A stretch of 64,000 bases of DNA from positions 1 to 64,000 of the forward strand of contig NZ_VCNK01000002.1 in the NCBI RefSeq assembly GCF_006265095.1, written 5' to 3'. The position numbers were made by a program, and so were the translations under genes. Below the pieces are notes generated by a model, which was not told the origin of the DNA, ran no database searches, and was given only the letters and a program-made list of their open reading frames with translations. Shown in pieces: positions 1-64,000 of this stretch (the first letter of the stretch is position 1; the number at the start of each line of letters is the position of its first letter). Source of the stretch: Phaeobacter sp. B1627. GTDB taxonomy: Bacteria > Pseudomonadota > Alphaproteobacteria > Rhodobacterales > Rhodobacteraceae.

Positions 1-71
1 AAGGCGCGGCGCCCGGCCCAACGGGACCCGCTTCTCTGGCATAGCCAGGGCAGCGTGGTCCGGACGGGAGC
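1..71 (+). repeat. Dispersed structured repeat, copy A (left part cut by window edge)
   Basis: This is the right half of a repeat seen at five other loci. The right arm of the long GC stem runs into CCCAAC at 17-22. A small hairpin follows, CTGGC at 36-40 and GCCAG at 44-48 with loop ATA. The tail ACGGGAGC ends at 71. The gap from CCCAAC to the tail is 40 nt, within the 33-40 nt of the other copies. The left arm of the long stem lies outside the window, so its pairing cannot be confirmed here. The remaining sequence up to the first gene shows nothing further that I can assign. Confidence 0.55.
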
Positions 72-269
72 ACACCCGCGCCGCAGGCTATATTCGCGAT
101 CTACCCTCCAGTCAGGCGCGGCTGGATATCTCCGTGTTACTCTCGGTCCCGCTCTGTCCTGATCTTTGATTTTCCCAACACAAATGCTTGCTGACCGGGG
201 GCGGATGGGAGACACTGCACATCGGCTGAAACGCCGCCCCGGAGCGTGGCTGGCGTAGATCATGGATCA

Positions 270-2057
270 ATGGACCGAATGTTTCTCTTTCAATCGGGTG
301 ACACAGCGAGCGCGATTGTCGCGCTGCTGATCGTATGCGCGATGTTTGCAGCATTTCTGCGCGAAACCTATCCGACCGAAGTGGTCGCAATCTGCGGCGT
401 GTCGGTGATGCTGCTGACGGGGGTTCTGCCCTATGATGCGGCGCTTCCGGTCCTCGCAAACCCGGCGCCCTGGACCATTGCCGCGATGTTCCTGATCATG
501 GGGGCGCTGGTGCGCACGGGGGCGTTGGATGCCTTTACCTCTGTGGCGCGCAAACAGGCCGAGGTCAGCCCGAGACTGGCGATCGCGATGCTGATGGGCT
601 TTGTGGTGATCGCGTCGGCCTTCGTGTCCAATACGCCGGTGGTGGTGGTGATGATCCCGGTCTTCATCCAGATCTCCCGCACCCTCAAGCTGGCACCATC
701 CAAGATGCTGATCCCGCTGTCCTATGCGGCGATCCTCGGCGGCACGCTGACCCTGATCGGCACCTCGACCAACCTCCTTGTGGATGGGGTCGCCCGGGCG
801 CAGGGGCTGGTGCCGTTCACCATCTTCGAGGTCACCCCGCTGGGCGTGGTCGTGGTGGCCTGGGGCCTGGTGTACCTGCGCTTCATCGCGCCGCGCCTGT
901 TGCCGGACCGCGACAGCCTGGCGATGATGCTGTCGGATCGCTCCAACATGAAATTCTTCACCGAGGCGGTCATTCCGCCGGACAGCAACCTGATCGGGCG
1001 CGAAGTCACCGGGGTGCAGCTGTTCAAACGCCCCGGTGTGCGGCTGATCGATGTGGTGCGCGGCGATGACTCGTTGCGCCGCAACCTCCAGGGGGTCGAA
1101 CTGCAGGTCGGCGACCGGGTGGTGCTGCGGACCCGGATGACTGAACTCCTCAGCCTGCAGAGCAACAAGGAACTGAAACGTGTCGATCAGGTCTCTGCGG
1201 TGGAAACCAATACCGTCGAAGTGCTGATCACCCCGGGCTGCCGGATGGTCGGCCGCTCGCTTGGCGCCATGCGTCTGCGCCGCCGCTACGGCGTCTATGT
1301 TCTGGCGGTGCATCGCCGCAACCAGAACATCGGGGTGCAACTGGATGATCTGGTGGTGCGCATCGGCGACACGCTGCTGCTTGAAGGGGCGTCGGCCGAT
1401 ATCCAGCGGCTGGCCGCGGATATGGACCTGGCCGATGTCTCGCAGCCCACGCAGCGGGCCTACCGCCGCAGCCACGCGCCGGTTGCGATGGTCGCAATGG
1501 TCGGCATCGTGGTGGGCGCAGCCTTCGGGTTGGCCCCGATCCTGATGCTCTCGATCCTCGCGGTGGCCCTTGTTCTGGTGACCCGCTGCATCGATGCGGA
1601 TGAGGCGTTTTCCTTCATCGACGGGCGATTGCTCGCGCTGATCTTTTCCATGCTGGCGATTGGGGCCGCGTTGGAAAGCTCCGGCGCGGTGGAGCTGATC
1701 GTGCGCGGCATTGCCCCTGTTCTGTCGGATCTGCCGCCGTTCTTCCTGGTCTGGGCGGTTTATCTTCTGACCTCGGTTCTGACCGAACTGGTCTCCAACA
1801 ATGCGGTGGCCGTCGTGGTGACACCGATCGCGGTCGGGCTGGCGCAGGCCATGGGGCTGGATCCGCGCCCGCTGGTGGTGGCGGTGATGGTGGCGGCCTC
1901 GGCGTCCTTTGCCACCCCCATCGGCTATCAGACCAACATGCTGGTCTACGGTCCCGGCGGCTACCGCTTTTCCGACTTCCTGCGCGTCGGCATTCCGCTC
2001 AACCTGTCGATGGGAGTGCTGGCCTCGGCGGTCATTCCGCTGATCTGGCCCCTGTGA
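270..2057 (+). CDS. SLC13-family permease with RCK_C (TrkA-C) domains
   Basis: An inner-membrane carrier of the divalent anion:Na+ symporter type (SLC13/CitM-like); the substrate cannot be read from sequence. Hydrophobic segments flank two re-entrant repeats. The first has SNTP near residue 120 and GTSTN near 165; the second has SNNAV near 505 and YQTNM near 560, followed by the GPGGYRF stretch typical of this family. About 160 soluble residues between the membrane halves resemble two RCK_C modules, which in relatives may bind a regulatory ligand. ATG at 270 or 279 fits the protein better than an in-frame GTG at 246, but no start has a convincing ribosome site. A second member of the family lies at 5.1-6.8 kb. 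Confidence 0.85.
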   Translation: MDRMFLFQSGDTASAIVALLIVCAMFAAFLRETYPTEVVAICGVSVMLLTGVLPYDAALPVLANPAPWTIAAMFLIMGALVRTGALDAFTSVARKQAEVSPRLAIAMLMGFVVIASAFVSNTPVVVVMIPVFIQISRTLKLAPSKMLIPLSYAAILGGTLTLIGTSTNLLVDGVARAQGLVPFTIFEVTPLGVVVVAWGLVYLRFIAPRLLPDRDSLAMMLSDRSNMKFFTEAVIPPDSNLIGREVTGVQLFKRPGVRLIDVVRGDDSLRRNLQGVELQVGDRVVLRTRMTELLSLQSNKELKRVDQVSAVETNTVEVLITPGCRMVGRSLGAMRLRRRYGVYVLAVHRRNQNIGVQLDDLVVRIGDTLLLEGASADIQRLAADMDLADVSQPTQRAYRRSHAPVAMVAMVGIVVGAAFGLAPILMLSILAVALVLVTRCIDADEAFSFIDGRLLALIFSMLAIGAALESSGAVELIVRGIAPVLSDLPPFFLVWAVYLLTSVLTELVSNNAVAVVVTPIAVGLAQAMGLDPRPLVVAVMVAASASFATPIGYQTNMLVYGPGGYRFSDFLRVGIPLNLSMGVLASAVIPLIWPL

Positions 2058-2335
2058 CCCTGTGACCCTGCGCCGAAGCGCTCGGAGAGGCCCGCAGACC
2101 CGCCATATGCGCGTGTTTTCGCCCAGTCTCTCCTGGCGTTCTCAAGCAGGCTTGAACAGGGAGAGATCCGCACCCACCTCTCATATAGCCTGTGTGGAAA
2201 GAGCCTGCCCGAAAGGGTCGGAAACAGGCCTGTCCGATCCTCTGTTCCTCTGTCCGAGGAGCCCCATTCGGGCCTTTCAGGCGGCTGTGGCAGGATGCGC
2301 AACGGAGAGGGCCGCGAAATGGGAGAGAGTGCGAG

Positions 2336-2803
2336 ATGACAACCCGGATCACCTTCATCGCCACGATATTGATCGCGGCCAGCGCGATCGTGTTCAGCGC
2401 AGAAACCTGGGCGACGGAAACTGTGAGGCCGGTCCTGACCGACACGGAGTGGACGCTCGACCAGATCGAGGGCGAGGCGCCGCTTGCAGGGCGCGGCAAT
2501 CTTGAGCTGACATTCGCGCAGGATGGCGTGTTTGCAACCGGCGCGGGCTGCAACAGCTTCAAGGGCACCGCCGAGATCAACGGATCTGAAATTCTCTTTC
2601 CAGACCAGTTGGCCGGAACCATGATGGCCTGCCCGGACGGTCTGGCAGAGCAGGAGGAACAGGTGCTGGCCCTGCTGGCACAGGTGGTTTCCTTTGAGAT
2701 CGACGCCACCGTTCTGGTTCTTCTGGACGAAGACGGCACAGAGCTGCTGCGCTACCGACGCGACGCCGAACCTGACGAAACGCTGGTTGAGACCGGCGGC
2801 TGA
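2336..2803 (+). CDS. META-domain (DUF306/HslJ-like) secreted protein
   Basis: A 155-residue exported protein. Residues 1-27 form a signal peptide ending around ETWATE, and the rest matches the META/HslJ fold: a TEWTLDQI start, a GAGCNSFKG loop at about 70-76 and a later MMACP, giving the paired conserved cysteines at about 72 and 99. HslJ relatives are envelope proteins linked to stress or antibiotic resistance, but their molecular role is poorly defined. ATG at 2336 is chosen because it starts the signal peptide and follows a purine-rich GGGAGAGAG. The upstream reading frame back to 2192 has no such support. The gene stands alone between a permease gene and a convergent flavoprotein gene. 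Confidence 0.8.
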   Translation: MTTRITFIATILIAASAIVFSAETWATETVRPVLTDTEWTLDQIEGEAPLAGRGNLELTFAQDGVFATGAGCNSFKGTAEINGSEILFPDQLAGTMMACPDGLAEQEEQVLALLAQVVSFEIDATVLVLLDEDGTELLRYRRDAEPDETLVETGG

Positions 2804-2946
2804 CCCCCGGCGGCCGCTTCCTGTCGGCAGCCTTCCGCGTGGGGTTTCCCCCGTTTGGCGGCCCCCTGTGACTGCTGCCTGCGGGCGGCGGCCCTTGTCT
2901 GCCGCTCGCAGGGCGGACTGTGGGCCTATATTGTGCGCGCCTTCCG

Positions 2947-4620
2947 TCACGCGATCAGCCCGGAGCGCCCGGCCTGGCGGCCTGAAAACAGGCAGCCTCC
3001 CAGAAATGTCCCCTCCAGCGCATTATAGCCGTGGTAGCCGCCGCCGCCAAACCCGGCCGCCTCGCCGACTGCGAACAGGCCGGGCACTGCCTGACCATCG
3101 GCGCCGATCATCTGACAGTCCAGATTGGTCTGCAGCCCGCCCAATGTCTTGCGGGTCAGGACGCTGAGGCGCACCGCGATCAGAGGGCCGTTGCGGCGGT
3201 CCAGAATGCGATGCGGTTTGGCCGTGCGCAGCAGCCGGTCGCCCCGGTAATTTCGGGCCGCGTGAATGGCCTGGATCTGCCTGTCCTTGGCAAAAGGGTT
3301 GTCCACCTGGGCGTCGCGGGCCTCGATCTGGGCGCGGATCCGGGCCTCATCCAGTGCCACATCGCCGATCTCGTTCATGCCGCGTACCAGCTCTGTCAGG
3401 GTGGTGGCGGTGACGAAATCGGCTCCCCGCGTCTTGAAGGCCTCGACCGGCCCCGGCGCCCGTCCGCGCGCCAGCAGCCGGGCCTTCAGGACCTCGACCC
3501 ATTTGCCCGATGTCATATCCGGGTTCTGCTCCGATCCGGACAGGGCAAACTCCTTTTCAATGATCTTTTGGCTGAGGATGAACCAGCTGTAGTCCTGTCC
3601 GGTGGCGAGAATGGCCTTGAGCGTCCCGAGGGTGTCAAAGCCCGGAAAGGCAGGGTCGGGCAGGCGGGTGCCATGGGCATCAAACCACATCGATGACGGC
3701 CCCGGCAGGATCCGGATGCCGTGGTCCGGCCAGATCGGGTCCCAGTTGCGCAGGCCTTCGCAATAATGCCACATGCGGTCGCCGTTGATGATCCGCCCGC
3801 CTGCGGATTGTGCGATCTTCAGCATGCGGCCATCGACGTGAAAGGGCACGCCGGAGACCATGCGCCCGGGCGCGGGGCCAAGGCGGCCGGTGGGCCAGTT
3901 GGCGCGCACCATCTCCAGGTTGCCGCCGATACCGCCGGAGGCAATCAGCACCGAGGCGGCATAGACCTCGAACTCGCCGACCTCATGGCGGTTGGTACGT
4001 GCTCCGATCGGCGCGGCGTCATGGGCCAGCACCTCGCCCGAGACGCCGGTGGCCTGGCCGCCCTGCTGTATGATGTGGCTCACCTGATGGCGAAACCGGG
4101 CGTCGATGCGGCCCTCGGCCATATGGCTGCGGACGCGGGCGACGAAGGGCGCCAGCACGCCGGGGCCCGTGCCCCAGGTGACGTGGAAGCGGGGCACCGA
4201 GTTGCCATGACCGTCCGCCTCACCGTCGCCGCGTTCCGCCCAGCCCACCACCGGAAACCAGCGCAGACCGAGGTCGCGCAGCCAGGACCGCATGTCGCCT
4301 GAGGCAAAGTCCAGATAGGATTTCGCCCAGAGCCGGGGGAAGTGATCCTCGGGCCGGTCAAACCCGGCGCTGCCGGCCCAGTCTCTCCGGGCCAGTTCGA
4401 GACTGTCGCGGATGCCCATGCGCCGCTGTTCGGGGGTGTCGATCATGAACAGACCGCCGAGGCTCCAATGCGCCTGACCGCCGATGAAATGCGCAGGCTC
4501 CTGCTCCAGCAGGATCACCCGTTTGCCCCGGGTTGCAAGCGCGTCGGCGGCCACCAGACCTGCCAGGCCCGCGCCGATCACGATGACGTCGGCGCTGTTG
4601 TCCGAATGCGCGGTGGTCAT
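2947..4620 (-). CDS. FAD-binding dehydrogenase (fumarate reductase / 3-ketosteroid dehydrogenase-like)
   Basis: A 557-residue flavoprotein of the FAD-binding_2 family. The dinucleotide-binding motif GAGLAGL is at residues 16-22, followed by an acidic strand end (VILLEQE). The C-terminal FAD motif lies in the stretch that includes FAVGEAAGFGGGG and YNALEGTF. Relatives are often annotated as FAD-binding or ketosteroid-type dehydrogenases, but the substrate is not established. A ribosome site (GGGAG) lies just upstream of the ATG. Repeat copy B fills part of the 433-nt gap upstream, and the next gene on the same strand is a permease. Confidence 0.82.
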   Translation of the reverse strand: MTTAHSDNSADVIVIGAGLAGLVAADALATRGKRVILLEQEPAHFIGGQAHWSLGGLFMIDTPEQRRMGIRDSLELARRDWAGSAGFDRPEDHFPRLWAKSYLDFASGDMRSWLRDLGLRWFPVVGWAERGDGEADGHGNSVPRFHVTWGTGPGVLAPFVARVRSHMAEGRIDARFRHQVSHIIQQGGQATGVSGEVLAHDAAPIGARTNRHEVGEFEVYAASVLIASGGIGGNLEMVRANWPTGRLGPAPGRMVSGVPFHVDGRMLKIAQSAGGRIINGDRMWHYCEGLRNWDPIWPDHGIRILPGPSSMWFDAHGTRLPDPAFPGFDTLGTLKAILATGQDYSWFILSQKIIEKEFALSGSEQNPDMTSGKWVEVLKARLLARGRAPGPVEAFKTRGADFVTATTLTELVRGMNEIGDVALDEARIRAQIEARDAQVDNPFAKDRQIQAIHAARNYRGDRLLRTAKPHRILDRRNGPLIAVRLSVLTRKTLGGLQTNLDCQMIGADGQAVPGLFAVGEAAGFGGGGYHGYNALEGTFLGGCLFSGRQAGRSGLIA

Positions 4621-4861
4621 GGCAGCTCTCCCTGTGCTCCGCTCCTCCGGTCCTCAGCCTAGGCGCAATCGCAGGAATGGCGCAATCATTGCGTGTATCA
4701 AGTGCCGCGGCGACAGGCCGTGCGCTGTGCCCTTCGACGTGGGCGCAGGTGTGGAACAGGTTCCGGTGGGTGCTGCCGCCACTGCATTCGTGGCGTCCAG
4801 GTGCGGCAAGGCGCCAGAGCCTGGCCTGTGGTGGTGGCAATGGAGCGGACGGTTCGAGGGA

Positions 4862-4976
4862 TTGCGCTGCGCGATGCGCATCGCGGGGGGGCGGGGGCCG
4901 CGCCTTCGGCGCGGCCCCCGCCCGGCCCAACGCTTTTGAGGGAGGCTTTGCCTCATCCGGAAAGGGGCGGGAGAGC
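4862..4976 (+). repeat. Dispersed structured repeat, copy B
   Basis: A perfect 14-bp stem, GCGGGGGCCGCGCC at 4891-4904 and its complement at 4908-4921, closes on TTC and can form a C(UUCG)G tetraloop. CCCAAC follows at 4926-4931, then a small hairpin GAGGC-TTT-GCCTC, then the tail GGCGGGAG from 4966. The outer flank TTGCGCTGCGC at 4862-4872 and the stem sequence are nearly identical to copy F at 60.3 kb, which lies in the opposite direction. The element sits 3' of the permease gene at 5054-6832 and 5' of the flavoprotein gene. Just beyond it, 4980-5020 holds a short imperfect duplication containing CGTCACCAGGCCAA. Confidence 0.75.
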
Positions 4977-5053
4977 CACCGTCAACGTCACCAGGCCAAC
5001 GACGTCACCAGGCCAATGACCGGCCCCGGTTCACCTCGGGAGCGGTGCGGAGG

Positions 5054-6832
5054 TCAGAGTGGCCAGAAGATCAGGATGGCAGGTATCGAGACCGCGATGA
5101 CCAGGATTTCCAGCGGCAGCCCCATGCGCCAGTAGTCGCCAAAGCGATAGCCTCCGGGGCCGAGCACCAGCGTATTGTTCTTATGGCCGATGGGGGTCAG
5201 AAAAGCCGCCGAGGCCGCCACCGCCACCGCCATCAGGAAAGGGTCGGGCGAGACACCCAGCGTATTGGCCATCGAGATCCCGACCGGGGCAGCCACAATC
5301 GCCGTCGCCGTATTGTTGAGCACATCCGACAGCGTCATGGTCACCACCATCAGGACCGTCAGGATCGCCCAGGCCGGCAGCCCGTTGGTCAGATCAACCA
5401 GCGACTGGGCCAGAAGCTCGGTGCCTCCCGAGGTCTCCAGCGCCTGCCCCAGCGGGATCATTGACCCCAACAGCACCACCACCGGCCATTCCACGTGATC
5501 GTAGAGTTCCGCCACCGGCAGGATCTTCAGCACGACATAGCCCACAACCACGATCCCCAAGGCGATCGGCAGGTACACCAACCCCACCGATGCGGTCAGA
5601 ACCGCCGCCGCAAAGAGGCCGATCGCCCACCAGGTCTTGTCATTTGCGGTGACCGACAGGCCGCGCGCCGCCAGGGGCAGGCACCCGAGCCAATCCGCAA
5701 CCTCGCCGCCCTGATCGCGGGGGCAGAGGAGCAGCAGGATGTCGCCCGGTACCACTTCGGTCTGGCGGATATGGCTGGTCAGCCGCTGCCCCTGGCGGGC
5801 AATGCCGAGCAAGACCGACCCCTTGCGCCAGGCCAGGCCGATGGCCTGGGCGCTGCGGCCTGCAATGCGGGCGTAATCGGTGACCACCACCTCGATCACT
5901 TCGAGCCCGTCGCCGGCCGCCTTCAGCTTTTCCTCGCGCGCGGCATCGGAAAAATCGAGCTTCAGCGTCGAGCGGAACTCGTCCAGCGCCTCGGGGGTGG
6001 CTTCCAGTACGATGGTATCTCCGGCCTGCAACAACGCGCCGCTGGCCCGGCCGTAGCGCCGCTGGCCGCCCCGGATCAGCCCCAGGATGACCACGTCCGC
6101 TTTCTCGGCTTCCTTGTCGAGACTGCCGAGCCTCTGCTCGACCAGCTCCGATCCCTCCGGCACTGTGAGCTCGGCAATATAGGGGGCCAGCTGGCTGTCA
6201 GAGGCGCCCGCACCACCGGTGGAGCGGTCAGGGATCAGCCGCCAACCCACCAGGGCCACAAAGGCCAGCCCCGCCGCCGCCGCCGCCAGCCCCACCGGAG
6301 CAAAGTCGAACATCTGAAACGGTTCACCCAGCGTGTCGTGGCGGATGGAGGCGATGATGATATTCGGAGGCGTCCCGATCAGGGTCGCCATACCGCCGAG
6401 GATGGTGGCAAAGGACAGCGGCATCAGGCTCTGACCCGGCGCGCGCCCCGCCTTTCGTGCGGTCTGGATGTCCACCGGCATCAGCAGCGCCAGTGCCGCC
6501 ACGTTGTTCATAAAGGCCGACAGCACCGCACCGACACTGCCCATCAGCGCGATATGCGCCCCGAGACTGCGGCTCTGATCGACCAATGTTCGGGTGATCA
6601 GATGCACGGCCCCCGATTTGACCAGCCCGGCCGAGACGATCAGAACCAGCGCCACCACCAGCGTCGCCGGATGACCAAACCCCGCAAAGGCGTCCTTGGT
6701 CTCGACCAGCCCCAGCAACACCGCCACCATCAGCGCGGCAAAGGCCACCAGATCATAGCGGAACCGTCCCCACAGCAAGAGACCGAAAACGCAGGCGAAA
6801 AGGCTGAAGAGCAGAGTCTGATCCAATGTCAT
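5054..6832 (-). CDS. SLC13-family permease with RCK_C domains (second copy)
   Basis: A 592-residue inner-membrane carrier of the same family as the first gene of the window but clearly diverged. Key loops are FMNNVAAL near residue 115 and GTPPN near 155 in the first half, and LNNTATAIV near 515 and GHKNNTLVLGPGGYRF near 555 in the second. Between the halves are about 180 soluble residues with two RCK_C-like modules. In this family such proteins carry sulfate, dicarboxylates or similar anions; the substrate is not known here. ATG at 6832 begins a typical hydrophobic N-terminus. Downstream on the same strand is an FAD dehydrogenase gene, separated by repeat copy B. Confidence 0.85.
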   Translation of the reverse strand: MTLDQTLLFSLFACVFGLLLWGRFRYDLVAFAALMVAVLLGLVETKDAFAGFGHPATLVVALVLIVSAGLVKSGAVHLITRTLVDQSRSLGAHIALMGSVGAVLSAFMNNVAALALLMPVDIQTARKAGRAPGQSLMPLSFATILGGMATLIGTPPNIIIASIRHDTLGEPFQMFDFAPVGLAAAAAGLAFVALVGWRLIPDRSTGGAGASDSQLAPYIAELTVPEGSELVEQRLGSLDKEAEKADVVILGLIRGGQRRYGRASGALLQAGDTIVLEATPEALDEFRSTLKLDFSDAAREEKLKAAGDGLEVIEVVVTDYARIAGRSAQAIGLAWRKGSVLLGIARQGQRLTSHIRQTEVVPGDILLLLCPRDQGGEVADWLGCLPLAARGLSVTANDKTWWAIGLFAAAVLTASVGLVYLPIALGIVVVGYVVLKILPVAELYDHVEWPVVVLLGSMIPLGQALETSGGTELLAQSLVDLTNGLPAWAILTVLMVVTMTLSDVLNNTATAIVAAPVGISMANTLGVSPDPFLMAVAVAASAAFLTPIGHKNNTLVLGPGGYRFGDYWRMGLPLEILVIAVSIPAILIFWPL

Positions 6833-6996
6833 GGCGCCACTCTAGTCAACGCCGCGCCACTGGCAAGCCATGGAAGGCGGATCGGGGGAGGAAACCACGG
6901 GGCAGAACGGCCATGCCTCAAGGCCGCGCTTGAAAGCAGGCAGGGACCGGGTCTATATGGGCGCCAGTTTCACGAACTCAAAGTCAAGGATGCACC

Positions 6997-7737
6997 ATGG
7001 CAGGCCATTCAAAATGGGCGAACATCCAGCACCGTAAAGGGCGCCAGGATGCAGCACGATCCAAGCTATTTTCCAAACTCGCCAAGGAAATCACCGTCGC
7101 CGCCAAAATGGGCGACCCGGACCCGGAAAAGAACCCCCGCCTGCGTCTGGCGGTCAAGGAAGCCAAGAGCCAGTCGGTCCCCAAGGATGTAATCGAACGC
7201 GCGATCAAGAAGGCGATCGGCGGCGACGCCGAGAATTACGACGAAATCCGCTATGAGGGCTACGGCCCCAGCGGCGTCGCGGTGATCGTCGAGGCGATGA
7301 CCGACAACAAGAACCGCACCGCCTCCAACGTGCGCTCGACCTTTTCCAAGAACGGCGGCAACCTGGGCGAGACCGGCTCGGTCGGCTTCATGTTCGACCG
7401 CAAGGGTGAGGTGACCTATCCGGCCACCGTGGGCGATGCCGACACGGTGATGATGGCCGCGATCGAAGCGGGGGCCGAGGATGTCGAAAGCTCCGAAGAG
7501 GGCCATTCGATCTATTGCGCCGACACCGACCTCAACGATGTCTCCACCGCACTGGAGGCGGAGCTGGGCGAGTCGGAGAGCACCAAGCTGATCTGGAAAC
7601 CCTCGACCACCACCGAACTGGATCTGGAAGGCATGCAAAAGCTGATGAAGCTGGTGGATGCGCTGGAGGATGACGACGACGTCCAGCGCGTCACCACCAA
7701 TTTCGAGGCCTCCGACGAGGTCATGGCGCAGCTCTGA
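6997..7737 (+). CDS. yebC: YebC/PmpR-family protein
   Basis: A 246-residue cytosolic protein that starts with the family hallmark [14 protein letters not shown] and keeps the expected length. Other conserved blocks are [14 protein letters not shown] near 46 and a [11 protein letters not shown] stretch near 85. YebC/TACO1-type proteins were first described as transcription regulators; later work connects members to translation of proline-rich stretches, so its exact role here is open. The ATG is preceded by a short AAGGA. It is not in an obvious operon, whereas in many bacteria yebC sits with the ruvC-ruvA-ruvB genes. Confidence 0.95.
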
Positions 7738-7794
7738 TCCGAGGCGTGGCGGCGCGCACAAGATCCGCGCCTCTGCCTTCAGGGTCCCGCTCTT

Positions 7795-7825
7795 CAGGCC
7801 CGTCCGGTTCCGCCGGGCGGGCCTG
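7795..7825. terminator. GC hairpin between convergent genes
   Basis: A 13-bp stem, 7795-7807 against 7813-7825 with one G-T mismatch, has a five-base loop TTCCG. It lies between the ends of yebC and the convergent ClpP-like gene, where a two-way terminator would be expected. There is no clear T run on either side, so this is a structural guess. Confidence 0.4.
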
Positions 7826-7877
7826 TTCCGTCAGATCTATTCCAACGGGCCTTTTCCAACGCGCCTGATCGGTCTGA

Positions 7878-8840
7878 TCAGTCCCGCAGCACAGCCGCCG
7901 CGCGCAGGGTCGCCTCGTCGGGATACCACATGGACCGCGGCGGGGTCGCGAACATACGGGTGGCGAAGGCGCGGCTGATCCCGCGCGACAGCACATAGTC
8001 CATGTCCCGGGCCTCGGCTGCGGCAATATCATAGGACGGCAGATGCACGGCATGGGCCAGACCGTAGCCGTGAAACCCGAGCCGGGCACCGGGGGCCAAC
8101 CTGCGCCGACTGCCCGCGATGAACAGGAGCGTGCAGGCCGATGTGCACTCTCCGGAGGCGACGGTCTCCAACCCGGCCGCAGCAATCGCCTGCGCCGCGC
8201 CGCGGGCCTCATAGACATGGCCGCCGGGGCTGGTCAGCTCTATTTCGCGCAGCTCCGGCAGGGTCGCCAGCAACGCCTGCAGCCGCGCCGTCAGCCCATA
8301 TGTGATCTCACCCTCAAACCGCAGCCTCTCTCCGCTGGCATCGGGCTCCAGCACATAGCGCGCCGCCCGCTCACGTCGCATCTGCGTCTCGAATGTCTCG
8401 GCGGCGGGCGCGCGGGTGGCAAGGAGGATCATCTCCCACCACAGCATCACGCAGGCCAGTGTCAGCAGCAGCCACAGCAGATAGCCGCCCCAGCTCAACG
8501 CCATGGCGCCGGTCTCGCGGATATGTTGCTCGGCCCGCCTGTGGTACCGCCACAGTTGCCACAGCAGGATCAGACCATCCGCCCCGATGATGCAAACCGC
8601 CAGCCAGACCGGCAATTGCAGCGTCTCATTCAGGCCCCGGAGCGTCGCCAGCAAGAGCAGACGCGGCAGTACCAGACGCAGCCAGAAGGTCTGACCAAAG
8701 GATCCTCGGCCCCAATTCCCCCAGCCCAAATTTCCCCGGCCCCAATTCCCCCGGCCAGGAGACCGCAGGGGTCGCGTGGCAGAGGCCTCTGCATCCTGCG
8801 GCAATCGCCGGTTCTGCCAGTTCTTTCTGTGCCATGGCAC
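7878..8840 (-). CDS. Membrane-anchored ClpP/crotonase-fold serine protease-like protein
   Basis: A 320-residue protein. Residues 29-49 are a Gly/Asn/Trp/Arg repeat (GNWGR, GNLGW, GNWGR) encoded by 15-bp DNA repeats. Three hydrophobic segments follow at about 54-70, 78-96 and 118-140. The C-terminal half resembles periplasmic ClpP-class proteins (COG3904 type): SPGGHVYEA at 204-212, CTSACTLLF at 232-240 where Ser234 is the candidate nucleophile, and GFHGYG with His257 as a possible partner. A role in envelope proteolysis is inferred. Translation is read from GTG at 8840 behind a purine-rich GAGGAACGGGG; a shorter product starting inside the repeat cannot be excluded. Confidence 0.7.
   Translation of the reverse strand: MPWHRKNWQNRRLPQDAEASATRPLRSPGRGNWGRGNLGWGNWGRGSFGQTFWLRLVLPRLLLLATLRGLNETLQLPVWLAVCIIGADGLILLWQLWRYHRRAEQHIRETGAMALSWGGYLLWLLLTLACVMLWWEMILLATRAPAAETFETQMRRERAARYVLEPDASGERLRFEGEITYGLTARLQALLATLPELREIELTSPGGHVYEARGAAQAIAAAGLETVASGECTSACTLLFIAGSRRRLAPGARLGFHGYGLAHAVHLPSYDIAAAEARDMDYVLSRGISRAFATRMFATPPRSMWYPDEATLRAAAVLRD
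8707..8751. repeat. 15-bp coding tandem repeat, 3 units
   Basis: Three 15-bp units (CGGCCCCAATTCCCC, a diverged CAGCCCAAATTTCCC, then the first again) encode the five-residue Gly-Asn repeat of the ClpP-like protein on the minus strand. The period is a whole number of codons, so gain or loss of units keeps the frame. Confidence 0.8.
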
Positions 8841-8936
8841 GTCTGCGCACCCCGTTCCTCGTCTCTCACATAGAGATATGGCACCGCGCCGCAGAAACCA
8901 CCCTCTTGGGGCCGCCGGGCATATAGGGGCTGGCGA

Positions 8937-9830
8937 TCAGGACCCGTCCGGCGGCACCAGCCCCGCAGCGGCGGCCTGACGCACGGCTCTGGTGACCTCA
9001 CGCAGGGCAGGCGCCATGATCCGGCTCACCTGCCAATAAAGCGGCGTGTCCAGCCTGCAGCCCGGAGCCATCTCGACCAGATCACCCCGCGCCAATCGCG
9101 GGCGCGCCAGAACGTCCGGGTTCAGCCCCCAGCCCAGCCCGGCCACAGCCGCATCCAGAAAGGCCTGCGTTGACGACAGATAATGCGCAGGCGGCGCAAG
9201 ACCCGGCGCCACGAACCGGTCCAGCCAGCGATGCTGCAGCCGGTCCTTGGCGTTGAAGATCATGCAGGGCGCGCGCGCCAGAGCCTCCGCCGTCAGCCCG
9301 CCTTCGAACCAGCGCGCCACAAAGGCCGGGCTGGCCGTCGCCACATAGTCCAGTTTCCCCAGCGCATGCACATCACAGCCGGACACGGCCCGGGCCTCGG
9401 CGGTGACCGCAGCAGAGACCGCGCCGCTGCGCAACCACTCGGTGCTGTGATCCTGATCGTCGATCACCAGATCAAACAGCACGCCGTCGGCGGCGACCAT
9501 TGCCTCGATGAACCAGGTGGCGAGGCTGTCGGCATTCACCGCCACCTTCAGCCGGGCCGGGCGCAGATCACCGTTCAGCGACAGCGCGCGGGACAGGCGG
9601 CGCTCCAGCAGGGCCACATCCTCCGCGTGTTTGGCAATCCGCAAGCCCGCTTCGGTGCCGGTGCAGGGGCTGCCCCGGTTCACCAGCGGGGTGCCAACCC
9701 GGTCCTCCAGCGCCTTGATCCGCTGCGATACGGCAGAGGGCGTCACCCCCAGCGCGGCCGCCGCGCCGTCAAAGCTGCCGAGGTGCAAAACCGCCGACAG
9801 GGCAGAGAGGTGATGAGGGTCAAAGCGCAT
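8937..9830 (-). CDS. argP: LysR-family regulator, ArgP (IciA)-like
   Basis: A 297-residue LysR-type regulator of the ArgP branch. The N-terminal winged helix covers residues 1-60, with the recognition helix in TPSAVSQRIKALE and the wing GTPLVNR. The rest is a periplasmic-binding-type effector domain. ArgP senses lysine or arginine and activates a basic amino acid exporter gene. That pairing is exactly what is seen here: the gene is divergent from a LysE/ArgO exporter 170 bp away, and an inverted repeat lies between them. ATG at 9830 gives the standard family N-terminus. Orthology rests on family resemblance and context. Confidence 0.88.
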   Translation of the reverse strand: MRFDPHHLSALSAVLHLGSFDGAAAALGVTPSAVSQRIKALEDRVGTPLVNRGSPCTGTEAGLRIAKHAEDVALLERRLSRALSLNGDLRPARLKVAVNADSLATWFIEAMVAADGVLFDLVIDDQDHSTEWLRSGAVSAAVTAEARAVSGCDVHALGKLDYVATASPAFVARWFEGGLTAEALARAPCMIFNAKDRLQHRWLDRFVAPGLAPPAHYLSSTQAFLDAAVAGLGWGLNPDVLARPRLARGDLVEMAPGCRLDTPLYWQVSRIMAPALREVTRAVRQAAAAGLVPPDGS

Positions 9831-9840
9831 TAGCGAAACT

Positions 9841-9870
9841 TAATCCGGATGAGTATCTTTAATTGGATTA
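9841..9870. promoter_or_regulatory. Candidate ArgP operator in the divergent promoter region
   Basis: An inverted repeat TAATCC (9841-9846) and GGATTA (9865-9870), 18 nt apart, lies in an AT-rich stretch immediately upstream of the argP start codon and facing the exporter gene. LysR-type regulators usually bind dyads in this position. It is assigned by position and symmetry only. Confidence 0.45.
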
Positions 9871-10000
9871 CGTCACGCGGTTTGGATAGTCAAACAGGGC
9901 GCTTGTTCCAACAGGGCGCGTTCCGCCGTCGCTCAGCTTCGCATGCTCATCCACTCTCGCGCCCCCGCCAACTTTCGCGCCCCCGCTCACAAGGTCCAAT

Positions 10001-10642
10001 ATGCCGCAGATCCCCGTCACACTCGAAATGCTGCCCGTGCTGATGGCCGGATTCGGCCTTGGCTTCAGCCTGATCATGGCAATCGGCGCGCAGAACGCCT
10101 TTGTGCTGCGGCAGGGGCTGCGGGGGCATCATGTGTTGCCGATCGTGCTGACCTGTGCGCTGTCTGATGCGGTTCTGATCACCGTCGGAGTGGCGGGGTT
10201 TGGCACCCTGACGGCGGCGCTGCCATGGTTCGAAACCGCCATGCGCCTCGGTGGCGTGGCATTCCTGAGCTGGTACGGGCTGCGGGCGCTGCGGGCCGCC
10301 TGCACGGGCGGCGCGGCACTGGAGACGGAGGGGCCCGCAACGGGGCAGGGCATCCAGACGGCCCTTTGGCCTGCGGTGCTGACCTGTCTCGCCTTCACCT
10401 GGCTCAACCCGCATGTCTATCTCGACACGGTTGTTCTGCTGGGGGCGATTTCGGCGCAATACGACCCGACCTGGATCTTCGGGCTCGGCGCGGTTCTGGC
10501 CTCTTTCGTGTTCTTCTTTGCGCTCGGATATGGCGCGCGCCTGTTGGCGCCCGTCTTTGCCCGCCCCCGCGCCTGGCAGGTGCTGGACGCGATGATCGGT
10601 GTTGTGATGCTGGCCCTGGCGCTGAAGCTGCTGCTGATGTGA
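10001..10642 (+). CDS. LysE/ArgO-family amino acid exporter
   Basis: A 213-residue inner-membrane protein with about six hydrophobic segments. The N-terminal GFSLIMAIGAQNAFVLRQGL carries the glycine-rich, GAQNAF signature of LysE/ArgO exporters, and LTWLNPHVY-type sequence (AFTWLNPHVYLD, near 135-146) marks the second half. The likely cargo is lysine or arginine, expelled when in excess. The divergent argP-like gene is the expected activator. ATG at 10001 follows AAGG. After the stop codon lies a run of three 12-bp repeats. Confidence 0.9.
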   Translation: MPQIPVTLEMLPVLMAGFGLGFSLIMAIGAQNAFVLRQGLRGHHVLPIVLTCALSDAVLITVGVAGFGTLTAALPWFETAMRLGGVAFLSWYGLRALRAACTGGAALETEGPATGQGIQTALWPAVLTCLAFTWLNPHVYLDTVVLLGAISAQYDPTWIFGLGAVLASFVFFFALGYGARLLAPVFARPRAWQVLDAMIGVVMLALALKLLLM

Positions 10643-10664
10643 GGCAGTGCCGGAGACAGGCGGC

Positions 10665-10700
10665 GATCCGGCCCGTGATCCGGCCCGTGATCCGGCCTGT
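10665..10700. repeat. 12-bp tandem repeat, 3 units
   Basis: GATCCGGCCCGT occurs at 10665-10676 and 10677-10688, then with one change at 10689-10700, just after the exporter stop codon. The rest of the gap to the next gene shows nothing assignable. Confidence 0.85.
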
Positions 10701-10857
10701 GACCCCATCCGACCCGCGTTCCCACCCGCACTCTTCACCGCCCGACCCTGTGCCGCGCGCCGGCGCGGCGGTTCGTCACAGCTCCCGCATCGCGGCTGCG
10801 AAAATATTTCACGCATGAAGGGTTGCCATGTGAACGGCTTCTCTATCTGTTGCTCGC

Positions 10858-11778
10858 ATGAGCACCCCGTCCGTCAGCGAAGAACCATCCTCAAACCCCA
10901 TGCGTGGGGTCTTCTGGATGCTGGTGACGGGCTTGAATTTCGTCGCGGTGACGGCGCTGGTGAAATATCTCGGCCCGCGTATCCCCCCGGCCGAGAGCGC
11001 CTTTCTGCGCTATCTGCTGGGGCTGGTGTTCCTGGTGCCGATGATCGGCTCACTGCGGGCGGTACAGTGGACGCCGGGGCTCTGGGGGCTGGTCCTGACG
11101 CGCGGCGCACTGCACAGCATCGGAGTCCTGATGTGGTTCTTTGCCATGATCCGTATCCCGCTGGCCGAAGTGACGGCGATGAACTACCTGTCGCCAATCT
11201 ATGTCACCCTGGGCGCGGCCCTGTTCATGGGCGAGAAACTGGCGCTGCGCCGCATCGCGGCCATCGCGGTGGCGCTTCTGGGCGTTGTGGTGATTTTGCG
11301 ACCGGGCTTTCGCGAGGTCTCGCCCGGCCATCTTGCCATGCTGGTGACCGGGTTCACCTTCGGGATCTCCTACCTGTTGGCCAAGACCCTCGTCGGGCGC
11401 ACCAATCCGACCTTTGTGGTTGCGATGCTGTCGGTCTGGGTCACCATCGGCCTGGCGCCCTTTGCGCTGGCGCATTGGGTGACGCCGACACTGCCGGAAC
11501 TCGGCCTCCTGTTCGCCGTTGCCTGTTTTGCCACGGCGGGACATTACACGATGACACTGGCCTTTGTGGCGGCGCCGCTGACCGTGACCCAGCCGGTAAC
11601 GTTCCTGCAACTAATTTGGGCGACATTGCTCGGGGCTTTGGCCTTTGGCGAAGGGATCGACCTCTGGGTTGTGATCGGCGGCACCATGATTCTCGGTGCT
11701 GTCAGTTTCATGACCTGGCGCGAGGCCATGCTGAAGCGGCGGGCGATCACGCCACCGCTGCATGCGCCCAAGTCCTGA
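10858..11778 (+). CDS. EamA-type DMT-superfamily transporter
   Basis: A 306-residue inner-membrane protein with about ten hydrophobic segments in two EamA repeats (residues about 15-145 and 155-290). Family marks include PPAESAFLRYLLG near 41-53, an EVTAMNYLSPIYV helix near 104-116 and an EG(ID)LWVVIGGTMI end segment. Such proteins export amino acids or other small metabolites, but the cargo is not predictable. The first ATG is used; no strong ribosome site is seen, and an in-frame second ATG lies 14 codons on. The cytosolic C-terminus ends at about residue 306. Confidence 0.88.
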   Translation: MSTPSVSEEPSSNPMRGVFWMLVTGLNFVAVTALVKYLGPRIPPAESAFLRYLLGLVFLVPMIGSLRAVQWTPGLWGLVLTRGALHSIGVLMWFFAMIRIPLAEVTAMNYLSPIYVTLGAALFMGEKLALRRIAAIAVALLGVVVILRPGFREVSPGHLAMLVTGFTFGISYLLAKTLVGRTNPTFVVAMLSVWVTIGLAPFALAHWVTPTLPELGLLFAVACFATAGHYTMTLAFVAAPLTVTQPVTFLQLIWATLLGALAFGEGIDLWVVIGGTMILGAVSFMTWREAMLKRRAITPPLHAPKS

Positions 11779-11846
11779 CTGTCATGTATTTGTTACAGAG
11801 TTTTCGTATATGTTTGATTGCAAAGATAAAAATGTAAAAGGACACG

Positions 11847-12857
11847 ATGGGTTTCCCGACGGTCACACGCATATTGGGACTGCTGAGTGTGCTGATGTGG
11901 GCGCCCTCGGCGCAGGCTGCCCTTGATCTTTGCAATGACACTGATGCGGAACACGCCGTAGCGGTCGGCTACAAGGACCGTCTGGGCTGGACCTCTCAGG
12001 GGTGGTGGCAGGTGAGCCCGGGCGAATGCGCCCGCGTGGTGCCGGGGCCGCTTTTGCACCGGTTTTATTACCTGCGGGTCGAAACCGAGGGCTGGACATT
12101 TCGCGATGACAAGCTGGCATTCTGCGTTGCCGACCGGATTTTTACCATCGATGGTGACAGCAACTGTGCGCGGCGCGGCTATCGGCAGGAGGGATTTGCC
12201 CGTATCGACATCGGACCGGATAGGCCGCAGCACCGCCATATGCTCCGCGCCCATCTGACCTCTGATGAGGAAGAGGATGCCGCCCGCAAGCAGCCCGGGG
12301 CTTCACTGTTTCAGGGGGAGGCGGTCTTTCAGGGCTGTCACGCCGAGAACCGGGCCCCCTACCAGAGTTTTTGCACCTTCATTGGCGAGGGGCGGCGGTA
12401 TCTGGTCTATGATGACGGCCGCATTCCGGGGGACCTCTGGCAAGCGCTGCAGGCTCTGCCCCGCGGGCGGCGTGTGGCCCTGAGCGGAGAGCTGGAAACG
12501 CTGTTTGACACCACGTCCGGTCTGGTGCTGTACAGCGCCGAGGTGCAGGCGCTGAACAGGGCGGACCGTATTCTGGCATTGCTGCAGGGCGATTGGTCCT
12601 CGGTGGCGGATGCCGACGACAGATTTCGTTTTTTCGGCGCGGAACGTGTGAATGTCTATGCCGGGGCGGAGACCTCGGTGGAAAACGTTGCCATTCTCGA
12701 TCATTGCGGTCCGGCCAGCGGCGAGGGACCCTATTTATACACCTGGGACAACACTGCGGGCATCCGCTTGTGCTACCTGATCGCAGAGGTGAGCGATCAG
12801 GAATTGTCTCTGCGATACCTGCCTCACGGCACCGAACTGATCTATCGCCGGGAGTGA
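11847..12857 (+). CDS. DUF1036 protein with an extra C-terminal region
   Basis: A 336-residue exported protein. Residues 1-24 are a signal peptide ending at AQA. Residues about 25-125 match the DUF1036 pattern (LCNDTD, a TSQGWWQVSPGEC stretch, FCV and a cysteine pair), a small cysteine-containing periplasmic domain of unknown function. Residues about 145-336 form a further region with several cysteines and aromatic residues that I cannot assign. The start follows AAAAGGA in an AT-rich leader (11780-11846). Its stop faces betI across a 14-bp tandem repeat array. Confidence 0.75.
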   Translation: MGFPTVTRILGLLSVLMWAPSAQAALDLCNDTDAEHAVAVGYKDRLGWTSQGWWQVSPGECARVVPGPLLHRFYYLRVETEGWTFRDDKLAFCVADRIFTIDGDSNCARRGYRQEGFARIDIGPDRPQHRHMLRAHLTSDEEEDAARKQPGASLFQGEAVFQGCHAENRAPYQSFCTFIGEGRRYLVYDDGRIPGDLWQALQALPRGRRVALSGELETLFDTTSGLVLYSAEVQALNRADRILALLQGDWSSVADADDRFRFFGAERVNVYAGAETSVENVAILDHCGPASGEGPYLYTWDNTAGIRLCYLIAEVSDQELSLRYLPHGTELIYRRE

Positions 12858-12887
12858 GGGCGCGCGCCATAGTCTGCGCACTGATTT

Positions 12888-12971
12888 GCCAGTGATATTC
12901 AGCCAGTGATATTCGGCCTGTCTTACCTGGCCTGTCCTACCTGGCCCGTCTTATCTGGCCCGTCTTACGTA
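12888..12971. repeat. 14-bp tandem repeat, 6 units
   Basis: Six consecutive 14-bp units fill the gap between two convergent genes. Units 1-2 read GCCAGTGATATTC plus A or G; units 3-6 read GCCTGTCTTACCTG with changes. The two halves of the array have drifted apart, which suggests repeated duplication. No promoter, gene or terminator is evident in the gap besides this array. Confidence 0.9.
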
Positions 12972-12983
12972 CCGGTGTCGCCC

Positions 12984-13574
12984 CTAGGCCACCATCTCGC
13001 GCGAGGTGACAAGGTCAACCACCCGATGCGCTGCAAATCGCGCCGCCTGGCTGTCCAGAGGCCCGTCCGATTGCGCCGCCTGCAGCCAGACGCCATCCAT
13101 ATAGCTCTGCAATGCCTGGCGGGCCGTCTCGATCTGATCCGGCGCAACCAATTGGCTCAGCTCCGCCAGAAAATGGCTGATGACGCGGGCCCGGTTGATC
13201 CGGTGCAAACGCGCCAGACGCGGTGAATAGGGGGCATTGGCCCAGAACTGCATCCAGATGCTGCACTGCGGCACAGTGAAGAGCGAATCTGCAAAGTTGG
13301 CATCCATCACCGCATAAAGCCGCTCGATTGGGGTCTCTGCCTGCGCGTAGCCCTCCACCATGGCCCGGCGCAACTTACGCAGAAGATGGCGCATCGTCGC
13401 CTCCATCAACCCTTCTTTTGAGCCGAAATAATAGCTGATAGAGGCCGCCGACGCCCCCGCTTCACGCGCGATTTCGGCCATGGTTACAGCCGCATAGCCC
13501 CGTTTGTGCACGGTGACGATGGTGGCTTCTATCAGTTCTTCGTTGCGGATGTCGCGAATGCGTTTGCGTGCCAT
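12984..13574 (-). CDS. betI: TetR-family choline-responsive repressor BetI
   Basis: A 196-residue TetR regulator. The helix-turn-helix is at residues about 20-50 (MAEIAREAGASAASISYYFGSK), and the C-terminal ligand domain keeps BetI features such as the MQFWANAPYSPRLARLHRIN stretch and DGVWLQAA. BetI represses the betaine synthesis genes until choline is present. The ATG at 13574 matches the usual 195-residue length; the open frame continues further upstream but into the operator. It is divergent from the BCCT-like gene and next to betB and betA, as expected. Confidence 0.92.
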   Translation of the reverse strand: MARKRIRDIRNEELIEATIVTVHKRGYAAVTMAEIAREAGASAASISYYFGSKEGLMEATMRHLLRKLRRAMVEGYAQAETPIERLYAVMDANFADSLFTVPQCSIWMQFWANAPYSPRLARLHRINRARVISHFLAELSQLVAPDQIETARQALQSYMDGVWLQAAQSDGPLDSQAARFAAHRVVDLVTSREMVA

Positions 13575-13609
13575 GGAGTCTAAACTGCGCCAACCGGGCT
13601 GAATATTCA

Positions 13610-13650
13610 ATATTTCACCGCGAAAAACCAAAACTTGAATGACCATTCAA
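13610..13650. promoter_or_regulatory. BetI operator region
   Basis: TTGAATGACCATTCAA at 13635-13650 is a palindrome with seven-base arms around AC. A second dyad, TGAATATTCA at 13610-13619, lies 28 bp away centre to centre. Both sit between betI and the divergent transporter gene in AT-rich DNA. The TTGAA/TTCAA half-sites resemble known BetI sites in other bacteria, so control of both promoters is likely. Confidence 0.7.
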
Positions 13651-13770
13651 AATTTGTTTAGTTTATGAGGATCCTGGCGTGCACTGTCAGGGCAGCGAAA
13701 TAACAATAACACATACTGTCAGGGGCGCAGCGGCTGCGCCCTTGAAGCGACTGACTGGGAGTTGAAACGA

Positions 13771-14979
13771 ATGACAGTTCTAATTTCCGCAGGCATATTG
13801 CTGGCCTTTGCGCTGGTGGCATTCTGCGTCATAAAATGGTGGAATCTGGAGGTGGTCGGCGTGACGCCGGTGCCGCTTTTCACCTTTATTGCAATTTTGT
13901 TTACATCCGGCCTCGACGTTGGCCTGATCATGTTCCCGCTTGCCTGGGATTTCCCGCTCTATGCCGATACCGCAGCAGAGCCCGCCTATGGGTTCACCAA
14001 CCCGCTGGCGCTGGAGTTCGGGTTCTGGGGCTTCCTGATCTGGGGCTTCTATTTCCTGACCACCTTCTATTTCTGCGTCATCGAACCCCGGGTCAAATTC
14101 TTTGAGATCCCACTGGTCAAATGGATCAACAACATCGTCATCATCGGCACCTGTGCCTTTACCGGCGCGCTGTTCCTGATCTACCTGCCGTATTATGCGA
14201 CCTTCGTCGGCGATGGTGAAACGGTGATCCCGGCCTTCTATGCGGTGACCTTCCTGGTGATCCTCTTTGCGGCCTTCTCCTCGACCGACATCAAATATGT
14301 GCGCATCCTGTCGGTGGGCTCCACAGCGCTGTTCGCGGCCCTGATCCTCGGCATGTGGGCCTATTCCGGCATGGGGCTGGGCGCGTTCTTTGACACTGCC
14401 GGCAATATCGGCGGCTACTTTGCCAATATCCACAAATTCGTACTGCCGCTGACCGACTACCACGAATTCTACCTGTTCTGGTGGTTCGCCTGGTCGATCA
14501 TGATCGGCCAGTTCACCTCGCGCTTTGTCGGTGGGCTGAAGACCTGGCAGGTGCTGGCGGCCCTGCTGATCTTCCCGTCGATCCCCCTCGGCGTGTGGTT
14601 CTCGGTGCTGTATTTCTACCACCTCAACGGGATCGAGACGACGCTGTTCATCAACATCTCCATGGTGGTTGTGGGCATCATCTTCGTGATCAACTCGTTT
14701 GACTCGCTGATCCGCCTCTACACAGACAACCTGAACCTGACCACGAAACGTCTCGGCAAGGTGCCATATGTCCTCGGCAACGCGGTGGTGCTGTTTGCCC
14801 TCACCGTGGCCTTCAAGAGCCAGTGGCTGCAGATCCAGTGGATCGGCGCGGTGGTGATCGGCCTCTATGTGGCCTGCCTCGCCTATATCGCGCTGGTCAA
14901 GCGCAGTGAGGTTCTGGCGATCAAAGCCAGCCCGGCCGAGAACGAGCTGGATTTCCACAAGATTGAAAACGTCCACTGA
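13771..14979 (+). CDS. Short, divergent BCCT-like (choline) transporter
   Basis: A 402-residue inner-membrane protein with about ten hydrophobic segments. The stretch WWFAWSIMIGQFTSRF near residue 240 resembles the tryptophan-rich core of the betaine/choline/carnitine transporter family, and it stands where a choline transporter gene is expected, facing betI and followed by betB and betA. Ordinary members have about 500-650 residues and 12 membrane segments, so this one is short and divergent. ATG at 13771 is preceded by GGGAG at 13757-13761; an upstream TTG would add three residues. Choline uptake is inferred mainly from context. Confidence 0.68.
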   Translation: MTVLISAGILLAFALVAFCVIKWWNLEVVGVTPVPLFTFIAILFTSGLDVGLIMFPLAWDFPLYADTAAEPAYGFTNPLALEFGFWGFLIWGFYFLTTFYFCVIEPRVKFFEIPLVKWINNIVIIGTCAFTGALFLIYLPYYATFVGDGETVIPAFYAVTFLVILFAAFSSTDIKYVRILSVGSTALFAALILGMWAYSGMGLGAFFDTAGNIGGYFANIHKFVLPLTDYHEFYLFWWFAWSIMIGQFTSRFVGGLKTWQVLAALLIFPSIPLGVWFSVLYFYHLNGIETTLFINISMVVVGIIFVINSFDSLIRLYTDNLNLTTKRLGKVPYVLGNAVVLFALTVAFKSQWLQIQWIGAVVIGLYVACLAYIALVKRSEVLAIKASPAENELDFHKIENVH

Positions 14980-14990
14980 GACCAAAACCG

Positions 14991-15021
14991 CTGCGGCCCC
15001 CTGCTGATCCGGGGGCCGCAG
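14991..15021. terminator. GC hairpin after the BCCT-like gene
   Basis: Perfect 11-bp arms, CTGCGGCCCCC at 14991-15001 and its complement at 15011-15021, enclose a nine-base loop starting 11 nt after the stop codon. There is no T run right behind it, so it may be a weak or factor-dependent end or an RNA-stabilising hairpin before betB. The rest of the 218-nt gap holds a T-run at about 15072 without a clear stem. Confidence 0.5.
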
Positions 15022-15197
15022 CCCCGCTGACCTGCTCGCGACCCATCCATGAAAGACGCAGACCCACGCGGCTTTTTTGTATGTGTCGATGTCCCGGACC
15101 TCGGCAGATCCGGCCCGGGACCCACACAGAGAGACCACATATCTCCCGCAGGCGCTGCGGGGGGACACGCTGACCCAAGACCAGAAGAGGCGAAACG

Positions 15198-16655
15198 ATG
15201 ACCCATCCGGCACAGCCCAAAGCCAGTCATTTCATCAATGGCGCATATGTCGAGGACACCTCCGGGACCCCGATTCCGGTGATCTATGCCGCCACCGGCG
15301 AAGAGATCGCCCGCGTCTATGCGGCGACCCCGGAGATCGTGGAACAGGCCCTGTCCAGCGCCAAGGCGGCGCAGAAGATCTGGGCCAAGATGACCGGCAC
15401 CGAACGCGGCCGCGTGCTGCGCCGGGCGGCTGACATCATCCGCGAGCGCAACCATGAGTTGTCGGTGCTGGAAACCTTTGACACCGGCAAGCCCCTGCAG
15501 GAAACGCTGGTGGCCGATGCCACCTCCGGCGCCGACGCGCTGGAGTATTTCGGCGGGCTGGCCGCCAGCCTCACCGGCGAGCATATCCAGCTCGGCGAGG
15601 ATTGGGTCTATACCATCCGCGAACCGCTGGGCCTGTGCGTCGGCATCGGCGCCTGGAACTACCCGACACAGATCGCCTGCTGGAAGGGGGCTCCGGCCCT
15701 GGCTTGCGGCAATTCGATGGTGTTCAAACCCTCCGAGACAACGCCGCTCTGCGCGCTGAAGGTGGCGGAGATCCTGATGGAGGCGGGAGCGCCTGCGGGG
15801 CTCTACAACGTCATTCAGGGCATGGGCGAAGTGGGCGGCGCGCTGGTGACAGACCCGCGCGTCGACAAAGTGTCGCTGACAGGCTCGGTCCCGACCGGCA
15901 AAAAGGTCTATGCGGCGGCGGCCACGGGCATGAAGCACGTCACCATGGAGCTGGGCGGCAAATCCCCGATGTTGGTGTTTGACGATGCTGACATCGAAAG
16001 TGCCATCTCGGGTGCTATCAACGGCAATTTCTACTCCTCCGGTCAGGTCTGTTCCAACGGGACGCGGGTGTTTGTGCAAAAGGGCATCAAGGAGAAATTC
16101 CTGACCCGCCTGGCAGAGCGCACGGCGACCGCCAAGCTGGGCGATCCGATGGACGAGGCGGTGAATTTCGGCCCCATGGTCAGCGAAACCCAGATGAACA
16201 TCGTGCTGGACTACATTGAGACCGGCAAAGCGGAGGGCGCACGGCTGATCTGCGGGGGCGCGCGCGCGGAGATGGACGGGTATTTCGTCCAGCCGACCGT
16301 CTTTGCCGATGTCACCGACGATATGGTGATCGCCCGCGAAGAGATCTTCGGCCCGGTCATGTGCGTGCTGGATTTCGACACCGAGGAAGAGGCGATCGCG
16401 CGCGCCAATGACACCGAATTCGGCCTGTCGGCAGGGGTCTTCACCAAGGATTTTTCCCGGGCCCACCGGGTGATCGGCCAGCTGGAGGCGGGGAGCTGTT
16501 TCATCAACTCCTACAATGACGCGCCGGTGGAGGCCCCCTTTGGCGGGGTGAAGGCCTCGGGCGTGGGGCGCGAGAACTCCAAGGAGGCGCTGAAACACTA
16601 CAGTCAGGTCAAATCCGTCTATGTGCGCATGGGCGACTGCGAAGCCGCTTTTTAA
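15198..16655 (+). CDS. betB: Betaine aldehyde dehydrogenase
   Basis: A 485-residue NAD(P)-dependent aldehyde dehydrogenase that oxidises betaine aldehyde to glycine betaine, the second step from choline. The general base Glu is at about 251 in MELGGKSP, and the nucleophilic Cys is at about 285 in [10 protein letters not shown]. The GSVPTGKKV cofactor loop is near 233 and EEIFGPVM near 378. The length and the [12 protein letters not shown] block are typical of BetB. It follows the transporter gene and precedes betA, with a large inverted repeat in between. Confidence 0.95.
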
Positions 16656-16661
16656 TCGAGG

Positions 16662-16714
16662 ATCGTCCCTTCGGACGACGCCCACCCACCCGCCCCGTCG
16701 TCCGAAGGGACGAT
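16662..16714. promoter_or_regulatory. Perfect 19-bp inverted repeat between betB and betA
   Basis: ATCGTCCCTTCGGACGACG at 16662-16680 is exactly complementary to 16696-16714 across a 15-nt C-rich loop. Each arm also contains its own small hairpin (CGTCC-CTTC-GGACG and CGTCC-GAAG-GGACG), so the RNA could form one long stem or two short ones. There is no T run. It may set different transcript levels or stability for betB and betA. Confidence 0.75.
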
Positions 16715-16799
16715 GGGGGAAAAGGATATGTTGCCCCATGGTCGCCACCCTGCGTGGCCGGACCGCTGTGGCCAGACCTGTGACAGGAGAGATGACGCG

Positions 16800-18455
16800 A
16801 TGAACGCGGATTACGTGATTGTTGGAGCCGGCAGCGCAGGCTGTGCCATGGCCTATCGTCTCAGCGAGGCGGGCAAGTCGGTTCTGGTGATCGAACACGG
16901 CGGCTCTGACGCGGGGCCGCTGATCCAGATGCCCGGTGCCCTCAGCTATCCGATGAACATGCCGATGTATGACTGGGGCTATTCCACCCAGCCGGAGCCG
17001 CATCTGGGCGGGCGCAGCCTGGTGACGCCGCGCGGCAAGGTGGTCGGCGGGTCCTCCTCGATCAACGGTATGGTCTATGTGCGCGGCCACGCGGGCGATT
17101 ATCGCCACTGGGCCGAAAGCGGCGCGCAGGGCTGGGACTACGCCGATGTGCTGCCCTATTTCAAACGCATGGAGACCTGGCACGACGGCGGTCAGGGCGG
17201 CGACCCGGACTGGCGCGGCACCGATGGCCCGCTGCATATTTCCCGCGGCCCCCGCGACAACCCGCTGCATGCGGCCTTTGTCGAGGCCGGACGGCAGGCG
17301 GGCTATGAGGTCACCGGCGACTACAACGGCAAGCAGCAGGAGGGCTTCGGCCCGATGGAGATGACGGTCCACAAGGGCCGTCGCTGGTCTGCCGCCAATG
17401 CCTATCTCAAACCGGCTCTGAAGCGGAAAAACTGTGATCTGATCCGCGGCTTTGCCCGCAAGGTGGTGATCGAGGATGGCCGCGCTGTCGGTGTTGAAAT
17501 CGAACGCGGCGGCAAGGTCGAGGTGATCCGCGCGGGGGCCGAGGTGATCCTCGCGGCCTCCTCGCTGAACTCGCCGAAACTGCTGATGCTGTCGGGGATC
17601 GGCCCGGCGGCGCATCTGGCCGAACATGGCATCGAGGTGGTCGCGGATCGTCCCGGTGTCGGCCAGAACCTGCAGGACCATCTGGAGCTCTATCTGCAGA
17701 TGGCGGCCTCGCAGCCGGTCACCCTGTTCAAATACTGGAACCTTCTGGGCAAGGCCTGGGTCGGCGCGCAGTGGCTGTTCACCAAAACCGGTCTGGGGGC
17801 GTCGAACCAGTTTGAAAGTGCGGCCTTCATCCGCTCCCGTGCGGGGGTCGACTACCCGGATATCCAGTATCATTTCCTGCCCCTCGCAGTGCGCTACGAT
17901 GGCAAGGTCGCCGCCGAGGGGCACGGGTTTCAGGCCCATGTGGGTCCGATGCGCTCCGGCTCTCGCGGGGCGGTCACACTGGCCTCTGCCGACCCCAATG
18001 CGGCGCCGAACATCCTGTTCAACTACATGTCCAAAGAGGAGGACTGGGAGGATTTCCGCACCTGCATCCGCCTCACGCGGGAGATCTTCGGACAGGAGGC
18101 CTTTGCGCCATTTGTCAAACACGAGATCCAGCCGGGCGACGCGCTGCAGAGCGATGATGAACTGAACGGGTTCATCCGCGAACACGTCGAGAGCGCCTAT
18201 CATCCCTGCGGCACCTGCAAGATGGGGGCGGCAGAGGATCCGATGTCGGTGGTCGATCCCGAATGCCGTGTCATCGGGGTCGATGGGCTGCGGGTGGCCG
18301 ACAGCTCCATTTTCCCGCGGATCCCCAACGGCAACCTCAACGGTCCCTCGATCATGACCGGCGAGAAAGCCTCGGACCACATCCTCGGCCGGCGCCTGCC
18401 GGCCTCGAACGCGGAACCCTGGTTCCACCCGAACTGGCAGACGGAGCAGCGCTGA
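16800..18455 (+). CDS. betA: Choline dehydrogenase
   Basis: A 551-residue flavoprotein of the GMC oxidoreductase family that oxidises choline to betaine aldehyde, delivering electrons to the respiratory chain. The FAD motif GAGSAG is at about 9-14, followed by the [14 protein letters not shown] signature near 83-96. The catalytic His is near 468 in [10 protein letters not shown], and a second conserved motif is NGNLNGPS near the C-terminus. ATG at 16800 is chosen because AGGAGA lies nine bases before it and the protein then has the standard length. It ends the bet cluster, with a strong terminator after it. Confidence 0.95.
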
Positions 18456-18484
18456 TTTTCGGCCTGCTCCCCGGCTTCTCTGTG

Positions 18485-18521
18485 AAAACCGCCCCCTGCC
18501 TCCCCGCAGCGGGGCGGTTTT
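18485..18521 (+). terminator. Rho-independent terminator after betA
   Basis: AAAACCGCCCC at 18485-18495 pairs with GGGGCGGTTTT at 18511-18521 around a 15-nt loop. The stem ends in T residues. It lies 30 nt after the betA stop codon. Confidence 0.85.
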
Positions 18522-18691
18522 GCGTTTGGGGCGGCTCGGCCGATGGGGCCGACGGGGCCGGGCTTTGGGCCCGGATCGATTTTTCGCGCCAAAATATCCC
18601 GGATCTGAGGTGCGGTTTGATCCGGATCAACCTGGGCCCGCGCGTGACCTTCTAAACTCCTCAAGACCAAAGAAACCAAGGAGCGACCAAG

Positions 18692-18931
18692 ATGTCTCAC
18701 ACCCCGCATGAACTGGCCGAGGAATTTCCCGACAAAGCGGCATTGCTGAGCACGCTGAAGCAATCGGATGCGCATTTTGCGAAACTTGCGGATGAGTATC
18801 ACGCGGTGAACCGGGCCGTGCATCGGGCCGAAACCAACGTGGAGCCGGTCTCGGAGCAGGCGGAGGGGGAAATGCGCAAATCCCGCGCGGCGCTCAAGGA
18901 TGAGATCTGGGGCATCCTGTCAAAGGCGTGA
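18692..18931 (+). CDS. YdcH-family (DUF465) small protein
   Basis: A 79-residue, highly charged, probably helical protein. The order of features fits YdcH/DUF465 proteins: a PHELAEEFP start, a LKQSDAHFAKLADEYHAVN helix, and a second basic helix ending in KDEIW. The family has no settled function. The start follows AAGGAG. A terminator begins 29 nt after the stop codon, so it is likely transcribed alone. Confidence 0.85.
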   Translation: MSHTPHELAEEFPDKAALLSTLKQSDAHFAKLADEYHAVNRAVHRAETNVEPVSEQAEGEMRKSRAALKDEIWGILSKA

Positions 18932-18959
18932 TAGCGTCCTGCGTCGGATGACCGGGAGG

Positions 18960-18985
18960 GGCCGCTCAGGGGGGCGGCCTTTTTT
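18960..18985 (+). terminator. Rho-independent terminator after the YdcH gene
   Basis: GGCCGC at 18960-18965 pairs with GCGGCC at 18974-18979 and is followed directly by six T residues. The position, 29 nt past the stop codon, and the T run make this the clearest terminator of the window. Confidence 0.88.
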
Positions 18986-19107
18986 GCGTTCAGGCGGTTG
19001 GCCCTGATTGATCTGGTCCTGTTCATCTGGTTCTGGTTGATCCAGACCTGATTGATCCGATCCTGTCTGGGGTCTCACCCAGTCCGGTGTGATGCCGTGG
19101 AGCGGCG

Positions 19108-20475
19108 CTAGCTGACGCGGTAGGGCAGCACGCCGCGCGCGTTTGTATCCACACTCAGGCGTCGTTCCAGCGGTGGCACCGAGCGCTGGTGACACTCCGG
19201 GCGTTCGCAGATCCGGCAGGAAATGCCGATCGGTTCAAAGGCGCTGGCCTGTGACACATCGAGGCCGTCCGCGAACACCAGCGCGTCGGCATGGCTGACT
19301 TCGCAGCCCAGTGAGATCGCATAGCGACGCACCGGCGCCCCGAAGGAGCCGCCGGGTTTGGAGACATCCCGCGCCAGTGAAATATAGCGCACCCCGTCCG
19401 GGGTCTCGGCCAGCTGCCGCAGGAACCGGCCCGGTGTCTCAAAGGCCCGGTGCACATTCCACAGCGGGCAGGCACCGCCGAAGCGGGCAAACTGCAGCCG
19501 GGTGGCCGAGTGCCGCTTGGTGATGGTGCCCGCCTGATCCACACGCACAAAGAAGAACGGGATGCCCTTGGCACCGGGACGTTGCAGGGTCGACAGGCGA
19601 TGGGCGACCTGTTCGATCGAGGCACCAAAGCGGATCGCCAGCAGTTCGAGGTCATGGCGGCAGGCCCGCGCTGCCTCGAGAAACCGGCCATAGGGCATGA
19701 GCGCTGCGCCCGCGAAGTAATTGGCCAGCCCGATCTTGGCAATGGCGCGCGCTTCCTCGGTCTGGAACTTCGCAAAATCCAGTGTCGCCTCCAGCAGGTC
19801 GCCATATTTCAGCAAGGCCAGCTGCAGATACATCTGAAACTGCCGGGTCTGTGGCGCCGAGCGATGCGAGAGCGCCAGCACTCTGGTGTCGGGGTCGAAG
19901 GTGCGCAGCCCGGCCATATCCCGCAGCGTCACCGTGACGCCGATCGCCTGCAGCGCGGTCTCGGCACTGCCGCAGCGCTCGGCGGCGCGGTCGACCGCAT
20001 CGATATAGTTGTCGCAGTAGTGAAAGAAATCCCGCACTTCTTCCCAGGGGCTGGCCTGAATACGGGCGTCCTCCCGTCCCAGCGCCTCGTCGAGCGAGGC
20101 CAGGCGCTCGTGCGTTTGCCGGTAGGCCTGATGCAGCGCGAGAAAGGCCCGCGCAAGGGCCGGGGCGTTGGAGGCCGCCAGGCGCAGGTCCGCAAGCGGG
20201 GGCACATCATCGGCAAAGACCGGATCGGCCATGGCCTCGCGCATATCGGAAATCAGCCGTTCACTGTCGCCGGAGGACAGTTCGGTCACATCCAGCCCGA
20301 ACTCCTGTGCGAGGGCGAGCACAACCGTGGTGGAGACGGGGCGGTTGTTGTTCTCCATCTGGTTCAGATAGGGCAGGGAGACACCAAGCTTGGCTGCAAA
20401 GTCCTTTTGGGTGAGGCCGAGACGGCCCCGCATCTCGCGCAGCTTCGCTCCGGCGTAGAGCTTTTGGGTCGCCAT
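19108..20475 (-). CDS. pccR: Short-chain fatty acyl regulator PccR (ScfR family)
   Basis: A 455-residue regulator. Residues about 6-60 form an XRE-type helix-turn-helix (KLREMRGRLGLTQKDFAAKL and SLPYLNQMENN). The long C-terminal part is the ScfR-type acyl-CoA-sensing region, ending in a cysteine-containing segment (CRICERPECHQR). In Rhodobacter sphaeroides PccR controls propionyl-CoA carboxylase genes and binds TTTGCAAA sites. Here the gene neighbours pccB, and such a site lies just before its own start, pointing to self-regulation. ATG at 20475 starts the helix-turn-helix domain; the frame extends 85 codons upstream, but through a repeat. Confidence 0.9.
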   Translation of the reverse strand: MATQKLYAGAKLREMRGRLGLTQKDFAAKLGVSLPYLNQMENNNRPVSTTVVLALAQEFGLDVTELSSGDSERLISDMREAMADPVFADDVPPLADLRLAASNAPALARAFLALHQAYRQTHERLASLDEALGREDARIQASPWEEVRDFFHYCDNYIDAVDRAAERCGSAETALQAIGVTVTLRDMAGLRTFDPDTRVLALSHRSAPQTRQFQMYLQLALLKYGDLLEATLDFAKFQTEEARAIAKIGLANYFAGAALMPYGRFLEAARACRHDLELLAIRFGASIEQVAHRLSTLQRPGAKGIPFFFVRVDQAGTITKRHSATRLQFARFGGACPLWNVHRAFETPGRFLRQLAETPDGVRYISLARDVSKPGGSFGAPVRRYAISLGCEVSHADALVFADGLDVSQASAFEPIGISCRICERPECHQRSVPPLERRLSVDTNARGVLPYRVS

Positions 20476-20485
20476 GACGGGTGCC

Positions 20486-20525
20486 TTTGCAAATTGGGTG
20501 TTACGGAATTGTATAAGTGCAAAGT
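20486..20525. promoter_or_regulatory. PccR-type sites before pccR
   Basis: TTTGCAAA at 20486-20493 lies 10 bp upstream of the pccR start codon, and a related AAGTGCAAAG lies at 20516-20525. TTTGCAAA is the half-site reported for PccR in Rhodobacter. Binding here would let the regulator control its own gene. Confidence 0.55.
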
Positions 20526-20679
20526 TTTGCTGGCAAGCCGTGTGATCACGGAACGTGACAGGGCGAGTACAGATCGGGGTGCAGGATGGGCCACAAAGTG
20601 AGGGCTGGGCGGAGCAGCCCAGGACGGCGTACCGGGAGCGGCACCGAGAGGAGCGCCGGAAGGCGAGTATAGCGGGCGA

Positions 20680-20768
20680 GCTCCCGCCTGCGGCCCCTGC
20701 TTTGAAAAAGCCGGGACAGCAGTTGGGCATGGCGCGGCGCGCGCCCCGTCAGGGGCGCGCGCCGCGCC
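20680..20768 (-). repeat. Dispersed structured repeat, copy C
   Basis: On the minus strand a perfect 17-bp stem (arms 20731-20747 and 20752-20768, loop GTCA) is followed by CCCAAC (complement at 20722-20727), a small hairpin GCTTT-GAA-AAAGC in plus-strand terms at 20699-20711, and the tail GGCGGGAGC (complement at 20680-20688). Just outside, TTCGGGC-TTT-GCCCGAA near 20775 is another hairpin. It lies in the 540-nt gap between pccR and the exporter gene and downstream of the latter. Apart from the PccR sites, nothing else is evident in that gap. Confidence 0.75.
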
Positions 20769-21017
20769 GGTCGTTTCGGGCTTTGCCCGAAGCGAAACAC
20801 CTCAATCAACGGGACTGAAAGTCCAAAAGCCGTCCTGCATCCTCTGGCCACCTATTGGACCATCTCCCCAACAGATGGCTTGGGCGCGGCCCGGATATGA
20901 CGCCTGGACATGAGGTCCGGCGATCAAGCCTGACCCTGAGGTTGACGGGAGGGCCGGATGGGTGGCCCGCAGAGGCCCGGCGGCCGACTGTTTGCTATCA
21001 GATCAGGCCGCTTGCCA

Positions 21018-22211
21018 TCAGACCGCGAGCCCCAGTCGCCGTTCCCGGCGCATCACGAAGAGGATCGCCAGCATGCCAACGCCACCGCTGCCCACCATGA
21101 TCGTCAGCAGCGGCACCGCATTCGACCCCGGGACCAGCAGCCAGCCCGCAGCAGCGCTGAGCGCCGCGCCGGCCCCGATCATGATCGCCGAGGACAGACC
21201 GGCCGCCGTTCCCGCCAGATGCGGGCGGACGCTGATCGCGCCGGTGGTGCCATTGGGGATAGCCATGCCATTGCCGAGGCCCACGAAACACATGAACCCG
21301 AAGAAGGTCCAGACCGTGTCGAGCCCCGCCAGCGTCACCAGCAGCGACAGACCGACCCCGAATATATTCACAACCGCGCCCCAGAACACCATGATATTGA
21401 TGCCAAATCGCTCCGAGTAGCGCCCGGACAGAAAATTCCCCAGGAAATACCCAAGGGCCGGTGCCGAGAGGTAGAACCCCAGCTCCGCGCTGTTCAGCCC
21501 GTAGACATTGGTGCCGACAAACGGGCTGCCGCCGAGATAGGCAAAGAAGCTGCCGGCGCTGAGACCTGCGGCCAGCGAATAGCCCCAGAATCGGGGCGAC
21601 CGCAAAAGCTCCGGATATTCGCGAAACTGGTTCAGCAGGGTCTTGCCGCTGACGGTCGCGGTCTCGCCGAAATCGGCATAGAAAACCACCAGCGTCACAG
21701 CCGCCGCGCCAAACAGCAGCCAAAAGCTCGCATGCCAGCCAAAGCTCTGATCCAGCACGCCTCCCAGCGCCGGTCCGATCATTGGAACGACGGTCATGCC
21801 CATGGTCACATAGCCGATCATGCTGGCAGCCTTGGGACCGTCATACATATCGCGCACCGCCGCGCGGCTCAGGACCATGCAGGTGGCCACCACCGCCTGA
21901 GCCATGCGGAAGGCCAGAAACACGCCCGCACTCTGGGCAAAGATACAGCCCAGCGTCGCCAGCAGGAACAGCACCAGCGACGCCATCATCACCGGGCGCC
22001 GCCCCATCTGATCCGAGATCGGCCCGACAACAATCTGCACCACCGTGCTCGCCGCGAGATAAAAGGGAACCGAAAGGGCGATCAGCCGGTACTCTACCCC
22101 GAAATAGCTCGCCATGCTCGGCAGCGACGGTTGAAAGATGTTCATGCCCAGGGCCGACAGGCCGGAAAGCAGGATGAGAGTCCAGATGGTCGGGGGTGTT
22201 GTGCGTGTCAC
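21018..22211 (-). CDS. Bcr/CflA-family multidrug exporter (MFS)
   Basis: A 397-residue major facilitator protein with 12 hydrophobic segments. The A motif GPISDQMGRRP is near residues 63-73, and the LPSMASYFGV segment near 30 is typical of Bcr/CflA drug-proton antiporters. Cargo cannot be predicted; these proteins can expel bicyclomycin, sulfonamides or dipeptides. The start is read as GTG at 22211, which gives the usual short N-terminus. It lies between pccR and pccB but on the strand opposite to pccB, and has no evident functional tie to them. Confidence 0.87.
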   Translation of the reverse strand: MTRTTPPTIWTLILLSGLSALGMNIFQPSLPSMASYFGVEYRLIALSVPFYLAASTVVQIVVGPISDQMGRRPVMMASLVLFLLATLGCIFAQSAGVFLAFRMAQAVVATCMVLSRAAVRDMYDGPKAASMIGYVTMGMTVVPMIGPALGGVLDQSFGWHASFWLLFGAAAVTLVVFYADFGETATVSGKTLLNQFREYPELLRSPRFWGYSLAAGLSAGSFFAYLGGSPFVGTNVYGLNSAELGFYLSAPALGYFLGNFLSGRYSERFGINIMVFWGAVVNIFGVGLSLLVTLAGLDTVWTFFGFMCFVGLGNGMAIPNGTTGAISVRPHLAGTAAGLSSAIMIGAGAALSAAAGWLLVPGSNAVPLLTIMVGSGGVGMLAILFVMRRERRLGLAV

Positions 22212-22493
22212 TATACGTCTCGGTTTAGTTTGCGTGTTAATCGTCTAGGGGCTGACCCGGGGAAAGTCTACGGCGCGGGTCACCTCGGGTACAATTTTAG
22301 CCAGAGATTTCCCCACAGGCCGCCCCCAGACATGGCCCACCACTTTGCCACAAACGCCGGGTCACAGGCCGACCCCCGGCCTGCGCAATATCCGCCCGAC
22401 CGGGCCAAAGCACGCCCTCGCCGCCGGGCCTGCGGGCACATGCGATGGCTTGCCGGGGTTTGCTGATTTGCTGATTTGCGGCCGCGCGCTGCA

Positions 22494-22517
22494 TTGACTT
22501 TGCAAATTTGCCACAAT
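22494..22517 (+). promoter_or_regulatory. PccR-type operator upstream of pccB
   Basis: TTTGCAAA at 22499-22506 is followed directly by TTTGCCAC, and both overlap a TTGACT box at 22494-22499 that could be a -35 element. It lies about 120 nt before the pccB start codon. The arrangement suggests PccR control of pccB. Nothing else is evident in the rest of the 410-nt divergent gap. Confidence 0.6.
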
Positions 22518-22623
22518 TGCCTTGGGGCACAGGGTGGCGCAGGCTAGGGTCAGCCGCAACATCGGGACCGGTTCTCCGGCGACCCGGACCATTGGGGCCC
22601 AAACTGATCAGGGGGCATTTGCC

Positions 22624-24156
22624 ATGAAGGACATCCTTGCCGAACTCGAGGGCCGTCGCGAAACCGCGCGGCTCGGCGGCGGACAGAAACGCATCGATGC
22701 GCAGCATGCCCGCGGCAAGCTGACCGCCCGCGAACGGGTGGAGCTGCTGCTCGACGAAGACAGCTTCGAAGAATTCGACATGTTCATCAGCCACCGCTGT
22801 ACCGATTTCGGGATGGAGAACAACAAACCTGCGGGTGACGGCGTCATCACCGGCTGGGGCACCATCAATGGCCGTCAGGTCTATCTGTTCAGCCAGGACT
22901 TCACCGTGCTGGGGGGCTCGGTTTCGGCGACCCACGCGATGAAGATCTGCAAGATCATGGATATGGCGATGCAGAACGGCGCGCCGGTGATCGGGCTCAA
23001 CGATTCCGGCGGTGCCCGTATTCAGGAAGGCGTTGATGCGCTGGCAGGCTATGCCGAGATCTTTCAACGCAACGTGCTGGCCTCAGGGGTGATCCCGCAG
23101 ATTTCCGTGATCATGGGACCCTGCGCCGGGGGGGCCGTCTACAGCCCGGCGATGACCGATTTCATCTTCATGGTCAAAGACAGCTCCTATATGTTTGTCA
23201 CCGGTCCCGACGTGGTGAAAACCGTGACCAACGAGCAGGTCACCGCAGAGGAGCTGGGCGGGGCCTCCACCCATACGCGGAAATCCTCTGTCGCCGATGG
23301 GGCGTTTGAAAACGACGTGGAGGCCCTCGCCGAGGTGCGCCGCCTGGTCGATTTCCTGCCGCTCAACAACCGCGAAAAACCGCCGGTGCGCCCGTTCTTT
23401 GACGACCCCGCCCGGATCGAGAACAGCCTCGACACGCTGGTGCCGGAAAACGCCAATACGCCCTATGATATGAAAGAGCTGATCACCAAAACCGCGGATG
23501 AGGGCGACTTCTACGAAATTCAGGAAGAGTTCGCCAAGAATATCATCACCGGCTTCATCCGCCTCGAGGGGCAGACGGTGGGCGTGGTCGCCAACCAGCC
23601 GATGGTGCTGGCGGGCTGTCTCGATATCGACTCGAGCCGCAAGGCCGCGCGCTTCGTGCGGTTCTGCGATGCCTTCGAGATCCCGATTCTCACCTTCGTG
23701 GATGTGCCGGGCTTCTTGCCGGGCACGGCGCAGGAATATGGCGGCGTCATCAAACACGGGGCCAAACTGCTGTTCGCCTATGGCGAGGCGACAGTGCCCA
23801 AGGTCACCGTGATCACCCGCAAGGCCTATGGCGGCGCCTATGACGTGATGGCCTCCAAACACCTGCGCGGCGATTTCAACTATGCCTGGCCCACCGCAGA
23901 AATCGCGGTCATGGGCGCCAAGGGCGCGACCGAGATCATCCACCGCGCCGACCTCCATGATCCGGAAAAGATCGCCGCCCACGCCAAGGACTATGAGGAC
24001 CGCTTTGCCAATCCCTTCGTGGCGGCCGAGCGCGGTTTTATCGATGAGGTGATCCAGCCGCATTCGACCCGCCGCCGGGTGGCCCGGGCCTTTGCCTCTC
24101 TGCGCAACAAGAAGCTGCAGAATCCGTGGAAAAAACACGACAACATCCCGTTGTGA
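22624..24156 (+). CDS. pccB: Propionyl-CoA carboxylase, carboxyltransferase (beta) subunit
   Basis: A 510-residue carboxyltransferase that moves the carboxyl group from biotin to propionyl-CoA, making methylmalonyl-CoA. The two crotonase-like halves have oxyanion-hole stretches: [10 protein letters not shown] and the [10 protein letters not shown] block in the first (about 120-180), and [14 protein letters not shown] with [11 protein letters not shown] in the second (about 358-415). The length is that of PccB. ATG at 22624 follows AGGGGG. The partner biotin subunit is encoded 3 kb downstream, a split seen in related bacteria. Confidence 0.96.
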
Positions 24157-24159
24157 CCG

Positions 24160-24507
24160 ATGGCGTCCCGTTGGCATATCACCCGCACTGAGGGAGAGCT
24201 GGTGCTCTGTCGCCAGCGTCCTGCCCGGTTTGATGTCGTGGCGGTCACCACTCTCCCTATGGGCGATCCGGTGCGGCTGGCGCATCAGATCCGGCAGGAC
24301 CTGTGGCGGGCCTTGCAACGGGTGCGGGGCTTCTCTCCGGTGGTGCGTCTGACCCGCGACGGAGAGGCGATTCGCGTTGAGGCCGGCGGGCGGGTGGCGA
24401 GCCCTGTTTCCCCCAGACTCGCGGCCCGGATTTCCGAGGTTCTGGAGCATCCGGACAAGCGGCGGCGCTGGATCACTCAGGCGCAGCGCAAGGCAAAAGG
24501 TTTCTGA
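24160..24507 (+). CDS. Conserved-looking protein downstream of pccB, unknown function
   Basis: A 115-residue basic protein that I cannot assign. It starts three bases after the pccB stop codon, so it is almost certainly cotranscribed. It has no signal peptide or membrane segment. It has a beta-rich N-terminus (WHITRTEGELVLCR), a helix with QIRQDLWRALQRVRG, and a basic C-terminus ending RKAKGF. Small proteins also sit between pccB and pccA in related Rhodobacterales as far as I recall, so a link to carboxylase function is possible but unproven. Confidence 0.7.
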   Translation: MASRWHITRTEGELVLCRQRPARFDVVAVTTLPMGDPVRLAHQIRQDLWRALQRVRGFSPVVRLTRDGEAIRVEAGGRVASPVSPRLAARISEVLEHPDKRRRWITQAQRKAKGF

Positions 24508-24532
24508 ATGACCCGAGGTCAATCGAAACCCA

Positions 24533-24650
24533 GCGCAAATTTGTTGCAGGACTTGCGCCGAAATGACGGGCGGGCCCGGCGTTTTTGTGGCGGGTTCGCA
24601 AAATGCCTGACTGCTGTGCGGCATGCAGTATTTTTGCACAAATTTGTAAC
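24533..24650 (+). promoter_or_regulatory. Degenerate PccR-type sites in the gap after the pccB operon
   Basis: Two similar motifs, GCGCAAATTTGTTGC at 24533-24547 and TTTGCACAAATTTG at 24633-24646, plus TTCGCAAA at 24595-24602, occur within 120 bp in an otherwise non-coding 330-nt gap. They resemble TTTGCAAA with changes. They could serve the genes leading to pccA. The match is weaker than at pccB. Confidence 0.4.
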
Positions 24651-24837
24651 AGGGTTTGACACAGAGGCCGAATCGGTTGCATGCTCTGTTTCAGCCGAAG
24701 CGAGTTCAGCGCGCGCCCTTGGCGCAGCGCCCGCAGCCCCGGCAGGAGGAGCTCGATTATATCGAGGTCGGGGCTGCGGTTCTTTGGTTTCTTGGCCGAG
24801 GCCATTCCCAACACGCCCGCCATTCCCATTACATCCA

Positions 24838-25470
24838 ATGATTGAATTCCGCATCTCGGATCCGATGTCAGCGGCCATCTCGGCGCCCAGCTCAGCTCGG
24901 ATGTCAACCACGTCAAGGCCATGCTCCCGCAGCAGCGGCCTGCGGCCTGATCACACCGGGCTGGCGCTGCTGATGCTCTGTGCAGTCTGGCTCCTGTTGG
25001 GCACGCTCCCCGTCTCTGCGGCCTCGGGTCAGCAGGGCTCGGGACAGCAGGCCAGTAATCAGCAAACGAGTGATCAGCAAACGAATGATCAGCAGGGCAG
25101 TGATCCGCAGACCAGTGATCCGCAGGCCAGCCGGCCGCAAGCCAATGGTCTGGCGGTCCCCTCCGGGCAGCCGGTGACCCTCGCCGAGGTTCTTCTGGAC
25201 GACACCCCCGGTGCGCTCTGGGCGCGGTTCCGTTTTGTCGCGCCGCAGATTGCGGGCGCGGCCGACCCCGGCCGAAGTGCCGCCGATATTGACCATCTCT
25301 GCGCGGCCGTGGCGCTGCCCTATCTGGCCCATCACAGGGTCACGCCGGAGCGGGTGGTGATCTCACTCTCGGACCGGCTCCTGCCCTTCGGCAGCAGCGT
25401 GCCGGAGGCCACGCAGTTCTTCGAAACCTACCGGCTGGAGGCCGGAACCTGCATCTGGGAGGGGTACTGA
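24838..25470 (+). CDS. DUF6497-like exported protein with Gln/Ser-rich repeat
   Basis: A protein of about 210 residues. A hydrophobic signal segment (GLALLMLCAVWLLLGT, then VSAAS) is followed by about 40 residues of Gln/Ser/Asp repeats. The body, from PSGQPVTLAEVLLDD through ARFRFVAPQI, to a cysteine-containing end, resembles the Rhodobacterales DUF6497 family of unknown role. The repeat is encoded by 12- and 15-bp DNA units at 25040-25140. The start is uncertain: ATGs at 24838, 24865 and 24901 are all in frame and none has a good ribosome site; 24901 gives the tidiest signal peptide. Confidence 0.65.
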   Translation: MIEFRISDPMSAAISAPSSARMSTTSRPCSRSSGLRPDHTGLALLMLCAVWLLLGTLPVSAASGQQGSGQQASNQQTSDQQTNDQQGSDPQTSDPQASRPQANGLAVPSGQPVTLAEVLLDDTPGALWARFRFVAPQIAGAADPGRSAADIDHLCAAVALPYLAHHRVTPERVVISLSDRLLPFGSSVPEATQFFETYRLEAGTCIWEGY

Positions 25471-25684
25471 TGCGGCGGTCTGCGCTCTGTCGGCATGTTT
25501 CTGCGGTTTTCGCGTCACAAGCGCGCCCTGCGGAGGAATTGTCATATGTTCCTGAAACCAATGCCGCTATACTGCGCGCGGGACGCAAATATGCGCCTCA
25601 ACTCAGTGGGGATTTTCCCGTTGGGTTGCCAGAGGCGCGGGTTTCGGCCCGTGCAGGTTTCATCAATGATCTTAGGAGACTGAC

Positions 25685-25828
25685 ATGTCCAAGAGCATCA
25701 AGCTTCTCACTCTCGCAGGCCTCGTGGCGGCCGTTTCCGCATGCGCGGGCCCGCGCGAAGAAGAATTCGTCGTGGTCGAGCCAGAGCCGATCTCGCAGGA
25801 ACCGGTCTACACCGGCAAATACAAGTAA
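25685..25828 (+). CDS. Small lipoprotein (47 residues)
   Basis: A tiny predicted lipoprotein: a basic start MSKSIK, a hydrophobic stretch, and a lipobox VSAC with Cys20, then a short acidic tail rich in Glu, Val and Pro ending VYTGKYK. AGGAG at 25674-25678 lies six bases before the ATG. Tiny lipoproteins of this kind are common in Rhodobacterales; the function is unknown. It would be sorted through the Lol machinery. Confidence 0.72.
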   Translation: MSKSIKLLTLAGLVAAVSACAGPREEEFVVVEPEPISQEPVYTGKYK

Positions 25829-25897
25829 TCACTTCAGGGGTCCGGCCCTGTGGCCGGCCCCGTCCGACCTGCGGGGTGCCGGACCGGAGGCCCCCCC

Positions 25898-26245
25898 ATG
25901 TTGAAACACCGCGGCTTTCCCGGCCGTCTTCCGGGTACAGATTTTCAGTTCATCATCCGTCGCGCCAGCACCAAGGGCATCACGCCTTTGATTGCACGCG
26001 AACGCTTTCGCGACCGCAGACCCCCGGATCGCCGGGCCGATGCCGGCTTCATGAAGGCCCTGTGGGACCATTTCGGCGACCAGCCCTTCGAGCGGGGCAA
26101 CCTCGACGCGGGGCGGCTCAGCTGGCTGTTCGGGCGCGAGGTCGTGGCGGTGGATGACCCCTTCGATCCGGAAAGCTACGAGTCGCTTCTGGTGATCGAT
26201 GTCGATGTCGCCCGCCGGTCCTTCCCCGAGGCCTTTGAGGGCTGA
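25898..26245 (+). CDS. Small protein of unknown function
   Basis: A 115-residue soluble protein that I do not recognise. The N-terminal 50 residues are basic (LKHRGFPGRLPG, RERFRDRRPPDRR), and the second half is acidic, with FGDQPFERGNLD and a DPESYESLLVIDVDVA stretch. ATG at 25898 is preceded by GGAGG at 25886-25890 with good spacing, so this start is preferred to an in-frame codon at 25850. It is on the same strand as the surrounding pcc genes, but the 520-nt gap after it argues against tight cotranscription. Confidence 0.6.
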   Translation: MLKHRGFPGRLPGTDFQFIIRRASTKGITPLIARERFRDRRPPDRRADAGFMKALWDHFGDQPFERGNLDAGRLSWLFGREVVAVDDPFDPESYESLLVIDVDVARRSFPEAFEG

Positions 26246-26764
26246 GCGCATGCGGGCAGGGGATCATATCCGCCAATCGGGCACAGCAGGGCGGCGGGAA
26301 ATTGCCGCTGCAAGGACCTGTATGGCGTGTATCGGCATTTTCCTGCCTGAAGGGGGGCGATTTGCGCGGCCTGCCGCCCGAACCCAAATGCGGGCGACAC
26401 ATCCGTTTGCAGGTCGCTGTGGCCGTGGCAGGGTGAGCAGGCCGACACAGCCTTTTCGTCCCTTCCGGCTGTTGTTCCGGCCCCAAAACCCCACTGGGCA
26501 GATGTGCATACCCCTGTGCCATCTGCCCGCTTTTGGTGCCGCAACCGACGGCGCCCGCGGGGTCACATCCACCGCAGCCCGCCACCTGTTGCCGCCCTGT
26601 TTGAACCTGTGGGCGAAACCCCGCCCGACAGGGGCCGCCACCGCGCGATCCTCCGCCCATTTCACGCCCCCCGAAGGAACATCTCTGGACGCCCGACGTT
26701 ATCAGATCAAAGTGACGGTCAAACCGGCCGTCAATCAGACTGATCGATCAAAAGGAGCCTCCCG
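26246..26764. other. Non-coding gap with a hairpin
   Basis: I find no convincing gene here. GGGCAGATG at 26496-26504 and CATCTGCCC at 26520-26528 form a perfect nine-base stem with a 15-nt loop that has further pairing potential. The stretch upstream of it is not recognisable; an unannotated small RNA or decayed gene is possible. The ribosome site AAAGGAG for the next gene is at the right end. Confidence 0.4.
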
Positions 26765-26968
26765 ATGCGAAAATCCATTCTTGCAGCCCTGCTGTGCGGC
26801 ACTGCCGCTCTCGCGGCCTGTGGCGATACCACCGGCGAGCAGGCGCTCTACGGGGCAGGGGCCGGTGCGGCCGGCGCGGCCCTGCTCAAGGGCAATCTGG
26901 TCACCGGCGCCGCCGTCGGCGCGGCCGGCAACCTCATCTACTGCCAGGAACATCCGAACCGCTGCTGA
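26765..26968 (+). CDS. Small glycine-zipper lipoprotein
   Basis: A 67-residue predicted lipoprotein. The signal segment ends in a lipobox LAAC with Cys19. The mature part begins GDTTGEQALYG and is dominated by Gly/Ala small-residue repeats (GAGAGAAGAALLKG and GAAVGAAGN) of the glycine-zipper type seen in envelope-associated proteins, closing with two cysteines (YCQEHPNRC). A good AAAGGAG site precedes the ATG, and a terminator follows, so it forms its own transcript between the pcc genes. Confidence 0.8.
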   Translation: MRKSILAALLCGTAALAACGDTTGEQALYGAGAGAAGAALLKGNLVTGAAVGAAGNLIYCQEHPNRC

Positions 26969-27021
26969 CCAGGGGCACGGCCAGGGCACCCACTCCGCTC
27001 CGGCCCTCACAGACAGACCAG

Positions 27022-27060
27022 CCGCCGCCACGGGATCATCCCCCGTGTGCGGCGGTTTTT
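27022..27060 (+). terminator. Rho-independent terminator after the lipoprotein gene
   Basis: CCGCCGCCACGGG pairs with CCCGTGTGCGGCGG across a short loop, with one bulge, and is followed by five T residues. It lies about 55 nt after the stop codon and about 70 nt before pccA, so pccA likely has its own promoter in the short gap. Confidence 0.82.
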
Positions 27061-27129
27061 GGTTTGCGGCTCTGACCTGGCAAGGCAGACCACATCACCG
27101 ATCACATTCTCGACCACAAGGGACAGCAC

Positions 27130-29163
27130 ATGTTTGACAAGATCCTGATCGCCAACCGCGGGGAAATCGCCTGTCGCGTCATCAAGACCGCGCGCAAGAT
27201 GGGGATCAAGACGGTGGCGATCTATTCCGACGCCGACCGGCAGGCCCTGCATGTGCAGATGGCGGATGAAGCCGTCCACGTCGGCCCGCCCCCGGCCAAC
27301 CAATCCTATATCGTGATTGACAATGTGATGGCCGCCATCCGCGAAAGTGGCGCGCAGGCGGTGCATCCGGGCTATGGGTTCCTGTCGGAGAATTCCAAAT
27401 TCGCCGAGGCGCTCGCCGCCGAGGGGGTCGCCTTTGTCGGCCCGCCCGTCGGCGCCATCGAGAAGATGGGCGACAAGATCACCTCCAAGAAGATCGCCCA
27501 GGAGGCAGGCGTGTCGACGGTGCCCGGCTATATGGGGCTGATTGCCGATGCCGACGAGGCGGTGAAAATCTCGGGCGAGGTCGGCTATCCGGTGATGATC
27601 AAGGCCTCGGCCGGGGGCGGCGGCAAGGGCATGCGCATCGCCTGGAGTGACGAGGAAGCCCGCGAAGGGTTCCAGTCCTCCAAGAACGAAGCCGCCAGCT
27701 CTTTTGGCGACGACCGGATCTTCATCGAGAAATTCGTCACCCAGCCGCGCCACATTGAAATTCAGGTGCTCTGCGACGCCCATGGCAACGGGATCTACCT
27801 GGGCGAGCGGGAATGCTCCATCCAGCGCCGCAACCAGAAGGTGGTGGAGGAAGCGCCCAGCCCCTTCCTGGACGAGGCGACCCGCAAGGCGATGGGCGAA
27901 CAGGCCGTGGCTCTGGCGAAGGCCGTGGGCTATGCCTCTGCGGGCACGGTGGAATTCATCGTCGACGGCGACAAGAATTTCTACTTTCTCGAGATGAACA
28001 CCCGTCTGCAGGTGGAACATCCCGTGACCGAGCTGATCACCGGCGTCGATCTGGTGGAACAGATGATCCGCGTCGCCGCCGGCCAGCCGCTGACCATCAC
28101 CCAGGATGACGTCAAACTGACCGGCTGGGCGATCGAGAACCGCCTCTATGCTGAAGATCCCTACCGCAACTTCCTGCCCTCCATCGGCCGTCTGACCCGC
28201 TATCGCCCGCCTGCGGAAACCGCCGCCTACAGCCCCGGTGTCGCGCCGGGCGCGGCCGGACCTGTGGTCGTGCGCAATGACACGGGCGTCTACGAAGGTG
28301 GCGAGATTTCAATGTATTACGACCCGATGATCGCCAAGCTCTGCACCTGGGCCCCGACCCGGGACGCCGCGATCGAGGCGATGCGGGTGGCGCTCGACAG
28401 CTTTGAGGTCGAGGGCATCGGTCATAACCTGCCGTTCCTGTCGGCGGTGATGGATCATCCGAAATTCATCTCGGGCGATATCACCACCGCCTTTATTGCC
28501 GAGGAATATCCCGACGGCTTTGACGGCGCCACGCTGCCGGTGTCGGAATTGCGCCGCATCGCCGCCGCCTGTGCTGCGATGCACCGGATTGCCGAAATCC
28601 GCCGCACGCAGGTGTCGGGACGGATGGACAATCACGAGCGCCGGGTCGGCAATCACTGGGTCGTCAGCCTCGGCGGCCAGAGCTTCCGCACCGAGGTCGC
28701 CGCCGACCCCGAGGGGGCCACCGTCACCTTTACCGACGATGGCGCCGCGATGCGCGTCAGCTCCGACTGGACGCCGGGCGACATGATTGCCCGGATCGAG
28801 ACCGATGGCGCGCCCTTGGTGCTGAAGACCGACAAGATCACCCAGGGGTTTCGCATCCGCAGCCGGGGTGCGGATCTGAAGGTGCATGTGCGCCGCCCGC
28901 GTCAGGCGGAACTGGCCGCCCTGATGCCGGAGAAACTGCCGCCGGATACTTCGAAGATGCTGCTCTGTCCGATGCCCGGCCTGGTGGTGAAGGTCGATGT
29001 GGCCGTGGGCGATGAGGTCCACGAAGGTCAGGCGCTCTGCACGATCGAGGCGATGAAGATGGAAAACATCCTGCGCGCCGAGAAAAAAGCGGTGGTCAGC
29101 AAGGTCAATGCCGGCGCGGGCGACAGTCTCGCGGTGGATGATGTGATCATGGAATTCGAATGA
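27130..29163 (+). CDS. pccA: Propionyl-CoA carboxylase, biotin-carrying (alpha) subunit
   Basis: A 677-residue protein with biotin carboxylase followed by biotin carrier. Residues about 1-445 are the ATP-grasp carboxylase: the start FDKILIANRGEIACRVI, the glycine-rich ATP loop ASAGGGGKGMRI near 160-171, and EMNTRLQVEHPVTE near 288. Residues about 460-600 form the linking domain, and the carrier ends the protein with EAMKMEN, where Lys643 is the biotinylated residue. It charges biotin with CO2 and hands it to PccB, giving methylmalonyl-CoA for the mutase at 31.7 kb. Confidence 0.96.
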   Translation: MFDKILIANRGEIACRVIKTARKMGIKTVAIYSDADRQALHVQMADEAVHVGPPPANQSYIVIDNVMAAIRESGAQAVHPGYGFLSENSKFAEALAAEGVAFVGPPVGAIEKMGDKITSKKIAQEAGVSTVPGYMGLIADADEAVKISGEVGYPVMIKASAGGGGKGMRIAWSDEEAREGFQSSKNEAASSFGDDRIFIEKFVTQPRHIEIQVLCDAHGNGIYLGERECSIQRRNQKVVEEAPSPFLDEATRKAMGEQAVALAKAVGYASAGTVEFIVDGDKNFYFLEMNTRLQVEHPVTELITGVDLVEQMIRVAAGQPLTITQDDVKLTGWAIENRLYAEDPYRNFLPSIGRLTRYRPPAETAAYSPGVAPGAAGPVVVRNDTGVYEGGEISMYYDPMIAKLCTWAPTRDAAIEAMRVALDSFEVEGIGHNLPFLSAVMDHPKFISGDITTAFIAEEYPDGFDGATLPVSELRRIAAACAAMHRIAEIRRTQVSGRMDNHERRVGNHWVVSLGGQSFRTEVAADPEGATVTFTDDGAAMRVSSDWTPGDMIARIETDGAPLVLKTDKITQGFRIRSRGADLKVHVRRPRQAELAALMPEKLPPDTSKMLLCPMPGLVVKVDVAVGDEVHEGQALCTIEAMKMENILRAEKKAVVSKVNAGAGDSLAVDDVIMEFE

Positions 29164-29446
29164 TCCGATGATCCGCGCAGCCGCCATATCGCCGCAGATG
29201 GGCCCGTTCAGCCCGCACTGCCTGCGCCGCCTGCCGCCATCCGGCGCGCGGGCAGCTCGGTCCCGCGATGGCCTGCGCCCGGACTATGGTCGCAGGAGCA
29301 GGATATCAGCGCAAAAACCGGGATCCAGACCGGAGGTGTTAAGCCTTTCTGAAGCCTCCGCCAGTAGCTTGGCCGGGCGTGCCGTGTCGCCCCGGTCTCC
29401 GGGGGGGCGTGTCAGGCGCGTGCCTGTGTTTCTGAAGGATCATCCC

Positions 29447-29980
29447 TTGCCCCATACCCGCTCTCGCCGCCGCCTGCGTACCACTGTTCTGGGTCTGGCC
29501 ACGGCGGCCGGGGTTCTGCTCTCTGCCTGCAGTCTCGACCAGGAGGAGGAAGTGCGCTCCAACGTGCAGAGCTGGGTCAAGCTGGGCGAGACATTCTATT
29601 TCTTTTCCCGCGTCAACTGCACCGCGGCGCTGTTTGATGTCAAAGCCAACCGGATCAGTTCGTTGATCCGGAAGGCCGGCTCGATCGAGGCCGGGATGCG
29701 CGCCATCGTCGAGGGAGAGACCGTCGCGTTTCAGATCGACGCCCTGTCGCCGACGCAGGTGACCGAACAGATCATGACCCTTGATCTGCCGCTGGGGCTC
29801 GGCGTGTTGTCCTCCGGCACCGGCGGCAAGGACTGCATGGCTGAAGAGATGGAAGTGGCCTATTTCAACGCGCTGCTGGACCCGACCTCGGTGCTGATCT
29901 ACGCGCCGCAGGACAGATCCATGGCCGTCTTTGACCGGCGCAACCGGCGGCTGTTCTTTTCACGCGGCCGACCCTCATGA
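29447..29980 (+). CDS. Predicted lipoprotein, unknown function
   Basis: A 177-residue predicted lipoprotein. Read from TTG at 29447, the N-terminus is short and Arg-rich (PHTRSRRRLR), then hydrophobic, then the lipobox LLSAC. GAAGGA lies seven bases before the TTG, which decides the start; the frame stays open back to 29168 but that stretch is compositionally non-coding. The mature part has a SWVKLGETFYFFSR segment, a single Cys pair and an LDLPLGLGV stretch. I do not recognise the family. Its stop codon is one base from that of the convergent DUF4174 gene. Confidence 0.65.
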   Translation: MPHTRSRRRLRTTVLGLATAAGVLLSACSLDQEEEVRSNVQSWVKLGETFYFFSRVNCTAALFDVKANRISSLIRKAGSIEAGMRAIVEGETVAFQIDALSPTQVTEQIMTLDLPLGLGVLSSGTGGKDCMAEEMEVAYFNALLDPTSVLIYAPQDRSMAVFDRRNRRLFFSRGRPS

Positions 29981-29981
29981 C

Positions 29982-30623
29982 TCAGCCGCCCCGCCGATCC
30001 TCGACTTCGCGCAGTCGCATTGGCATCTTGTCGATGGTCCGCGACAGTTCCCGGACACTCCACGGCAGGGGCTTTCTCAGTTTCACCCCACCATCCTTGC
30101 CGAGCAGCACCAGCATAAACCCGCGCGGCCGCAATTTGGTGCGCAGGGCGGATTTCCGCTCCGGGTCCGTGTCGACAAAGACGATCACATCGCGCGTCAT
30201 CAGGGCCGGCACATCCTTCAGCAATTCGTCGACCTGCTCCCGGAACCTCGGGTCCGCCGGGCTGTCGGCGAAGACCACCACCGGGCGATGGGTCCAGCGA
30301 TACTCCGCAATGTCCACGTCATATCCGTCGTGGATGGCAAAGACCGGCGGGACGGCTGCATCCGTCTCTGTCACCGCCTCGGTGTCGCCAGCCTCTGTAT
30401 CCGGCAACTGCTCCGCCACCGGGACAAGGTCAGCGGCAGGGTCAGGGGCGTCAGTCACGATCTCAACCTCCTGCGCCCATGCGGCGGCTGTAGGGCTCAG
30501 GGGCAGGGCGGCCATCAGGGCCGCAATCGGGGCCAGCCTAGCGAGGTCGGACAGATTGGCCAGATTGGCCAGCGTAGCCAGATTGGCCAGATTGGACAGG
30601 GTCGGGCGGATCAGGTTTTTCAT
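29982..30623 (-). CDS. DUF4174 exported protein with repeat-encoded signal peptide
   Basis: A 213-residue exported protein. The N-terminal 50 residues include an Asn-Leu-Ala triplet repeat (LANLATLANLANLSDLA) encoded by 9-bp DNA units, running into a hydrophobic stretch with a cleavage site near AAAWAQE. An acidic low-complexity linker follows. Residues about 100-210 match DUF4174: RPVVVFADSPADPRF, RDVIVFVDTDP, and GFMLVLLGKDGGVKLRK, a thioredoxin-like fold of unknown role without CXXC. A GAGGAG site precedes ATG 30623. It is the only gene in the 24-34 kb stretch on the minus strand. Confidence 0.78.
   Translation of the reverse strand: MKNLIRPTLSNLANLATLANLANLSDLARLAPIAALMAALPLSPTAAAWAQEVEIVTDAPDPAADLVPVAEQLPDTEAGDTEAVTETDAAVPPVFAIHDGYDVDIAEYRWTHRPVVVFADSPADPRFREQVDELLKDVPALMTRDVIVFVDTDPERKSALRTKLRPRGFMLVLLGKDGGVKLRKPLPWSVRELSRTIDKMPMRLREVEDRRGG
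30552..30596. repeat. 9-bp coding tandem repeat, 5 units
   Basis: CAGATTGGC or close variants occur five times in a row. On the minus strand they encode Asn-Leu-Ala triplets inside the signal region of the DUF4174 protein. The period keeps the frame, so the signal peptide could lengthen or shorten by slippage. Confidence 0.88.
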
Positions 30624-31719
30624 AAATACTCCTCTGTGCGGAAATATATGCACCGCAACCGTAAAAGCGATGGGCGAAACCGCTGATTGTACAAAAAAAA
30701 CACCTTTGGTTAAGCTTGATGGAACTCCAGGCGTCGCATGGTTTCCCCGTTCGCCCGCTCCCGCGCCGGGCCCCCTGCACGAGGAAACCCTGCCATGAAA
30801 GTGATCCTGCACATTGGTGCTCACCGCTGCGCAACCCGCAGTTTCCAGAACTACATGACCCGCAAACAGGACCATCTGGCGCAGTATGGTCTGACCGTCA
30901 TGGGGCCGGAGCGCACCCGCAAGGGGCTGCTGCACGGGGTGCAGCCGGGGGTGTCCCTCGGCAACGGGCGCGATCCGGTGCAACGGGCCCGCGGGCGGAT
31001 CGCGTTGCAGCTCACCACCCTGCGCGAGGCGGGGACGGCGGCTTTGGTGATCAGCGACGCAAACCTCCTCGGCGCCCTCGATCAAAGCCTGTCGCTGGGG
31101 CAGCTCTATCCCGGCGCGGGCGAGTATCTGGCGCGGCTCGATCATGCTTTTTCCGGCGCTGTGACGGATGTGATGCTCAATATTCGCAGCCCCGAGGTGT
31201 TCTGGGCCTCGGCTCTGTCGATGCGGCTGGAACAGTCGCTGCGGATGCCCAATGGCCGGGTTCTGTCGCGCATTGCAACCAGCCCCCGCAGCTGGCGCGA
31301 CGTGATCCAGGACATCTATTGCGCCTTGCCGGGGGCGCGCATCCGGGTCTTTGCGCATGAGGTGTTTGCCGCCCGTCCCGAGGCGCAGCTCTCGGTGATG
31401 ACCGGGGTGGATTGCCCGCCGGTTCGCGGCAGTTTCCGCCTCAACGCCTGTTCCAGATTGCCTGCGCTGCGGGCGGATCTGCCGGACCGGCTGGCGGCGC
31501 TTTTGCCCGAGGGGGACGGCCGCTGGATGCCCTTCTCCGAGGCGGAGGCCGCGCAGCTGCGCGAGCGCTATTATGACGACATGATGTGGCTGGTGGGCGG
31601 GGCCGACGGCCTGGCCGAACTGGTTGAAGATCCGAACAAATCGGACGCACGCGACGACCGCAATAAAAACGCGGCAGCAGAACGCATGCCGCAGGACGAC
31701 CTGACAAGAGGACCAATCC

Positions 31720-33867
<2,148 letters not shown>

Positions 33868-33915
33868 GAGAGGCGGTCCGGTGGCGCGATGTGGCGCGAC
33901 GTTTGGGGGGAAAGC

Positions 33916-34088
33916 GCTCCCGCGCCGCCGCGTGGCCTGACTGTGTCAGACCCCTTTGGCGGCTTGGGCATGGCAGTCGGCCCCAAAGGGGCCGACTGCG
34001 CGCCGCGCGCGCCCCATCCGGGGCGCGCGCGGCGCCACCCCCAACCGGTTCGGTTGCGCCAGGGGCGCAGCCAGAGACGGGCGGGAGC
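33916..34088. repeat. Dispersed structured repeat, copy D (double, mirror-image)
   Basis: The left unit, read on the minus strand, has tail GCTCCCGC at 33916-33923, a small hairpin CTGAC-TGT-GTCAG at 33937-33949, TTGGG at 33964-33968, and a perfect 12-bp stem (arms 33973-33984 and 33988-33999). The right unit, read on the plus strand, has a perfect 16-bp stem (arms 34000-34015 and 34020-34035, loop ATCC), CCCAAC at 34040-34045, a hairpin TGCGCC-AGG-GGCGCA, and tail GGCGGGAGC at 34080-34088. The two tails are complementary. It fills most of the 334-nt gap after the mutase gene; no other element is evident there. Confidence 0.78.
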
Positions 34089-34201
34089 ACGCCGGGAATG
34101 GCCCGAACCACAACCGGGCGTGGGGCAAGGCAAGGATTTGCCGTTGCCTCTGCCACCTGGCTGGGTAAACCTGACCGGATCAGACTCCGGGAGAGACCAC
34201 A

Positions 34202-34807
34202 ATGATCGCACTCGACCATTTTGCCGTGGCAGCTGCCTCGCTTGATGAGGCCTGCGCCCATGTCGAAGCGGCGCTCGGCGTGGCCCTGCAGCCGGGGGGG
34301 CGTCATCAGGTCTTTGGCACCCACAATTGCCTCCTCGGCCTGGCAGAGGGGCTCTATCTGGAAGCCATCGCCATCGACCCGGCTGCACCGCCCGAGCGCA
34401 GTCCCCGTTGGTTCGACCTCGACCGGTTCACCGGCGCGCCCCGCATCAGCAACTGGATCTGCCGCAGTGAAAACCTTGCCGCGACCTTGGCGGGGATCGA
34501 CCTTGACGCGGGGGAGCCGGTTGCGCTGACCCGCGGGGATCTGCGCTGGCAGATGGCGGTGCCGAGCAGCGGGGCCCTGCCGTTTGACAACTGTTTTCCC
34601 GCCCTGATGCAATGGCAGGGACCCCATCCGGCTCCGCGCTTGCAGCAGCAGGGATGCGCGTTGCGACGGCTGGTGATCACCCACCCCGAGGCGCAGGCGC
34701 TGCGGGACGTGCTCAACCTCGACGAGGCCCGCGTGGTGTTTGAACCCGGCCCCGTCGGGCTGCTGGCCGAGATCGACACGCCGCACGGGCTGCGCCGCCT
34801 CACATGA
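34202..34807 (+). CDS. VOC-superfamily (glyoxalase_3-like) protein
   Basis: A 201-residue protein of the vicinal oxygen chelate fold. The start MIALDHFAVAAASLDEA and the paired beta modules, with GGRHQVFGTHNCLLGL near 31-46, match the glyoxalase_3-like branch, which is of unknown substrate. GGGAGAG lies just before the ATG. Its stop overlaps the next gene's start by four bases (ATGA), so the two are translationally coupled. Methylmalonyl-CoA epimerase is also a VOC protein, but the sequence does not show it to be that enzyme. Confidence 0.75.
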   Translation: MIALDHFAVAAASLDEACAHVEAALGVALQPGGRHQVFGTHNCLLGLAEGLYLEAIAIDPAAPPERSPRWFDLDRFTGAPRISNWICRSENLAATLAGIDLDAGEPVALTRGDLRWQMAVPSSGALPFDNCFPALMQWQGPHPAPRLQQQGCALRRLVITHPEAQALRDVLNLDEARVVFEPGPVGLLAEIDTPHGLRRLT

Positions 34808-35343
34808 CAGACGCCCCGCGCATTCGTCCGGCCCACTCGGGCGATGCCGAGGCTGTCGCGGCGCTCCATGCCCATGGAGTGCAGCATAGCCTCGCCACCT
34901 TCACCACTGTGGTGCGCGGGGTCAGCGACTGGGCGGAGGACATCCTGTCGGGCCAACCGATGCTGATTGCCGAGGACAGGTCATCCGGCAGGTTTCTCGG
35001 CTTTGCCACCTTCGGTCCGTTTCGTGGCGGGCCGGGCTATGCGCATACGGCCGAGCACTCGATCTATCTGACCGAGGCGGCCCGGGGAAGGGGCGTGGGG
35101 CGCGCCCTGCTGCGCGACCTGGAAAACCTGGCCCGAGTGCGCGGCCTGCATGTGCTTGTGGCCGCCATCAGCGGCGCCAACCCCTCGGCGCAGGCCTTTC
35201 ATGCCGCCTGTGGCTATCGCGAGGTCGCACGGCTGGCGGAGGTCGGCTGCAAATGGGGGCAGTGGCTGGATCTTGTGCTGATGCAGAAAATTCTCCGTGA
35301 GGACGAACCGGCACGACCTGACAGCCAGGGCGATCCCGGCTAA
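34804..35343 (+). CDS. GNAT-family N-acetyltransferase (phosphinothricin acetyltransferase-like)
   Basis: A 179-residue acetyltransferase of the GNAT fold. The N-terminus TDAPRIRPAHSGDAEAVAA and the acetyl-CoA loop EAARGRGVGRALLRDLE near 95-110 are diagnostic. The order of motifs, including AHTAEHSIYLTEAARG, fits the phosphinothricin N-acetyltransferase subgroup, which often acts on amino acids or amine-containing small molecules; the substrate is unknown here. It overlaps the VOC gene by four bases and precedes the J-domain gene by nine bases, so it lies in a run of closely packed genes at 34.2-37.1 kb. Confidence 0.87.
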   Translation: MTDAPRIRPAHSGDAEAVAALHAHGVQHSLATFTTVVRGVSDWAEDILSGQPMLIAEDRSSGRFLGFATFGPFRGGPGYAHTAEHSIYLTEAARGRGVGRALLRDLENLARVRGLHVLVAAISGANPSAQAFHAACGYREVARLAEVGCKWGQWLDLVLMQKILREDEPARPDSQGDPG

Positions 35344-35352
35344 GCTCCCCCC

Positions 35353-36060
35353 ATGTCACTCTGGTCCCGCATCACCGAGGCGCTGTCGGCGCTGGCCACC
35401 GGCGAAAGCCTTGCAACGGTTTTCGACCGTCTGCGCACGCCGCCTGAACGGTCCGTGGCCTTCACCATCGCGGTGATCGCGCTGGGGGCAAAGATGGCCA
35501 AGGCCGACGGGCAGGTGACCCGGGACGAGGTGGCCGCCTTTCGCGAGGTGTTCCAGATCGCCGCCGAGGACGAACAGCAGGCCGCCCGCGTGTTCAATCT
35601 CGCCCGTCAGGACATCGCAGGCTACGGCGAATACGCCCGCCGCATCAGCACCATGTTTCAGGATGATCCGGGCACGCTGTGCGACCTGATGGAGGGGCTG
35701 TTCCATATTGCTCTGGCAGACGGATTCTATCACCCGAACGAAAACGCCTTTCTCGCGGATGTCAGCCGCATGTTCGGTCAGTCCGAAGCGCAGTTCCGGT
35801 CTCTGCGCGCCCGCTTTGTCGAGGGCGCCCCGCGGGATCCGCATGATGTGCTGGGGGTCGCGCCGGGCACCCCGCTGGAAGAGGTCCGCCAGATCTGGCG
35901 AAAGCTGGTGCGCGACAACCACCCTGATGCGATGATCGCGCGGGGGGTGCCGACCGAGGCGATCCGTCTGGCCGAAAAGCGCCTGGCGGATATCAACCGG
36001 GCCTGGGACGACATCCGCGGCGCGGCGCAGGCCCGAGACCATGCGCCTCAGCACGTATAA
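35353..36060 (+). CDS. TerB-like and J-domain protein (DjlA-like)
   Basis: A 235-residue protein. Residues about 30-150 resemble a TerB-type helical domain (ALGAKMAKADGQVTRDEVAAF), and residues about 165-232 are a J domain with the essential HPD at 190-192. This is the order of DjlA, but the N-terminal membrane anchor of Escherichia coli DjlA is missing; relatives without the anchor are common in alphaproteobacteria. It would stimulate DnaK on unknown clients. Its last 20 bases overlap the start of the next gene. Confidence 0.85.
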   Translation: MSLWSRITEALSALATGESLATVFDRLRTPPERSVAFTIAVIALGAKMAKADGQVTRDEVAAFREVFQIAAEDEQQAARVFNLARQDIAGYGEYARRISTMFQDDPGTLCDLMEGLFHIALADGFYHPNENAFLADVSRMFGQSEAQFRSLRARFVEGAPRDPHDVLGVAPGTPLEEVRQIWRKLVRDNHPDAMIARGVPTEAIRLAEKRLADINRAWDDIRGAAQARDHAPQHV

Positions 36061-37093
36061 TATCGAATGGTTCGCCAATCTCTTTGACGCCAGGGACCGG
36101 CTGTTTCTGGACGGAAGACGGTCGGGCCGCCACGGGGTCAGCTGTGCGGCCCAGACCGAGGCCATCGCTACCGTGCTGCGGCGGGTGGATGCGGATGCGA
36201 TCGTTGTGATCGAGGCGCCGAACACCGGCCGCCGCCAGAGCACCCTGCGCGCGCTGGCGGAATTCGCCGATTGGGCCGGGCTGCGCACCCGCGCGGCCGT
36301 GATGGGGTTTTCCAACGAAACCCAGCAGGAAATCGCCTTTCTCTTCGACCCCGATGTGCTCAGCGCCACCCATGCGCCGGTGTCTTCGCCCGGCGTGCCT
36401 GCCTTTGACGGCTGCTTTTCGATTGATCTCGACGTGGACGCAGAGGCCGACAGCGTCCGGTTCTCCAAACCACCAATGGAGATCCAGGTCACCCCGCACA
36501 GCGGCCCTCCCTTTCGTCTGATTGGCGCCCATCTGAAATCCAAGGCCCCCCACGGCGCGCGCTCACCGGAAGAGGCGCGGGCGCTGTCCATCTCCAACCG
36601 GCGCAAGCAATTGGCGCAGGCGATCTGGCTGCGGGCCCGGATGACGGAACATCTGAACGCCGCAGATCCGCTGGTGGTGATGGGGGATCTGAACGACGGT
36701 CCCGGGCTCGACGAATACGAGGCCCTGTTTGGTCGCTCCTCCGTCGAGATCATTCTCGGCGCCGAGATGGCCGATCCCCATGCGCGCTGCCTGCTGCGGC
36801 CGAACCGGCAGGGGCTGCCGACCTCGGCCCGATTTTATAATCAGATCGAGAAGCGCTATTTTCAGGCGCTTCTGGACTATGCGATGATTTCGCCGGATCT
36901 TGCCCGCTGCAACCCACGCTGGCGCATCTGGCATCCTTTCGAGGACGCGGAATGCTACGGCGACGCGGAGTTGCGCCGCGCGCTTCTGGAGGCTTCGGAC
37001 CATTTCCCGGTGAGCCTCGATCTGGATCTGGAGCTTCTGCGGAAGCCGGAGGTGGCCTCCTTTGGGCCGCAAACCGATGGCGATCCGCTGTGA
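36041..37093 (+). CDS. Endonuclease/exonuclease/phosphatase-family protein
   Basis: A 350-residue protein of the EEP fold. MRLSTYNIEWFANLF at the start has the catalytic Asn, VIEAPN near residue 66 has the metal-binding Glu, GAHLKSKAPHG near 167 contains the conserved His, and MGDLNDGPG near 213 carries the Asp-Asn pair. The end has EASDHFPVSLDL with the final catalytic Asp-His. DNA, RNA or a phosphate ester could be the substrate. No signal peptide is seen, and the gene starts inside the J-domain gene (20-bp overlap), implying coexpression. Confidence 0.88.
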   Translation: MRLSTYNIEWFANLFDARDRLFLDGRRSGRHGVSCAAQTEAIATVLRRVDADAIVVIEAPNTGRRQSTLRALAEFADWAGLRTRAAVMGFSNETQQEIAFLFDPDVLSATHAPVSSPGVPAFDGCFSIDLDVDAEADSVRFSKPPMEIQVTPHSGPPFRLIGAHLKSKAPHGARSPEEARALSISNRRKQLAQAIWLRARMTEHLNAADPLVVMGDLNDGPGLDEYEALFGRSSVEIILGAEMADPHARCLLRPNRQGLPTSARFYNQIEKRYFQALLDYAMISPDLARCNPRWRIWHPFEDAECYGDAELRRALLEASDHFPVSLDLDLELLRKPEVASFGPQTDGDPL

Positions 37094-37208
37094 GCCTGCC
37101 GCCACCGCCAGGCGGCATCGCCGGCATCATTCGGGCAGGAGATTGCCCATCCGGGAGCGGGCGCGGTCTTCTGTTCCGGATGCGATACAACTGAGGGAGA
37201 GTCCGGTC

Positions 37209-37691
37209 ATGATACAGAGTGTTCGCCATCCTTTTCGCCCGGCCAAAACGGCGCCGCTCATCGCGGTTGTCGGTGTTGTGGCGGTCTCTGCGCTGATGAC
37301 GTTCGGCACTGTCGACGCTGTTCTGGCCCAGACGACGCAGGGCGATAGCGAGGTGCCACAGGCGGAGGGTGACGGCAAGAGCCTGATGGAGCGCGGGGCG
37401 GATCTCTTTCTCAGGGGGCTGCGCCGGGAAATGGAGCCGGCGCTGGAGGACGCGGCGCGGCTGTTCGCGGAGATCGGCCCCGCCCTGCGCGAGTTTCTGG
37501 CCGAGATGGGGCCTGCGTTGGCGGCTATTGCGGAGCAGGTCGAGGACTGGAGCCTCTATGAGCGGCCCGAGATCCTTGAGAACGGAGATATCATCATGCG
37601 CCGCAAGCGCCCGCTCCCGGACGCGCATCCACCTGCAGAAACGCCGCCCGGCGATCGGGGCGATCCGGGGGAGGGCAGCATCGAACTCTGA
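37209..37691 (+). CDS. Exported protein of unknown function
   Basis: A 160-residue exported protein. The N-terminus IQSVRHPFRPAKT is followed by a hydrophobic segment and a likely cleavage site near DAVLAQTT. The mature part is mostly helical, with LMERGADLFLRGLRREME and IGPALREFLAEMGPALAAI, then a YERPEILENGDIIMRRKR stretch. Similar Rhodobacterales proteins carry an AAA+ ATPase label in annotations as I recall, but no Walker motif is present here, so I leave the function open. GGGAGAG lies before the ATG at 37209, which is preferred to an upstream start in frame. Confidence 0.65.
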   Translation: MIQSVRHPFRPAKTAPLIAVVGVVAVSALMTFGTVDAVLAQTTQGDSEVPQAEGDGKSLMERGADLFLRGLRREMEPALEDAARLFAEIGPALREFLAEMGPALAAIAEQVEDWSLYERPEILENGDIIMRRKRPLPDAHPPAETPPGDRGDPGEGSIEL

Positions 37692-37795
37692 CCAGCGGGC
37701 GCACGAGGGTGCACTGGATCGCACTGGCCGCATCGGGGGAAGCAGGTGGTGCTCTGCGTCAGCAGAGGGCAGCCGCGCGGGGGGGGAGGGGCGGC

Positions 37796-39463
37796 TCAGC
37801 CCTCGGCCATCAGATCGCCGCGTTTGCCGTCGACCGTGACCCGAACGTCGGCATCCAGCGCGTTGACAAGCGACATCAGCCGGGCACGCGCAACCTCGCC
37901 AAACAGCGCCGTGCCGGATGCGGGCAGTTCCACATGCAGCAAGCGTTTGCGCGGCTGCCAGCGCAATGTCCCGATGTCGCGGTCCTCGCCGACCATCAGC
38001 ATCGCACCAAAACGCATGGCCTTGCCGAGGATTTCGGCTTCCTTTTGCTGCTCTGGCGCCAGCAGATCGTAGAGATGCTCGAAATGGGTGCCCTGGCGTT
38101 TGTTGCGGTAGCGATGCAGCAGCGCCAGACCGAGGAAAATACGCTCCGAATGTTTCAGCCCGCCCAGATTGGCGCGGGTGGCATTGTCGAAACAGACCTC
38201 GGCGCGGTAGTCGGGATGGGCCCGCCAGCTGACATCATGCAGAAGGCTCGCGGCCTTCACCAGCCGCATCTTGGCGTAGGGGCTGCCGGAAAACAGAGGT
38301 TTGACAAAGCCATAGAGCGTTTTGCCAAAGCCCGGCACCCGCGCGTCCTTGGCTTCGGCAAAGCGCGCCGCCTCAATCAGCGGATCCCGTTCGCGCAGCC
38401 GGTCCGGCATCTGTTCATACAGAAGCCCCTCGCGCAGACCATAGCTGGAGACGGCAATATCCTTGGGGCGGAACGTCTTGACCAGCCGCGACAGCACGTC
38501 GATGGCATAGGGCACCAGCGCCATCCGGGTGGAGGAAATCCCGCAATCGCTGCGCAGCTTGTCGAGATCGTTCTTCTCGATGAATTTCGCGGTCTCGCGC
38601 ACGTCCTTTGCCGTCATGCGGTATTCGTGCTGCACCGTCAGCGGGTAGCTGCGCCGCAGCATGTCAAGGCGCGCAATGGCCCGCCAGCTGCCACCGACCA
38701 GAAACAGCCGGTCGCGCTGATCGCCCATCTGGTCGCGCAGGGACAGCATGACCTCATCGATGTGCTTCTTGCGGCCCTGACGTCCGCCCTCGATTTCCTT
38801 GAGCTTGAGCGGCCCGAGGTTCGAGGTGACGCATTTGCCGACGATACCGCCCTGGATCTCTGCCAGCTCCATGGAGGAGCCGCCGATGTCACAGATCAGC
38901 CCGTAGGCACCGGGCCAGCCCAGCAACACCCCCTGCGCCGACAGGCGGGCCTCTTCCTCGCCGGTGATGACCCGGATGCGCAGCCCGGTGGCGGCTTCGA
39001 CCTCGGTGCAGAACTCCGGCCCGTCGTTGGCATCGCGCACCGCAGCGGTGGCCACCACATGCAGCTTGTCCGGCAAAAGACCATCCGCGAGGGCCTGAAA
39101 CCGCTGCAGCGCGGCCAGGGCGCGGGCCCGCCCCTTGGGATTGAGCTTGCCGGTTTCCGACAGGCCGGCCCCAAGGGCGCACATGATTTTCTCGTTGTAG
39201 AAATAGGCAGGGCTGCGCGCCGCGCCGTCAAAGATCACCAGCCGCACCGAGTTCGAACCCACATCCACCACCCCGATCCGCTCCAGCGCGCGGGCGTCGG
39301 GATCGTTGAAGAGCGGATGCCCGAAGGGACCCCAATCCTCTGCTGTGGCCGCGGGCTCTGCCGTCGGGGGAGGCAGGTCGGCGGCGCGTCCGTCCGCGGA
39401 ATCGCTGCCTGAATTCGGGCTGCCCGCTGCGGGCTCGGTCGGGGCTTCTGGCAGGATCGTCAT
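37796..39463 (-). CDS. ppx: Exopolyphosphatase / Ppx-GppA family phosphatase
   Basis: A 555-residue phosphatase of the actin-like ASKHA fold. After an 40-residue Pro/Ala-rich extension, the family blocks appear: GVVDVGSNSVRLVIFDG near 64-80, GEEEARLSAQGV near 168, DIGGSSMELA near 190 and the HD-like end region. It removes phosphate from polyphosphate chains or from pppGpp. In related bacteria it is often paired with polyphosphate kinase, but none is seen between this gene and hdaA, where only 160 bp separate them. ATG at 39463 is used, with the extension partly low complexity. Confidence 0.88.
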   Translation of the reverse strand: MTILPEAPTEPAAGSPNSGSDSADGRAADLPPPTAEPAATAEDWGPFGHPLFNDPDARALERIGVVDVGSNSVRLVIFDGAARSPAYFYNEKIMCALGAGLSETGKLNPKGRARALAALQRFQALADGLLPDKLHVVATAAVRDANDGPEFCTEVEAATGLRIRVITGEEEARLSAQGVLLGWPGAYGLICDIGGSSMELAEIQGGIVGKCVTSNLGPLKLKEIEGGRQGRKKHIDEVMLSLRDQMGDQRDRLFLVGGSWRAIARLDMLRRSYPLTVQHEYRMTAKDVRETAKFIEKNDLDKLRSDCGISSTRMALVPYAIDVLSRLVKTFRPKDIAVSSYGLREGLLYEQMPDRLRERDPLIEAARFAEAKDARVPGFGKTLYGFVKPLFSGSPYAKMRLVKAASLLHDVSWRAHPDYRAEVCFDNATRANLGGLKHSERIFLGLALLHRYRNKRQGTHFEHLYDLLAPEQQKEAEILGKAMRFGAMLMVGEDRDIGTLRWQPRKRLLHVELPASGTALFGEVARARLMSLVNALDADVRVTVDGKRGDLMAEG

Positions 39464-39623
39464 ACGGGCTCCGGACGTTTTGACTTTGGAAAGAATGGTC
39501 TATTGGATCGGTCAGGTCAATTCAGCAGAGGTGACCCAGGGAGAAATGCGTACCGCAAGGAGGGCAGGGGATGCGGGCCGCAAGGTGACTTGCAAGATGG
39601 GCAGGGGATGCGATCGCCGGGGC

Positions 39624-40331
39624 TCAGCCCTCCCGGCGGTCGGGTTTGCGGTCTTCGGTCTTGCGATCTGCGGCCATCATCTGGATCGCCAGCGCCCGCG
39701 ACAGGGTGCGGTGTTCGGCCAGCGCCAACCGGTCCAGCCGGTCCACCACCGCCTGTGCGGCGGCAAAGGATCTGTCCATCCGCCCAACCAGATAGGGGAT
39801 CACATCGGGTTTCGGCGTGATCTGACGGTCGTTGAACAGTTTTGCCAACACCACCGCCAGCAGCGCATCATCGGGGGGATCGAGGGCGGCGTGGGTGGCG
39901 GCCTGCACCCGGCTTTGCAGATCCGCAAGCCCGAGCCCCCAGAGATTCGGCGCAGGCCGGCCGGTCATCATCAGCCGGTGGCCATGGGTCAGAACCATAT
40001 TGTGGAGGTGAAACAGCGCCTTCTGCGCCGGGCCGTCTTCCGCGATCTCGGGCACGTCCTCGACCACCACCGGCCCTTTGGCGAGGCCGGGCACCGCCGC
40101 CTCGGTGAGGGTCTGCGCCGGGATCACCCGGGCGCCGCTGTCGCGGGCCCAGACATGGGCGAGGTGGGTCTTGCCCGAGCCCTTGGGGCCGGTCAGCACC
40201 AGCTTGCCCGAGGGCCAGGCGAAATTCATGTCAATCAGCGCCACCGCCATCGCGTTCGAGGGGGCCACAAAAAAGTCATCCCGCCCCAGCGCAGGTTTCG
40301 CCGGGAGATCAAAGCTCAGCTGTTCGGACAT
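39624..40331 (-). CDS. hdaA: DnaA-related protein HdaA
   Basis: A 235-residue protein. The short N-terminal motif QLSFDLP at 4-10 matches the beta-clamp binding site of Hda proteins, and the rest is a DnaA-type AAA+ core with Walker A GPKGSGKT at 48-55 and a Walker B-type VVVEDV near 90. Hda promotes ATP hydrolysis by DnaA after initiation, so limiting re-initiation. It lies immediately downstream of the AI-2E-type gene (11 bp apart), with ppx after it, a gene order common in alphaproteobacteria. Confidence 0.9.
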   Translation of the reverse strand: MSEQLSFDLPAKPALGRDDFFVAPSNAMAVALIDMNFAWPSGKLVLTGPKGSGKTHLAHVWARDSGARVIPAQTLTEAAVPGLAKGPVVVEDVPEIAEDGPAQKALFHLHNMVLTHGHRLMMTGRPAPNLWGLGLADLQSRVQAATHAALDPPDDALLAVVLAKLFNDRQITPKPDVIPYLVGRMDRSFAAAQAVVDRLDRLALAEHRTLSRALAIQMMAADRKTEDRKPDRREG

Positions 40332-40342
40332 TGTCGGTCTGC

Positions 40343-41470
40343 TTATTCCACATCTGCGCGGGACGGCGCGTCCCGGTGTGTCTGTCCCTGATAAAGACGA
40401 CTGTCCAGATACTGGTCCACGGCAAAACGTGCAACCACTCCGATTGCGGCCGCCACAGGCACCGCCACCAGCATGCCGACAAATCCGAACAATGCGCCAA
40501 ACACCGACAGCGCCAGCAACAGCCAGACCGGATGCAGCCCGACGGAATCGCCGACCAGCTTGGGGGTCAGGAAGTTGCCTTCGACGAACTGGCCAAGAAA
40601 GAAGATCCCCGCCACCAGCGCGATGCGGATCCAGTCGGTGCCCTGGCGGATCATCTCGCCGTCGGCACCCTCGAGCGCGCCCCAGAACTGAAACAGCGCC
40701 AGCCCGATGGCCAGCACGCCGCCGATGATCGACCCGAGATAGGGGATGAAGGTCACCAGCCCCGCGACAAACCCGACGGCGAGACCGAAGTTCAGCCCGA
40801 CGGCCATCAGCGCCACCGCATAATAGGTGCCGAGAATGACACAGACCGTGCCCATGCCACGGATGAACGACGACAGGACCTCGTCAATTTCACGCGCCAG
40901 CCGCCGGATGACGGGGGCATGATCGCGCGGCAGCAACGCGTCGATCCGGGTCACCATCCGGTCCCAGTCGACCAGCAGATAGACCGACACCACCGGCACG
41001 ATCACGATCAGCACCACAACATTCAAAAGCGACAGCGCGGAGCCGACAAAGGTCTGCAGCAGGGTCACGCTCTTGTCCTGCAGCATCTTCCACAGGCCGG
41101 ACAGGGCCTCGTTCATCTGGCTGCTGCCGTCAAACAGCGCGGGGAAGCGGTCCGTGGCAAAGGCGCGCAGATTGGCCCAGGCCTCGGGCAGGGTCTGCAC
41201 CAGATCGATGAGCTGGTTCACCAGCATCGGAATGATCAGCAGCAGGAACAGCAGGAATATCAAGACTGCGGCAACGGTGATCACCGCGGTCGCCCCCTCG
41301 CGGCTCAGGCCAGCGCGCTCCAGCCGGTCGGCCAGCGGGTCGATCATATAGGCGATGGCGCCGCCCAGGATGAAGGGCAGCAGCACATTGCCGAGCGCCC
41401 ACATCACCACGGAGAAGATCACCAGGGCGAGGCCCCAGTATGTCAGTTGCTTGCTGGCGGGCAGGGCCAT
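40343..41470 (-). CDS. AI-2E-family (PerM-like) transporter
   Basis: A 375-residue inner-membrane protein with eight or so hydrophobic segments. The core VVSVYLLVDWDRM near 170-182 and the VTFIPYLGSIIGGV loop near 255 match the AI-2E exporter family (PerM). Members have been linked to autoinducer-2 export, Na+/H+ exchange and membrane permease roles; the activity here is unknown. ATG at 41470 gives the usual N-terminus; an upstream open frame back to 41608 is low complexity. hdaA follows after 11 bp, so the two are probably cotranscribed. Confidence 0.88.
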   Translation of the reverse strand: MALPASKQLTYWGLALVIFSVVMWALGNVLLPFILGGAIAYMIDPLADRLERAGLSREGATAVITVAAVLIFLLFLLLIIPMLVNQLIDLVQTLPEAWANLRAFATDRFPALFDGSSQMNEALSGLWKMLQDKSVTLLQTFVGSALSLLNVVVLIVIVPVVSVYLLVDWDRMVTRIDALLPRDHAPVIRRLAREIDEVLSSFIRGMGTVCVILGTYYAVALMAVGLNFGLAVGFVAGLVTFIPYLGSIIGGVLAIGLALFQFWGALEGADGEMIRQGTDWIRIALVAGIFFLGQFVEGNFLTPKLVGDSVGLHPVWLLLALSVFGALFGFVGMLVAVPVAAAIGVVARFAVDQYLDSRLYQGQTHRDAPSRADVE

Positions 41471-41617
41471 GAGACAGCGACCTCGCTGATGTTGCGCAGG
41501 CCACGGGCCTGCAGGGAGGGGTGCCCCTGTGATCGCCCATAGGTCATGGAGTTGCAAGAGAGAGTTGACCTGCCCGTCGCGTGCATCAGGGAGCTGCGCC
41601 CGCAGCACATCAGGAGC

Positions 41618-41661
41618 GGCGCGGCATCAGGCAGGGAACGGCGCGGTATCAGGCAGGGAGC
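41618..41661. repeat. 22-bp tandem repeat, 2 units
   Basis: Two 22-bp units, at 41618-41639 and 41640-41661, differ at two positions, and a third diverged unit follows. They lie in the 225-nt gap between the AI-2E-type gene and the histidine kinase gene. Confidence 0.82.
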
Positions 41662-41695
41662 GGCGGCGGCCATCAGGGCGGAGCGGCGGCGGCGC

Positions 41696-43438
41696 TCAGC
41701 GGCGAGGCGAGAGCAGCGGCGTCAGCACCCGAAGCAGATCAGATTGACGCAGGGGCTTGGCCAGACAGCCATCAAACCCGGCCTCGCGGTATTCGCGGGT
41801 CTGTTCGGCAAAGGCGTTGCCGGTCACCGCCAGACAGAGCGCGTTATCGGCCGTTTCGGCACCGGAGCGACCGGTGCGAAACAGGTCCTGCAGCTGTTTG
41901 AGCACCTCGGTTCCGCTGAGCACCGGCATCTGAATATCCAGCATCAGCACATCATAGCAGGTGGCGACCGCGCGGCCATAGGCGTCGCCGCCATCCCGCG
42001 CCGTGTCGACGATCGCCCCCAAATGTTCCAGCATCTTGGTCAGAACCATACGGTTGGCGGCGCTGTCATCGGCGACCAGAACCCGCTTTCCGCGCAGCAA
42101 CTGCGGCAGGGAATCGCTGCGGCTGACCGGAGCCGCAGCGCGCGGCTTTTGGGGTTCGGTGATCGGCATCGGCAGGGTCAGATGAACGGTGGTGCCCTCG
42201 CCATAGCTGCTCTCGGCGCGGATGCGGCCGTTCATCAGCTCCACGATCTGCTGCACGATCGCCATCCCGAGGCCGGTGCCCCCCTTGTCGCGCGCGGTGA
42301 TCGCATCGGCCTGCACGAAGGGTTTGAACAAATGTTCCATTGCGTCCGGCGCAATGCCGCAGCCGCTGTCACGGATCTGGATCTGCAGCCCCTGCGGGCT
42401 GCCGCGCAGACAGAGCGTGACAGAGCCCGCATCGGTGAATTTGACCGCGTTGCTCAACAGGTTGCCGAGGACCTGCGCCAGGCGGAAACTGTCGCCCAGC
42501 CGCATTTCGCCCACCGGCACATCGACGAACCGGAGATTGAGATCCACGTTCTTGGCGGCGGCATTGGCGGAGAACAGCTTGGCCACGTCATGGACCATGT
42601 CGCGCAGATCAAAGGGGGCGGGGATCAGTTCCAGCTTGCCCGCGTCGATCTTGGCGATGTCGAGCGCATCGTTCAGCAACCGGTAGAGGTTCTGCGCCGA
42701 GCGGTTCACCGCCCGCAGCAGCTCGGTCTGATCCTGCGGCGGCGTGGCCGGTTGCGCCGCCCCCTGCATCAGCAGGTCCACCGAACCGATGATGCCATTG
42801 AGAGGCGTGCGGATTTCATGGCTCATATTGGCCAGCCAGGATTTCCGCGCCTCCGCATCCTGGCGGGCCTGCGCCTCCGCCGTGCGGGCCTGATGAAGCG
42901 CCAGCCTGCAGCCGATGCGCTGGTCTACGCAGGTCGCGATCTGTTGCAGCCTCTGCAGGTCGCCGTCGCTCCAGTCGCGCGGACCGCTGTCAAGTACACA
43001 GAGGGCGCCGATCGGGGTGCCGTCGGCCAGGTGAACCGGTACGCCGAGGCCGGACAGGGATGTGGCAGCATCCGCATCCGTATCCGTATCTGAGCCGGAG
43101 CCGGATTGCGCGGTGAACAGGGTTGGCAGCAGGGCAGAGGGATGAATTCGACCGATCCGAACTGCGTCATCGGTGGCCAGGATATGGGCAAAGAAGATCC
43201 GCACCAGCGCCATCTGCAGCAGGTCAGCCTCGCGCCCGGCGGTGCCGACTGCGCTTTTGACGGCAATGCCATCGTCACTGCGCGCCGCGAAGGCCAGAAC
43301 CACCGTCGGCGCCTGCAAAACCTCGGCGGACAGGCCGGACAATGTGTCAAACACCGGATCTGGGTCGGCATCCAGGAGCCCAAGCTTCCGGATCAGAATA
43401 TCGATAGCATCTGGTCTCAGCGTGACTGAATGATTCAT
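41696..43438 (-). CDS. GAF-type hybrid histidine kinase with receiver domain
   Basis: A 580-residue soluble sensor kinase. Residues about 15-185 resemble a GAF domain, including PVHLADGTPIGALCVLD near 134-150 and an inserted Ser/Asp-rich stretch SGSGSDTDTDADA near 112-124. A short helical linker leads to HisKA with the phospho-acceptor His207 in MSHEIRTPLNG, then HATPase_c with GTGLGMAIV near 375, and a receiver at the end with Asp501 in MLDIQMP and Lys561. No membrane segment is seen, so the signal is cytosolic. No partner regulator gene is adjacent; phosphorelay to a separate protein is inferred. Confidence 0.9.
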   Translation of the reverse strand: MNHSVTLRPDAIDILIRKLGLLDADPDPVFDTLSGLSAEVLQAPTVVLAFAARSDDGIAVKSAVGTAGREADLLQMALVRIFFAHILATDDAVRIGRIHPSALLPTLFTAQSGSGSDTDTDADAATSLSGLGVPVHLADGTPIGALCVLDSGPRDWSDGDLQRLQQIATCVDQRIGCRLALHQARTAEAQARQDAEARKSWLANMSHEIRTPLNGIIGSVDLLMQGAAQPATPPQDQTELLRAVNRSAQNLYRLLNDALDIAKIDAGKLELIPAPFDLRDMVHDVAKLFSANAAAKNVDLNLRFVDVPVGEMRLGDSFRLAQVLGNLLSNAVKFTDAGSVTLCLRGSPQGLQIQIRDSGCGIAPDAMEHLFKPFVQADAITARDKGGTGLGMAIVQQIVELMNGRIRAESSYGEGTTVHLTLPMPITEPQKPRAAAPVSRSDSLPQLLRGKRVLVADDSAANRMVLTKMLEHLGAIVDTARDGGDAYGRAVATCYDVLMLDIQMPVLSGTEVLKQLQDLFRTGRSGAETADNALCLAVTGNAFAEQTREYREAGFDGCLAKPLRQSDLLRVLTPLLSPRR

Positions 43439-43965
43439 ATGGCAACCGGATCTGTCAAAGGTCAGAAATGGGGGCGAATTAGTGTCGCGTCGGGACGGGC
43501 GTGACAGCGCAACACGGCTGCTGCGTTTGTCGAATTCTGTTCATTAAATACTCAAATTTCGGGTTAAAGTGGCAAAAAACTATGTTGAATTTAAGGCATT
43601 TTAAGAGTGCTTTGCGGAGCTTTATTGCCCGCTTTGCGCTTCTACCCCGCCTGCGGATCCCAGGCTATGAGGTAGATCGCCTTTTTCCTAGTTTGCCGGA
43701 GTGCGCGCTGGTTCGCCCTCATATATTCTGGCTTGCCTTGGGTTGACCTGGGTTGACGTGGGTTGACCTGGCGCGTCCGACTGGTGGCCACGTCAGGACC
43801 TTGAACGGAGCGGCCTCAACAGCTGCCCCAACACGGGCCTCAACACTGGCCTAAAAACTGGTGCCGAAACCGGCCCGCGCCTTGGATCAAAACAACGGCC
43901 TGCGGACAGGTGGCAGAACAGGTGGCTGAACAGGCGGCGGGGGCGGAAAATCCGGCAGCTCCTGT
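43439..43965. other. AT-richer gap with short repeats
   Basis: I see no trustworthy gene in this 527-nt gap. Its left part (about 43520-43640) is unusually AT-rich for the window. Three 10-bp units GGTTGACCTG or close forms occur at 43741-43770, and looser repeats of GGCCTCAACA type follow around 43810-43860. An 81-codon frame at 43501-43746 has poor composition and no ribosome site. Confidence 0.45.
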
Positions 43966-45330
43966 TCAGGCGATGCGCACGCCCTGTCGTTTCAATTCCG
44001 TCTGAACCTCTGAAATCGCCAGGGAATCGAGCGCGCAGTCAGCCTTGACCGAGAGGGCGGCGGCGATTCCCGCGCCCTGACCGGCCACGGCGCAGCAGGC
44101 CATGTTCCGGGTTGCCGCATGGGCGATCCGGTCGCCGCCGATGGCACGGCCGGTGACCAGCAGACCCTCGACCTGTTTCGGCAGCATGGCGCGATAGGGG
44201 ATCTGCATGTAGCGCCCGGTGGTGGGCAGGATCAGCACGCCGTAGCCGTCGATGAACTCCGGGTAGATGCCGATGCTGTCGTCGAAGCGGCCCTGCTCGC
44301 GGACATCTGCCTCGGTCATATTGTACTGCGCATCGAGCTTGCGGGTGTCGCGGATGCCGATGGTCATGCCGAAGTTGCGCAGCCGGGCGCCGCCGCAGCC
44401 GGGCGTATAGTACTTGAGCGCATTGATCGCATGCATCGCCTGTTTGCGGCCCTCGATCTCAAACCGGGTCATGCTGTCGGGGTCGGTGCCGTCGCAGCCT
44501 GCGAGATGCACCAGGTTCATATAGGTCATCTCGCCCGAGTCATGCACCGCGCCCCAGGTGCCGCCGATGGTGTTGAGATGCGCCGGGATCAGCCCGTCCT
44601 TCAGCGCCTGCGCAAAGGGTTTGGCGAGGAAGGGCGAGAACATGTCGTCCTCCTTGCCCGAGGTCTCCACCTGCCATTCGCCCGTGGACCAGTCCTTGTA
44701 GGTCTGGGGGTCGGCCTTGACGCCCTCCATGAATTTCTGCTTGTCGACGCCTGCGATGTGGAACATGACGCTGGCGGCCTGCATCTCCTCGACCGGAGTC
44801 TTGATCGTCGGCGCCCCCATCATCCGGGCGATATCCGCATCGCCGGTGGCGTCGATCACCCGTTTCGCCAGGATCGCCTCGCGGCCGGCCTTTGATTCCA
44901 CGATCACCCCGGTGATCCGCTTGCCCTCGCGGAGCGGCGCCACATACATGCGGTGCAGCATCGGGTGGATGCCTGCCTCCTCAATCAGCTGGTCGGCCAC
45001 CAGTTTGAACCCTTCGGCGTCCAGCTCGTAGGACAGCGACTGGCTTTCGGGCGTGGCCGCATCCATCGCCTTGGCGCGCTCCTCGAATTCCCAGCCGATG
45101 CCGCCGGCCTCCACCGTTTCCGCGTGGCGATACCAGGCAAAGCCCTCGACGCCGACGGCGGTAATATTGCCGCCGAAACAGCCGAACCGCTCCAGCAGCG
45201 TCACCGCGACACCGGTGCGGGCCGCCGCAAGCGCCGCCGCCAGCCCGCCGGGGCCGGAGCCGACCACTAGGACATCGGTCCGGTGAATGACATCAATCTC
45301 ACGCGCGGGTTCGGTGATCGTCTGGCTCAT
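43966..45330 (-). CDS. FAD-dependent oxidoreductase (FAD_oxidored type)
   Basis: A 454-residue flavoprotein. The binding motif GSGPGG is at about 23-28, with the ribose-binding Glu at the end of VTLLERFGCFGG. Later family marks include VIDATGDADIARMMGAP near 160-176, and LVTGRAIGGDRIAHA near 395 with AVAGQGAGIAAALS at the end. The layout matches the FAD_oxidored family (PF12831 type), whose substrates are mostly unknown. The upstream palindrome at 45374-45387 suggests dedicated regulation. Confidence 0.82.
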   Translation of the reverse strand: MSQTITEPAREIDVIHRTDVLVVGSGPGGLAAALAAARTGVAVTLLERFGCFGGNITAVGVEGFAWYRHAETVEAGGIGWEFEERAKAMDAATPESQSLSYELDAEGFKLVADQLIEEAGIHPMLHRMYVAPLREGKRITGVIVESKAGREAILAKRVIDATGDADIARMMGAPTIKTPVEEMQAASVMFHIAGVDKQKFMEGVKADPQTYKDWSTGEWQVETSGKEDDMFSPFLAKPFAQALKDGLIPAHLNTIGGTWGAVHDSGEMTYMNLVHLAGCDGTDPDSMTRFEIEGRKQAMHAINALKYYTPGCGGARLRNFGMTIGIRDTRKLDAQYNMTEADVREQGRFDDSIGIYPEFIDGYGVLILPTTGRYMQIPYRAMLPKQVEGLLVTGRAIGGDRIAHAATRNMACCAVAGQGAGIAAALSVKADCALDSLAISEVQTELKRQGVRIA

Positions 45331-45354
45331 CTGTGCGGCCTCCGGGGAAAACTC

Positions 45355-45387
45355 GAACCACGATGCGAAATCCTGAACCGTGGTTCA
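45355..45387. promoter_or_regulatory. Palindromic operator candidate upstream of the FAD oxidoreductase
   Basis: TGAACCGTGGTTCA at 45374-45387 has six-base arms around GT. A further GAACCACG at 45355-45362 forms an inverted repeat with CGTGGTTC at 45379-45386. The sites lie 25-57 nt before the flavoprotein start codon, suiting a repressor. The regulator is unknown. The rest of the 302-nt gap to proS holds irregular G-rich repeats at about 45430-45530. Confidence 0.5.
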
Positions 45388-45632
45388 AGTCTTGATTGCC
45401 GCCCGGGATTGCCACCTGACATTGCAGGGGGTCACAGGGGCACGGGGGCACCGGGGGAACAGGGGCGCACAGGGGGAGGCATACGGGCGGGGTGCATACG
45501 GGAGGCGCACGGGGGGGCGCATGGCGGTGCGCCGCGCAGGGTGCGGTCGGGTGCGGCGATGATCTCGGCTCTTGTCTGACCCAGCCACACCTTCTACACC
45601 GGGCCAAACCAATTTTACCGCACGGAGCCAAC

Positions 45633-46988
45633 ATGCGCCTGTCCCGCTATTTCCTGCCTGTCCTCAAGGAAACCCCTTCCGAGGCTCAGGTCGTCAGCCA
45701 TCGCTACATGCTGCGCGCCGGCATGATCAAACAGTCCGCCGCCGGGATTTATTCCTGGCTGCCGCTGGGGTTTCGCGTGCTGAAGAAGATCGAAGGCATC
45801 GTGCACGAAGAACAGATGCGCGCGGGTCATATCCCGATGCTGATGCCGACCATCCAGTCGGCGGATCTGTGGCGCGAGTCCGGGCGCTATGACGCCTATG
45901 GCGAGGAAATGCTGCGGATCAAGGACCGCCACGATCGCGACATGCTGTTCACGCCCACCGCCGAAGAGCTGATCACGGATGTGTTCCGCGCCAATGTCAG
46001 CAGCTACAAGGACCTGCCGCTGACGATGTATCAGATCCAGTGGAAATTCCGCGACGAGATCCGGCCGCGGTTCGGTGTGATGCGGGGGCGGGAATTCTAC
46101 ATGAAGGACGGCTATAACTTCGACCTCAGCAAAGAGGACGCGCTGCACGCCTACAACCGCCATCTGGTCAGCTACCTGCGCACCTATGAACGCATGGGGC
46201 TGCAGGCGATCCCCATGCGCGCCGACGGCGGGCCGATTGGCGGCGATTACACCCATGAATTCCTGGTGCTGGCCGACACCGGCGAGTCGGAGGTGTTTTA
46301 TGACAGCGCGGTGACCGACCTGACCTTTGGCGATCGTGACATCAACTATGATGACGTCGCGCAGTGCCAGGCGATCCTGGAGGAGTTCACCTCGAAATAC
46401 GCCCGCACCGACGAGACCCATGATGCGGCTCTGTTCGAGGCCGTTCCCGAGGAGCGCCGCCGTGTCGCACGCGGGATCGAAGTGGGCCAGATCTTCTATT
46501 TCGGCACCAAATATTCCGAGGCCCTGAATGCCACCGTCCAGACCGGCGATGGCGCGTCGGTTCCGGTGCATATGGGGTCGCACGGGATTGGTGTGTCGCG
46601 CCTGCTGGGGGCGATCATCGAGGCGAGCCACGACGACAAGGGCATCATCTGGCCCGAGGGGGTCACGCCGTTCCATTGCGGGATCGTCAATCTGAAGCAG
46701 GGCGACGGTGAGGCGGATGCCGCCTGCGAGCAGCTCTATGCGGCACTCACCGCGATCGGGTTGGAACCGCTTTATGATGACCGCAAGGAGCGGGCCGGTG
46801 CGAAGTTCGCAGGCATGGATCTGATCGGTCTGCCCTGGCGGATCACGGTGGGGCCGCGGGGCCTGAAAAACGGCGTCGTTGAGCTGACTTCCCGCCGGAC
46901 CGGCGAAAGCGAAGAGCTGAGCCCGGAAGAGGCGGTGAAGAAGATCGCCGCCATCTACGCCGCGCATCCGACACCGCGCGGCTTCTGA
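45633..46988 (+). CDS. proS: Prolyl-tRNA synthetase, short alphaproteobacterial type
   Basis: A 451-residue class II aminoacyl-tRNA synthetase that charges tRNA-Pro. Class motifs are evident: motif 1 around [18 protein letters not shown] near 53, motif 2 [19 protein letters not shown] near 132-150, and motif 3 [16 protein letters not shown] near 315-330. The anticodon-binding domain covers residues about 345-440. The editing insertion of long bacterial ProRS is absent, as in the short form of alphaproteobacteria. ATG at 45633 starts the standard [10 protein letters not shown]-terminus; frames open further upstream but there are only repeats. Confidence 0.97.
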
Positions 46989-47014
46989 GCGCCTGAGATC
47001 TGCGACCGGTGGCT

Positions 47015-47172
47015 GCTCCCGCCGGTCCTGCGGGCACAGGGTGCCCTTGTCCCGTTGGGCCTTGCGGGTTGGGGGTGGCGCCGGGCCAGAGGCCCGGCGC
47101 CACCCCCAACGCCTTTTCGGCGTTTTGCCTTTGGCAAAACACCAAAAGGGGGCGGGAGCGCCCCGCTCCCGC
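47015..47172. repeat. Dispersed structured repeat, copy E (double, mirror-image)
   Basis: The left tail GCTCCCGCC at 47015-47023 and right tail GGCGGGAGC at 47151-47159 are complementary. Between them are a small hairpin GGGCAC-AGG-GTGCCC at 47032-47046, a perfect 20-bp stem (arms 47068-47087 and 47091-47110, loop AGA) that itself includes CCCAAC and its complement, and a second small hairpin GTTTTGCC-TTT-GGCAAAAC at 47122-47140. A further GCTCCCGC at 47165-47172 can pair with the right tail instead. It begins 27 nt after the proS stop codon. The remaining gap to 47437 contains loose TTTGGGCAGACG-type repeats and no gene. Confidence 0.8.
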
Positions 47173-47436
47173 AGGGGCAGGTGGGCCAGATTGATGTTTT
47201 GGGCCGATGCTTTGGGCAGACGATTTGCGCTGACGCTTTGGACTGACGCTTTGCGCCCGGCGTGTAGTCCAGCTTTGTGCCCAGATGTGTATTGGGCATT
47301 TCTATCGCTCCATTGAGGGGCCGGCTTTTCCGGTCGGTTGGCGGGCAAAGAGCTGACCCCGGGGCACAAGGGGTTGAATCTCACGATTGGGGCTGCATTC
47401 TCATGCCTCCCGATACCGGTCGAAAGGAGCAGAGCC

Positions 47437-47958
47437 ATGATGTCGCGTGTGATCCCTCTGTTGGGTGGGCTGTGCGCGGGCGCGGGCCTGTCCCAGTTTC
47501 CCGCCTATGCGCAGGCCTATCTGCAGCGGCTGGGTGGTCACGTCGATGCGCTGCGACGCACCGTGGCGGAGTTTGATGCGGACGCCGCCGCATTGGGGCT
47601 CGAGCGCCATTCGGCCCTGGTGCAACTGGCCCGCTCGGGCGAGATCGGGGCGCAGCGGGCCGAGACCATGGCCGCCACCATCGACCGCTACGAGCGGCTG
47701 GCTGCGGACCTCCATGAGCTGGCTGCGCTGGCACCGGTGGATCGCGCGCTGCATCTGCGCCGCTTTGCGGAAACCGACATTGCGGCGGCCACCCTCGGGG
47801 CCTTCGAGCCTGCTCTGCCGGTCTCTGCGGATGCGCTGCTGTTGATGGCGGCAGGGGGGATTCTGGGCGCCGGGGGTCTCAGGGGGCTCGGGGCGCTGCT
47901 GGGGCTGCTGCGGCGCAGGTCGGCCCGGATGCGCCAGCGCCGCAACCGGCTTGCTTGA
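47437..47958 (+). CDS. DUF2937-family membrane protein
   Basis: A 173-residue protein. The N-terminal hydrophobic stretch, SQFPAYAQAYLQRLGGHVDALRRTV near 18-42 and the helical middle resemble the DUF2937 family, which has a membrane anchor and a second membrane segment near the C-terminus (LLMAAGGILGAGGL near 132-145). A basic tail follows. No function is known for the family. AAGGAG lies seven bases before ATG 47437, which decides the start. It precedes the lolC gene on the same strand by 88 bp. Confidence 0.8.
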   Translation: MMSRVIPLLGGLCAGAGLSQFPAYAQAYLQRLGGHVDALRRTVAEFDADAAALGLERHSALVQLARSGEIGAQRAETMAATIDRYERLAADLHELAALAPVDRALHLRRFAETDIAAATLGAFEPALPVSADALLLMAAGGILGAGGLRGLGALLGLLRRRSARMRQRRNRLA

Positions 47959-48046
47959 CCCTCTCATCGCTCGCGCCTAGGGTCCGCTCGATGCCCAGCT
48001 TCCCGCGCCGGATCCTGTCCGCGCTCTGCACAGAAAGATAGCCTGC

Positions 48047-49330
48047 ATGGCCGGACCTGCACCTTTTGCCCGTTTCGAGTGGATGATTGCCTGGCGCTAT
48101 CTGCGGGCCCGCCGCAGCGAAGGCGGCGTGTCGGTGATGACCTGGATTTCACTGATCGGCATCACGCTGGCGGTGTTTGCGCTGATTGCGACCCTGGCGG
48201 TGCGCTCCGGCTTTCGGTCGGAATTCGTCGGCACCATTCTCGGCGCCAATGCCCATGCCACGCTCTATGCCCATGGAGAGGTGACGGAGGGGGGCAGGCT
48301 GGACCGCACGATCACCGACTATGCCGCGCTGGCAGAGGCGGCGCGGCAGGTGCCGGGGGTCCTGCAGGCTGCGCCCCTGATCAAGGGGCAGGTGATGGCC
48401 AGTCGCGGCGACCGTAATGCCGGCGTGCAGGTCTATGGCATCTCGGCGGCGGATCTCGCGCAGATTCCGGGCGTGGCCCGGAGCGCCGAGGCCTATGGCG
48501 ATCTGTCCCGTTTCAACGAGGGGATCGCCATCGGATCCGGTGTGGCGCGCAGTCTCGGGCTGCAGGTGGGGGACAAGCTGAAGCTGATCTCGCCCAACGG
48601 GATCAAGACCGCCTTTGGCACCTCACCGCGGGTCAACGCCTATGAGGTGGTCTATGTCTTTACCGCCGGGCGCTATGATATCGACAACACCCGCGCCTAT
48701 CTGCCCTTTGCCGAGGCGCAGAGCTATTTCAACCGCGACGGCGTCGCCGATGAGATCGAAGTCATGGTGGCCGATCCCGAAGCGGTGGATCAGTATGTGC
48801 TGCCGCTGATACAGGCGGCGGGCACGGGCTATGGCGTCTGGAGCTGGCGGGATGCCTCGGGGGGATTCCTGCGGGCGCTGGAGGTCGAGGACAATGTGAT
48901 GTTCGTGATCCTGTCGATCCTGGTGCTGATTGCGACGATGAATATCGTCTCCGGCCTGATCATGCTGGTGAAGAACAAGGGGCGCGATATCGGGATCCTG
49001 CGCACCATCGGGCTCAGCGAGGGGTCGATCATGCGGGTGTTCTTCATCTGCGGCTCGGTCACCGGCGTGATCGGCACCGTGATGGGGGTGGCGCTGGGAT
49101 GCCTGTTTGCGCTCTATATCGATCCGATTTTCTCCTTTGTGAACTATGCGATGGGCGGCGGCGTCTGGGATCCGTCGATCCGGGGGATCTATGCCTTGCC
49201 GGCAGAACTGCGGTTGGGCGATGTGCTGTCGGCGGTTGCCCTGTCGCTGGGGCTGTCGTTTCTGGTCACGATCTTTCCCGCCCGCCGTGCGGCGCGGATG
49301 AACCCGGTGGAGGCGCTGCGCTATGAGTGA
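48047..49330 (+). CDS. lolC: Lipoprotein-releasing ABC transporter permease LolC/LolE
   Basis: A 427-residue inner-membrane protein that extracts lipoproteins from the inner membrane for delivery to LolA. It has one N-terminal membrane segment (about 25-48, in [21 protein letters not shown]), a large periplasmic domain (about 50-275) and three C-terminal segments. The FtsX-type ending is near residues 280-410 ([15 protein letters not shown] near 325). Many alphaproteobacteria have a single LolC/E type permease acting as a homodimer. The stop overlaps lolD by eight bases, so the two are coupled. Confidence 0.93.
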
Positions 49331-50006
49331 GATCACATTGCAGCTGGAGGGGTTGGAGAAGACCTATCTGCCGGGCACGCCGGGAGAGGTGCAGGTGCTG
49401 CGCGGGGCGGATCTCACCCTGCATGCGGGCGAAGTGGTGGCACTGGTGGCGCCGTCGGGGGCGGGCAAATCGACCCTGCTGCAGATTGCGGGTCTGCTGG
49501 ATACGGCCGATGCGGGCGCGGTGCGGATCGGCGGGCAGGACATGAGCGGCGCGAGCGAGCGCAGGCGCACCCGGGTGCGGCGGCAGGACGTGGGGTTCGT
49601 CTATCAGTTCCACCATCTGCTGCCGGAATTCACGGCGTTGGAGAACATCGTGCTGCCGCAGCTGGCGGATGGCGTGTCGCAGCGGGCGGCAGAGGCGCGC
49701 GGCGCCGAGCTGTTGGCGCTGGTGGGGCTGGAGCGCCGCGCCGCGCATCGTCCGGCGGCGCTTTCTGGCGGCGAGCAGCAGCGGGTGGCGGTCTGCCGGG
49801 CACTGGCCAACCGGCCGCGTCTGTTGCTGGCGGATGAGCCGACCGGGAACCTCGATCCCGGCACCTCGGATCAGGTGTTTGAGGTGTTGATGCGGCTGGT
49901 TGCGGAAACCGGGCTGTCGGCGCTGATTGCGACCCATAACCTCGATCTGGCGTCCCGGATGGACCGGGTGGTGCGGCTGGAGGACGGGGTGCTCTGCGCT
50001 GGATGA
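49323..50006 (+). CDS. lolD: Lipoprotein-releasing ABC transporter ATPase LolD
   Basis: A 227-residue ATP-binding subunit. The Walker A sequence is APSGAGKST near 41-49, the signature is [11 protein letters not shown] near 144-154, and Walker B LLLADEP is near 163-169, with the switch His later in ATHNLDL. The protein drives the LolC permease. It starts inside lolC with an eight-base overlap, which is typical of subunits made in fixed proportion. The downstream gap of 90 nt separates it from the next, oppositely oriented gene. Confidence 0.95.
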
Positions 50007-50097
50007 ACGGGCAGGGCGCGGCGCGGAAAAGGTGCCGGGCGACGCGCGTCTGCCGTATGCGGACGGGGCGGGACCTCCGGCGGCAGACAGGTGGCGA

Positions 50098-50535
50098 TCA
50101 GGCGGCGATTTGCGTAATCCAGACGCCGCAGGCCATGACGGAAATTCCCAGCATCCGCATCGCCGTCAGCGGGCTGACCTGAGCGCCGAAGAGGCCGAAG
50201 TGATCAATCGCCGCCGCTGAGATGAGCTGCCCGAGCAGCACGAAGAACACCGCATTGCCCACTCCGAAATGGGGCGCGACATGGGTGATCGACAGGACAT
50301 AGAAGGCCACGAGGAAGCCCGCCAGCAGCAGGTGTTTCGGGGCGCTTGCCGCCTGCATCAGCGTCTTTGGTCCGACCAGCCCGTAAAAGGCCAGCGCCGT
50401 CAGGAAGGCGACCGCGAACAGCACCACACAGGCCGCCCCCGGAGCGCCGAGAAACTGCCCCAACCGCGCGTTGAGCGCAGCCAGCACCGGAATGCCGATG
50501 CCGGCCGCCAGCATGATCAGCGCATATTGGGTCAT
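50098..50535 (-). CDS. Small DMT-family membrane protein (YdcZ/DUF606 type)
   Basis: A 145-residue protein with five hydrophobic segments, half the size of EamA transporters. The start MTQYALIMLAAGIGIPVLAALNARLG and the repeated small-residue pattern match the YdcZ/DUF606 group of the DMT superfamily. Such proteins may act as homodimers or with a partner; the cargo is unknown. The ATG is preceded by AGAGGAAG. Upstream at 50590-50660 are short GTCCTGCGCC-type repeats. Confidence 0.82.
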   Translation of the reverse strand: MTQYALIMLAAGIGIPVLAALNARLGQFLGAPGAACVVLFAVAFLTALAFYGLVGPKTLMQAASAPKHLLLAGFLVAFYVLSITHVAPHFGVGNAVFFVLLGQLISAAAIDHFGLFGAQVSPLTAMRMLGISVMACGVWITQIAA

Positions 50536-50747
50536 GTCGCTTCCTCTTCCCATCACCGCCTCGTCCAGTCTGAGTCGCGGGTATCCTGCGCCCGGTTTTC
50601 GCCAGTGCTGTGCCCGTCCTGCGCCCGTCCTGCGCCGGTGCTGCACCTGTCCTGTGGGGGCACCATGGCGGCAAGTTCGCAGGCTCACAAGGGCTGTCTC
50701 GGCCGGCGCGGGGATTTTCTGCGAAGTGCCACGTGGGACATGATTTT

Positions 50748-51431
50748 TCAATCGCAGATGCCGTCGATCTGCGCCCCTTTCCACGGCAGGTAGACGTCGC
50801 TTTGACGGCGCTGCGGCAGGGCGGAGACAGGCATGGCGGCGGCCAGCATCGCGTGCAGGCGCCGGGTGCGGGAGGCCTCGGGCGCGAGTGCCCGGCAGCA
50901 GACATATTCCTCGACGATGGTGCCCTGTTGTTCATAGCCGTAGTCCAGGAAGCTGGCCGATCCCTCGGGGTCAAAGAGATAGGGGTCGGGCGAGACCCTG
51001 TGTTCGCGCAGCGCCTTCAGCGGGGTGTAGCCGGTGCGGGCGCGGTTCTGCCATTGCCAGGCGTGGGTGGCTTCGTGGGCGAGCAGCATCGCCTCGACCA
51101 GAGGCAGCGCCTCGGGGAATTCGGGGAGGTAGTTGTCCATGAACCAGTCGCGGGTGAAGAAGATCCGATTGAAGAGAGCCACGGCCGCGGGTGAGGCGGT
51201 GACCTCTTCGCCGGCCGGGCGTGGGGGCAGGATGCGCTCGCGGCAGGTGACGCGCGGGCGTTGCGGGCGGCGGAAGGTGACGGCGCGCAGGGGGGCGCCC
51301 TCGACCAGCCGCAGACGATCCAGATCGAGGCTGGTGCCGTGGATTTGCCCGAGAAACAGCCGCTCCTGTGCGGTCGGCAACCGCCCGCAGGCGGTGAGCA
51401 GGATCAGGAGGCAGAGCAGAGGTCTAGTCAC
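50748..51431 (-). CDS. Lipoprotein with an HExxH metalloprotease-like motif
   Basis: A 227-residue predicted lipoprotein. The signal segment is TRPLLCLLILLTAC with the lipobox Cys at 15. HEATH at 119-123 in a helix (MLLAHEATHAWQW) matches the zinc-binding HExxH motif, and later Tyr and Glu residues (EEYVCC) could supply the third ligand. I do not recognise a named family; a zinc peptidase role is only possible. The start is read as GTG at 51431, which begins the signal peptide; the frame is open 85 codons further upstream but that part lacks coding character. Confidence 0.6.
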   Translation of the reverse strand: MTRPLLCLLILLTACGRLPTAQERLFLGQIHGTSLDLDRLRLVEGAPLRAVTFRRPQRPRVTCRERILPPRPAGEEVTASPAAVALFNRIFFTRDWFMDNYLPEFPEALPLVEAMLLAHEATHAWQWQNRARTGYTPLKALREHRVSPDPYLFDPEGSASFLDYGYEQQGTIVEEYVCCRALAPEASRTRRLHAMLAAAMPVSALPQRRQSDVYLPWKGAQIDGICD

Positions 51432-51997
51432 GGTCGCGCGGCACCCGGCTGGTGTCGTCAAAGGCAGGAAGCATGGGCGGATCCTCGTGGCTGGGGGCGG
51501 ACGGCGTGGACTGTCTGCGGGTGGCATCTGCGCAGGCAAAAGACCCCCTCTGCCGGGCCGGGAGACCTGCTGGCGGGAGAAGTGTAGGCGGGAGAGGTCC
51601 GCGGGATCAACCTCGGGAGAGGGCGACCGGATAGGATCGAGGCGAAAGAGCGTCGGTGAGAGGCGGCGCCGCCCGGTGGGTTTCAATCCCCGGGGGGCGG
51701 AGAGGGGGCGCGGGGTGGCCGCGTCTCGCTGAGATCCCCTGCACCCGGAGGAGGGTGGTCTGTGGGGGCCTGTTCTCCTGTGTGGGGCGGGATGTCAGCC
51801 CGCCTCCGATGTCGCGACCCCCGCACAATGACAGGGCACGGTTAAGATCTGCGCAGCCGGGCGGGCGGCGGGGGCGCATCACTGACGGGCGGCAGGGGCG
51901 CGAGCCTAGCAGACGGTGGGGAGGCAACAGAGGCGGGCGGCGGGCAGGCAACAGAGGCCTGCACAGAGGTCCCGCCGCCCGCCAGCCCTCTGGTCGC
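51432..51997. other. Gap without a recognisable gene
   Basis: This 566-nt stretch is G-rich and shows no convincing gene. GGCGGGAG occurs twice near 51560-51600 without the other parts of the dispersed repeat. A direct repeat GGCAACAGAGGC occurs twice near 51921-51957. The sequence GGTTTCAATCCCC at about 51679 looks like a tRNA T-arm, but no tRNA body is present. Confidence 0.4.
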
Positions 51998-52597
51998 TCA
52001 GGGGCGTCCGTGTTTGATCTGCCGGATCAGCGAGGCTTCCTGATCCTTGCTGAGTTTCTCCTTCTTCACCAGAGCCTTGGCCTGCTTGATGGCCTCGTCC
52101 TTGCGGTCGCTGTTGGTGAGGATCATGATCTCGAACAGGGCCTTGTCGTCCTTGATGCCCTGGGCCTTTGCCTCTTTCTTGGCATCGGTCTGGCCGATCA
52201 GCTTGATCACCAGATCGCGAAAGGTTTTGGACTCGAAGAACTCCGGCCGGTAGTGATCCAGCGGGCCGAGGGTGAATTTCTTCGCCTTGTTCAGCACAGC
52301 CTTGAAGGCGGCGGCGCGGGGGGTGTCGCTTTTGTCCTCCTGATCGAGGATGGAATAGATGTTGATCGGCAGATCGATCCGGTCCGCTTCGGCCACATCG
52401 TGCGAGAGGTAGGTCTGAAACAGATGACGGCCATCGGCGTTGTTCATCTGTGCGATCGCGAATTTGATGTGCGGCAGCAGGACTTTTTTCTCGCGCGCGA
52501 TCCAGTTGCCGAAGGTGTTGCGCATGGTGTTGTGCTTGAGCATGCCGGCAACGTCGGCGGGATAGGCTTTGCCTGCGATTTTGATGGTCTCGGCCAT
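51998..52597 (-). CDS. Lys-rich helical protein of unknown function
   Basis: A 199-residue soluble, mainly helical protein rich in Lys and Asp, with no signal peptide or membrane segment. Notable parts are MLKHNTMRNTFGNWIAREKK near 19-38, a QMNNADGRHLFQTYLS segment near 50-65, and a highly charged C-terminal third (KEAKAQGIKDDKALFEIM and KKEKLSKDQEASLIRQ). I cannot assign a family. A good GAACACATC-type leader lies before the ATG at 52597. It is downstream of parE on the same strand, with a 135-nt gap. Confidence 0.68.
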   Translation of the reverse strand: MAETIKIAGKAYPADVAGMLKHNTMRNTFGNWIAREKKVLLPHIKFAIAQMNNADGRHLFQTYLSHDVAEADRIDLPINIYSILDQEDKSDTPRAAAFKAVLNKAKKFTLGPLDHYRPEFFESKTFRDLVIKLIGQTDAKKEAKAQGIKDDKALFEIMILTNSDRKDEAIKQAKALVKKEKLSKDQEASLIRQIKHGRP

Positions 52598-52732
52598 GAT
52601 GTGTTCCTTCGTCTGTCGTTGTTGTCTGATGCTTGGAAAACACCGGCAGAGCCCGGATTATTCGGGGGGATGCGCATTTTTTTCGAGGGGGGAGATTTTT
52701 TTCGAGGACGCGTCCAGCCTGCGGGGTGCCCC

Positions 52733-54691
52733 TCAGACGTCCAGCTCTTCGACGAATTTGGCGTTTTCCTGGATGTATTGGTAGCGCAGCTCGGGTTTCT
52801 TGCCCATCAGACGCTCGACCAGATCGCCGGTTTCGCCGGGCTCGTCCTCGTCGATGGTGACGCGGATCAGCTTGCGGGTCTTGGGATCCATGGTGGTCTC
52901 CTTGAGATCCTTGGCGTCCATCTCGCCCAGACCCTTGAAGCGGGAGACGTCGATCTTGCCTTTGCCGCCCAGCCCCTTCTCCAGCCATTTGTCGCGCTCT
53001 GCCTCGTCGAGGCAATAGACTCGGCGCGCGCCCTGGGTCAGGCGGAACAGCGGCGGACAGGCGAGGTAGAGGTGTCCACCGTCGATCAGCGGCCGCATCT
53101 GGGTGAAGAAGAAAGTCATCAGCAAGGAGGCGATATGGGCGCCGTCCACATCCGCATCGGTCATGATGATGATCTTGTCATAGCGCAGATCGTCGAGGTT
53201 GAAGCGGGTGCCGAGACCGACGCCGAGCGCCTCGCAGAGGTCGCGGATCTCGGCGTTGGAGGAGAGCTTGCCGGAAGCGGCGCCGAGCACGTTCAGGATC
53301 TTGCCCTTGAGCGGCAGCAGCGCCTGATATTCCCGGTGCCGCGCGCCCTTGCCGGAGCCGCCGGCGCTGTCGCCCTCGACGATGAACAGCTCGGTGCCGG
53401 AGCGGTCCTTGGAGGAACAGTCGGTGAGCTTGCCGGGCAGGCGCAGTTTCTTGGTGGCGGATTTGCGCTGGGTCTCTTTTTCCTGTTTGCGGCGCAGCCG
53501 TTCCTCGGAGCGCAGGATCAGGAAATCGAGGATGGCGCCGGCGGATTTGGTATCGGCCGCCAGCCAGTTGTCGAAATGGTCACGGACCGAGTTCTCGACC
53601 ATGCGCGCGGCGCTTTCGGTGGACAGGCGGTCCTTGGTCTGTCCAACAAAGGCCGGGTCGGCGATGAAGCAGGACACCAGCCCGCAGCCCCCCGCCATCA
53701 GGTCGTCGCGGGTGATCTGGGCGGCCTTCTTGTTGCCGACCAGCTCGCCATAGGCCTTGATCCCCTTGAGTATGGCGGCCCAGAATCCCGCCACATGGGT
53801 GCCGCCCTCAGGCGTGGGGACGGTGTTGCAGTAGCTCTGGGTGAAGCCGTCGCGCGAGGGGGTCCAGTTGATCGCCCATTCCACATAGCCGGGTTCGCCG
53901 AATTTCTCGCGGAACTCCACTTTGCCGGCAAAGGGCGCATCGGCATAGGTGGTGGATTTGCCCAGCACCTCGGTCAGGTAGTCCTTGAGGCCGCCGGGGA
54001 AATGGAAGGTCGCCTCGGTCGGGGTCTCGCCGTCATCGATGGCGCTCTTCCAGCGGATCTCGACGCCGGAGAACAGATAGGCCTTGGAGCGGGCGAGGGT
54101 GAAGAGGCGTTTGGGTTTGAACCGATGCGAGCCGAAGATCTGCTCGTCGGCGTGAAAGGTGACGAAAGTGCCGCGCTTGTTGGGGGCGGCGCCGATTTTT
54201 TCGACCGGACCAAGGGGGATGCCGCGCGAAAACCGTTGTTCGAACAGTTCCTTGTTCTTGGCCACCTGCACCACCAGACTGTCCGAGAGCGCGTTGACCA
54301 CCGAGGAGCCCACACCGTGCAGACCGCCGGAGGTCTGATAGGCCTTGCCGGAGAATTTGCCGCCCGCGTGCAGAGTGCAGAGGATCACCTCCAGCGCGGA
54401 TTTGTCGGGGAACTTCGGGTGCGGATCGATCGGGATGCCGCGGCCGTTGTCGGTGATGGTCACCGAGTAGTCGGCGTTCAGGGTGATTTCGATCCGGTTG
54501 GCGTGGCCCGCGACGGCCTCGTCCATGGAGTTGTCGAGGATCTCGGCCACCATATGGTGCAGGGCGCGCTCGTCGGTGCCGCCGATATACATGCCGGGAC
54601 GTTGGCGCACCGGTTCCAGCCCTTCGAGCACCTCGATGGAGGAAGCGTCATAGGTTTCGGACGTGTTGGGGCTGAGAAGATCGTCGGCCAT
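52733..54691 (-). CDS. parE: DNA topoisomerase IV, B subunit
   Basis: A 652-residue ATPase subunit that powers chromosome decatenation. The GHKL ATPase covers residues about 1-220 (RPGMYIGGTDERALHHMV near 31-48, and DNGRGIP near 83). The transducer follows to about 400, and the toprim region begins at EGDSAGGSGKGARHREYQALL near 421 with LLPLKGKILNV. The length and this block separate ParE from GyrB. Its partner ParC is not encoded in the window. A perfect palindrome GGACGCGTCC at about 52705 and two TTTTTTTCGAGG runs lie just after the stop codon. Confidence 0.95.
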   Translation of the reverse strand: MADDLLSPNTSETYDASSIEVLEGLEPVRQRPGMYIGGTDERALHHMVAEILDNSMDEAVAGHANRIEITLNADYSVTITDNGRGIPIDPHPKFPDKSALEVILCTLHAGGKFSGKAYQTSGGLHGVGSSVVNALSDSLVVQVAKNKELFEQRFSRGIPLGPVEKIGAAPNKRGTFVTFHADEQIFGSHRFKPKRLFTLARSKAYLFSGVEIRWKSAIDDGETPTEATFHFPGGLKDYLTEVLGKSTTYADAPFAGKVEFREKFGEPGYVEWAINWTPSRDGFTQSYCNTVPTPEGGTHVAGFWAAILKGIKAYGELVGNKKAAQITRDDLMAGGCGLVSCFIADPAFVGQTKDRLSTESAARMVENSVRDHFDNWLAADTKSAGAILDFLILRSEERLRRKQEKETQRKSATKKLRLPGKLTDCSSKDRSGTELFIVEGDSAGGSGKGARHREYQALLPLKGKILNVLGAASGKLSSNAEIRDLCEALGVGLGTRFNLDDLRYDKIIIMTDADVDGAHIASLLMTFFFTQMRPLIDGGHLYLACPPLFRLTQGARRVYCLDEAERDKWLEKGLGGKGKIDVSRFKGLGEMDAKDLKETTMDPKTRKLIRVTIDEDEPGETGDLVERLMGKKPELRYQYIQENAKFVEELDV

Positions 54692-54984
54692 GTGTCGCGC
54701 TGCTCATTGTTGCTATTGGTTGGGCCCATTATGGCGCATGTCGCAGGGCGGGGGAAGGGGCGCAGTGCGCGGAGCCGGGAGGGGGCCGGGGAGGGCGTTC
54801 TTTGCGGTAACGGGGCGTGGGTGTTGCGGCAGAGCCGCAGGCGCTCCGTTAATATGACAATCCGCGTGATATATTCACCTTCCCAGGCGCATCCGGCTTG
54901 CATAATATAGTCCACAGCCTACCTTCTGGCGATGTTTTGTACGAGTGGGCCAATATCAGGCCAGTGTTTGGTAAGAGGTAATTG

Positions 54985-55593
54985 ATGCCGTGGATCGAGG
55001 TGATTCCGTTTCGGAACGCGACGGGGAAGCTGCGCGAACTTTATGAACGGATGACGGGGCCGGATGGCCAGGTGGACAACATCATGCAGCTGCATTCCCT
55101 GCGGCCGCATTCGATGGAAGGCCATATGGCGCTGTACAAGAACGTTCTGCATCACACCAGCAACGAGCGGCCCAAGTGGTTTCTGGAGCTGCTGGGGGTC
55201 TGGGTTTCGGCGCTGAACGATTGTGAGTATTGCAGGCTTCATCACGAGGCCGGGCTGAAGCGGCTGATGTATGACGAGGAGCGCGTCGCCGCCATGTTGG
55301 CGGCGGTTGAAGCGCGCGACGTTGCCGCCATGCCGGTCCGGCAGGCCGAACGGGCGGCGCTGCGATATGCGCGCAAGCTGACAGAGCAACCGGCGGAGTT
55401 GACATCGCAGGACGTCTGGCCGCTGCGCGACGCCGGGCTGAGCGATGGCGAGATCCTCGAGATCAATCAGGTGGTGGCCTATTTCGCCTATGCCAACCGG
55501 ACGGTTTTGGGGCTTGGCTGCTCGACCAAGGGCGATGTGCTGGGGCTCAGCCCTGGCAATCTCGACGATCCGCAGGACTGGAGCCACCGCTGA
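54985..55593 (+). CDS. Peroxidase-related (AhpD/CMD-like) enzyme
   Basis: A 202-residue protein of the carboxymuconolactone decarboxylase/AhpD type. The active-site cluster is NDCEYCRLHH with Cys80, Cys83 and His87, as in AhpD peroxidatic enzymes, and the C-terminal NQVVAYFAYANRTVLGLGC stretch marks the peroxidase-related subgroup. It may reduce peroxides; direct substrate evidence is absent. AGAGG lies six bases before ATG 54985, which is preferred to TTG 54982. It is divergent from parE across an AT-rich promoter region. Confidence 0.85.
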   Translation: MPWIEVIPFRNATGKLRELYERMTGPDGQVDNIMQLHSLRPHSMEGHMALYKNVLHHTSNERPKWFLELLGVWVSALNDCEYCRLHHEAGLKRLMYDEERVAAMLAAVEARDVAAMPVRQAERAALRYARKLTEQPAELTSQDVWPLRDAGLSDGEILEINQVVAYFAYANRTVLGLGCSTKGDVLGLSPGNLDDPQDWSHR

Positions 55594-55834
55594 ATCTGTG
55601 AGGTGAACCCGACAGATGAACCCGAGAGGGCGGCGGGGCATCGGGGCGGCAGAGCCAGTGTCAGCCAGCCCGTGGTAGCCGAACGGGTGATCGCCGTGAT
55701 GGTCGGTGGTGATGGCGTCGGGGGCGGTTATCTGGCGGGTCATGCTGGCAGGGATCGGCGTCAGGGTGCCGGTGGCAATGCGCGGCGATATGCAGGCTTG
55801 AGAGGAGGCTGCGGGCGCTGTAGGAGTCGGAGCC

Positions 55835-56497
55835 ATGATGAGACCTGTATTTCTCGGCCTGTGGCTGCTGTTGCCTGCTCCGCTCGCGGCGCATCCCCAT
55901 ATCTTTGTCGATACGGGGCTGGCGCTGGAGGTGGATGACGCGGGCATTCTGCGCGCGGTGGAGGTCACCTGGGCCTATGACGATTTCTATTCGCTGCTGA
56001 TCTTCGAGGATCTGGCGCTGGATGGGGATCTTGACGGTCAGCTGACGCCGCAGGAGCTGCAGACGCTGCAGGGGTTCGATCTGAACTGGTCGCCGGGGTT
56101 TGCGGGTGACCTATATGTGACCACCGGCCCCGACGCACCGGGACAGGAACAGGAACAGGCGCAGGTGCTGGGCGCGCCGCAGCATCTGAGCACCGAAGTG
56201 GCGAATGGTGTCATCACCACCCGGCATCGGCGCGAAGTGACCGCGCCGGTGCCGGTAGAGGCCGCCGGGGTGACGCTACGGGCCTATGATCCCACCTATT
56301 ACACCGCCTATGAAATCAGCCGCGGGGTGCGCGTGAGCGGCCCCTGCACCGCCACGGTGACAGCGCCGGATCTGGACCGGGCCTATACGCTGGTCGAAGA
56401 GCTGCTCTATGCGATGCCGGCCGATCAGGCCGAAGATGCCTATCCGGAGGTGGGCCGCGCCTTTGCCACCACCGTGATGCTGGACTGCGACGCCTGA
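55835..56497 (+). CDS. DUF1007-family periplasmic protein
   Basis: A 220-residue exported protein. After a short signal peptide ending at PLAAHP, it has the [15 protein letters not shown] start of DUF1007 proteins and then [13 protein letters not shown], an EF-hand-like acidic stretch. DUF1007 members often sit beside NicO-type metal transporter genes, and here that gene begins one base after this stop codon. A metal-binding or delivery role is inferred from context. AGGAG lies before the ATG. Confidence 0.85.
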
Positions 56498-56498
56498 G

Positions 56499-57698
56499 AT
56501 GGCGCGGCCTGTCCTGACCGCGCTGAGCCTGCTGATGCTGGTGGCCGTGGGCGCGGTGGCGCTCTGGCTCTGGGGATTTGGTGGTGCGGACCATCTGTTG
56601 CGGGCGGCGGCGGAGGCGCAACGGGAGGCGCAGAACGCCATGGCGCGGGGCTTGCGGGCGCTGAAGGCCGGGGCCCCCGGCGCCTGGTGGAGCCTGATGG
56701 GTGTCTGTTTCGCCTACGGGTTCTTTCACGCGGCGGGGCCGGGTCACGGCAAGATGGTCATCGGCGGCTACGGCCTGGGCCGGTCGGTGCCGCTGTGGCG
56801 TCTGTCGGGGCTGGCGGTGGCCTCATCCCTGGCGCAGGCCGCAACGGCGGTCCTCCTGGTGCTGGCGGGGGTATGGCTGTTTGATTGGGGGCGCGTGCGG
56901 CTGACCGATACCGCTGAACGCCTGCTGGCACCGGTCTCCTACGGGTTGATGGCGCTGCTGGGGCTCTATCTGATGCTGCGGGGGCTGCGGCGGTTCTTCC
57001 GGCTCTGGCGCCAGACGGCGGTGCTGCCATTCGGCGGTGTAGGGGACGGCGGTCACGGTGGTCATCACGGGCACCAGGGGCATCACGGGCATCAGGCTGA
57101 GCACGCTCATGTTGGCCACAGTACAGGCCACAGCCACGCTGAACACAGCCACTCAGGCCACAGTCATTCAGGCCACAGTCATACAGAGCACAGTCATACA
57201 GATCCCCTGCACTCCGGCGCGGCGGGGGAGGTCTGCGCCAGTTGCGGCCATCGCCACGGCCCCACCCCGGAGGAGGCCGAAGGGCTGAGCTCCCTGCGCG
57301 AAGCGCTGGCGATTGTGCTGGCCATTGCGGCGCGTCCCTGCACCGGCGCGGTGTTCCTGCTGTTGCTGACCTGGCGGCTGGGGGTTCTGGGGGCAGGGGT
57401 TGCGGGGACCTTTGTGATGGGGCTCGGTACCGCCAGTGTCACGCTTGTGGTGGCATTGGTCGCCGCCGGGGTGCGCAACGGGCTGCTGGCGCGCGGCCGG
57501 GGGCAGGGAGCCGCAACAGGGTCAGGCACAGGGTTAGCAGCGTCAGGCCCAGCGTCAGGTACAGCGTCAGGCACGGGGCCAGACATGGGGCCAGATACGG
57601 CGGCAGGCGGCGGTGCCCGTCTGGCGGCGGTACTCGAGGTCTGTGCGGGCGGGCTCGTCCTGATCTTCTGTCTGCAACTTCTGCTGCGCAGTCTTTGA
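56499..57698 (+). CDS. NicO-family nickel/cobalt transporter with His-rich loop
   Basis: A 399-residue inner-membrane transporter. Family features are [13 protein letters not shown] at 77-89 with metal-site residues, and [17 protein letters not shown] near 285. The loop at about 186-239 is dominated by His ([12 protein letters not shown], then [18 protein letters not shown]), which fits Ni2+ or Co2+ binding, and CASCGHRHG follows. Near residues 335-365 is a Gly/Ala/Thr/Ser-rich linker encoded by DNA repeats at 57500-57600. Direction of transport, import or export, cannot be set from sequence; similar proteins do either. Confidence 0.9.
57058..57210. repeat. Coding short tandem repeats for His-rich loop
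   Basis: The DNA of the His-rich loop is made of short direct repeats, with units of the kind CACAGTCATTCAGGC and GGGCATCACGGGCA recurring with changes. The lengths are multiples of three, so copy-number changes would keep the reading frame of the transporter. Confidence 0.75.
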
Positions 57699-57935
57699 GG
57701 GGCTGGCTGGCTGCCATCTGGCTGCCAACTGGTGGCGGTTTGGCGGCATACAGGCTGCAGACAGGCGCGCCCATATGCCCCGACTGTCGCGACGGGGTAA
57801 ACTCCGCAGCGCGCAGTCCGCACATATGAAACGATTCACTTGTGCTGAAACCTTGTGCAATTGTATCGGTACGCAAAGCTGACTTGTCGCCACCTCCACC
57901 GCGGCCTAAGGGCTTTTGGACAAGGAGACCGTGCA

Positions 57936-59345
57936 ATGGTGACCCCCGGATCAACCCAAATGAGCTATGGCGGCCATGTGCGTGCCCTGTCCGTTCTCGG
58001 CCTGCCGCTGATCGGCGGCCATCTGGCGCAATTCGCGATCGGCATGACCGATACGGTGATGCTCGGCTGGTACGGGATTGGCGAGCTGGCGGCGGTGACG
58101 CTGGGGCAGTCGTTCTTTTTCGTCTGGTTCATTCTGGGGGCCGGCTTTGCCTTTGCGGTCATGCCGGTGGTGGCGTCGGCGGCGGCGACGGGGGATCATC
58201 GCCGGATCAGGCGGGCCACCCGGATGGGGCTGTGGCTTTCGCTGCTCTACGGGCTGATCGCCATGCCGATGATGTGGTATTCCGAATCCATCCTGCTGGC
58301 CGCCGGACAGGAGGCCCAGGTGGCGGCCGATGCGGGGGCCTATCTGCGGATTGCGGGCTGGGGGATTTTCCCGGCGCTGCTGGTGATGGTGCTGAAATCC
58401 TACCTGGCCGGGCTGGAGCGCACACAGGCCGTTCTGTGGATCACGGTGGTTGCAACGCTGGTCAATGCAGTGGCCAACTACGCGTTGATCTTCGGCAATT
58501 TCGGCGCCCCCGAGATGGGACTGCGGGGGGCTGCGCTGGCGTCTCTGGCGACCCAGGCGGTGTCCGTTCTGGCGGTGATCGCCTATAGTCTTTGGCGCCT
58601 GCCGGAGCATGATCTGCTGCGCAACCTGCACCATCCGGATTGGGAAATGCTGCGCGAGATCTTTCGTCATGGTCTGCCGATCGGCCTGACCACCCTGTGC
58701 GAGGTCAGCCTGTTCACCGCGTCATCGCTGATGATGGGGTGGTTGGGCACGGTGGCGCTGGCGGCGCATGGCATCGCGATGACGGTGGCGGGGCTGACGT
58801 TCATGATGCATCTGGGATTGTCGAATGCGGCCACGATCCGGGTCGGCACCGCGCTGGGCCGTGGCGACAAGGACCATATGGTGCGCGGCGCGGTGGTGGT
58901 CACGGTGGCCTCCTTGGTGATCGCGGTGGCAACGGCGCTGGTGTTTTTCCTGACGCCAGAGCCGTTGGTTCTCATGTTCCTCGACCCGGATGACCCGCAA
59001 AAGCAGGATATCCTGGCGATCGGTATTTCGCTGCTGGCGATGGCGGGGCTATTCCAGTTGATGGATGGCATGCAGGCGATTGCGCTGGGGCTGCTGCGCG
59101 GGTTGCTCGACACGGGCGTTCCGATGGTGATGGCGGCGCTCAGCTATTGGGTGGTGGGGGTGCCGACCTCCTATATTCTGGGGTTCCGGTTCGGCATGGG
59201 CGGCGTCGGTGTCTGGACCGGGTTGATCCTCGGGCTCAGCACCGCGGGTGCTTTGCTGCTGGTCCGGTTCTGGCTGCATGCGCTGGGGCGGGCGGAGTTG
59301 CCGGTTGCGGCGGGCGTCGCCGGGGATGCGGATCCCGCCATCTGA
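57936..59345 (+). CDS. MATE-family exporter
   Basis: A 469-residue inner-membrane protein with about 12 hydrophobic segments in two similar halves. The N-terminal VLGLPLIGGHLAQFAIGMTDTVMLG and the second-half HGIAMTVAGLTFMMHLGLSNAATIRVG match the MATE superfamily, which expels drugs or organic cations using Na+ or H+. ATG at 57936 is chosen because AAGGAG lies eight bases before it; an upstream start at 57855 lacks such a site. It is alone on its transcript as far as can be seen. Confidence 0.92.
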   Translation: MVTPGSTQMSYGGHVRALSVLGLPLIGGHLAQFAIGMTDTVMLGWYGIGELAAVTLGQSFFFVWFILGAGFAFAVMPVVASAAATGDHRRIRRATRMGLWLSLLYGLIAMPMMWYSESILLAAGQEAQVAADAGAYLRIAGWGIFPALLVMVLKSYLAGLERTQAVLWITVVATLVNAVANYALIFGNFGAPEMGLRGAALASLATQAVSVLAVIAYSLWRLPEHDLLRNLHHPDWEMLREIFRHGLPIGLTTLCEVSLFTASSLMMGWLGTVALAAHGIAMTVAGLTFMMHLGLSNAATIRVGTALGRGDKDHMVRGAVVVTVASLVIAVATALVFFLTPEPLVLMFLDPDDPQKQDILAIGISLLAMAGLFQLMDGMQAIALGLLRGLLDTGVPMVMAALSYWVVGVPTSYILGFRFGMGGVGVWTGLILGLSTAGALLLVRFWLHALGRAELPVAAGVAGDADPAI

Positions 59346-59592
59346 TGCGGCCGGGATGCGGACTGGATGGATACTGGATGCGGTTGCTGAGGCGGGTGGT
59401 CCGCGTCTGAGAGGGCGGGCACGCCTGAGTGGGCAGGCGCGCGCCGGGGCGCGCGGGGACCGGTGGCGGATTGGAACGGGCTGGCGGGAGCAGGCTGGAT
59501 TTCCGGCGCGACTGCGCGGCGGCACTGCGATCTGTACTTCGATCCGACCTGTGATCCCACATGTGACCCGACCTGCAACCCGGACTTCGCCG

Positions 59593-59638
59593 GATTGAGT
59601 GTGGCAGCTGCCGGAGATTGAGTGTGGCAGCTGCCGGA
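59593..59638. repeat. 23-bp perfect direct duplication with palindrome
   Basis: A 23-bp unit is repeated exactly, at 59593-59615 and 59616-59638. Each unit contains GGCAGCTGCC, a perfect palindrome. It lies just beyond the stop codon of the minus-strand gene at 59650-60054 in a 304-nt gap after the MATE gene. The rest of that gap holds GCGCGCCGGGGCGCGC (59438-59453) and loose repeats, but no gene. Confidence 0.85.
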
Positions 59639-59649
59639 TCGGGGTGGGA

Positions 59650-60054
59650 TCAGTTGCCCTTGGTCAGCCGGTCGGCCTTTTTGCGCACCAGCACATTGCG
59701 CAGATCATGCATCGCCAGCAGCAGCGCGTCGGTCACATCGTCGAGTTGTGCGTCCGTGGCGCGGGACTGGGCCCATTGCGCGGTGAGGTTCAGGTGATCC
59801 ACCGTGCGCAGGATGTCGTCGACCTCCCGGCGGGACAGGAGGCCTGTTCGCTCCGCCATCCAGCGGTCAATGGCTGCCCGGTCCTCTGGGCTCAGCACCC
59901 GGTCACCGTGAGGCTTGATCTCACCTTTGCGGAGATTCACGACCGCAATCTGGTCCATCTCGATCCGACGGTTGCGGTTTTCGCTGTCGATCCGGAATAC
60001 CAGCGCGCCGTTTTCGCGGATGCGGAAGTAGTAGTCTGGCAGGGCGGGTGTCAT
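59650..60054 (-). CDS. Small protein of unknown function
   Basis: A 134-residue soluble protein. The start MTPALPDYYFRIRENGALVFRID and the middle EMDQIAVVNLRKGEIKPHGDR suggest a small beta domain; the C-terminal half is helical with DILRTVDHLNLTAQWAQS and KKADRL at the end. I do not recognise a family. ATG at 60054 gives a compact protein; an upstream frame extends 54 codons but is compositionally poor. It stands alone beyond repeat copy F. Confidence 0.68.
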   Translation of the reverse strand: MTPALPDYYFRIRENGALVFRIDSENRNRRIEMDQIAVVNLRKGEIKPHGDRVLSPEDRAAIDRWMAERTGLLSRREVDDILRTVDHLNLTAQWAQSRATDAQLDDVTDALLLAMHDLRNVLVRKKADRLTKGN

Positions 60055-60233
60055 GAAAATCCTATTCAGATCAGCTCTTTGCTGGGGTCTTGGTGTGCGC
60101 AGGGGCACTGTCAGGGTAGCAGGCTGTGGCCAGGTGGCAAGCATATTGCATGCTGGCGCACGGGCCGCGTCAGACCCGAGAGCCATCGGCGGTGCGGTCG
60201 TGATGGGTATCGTCACGGCACCGTTGCGGTGGT

Positions 60234-60352
60234 GCTCCCGCCCATGTGCACCGCCCGCCTGCGGCGCGCATCACACATTGGTTGGGCCGGGCGGGGGCCG
60301 CGCCTGAAAGGCGCGGCCCCCGCCCCCGCGCGATGCGCGTAGCGCAGCGCAA
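60234..60352 (-). repeat. Dispersed structured repeat, copy F
   Basis: On the minus strand a perfect 16-bp stem (arms 60310-60325 and 60289-60304, five-base loop) is followed by CCCAAC (complement at 60281-60286), a small hairpin CGCC-TGC-GGCG at 60256-60266, and the tail GGCGGGAGC (complement at 60234-60242). The outer flank at 60342-60352 and the stem match copy B almost exactly in reverse. It lies in the 410-nt gap downstream of the aspartate aminotransferase gene and upstream of the 134-residue gene; nothing else is evident there besides CCCCTGTG repeats near 60390. Confidence 0.78.
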
Positions 60353-60464
60353 AACCTCCGGGGTATCTCTGCACTTCTTGCGTTGCCCCCCCCTGTGCCC
60401 CCCTGTGCCTCACTGTGGATAGTCGCGCCCGGTGCCCTGCCGTCCCTGCAGCCGCAGGTCGCCC

Positions 60465-61724
<1,260 letters not shown>

Positions 61725-61751
61725 TCAAGTCATCCCGAAGGAGAGACCTAT

Positions 61752-62153
61752 ATGACCGAGACCGATATGGACTGGTATGGCCCTGACGCCGCAACTTTTG
61801 GCGACCGCGTGGCGGCGGCACGGGAAAGTGCGGCCATGTCACAGGGGCAGCTGGCGCGTCGCATGGGGGTCAAGAAATCCACCTTGGTGGGGTGGGAGCA
61901 GGATCTGTCGGAGCCGCGGGCCAACAAGTTGTCGATGCTGTCGGGGCTGTTGAATGTCTCGATGAGCTGGCTGCTGACGGGGGAGGGGGACGATCTCGCC
62001 GCCCCGTCCGAGGATACGCTTGGCGACGACATGGCGGTGATCGCGCGCGAGTTGCGGGCGCTGCGCGAGGATCTGCGGGCGCAGGCGGAACGGGCCGGGC
62101 GCCTGGAAAAGGCCCTGCGCCGTCTGGCCGCAGCGCAGGAGCCCGCGCAATGA
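61752..62153 (+). CDS. XRE-type helix-turn-helix protein with helical tail
   Basis: A 133-residue regulator. The helix-turn-helix covers about 17-72 (FGDRVAAARESAAMSQGQLARRM and KKSTLVGWEQDL), and LLNVSMSWLLTGEGDD is typical of phage-repressor-like regulators. The C-terminal 40 residues form a long charged helix (RELRALREDLRAQAERAGRLEKALRRL), perhaps for self-association. AAGGAG precedes the ATG. Its stop overlaps the sdhE start by four bases (ATGA), so the two proteins are made together. Confidence 0.85.
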   Translation: MTETDMDWYGPDAATFGDRVAAARESAAMSQGQLARRMGVKKSTLVGWEQDLSEPRANKLSMLSGLLNVSMSWLLTGEGDDLAAPSEDTLGDDMAVIARELRALREDLRAQAERAGRLEKALRRLAAAQEPAQ

Positions 62154-62413
62154 CGAGCGCGGAAACGCGCGAGATCCGCATCAAGCGTCTGACGATGCGC
62201 TCGATGCGGCGCGGAATCAAGGAAATGGACATCCTGCTGACCGAATATGCGGCCACGAATCTGGCCGAGATGGAGCCGGAAAAAATGGACTTGTATGACA
62301 GGCTTTTGCGGGAGAACGACCAGGATCTGTACCAATGGGTAACGGGTCAGGCCCCCGCGCCGGAGCGCTTCGGGGCCCTGATCGGAGAGATCTCTCGAAC
62401 ATACGAAAAATAA
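62150..62413 (+). CDS. sdhE: Succinate dehydrogenase assembly factor SdhE
   Basis: An 87-residue protein. RIKRLTMRSMRRGIKEMDILL near 10-30 contains the RGxxE site used in covalent FAD attachment (here RRGIKEMD), and the rest matches the SdhE/SDHAF2 fold, including LYDRLLRENDQDLYQWV. It helps flavinate SdhA. It is cotranscribed with an XRE-type regulator, which is an odd partner; sdh genes are not in the window. Confidence 0.93.
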   Translation: MTSAETREIRIKRLTMRSMRRGIKEMDILLTEYAATNLAEMEPEKMDLYDRLLRENDQDLYQWVTGQAPAPERFGALIGEISRTYEK

Positions 62414-62492
62414 AAGGGAAATTCGGTTTAACTCATTCTCAGGAAATTGTCGTCACATTCGTCATGAAGCAATTTCGATTCGGAGATGCTGA

Positions 62493-62990
62493 ATGAGTAT
62501 GGAACGACCGATCAGCCAGCTGGACCGTAAAGGTTTCATGACTGGATACCTTGATGCCCTGGCATTGGTGGAGCGCCTGCACCGCCTGCTGCTGGACGTG
62601 ATCAAGGATGAGTTTGAACGTGTAGGTGTCCTTGACATCAATGCGGTGCAGGCTCTGTTGCTGTTCAACATTGGCGACAATGAGGTGACAGCCGGGGAAC
62701 TGAAGACCCGCGGCTATTATCAGGGCAGTAACGTAAGCTACAATTTGAAGAAGCTGGTGGAGATGGGCTATATGCACCATCAGCGCTGCGAGATCGACCG
62801 TCGGTCGGTGCGTGTGCGTCTGACCCCCCGCGGCCGGGAAATCCGTGACATTGTTACGTCACTGTTTTCGCGTCACGCAGAGGGACTTGAGACCAAAGGC
62901 GTGATCAGCGCTGAAGGGATCGAGGATATTACCGGCTCCCTCAAGCGGATGGAACGTTACTGGTCTGACCAGATCCGTTACATCTACTAA
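62493..62990 (+). CDS. LdtR-like MarR-family regulator
   Basis: A 165-residue regulator with a winged helix at about 50-120. The recognition region TRGYYQGSNVSYNLKKLVEMGY near 76-97 is characteristic of LdtR-like MarR proteins of alphaproteobacteria, which in Liberibacter control an L,D-transpeptidase and stress tolerance. The basic wing is RRSVRVRLTPRG. Ligand and targets are unknown here. GGAG lies a few bases before the ATG. No obvious target gene is adjacent. Confidence 0.83.
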   Translation: MSMERPISQLDRKGFMTGYLDALALVERLHRLLLDVIKDEFERVGVLDINAVQALLLFNIGDNEVTAGELKTRGYYQGSNVSYNLKKLVEMGYMHHQRCEIDRRSVRVRLTPRGREIRDIVTSLFSRHAEGLETKGVISAEGIEDITGSLKRMERYWSDQIRYIY

Positions 62991-63432
62991 AAAATCGCTT
63001 TTGCGGGCCCCGAGGTCCGGGAAGTTTCAAGATAGATTTGCCAGATCGCCCCAATATGGCTCTGCCAATAAAAGACAAGCCGAAGAGGACGATCCAGCGA
63101 AACTTTCAACCCTATCCTCGCCACTGCAGGTTTTGCAGTCAGGATGCAGAGATGGGGGCGGTTGCAGAAGCAACCGAGGCCCTGCCGAAGCCGACAAACT
63201 CGGCCTTTAGTCAGTTATAGTGTACAGATGTGTTGCAGTTCGCGGTACGGATATGCTGTGGCGGTGACCCCCTCGCGGGGACGCCGGCCAGCGCCCGTTC
63301 GTGGGACCGGGACGCGGATGTGGACAGGGTTTTGCGCATCAGGCGATTGCGTGAAGTCCGGCCAGACTTTGATGCACCGAGGCGGCCTTGGCCTCGGACC
63401 ATCGCATGCTGCGGCATGCTCCTATCATTCAG

Positions 63433-63467
63433 CCCGGCGCAGTTTCCTCCTGCGCCGGGTTGCTCTT
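63433..63467. terminator. Hairpin terminator in the gap before the gloA-like gene
   Basis: CCCGGCGCAG at 63433-63442 pairs exactly with CTGCGCCGGG at 63450-63459 across TTTCCTC, followed by TTGCTCTT. It could act as a terminator on the plus strand, though the T run is broken. It lies far from the LdtR-like stop codon, so another unannotated transcript may end here. Confidence 0.5.
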
Positions 63468-63541
63468 GGTGATGCCAGACCTTGGTGATGCCAGACCCGG
63501 CGCAGATTTAACCGCCGTAGATCTAACCGGCGCAGATCGAA
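63465..63541. repeat. 16-bp and 15-bp tandem repeats
   Basis: CTTGGTGATGCCAGAC is repeated exactly at 63465-63480 and 63481-63496. Then CCGGCGCAGATTTAA, CCGCCGTAGATCTAA and CCGGCGCAGATCGAA run in series at 63497-63511, 63512-63526 and 63527-63541. Two repeat families side by side suggest a local hot spot of slippage. Confidence 0.9.
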
Positions 63542-63711
63542 TGCGCGCTATGGAGTTTTCGCATGACCTAGCGTCACTTGCAGCATGGGATCTGCAGCCA
63601 ACTGAGGTGCCAGCGGCACTTTCCCGGGTGCTTTTTCCGGCATTTTCTCCGTTATATTCGCAGTCATGTTCGCAGTCATGTGCACCTGGGGGGGCGACGG
63701 CGAAGCGGGAA

Positions 63712-64000
63712 CTACCAGTGGCCGGTGTTTTCCATGCTCGACCAGGGCTCTGCCGGGGCCAATGCGTCACCGGCCTGCAGCAGTTCGATCGAGATATTGT
63801 CCGGCGAGCGCACGAAGGCCATGCGACCATCGCGGGGCGGACGGTTGATCACCACGCCATTGTCCTGCAGATGCTGGCAGGTGGCGTAGATATCATCGAC
63901 CTCATAGGCGAGATGGCCGAAGTGGCGACTGTCGGCGGGCAGCGCGTCATCACCGTCCCAGTTGTATGTCAGCTCGATCGGGGCTTCATCCTGGCCGGGA
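63712..64000 (-). CDS. gloA: Lactoylglutathione lyase-like VOC protein (partial)
   Basis: The C-terminal part of a VOC-fold protein; the start lies beyond the window edge. The visible 95 residues include [32 protein letters not shown], and [14 protein letters not shown]. They match glyoxalase I (GloA), where the His in GHLAYEVDD and the Glu in SIELLQ are metal ligands. The tail after that, ending in ENTGHW, is longer than in the shortest members. It would isomerise the methylglyoxal-glutathione adduct. The assignment is good for the family, but the partial sequence leaves the exact subgroup open. Confidence 0.82.

What the first reader, a model, noticed from the sequence alone, without database searches (positions are those of the whole stretch)
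1..60352. A family of dispersed structured repeats with a fixed design but varied stems
Seen directly: loci at 1-71, 4891-4976, 20680-20768, 33916-34088, 47015-47159 and 60234-60325 give eight units of one layout. Each has a long GC-rich perfect stem (12-20 bp where both arms are visible), then CCCAAC (a close form in one unit), then a small hairpin of 4-8 bp with exactly three loop bases, then GGCGGGAGC or a close form. The distance from CCCAAC to the tail is 33-40 nt in most units. The stems and small hairpins differ in sequence, yet stay self-complementary, which points to selection on structure. Five loci lie downstream of a stop codon. I do not recognise this element from memory. Possible roles are transcript-end protection, a substrate for a mobile-element-like transposase, a nucleoid site or an RNA-binding target.
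Basis: partly seen in the sequence, partly recalled or inferred. Interest (0 to 1): 0.87.

Follow-up and report, generated by a model that had tools for sequence, protein, structure and literature searches.

The report
Roseobacter hairpin repeats at gene ends
Some marine Roseobacter-group bacteria carry dozens of copies of a small two-hairpin sequence just after the ends of genes; its stems change quickly yet stay paired, apparently as RNA of the strand opposite the gene it sits beside, and it fits none of the known families we checked.

Summary
The eight window units belong to a family with 52 exact-pattern copies in the genome (reversed-pattern control: 1) and 77 model hits. It occurs in 18 of 18 genomes of the genus (one matches Epibacterium ulvae U95) and in 36 of 248 genera of the family. 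Layout, read away from the stop codon it follows: GCTCCCGCC, hairpin 1 (hypervariable), GTTGGG, a few bases, hairpin 2 (near-perfect GC stem). Covariation far exceeds shuffles. Copies sit at orthologous sites, cluster between convergent genes and avoid divergent ones. Wobble pairs in hairpin 1 fall mainly on the strand antisense to the hugged gene (54 loci against 5; same trend in a second genus). Hairpin 2 has no strand bias, but mirrored arm changes and loop flips, as template switching would give. RAYT-type transposase is absent from 16 of 18 carriers; nothing in Rfam passed its cut-off; neither side has a U-tract. Best mechanism, inferred: an RNA stop or 3'-end structure acting on transcripts about to enter the hugged gene antisense. 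A new variant of the REP-like kind; function untested.

The parts
1..71 (-). unit (far half of a dyad that continues on contig C1): GCTCCCGTC end at 71, hairpin 1, GTTGGG, part of hairpin 2 cut by the contig end
4895..4974 (-). unit with long hairpin 2 (subfamily b); it begins 79 nt after the stop of the minus-strand CitMHS transporter gene (5054)
20680..20767 (+). unit with hairpin 2 of 17 bp; copies at the orthologous place in G295, G299, G292 (hairpin 2 lost), G294, G300
20769..20803 (+). hairpin 3 (GGTCGTTTCGGGC-TTT-GCCCGAAGCG) with AAACACCTC, a third stem shared by one subfamily and by the orthologues
33916..33968 (+). degenerate left half of a dyad (GCTCCCGCG ... CTTGGG), 48 nt after the stop of the methylmalonyl-CoA mutase gene (33867)
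34000..34088 (-). right half of the dyad, with hairpin 2 of 16 bp
37746..37792 (.). worn remnant of a right half; an intact dyad stands at this place in G296 (L235 18826-18958). Right end approximate
47015..47100 (+). left half of a full dyad, 26 nt after the stop of proS (46988)
47078..47159 (-). right half of the same dyad, sharing hairpin 2
60234..60319 (+). unit with long hairpin 2 (subfamily b)

Best explanation
A largely vertically inherited, clade-specific family of REP-like palindromic elements that works as a strand-specific RNA structure at gene 3' ends. Each unit hugs the stop codon of one gene. The functional RNA is read towards that gene, i.e. antisense to it: hairpin 2, CCCAAC, hairpin 1, GGCGGGAGC, then a C-rich run, and after that it would enter the hugged gene from behind. 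Proposed mechanism: polymerase coming from the convergent neighbour, or stray antisense transcription in tandem contexts, makes this RNA. The structure, directly or through a protein or Rho, ends or trims the transcript there, so the hugged gene is shielded from antisense transcription and the neighbour's mRNA gets a stable 3' end. Dyads do this for both directions with one shared stem. Shown: family, structure, covariation, strand asymmetry, position, orthologous places. Inferred: transcription in that direction, any termination or trimming, and the benefit.
For: Copies and layout. Covariation on 131 distinct units: 515 doubly changed cells against 143 +/- 10 in shuffles, score 0.416 against 0.095 +/- 0.006, 0 of 500 shuffles reach any of the five measures; slid structures score at most 0.068. 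Strand polarity, with a stem finder that treats G.T and A.C alike: among 193 unique hairpin-1 sequences, within 7 bp of the loop, 61 A.C against 3 G.T in gene orientation (p 5e-15), i.e. G.U on the other strand, while the composition of the flanks predicts slightly more G.T (0.084 against 0.068); per locus group 54 against 5, 42 tied or without either, of 101 (p 2e-11; groups not joined by flank matches may still be related); between orthologues 27 against 3; in a second genus (G504) 22 against 6 (p 0.004). Position: 22 of 49 in convergent spacers against 11% of spacer bases, 1 of 49 divergent against 27% (3 of 52 not classed); single units in the genus: 67 convergent, 14 tandem behind the hugged gene, 5 tandem the other way, 3 divergent, of 89. 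C at 74, 61, 71, 87 and 73% in positions 2-6 after GGCGGGAGC (198 units). 42 orthologue clusters.
Against: No transcript data. With a relaxed detector the hugged gene rarely has a U-tract terminator within 120 nt (2 of 29) while the gene on the other side more often does (9 of 28, p 0.02), which fits the element serving the hugged gene's own transcript; a stricter detector over a longer stretch shows no such contrast (4 of 29, 5 of 26, controls 9 of 67). Single units in tandem contexts mostly follow the hugged gene (22 against 7 in two genera, p 0.008; three of the 7 are one orthologous locus), where no neighbour mRNA would supply the antisense RNA; with dyads and long units included this genome splits 13 to 13. 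No U-tract on either side, so termination would need an unknown factor. The invariant pair inside the motif (G7 with U, 131 of 131) is a wobble in gene orientation and a mismatch in the other. In the alignment fitted to the model in gene orientation the asymmetry nearly vanishes (60 A.C, 52 G.T); that fit favours G.T. Greedy clustering at 70% similarity weakens it (28 against 11, p 0.009). At proS, G293 and G302 show a terminator and then an element. The gene caller is home-made.
Confidence: 0.4

Rival explanations
1. The element is the hugged gene's own 3'-UTR: a U-less terminator or exonuclease barrier read in gene orientation (GCTCCCGCC, hairpin 1, GTTGGG, hairpin 2).
For: Tie to the stop codon of the hugged gene (median 38 nt); polarity 22 against 7 among single units in tandem contexts; a U-tract terminator was found for 2 of 29 hugged genes by one detector and 4 of 29 by another. 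At proS, of the ten loci printed in the right orientation, G000 and G296 have the element straight after the stop and eight show, by eye, a terminator-like hairpin with a T-rich tail, two of these followed by an element; the eight minus-strand loci were not read there.
Against: Wobble tolerance lies mainly on the opposite strand; hairpin 1 was strictly more stable in gene orientation in only 17 of 131. Control gene ends also lack U-tract terminators (59 of 67). The loss at proS may be a deletion: in G299 the dyad stands next to the downstream gene, about 2.5 kb from proS.
Confidence: 0.25
2. A miniature mobile element (REP, MITE or REPIN-like) mobilised by an unknown transposase; 3' ends are merely safe landing sites.
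For: Subfamilies at separate loci: six loci share hairpin 3 GGTCGCTTCGGGC and six share the hairpin-2 arm GCGGGGGCCGCGCC, plus the unit at 4895; patchy spread over genera, 36 of 248; at preA some relatives lack the element; dyads resemble the dimers of known REPs (PMC3733652).
Against: RAYT-type Y1_Tnp absent in 16 of 18 genus genomes that all carry the element; 42 orthologue clusters point to vertical inheritance; the one presence/absence case examined base by base is a deletion with a remnant, not an insertion; no replication-strand bias on the G295 chromosome (19 leading, 13 lagging, of 32; p 0.38).
Confidence: 0.2
3. A DNA-level site (gyrase, nucleoid protein or cruciform) at convergent 3' ends; RNA is irrelevant.
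For: Enrichment between convergent genes; near-perfect palindromic stem 2 with no strand bias.
Against: Strand-biased wobble in hairpin 1 (54 against 5 locus groups) is not expected of duplex DNA or a symmetric cruciform.
Confidence: 0.1
4. The strand asymmetry is mutational: transcription-associated C-to-T and A-to-G change on one strand, not selection for G.U pairs.
For: A.C pairs arise by G-to-A or T-to-C on the gene strand, as transcription in the opposite direction would give (reasoning, not tested).
Against: Hairpin 2 of the same elements shows no such bias (15 G.T, 13 A.C pooled; p 1e-9 against the hairpin-1 share). It would still imply transcription in the same direction.
Confidence: 0.05

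Closest known systems
CGTC-tagged REP superfamily, mostly of alpha-Proteobacteria (Di Nocera et al. 2013, PMC3733652; abstract, passages and sections 6 and 15 read)
   Same: Short dispersed palindromes, dimers frequent, no dedicated transposase, lie 3' of genes and between convergent or tandem genes, suspected RNA function. CGTC is the commonest tetranucleotide after the first motif here (71 of 199 units).
   Different: Those are one 8-9 bp stem with a terminal unpaired CGTC tag, A/T at the first stem pairs, 4-5 nt loop and short tail. Here there are two hairpins, near-invariant GCTCCCG and TTGGG, a hypervariable hairpin 1, and CGTC lies inside. Its main text does not contain the words Roseobacter, Rhodobacter, Ruegeria or Phaeobacter.
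GTAG REP / REPIN with RAYT transposase
   Same: Dispersed extragenic palindromes in opposite pairs.
   Different: No GTAG in the invariant parts; no Y1_Tnp in 16 of 18 carriers.
Intrinsic terminators, including U-less or tandem-hairpin forms (recalled)
   Same: GC-rich hairpins just after stop codons, shared between convergent genes.
   Different: No U-tract on either side; invariant sequence blocks; terminator-like hairpins coexist at some loci.
Integron attC sites (recalled: RYYYAAC ... GTTRRRY around a variable stem)
   Same: GTTGGGC and GCCCAAC fit the two boxes; variable folded stem; strand-specific structure.
   Different: The boxes do not stand in the right order in one site; dispersed copies in both orientations at gene ends, no cassette array looked for or seen.
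Rfam SorX / SorY sRNAs of Rhodobacter
   Same: Weak matches at L034 (E 0.008 and 0.04).
   Different: 26.5 and 27.7 bits against gathering scores 46.6 and 111; seen in 1 of 4 loci scanned.

Membership tests
GTAG REP with RAYT | RAYT (Y1_Tnp) transposase in the carrier | tested here: not met
   PF01797 in 2 of 18 genus genomes; elements in 18 of 18. This genome has one, a 134-aa frame.
GTAG REP with RAYT | terminal unpaired GTAG tag | tested here: not met
   Invariant blocks of the 38-unit alignment are GCTCCCGCC and GTTGGG; no GTAG.
CGTC REP | single 8-9 bp stem with CGTC at one end and a short tail | tested here: not met
   Two-hairpin layout with inner CGTC in 71 of 199; a CGTC-REP core recalled from memory, CGTCATTCCCG, is not enriched in the window (27 against 32 expected).
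CGTC REP | 3' of genes, convergent or tandem, no dedicated transposase | tested here: met
   for position; for transposases only Y1_Tnp was searched.
Intrinsic terminator | GC hairpin followed by a U-tract | tested here: not met
   Within 30 nt after GGCGGGAGC, 13 of 198 units reach 5 or 6 T in six bases; in gene orientation 23 of 196 do somewhere in bases 20-105 after GTTGGG.
Integron attC | RYYYAAC ... GTTRRRY on one strand around the stem | tested here: not met
   Units read GCCCAAC ... GGCGGGAGC, dyads GTTGGGC ... GCCCAAC. Definition recalled.
Any Rfam 15 family | score above the gathering cut-off | tested here: not met
   0 matches in the window; 3 weak ones in 4 further loci, all below cut-off.
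Structured RNA | covariation and strand-biased G.U | tested here: met
   weaker.
Structured RNA | expressed transcript | not testable with these tools
   No expression data held.

The most novel reading that the evidence does not exclude
A genome-wide, strand-selective antisense barrier: a dedicated RNA structure placed about 40 nt behind stop codons that acts only on transcripts entering the gene backwards, probably with a clade-specific RNA-binding or termination factor, without a U-tract.
Probability: 0.3. Interest if true: 0.85.

Novelty: new variant of a known kind. Interest (0 to 1): 0.62.

Why it matters
It adds a structurally distinct repeat family to a well-studied marine group and shows a method: wobble polarity can tell which strand of a palindromic repeat is used as RNA. 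If the antisense-barrier reading holds, it would be a compact, U-less way to insulate convergent genes, and a screen for its factor becomes possible by comparing carrier and non-carrier genera. It also offers many natural cases that look like template switching keeping stems perfect.

Tried and rejected
RAYT-driven REP: rejected in its classical form. U-tract terminator: two simple detectors found few in elements and controls alike, so they neither support nor exclude a terminator role. Lagging-strand single-stranded DNA: no replichore bias on the G295 chromosome (19 against 13, the 32 of 38 hits that lie on C3); the replichores come from GC skew of 24 sampled stretches. Integron attC: wrong box order. 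DNA-uptake-like 9-mer: not enriched by itself. Rfam: nothing above cut-off. Class-wide exact pattern: outside this genome at most 3 matches per genome, 36 genomes with any, of 288. The remaining hits were not read. Literature: all ten searches (listings) showed no description; passages were read in PMC2864571 and PMC8632094, which name other Rhodobacterales motifs. Most subscription papers are not held, so 'not in print' means these searches only.

Limits: context counts use a home-made codon-usage gene caller (coding fraction 0.76-0.81). One search used 161 of 199 units with enough flank and dropped 15 of these as far from genes; its class 'single' includes some hairpin-3 units. One search classed 30 of 53 G504 units, from 40 stretches around part of the 93 hits. 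Orthologue clusters need a flank match on one side only, and clusters were compared member by member in list order. The family scan scored 19 candidates per genome, so its counts are lower bounds. One search searched hairpin 2 only at offsets 3-5; the unrestricted count is. Units for searches were kept only if a perfect 6-bp arm followed GTTGGG, which biases hairpin 2 towards perfection there; one search did not ask for this.
Full report
What is there. Turned to run away from the stop codon it hugs, each unit is GCTCCCGCC, a variable hairpin (hairpin 1), GTTGGG, a few bases, and a GC-rich hairpin (hairpin 2). The exact two-part pattern occurs 52 times in the 4.35-Mb genome against 1 for the reversed pattern. 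All 52 were printed and folded. A covariance model built from 38 units gives 77 hits at E <= 1 in this genome; two of them are the same dyad half seen at abutting contig ends (C1 end, C48 start; the window's first 71 bases are found again in L007). In 131 distinct units the hairpin-2 stem starts 0-5 nt after GTTGGG in 124 and has no non-Watson-Crick pair in 114.

Forms. Compact single units have a short hairpin 2; long units have arms up to 18 bp and often a third hairpin (six loci with GGTCGCTTCGGGC). Dyads are two units back to back sharing hairpin 2, as at 47015-47159.

Who has it. 18 of 18 genomes of the genus carry it (9-89 hits at E <= 0.01, the 9 in a 67%-complete genome). Across the family, 36 of 248 genomes, one per genus, have hits at E <= 0.001 (19 candidates scored per genome); in the order sample 34 of 195, 17 of 87 genera, all carriers in the same family. 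A complete genome of another genus, G504, has 93 hits at E <= 0.05. Named records with the layout include Leisingera, Phaeobacter, Ruegeria and Tropicibacter; whether they fall in the same unnamed genus was not tested.

Structure is conserved, sequence is not. On 131 distinct units, 93.7% of cells pair; 515 doubly changed cells against 143 +/- 10 in shuffles; covariation score 0.416 against 0.095 +/- 0.006; 0 of 500 shuffles reach any of the five measures. The alignment was fitted to the model, which leans towards it, but structures slid by 1-3 columns score 0.026-0.068. Flank matching groups part of the 199 units found in the fetched stretches into 42 orthologue clusters. In 97 comparisons between orthologues hairpin 1 keeps 536 matched pairs and has 154 doubly changed pairs that still match, 59 one-sided changes, 36 doubly changed broken ones and 22 unchanged mismatches; hairpin 2 has 893, 84, 12, 0 and 2. 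Downstream of preA, G000 and G299 carry different hairpin-1 sequences in the same frame.

Which strand. A change in one arm gives either G.T or A.C, and which of these is tolerated shows which strand folds as RNA. With a stem finder that treats both alike, in gene orientation and within 7 bp of the hairpin-1 loop, A.C is seen 61 times and G.T 3 times in 193 unique sequences. By locus group 54 lean to A.C, 5 to G.T, 42 neither, of 101. In orthologue comparisons the one-sided changes are 27 A.C against 3 G.T. In G504, 22 against 6. On the other strand these are G.U pairs, so the structure that is kept looks like that of the strand antisense to the hugged gene. Weaker or contrary views: clustering the first 131 units at 70% similarity leaves 28 against 11; the alignment fitted in gene orientation has 60 A.C and 52 G.T; the invariant G.U pair of the motif is in gene orientation. 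Hairpin 2 shows no bias (15 G.T, 13 A.C pooled).

Hairpin 2 and template switching. Its arms change together, differ in length between orthologues in 41 of 97 comparisons as the stem finder draws them, and loops flip to their reverse complement beside unchanged inner arms in 6 pairs, which are not independent. Arm homogenisation and spacer inversion are the stated marks of template switching (PMC8604942, start of abstract), and template switching has been proposed to maintain RNA hairpins (PMC8794818, same listing). So perfect complementarity of hairpin 2 is weak evidence for selection. Palindrome loss is also seen: G292 lost hairpin 2 at the 20680 locus, and this genome keeps only a remnant of a dyad that is intact in G296.

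Where. In this genome 22 of 49 classed units lie between convergent genes (11% of spacer bases expected), 26 between tandem genes (13 each way) and 1 between divergent ones (27% expected); 3 of 52 could not be classed. In the genus, 89 single units: 67 convergent, 14 tandem behind the hugged gene, 5 the other way, 3 divergent; 50 dyad units: 17, 13, 14 and 6; 7 with hairpin 3: 0, 3, 3 and 1. Stop to unit: median 38 nt for single units with a same-strand gene upstream (n = 81). After GGCGGGAGC, read the other way, positions 2-6 are C in 61-87%. Neither side shows a general T-tract. Neighbouring genes tested in the window are ordinary: proS, methylmalonyl-CoA mutase, a CitMHS transporter, a ScfR-type regulator, MFS and MATE transporters among them.

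Mechanism. Polarity of the fold (antisense), place (behind the stop codon) and preference for convergent pairs suggest a structure that acts on RNA about to enter a gene backwards. That it ends or trims transcripts is inference. Against it, one detector finds a U-tract terminator for 2 of 29 hugged genes but 9 of 28 opposite genes (p 0.02), as if the element served the hugged gene's own transcript; another detector shows no contrast. I rate the antisense-side role 0.4, the gene's own 3' UTR 0.25, a mobile element 0.2.

Against known families. RAYT-type Y1_Tnp is missing in 16 of 18 carriers. The CGTC REPs share position, dimers and lack of a transposase but not the layout (PMC3733652). Rfam gives nothing above cut-off. 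I file it as a new variant of REP-like repeats, not as a member of either described superfamily.

Noticed in passing
L235 (G296:C25) about 1100-1500: Where this genome has the 20680 element, the closest relative G296 has a transposase-like frame that reads like an IS110-family enzyme (recalled, not searched); the contig starts near there. IS110 types are known to target palindromes (recalled).
   Followed up: no
window 1 and contig C48 / C1 ends: Contigs C1 (end) and C48 (both ends) break at or beside these elements, so short-read assemblies of carriers may fragment at them and undercount dyads.
   Followed up: partly
window 37746-37792 against L235 18826-18958: Remnant half-element after loss of hairpin 2 and the left half between two close species.
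   Followed up: yes
L224 (G293, after preA): A terminator-like hairpin (GCCGCGCATTTTGCGCGGC + GCTTTTTG) closely resembles hairpin 2 of the element at the same place in G000; hairpin 2 may have come from terminators.
   Followed up: no
all units, read hairpin 2 first: GGG of GGCGGGAGC could pair either with CCC of CCCAAC or with the following C-run, two exclusive states (by inspection).
   Followed up: no
L034 2001-2071: Sub-threshold Rfam matches to SorX and SorY sRNAs of Rhodobacter.
   Followed up: no
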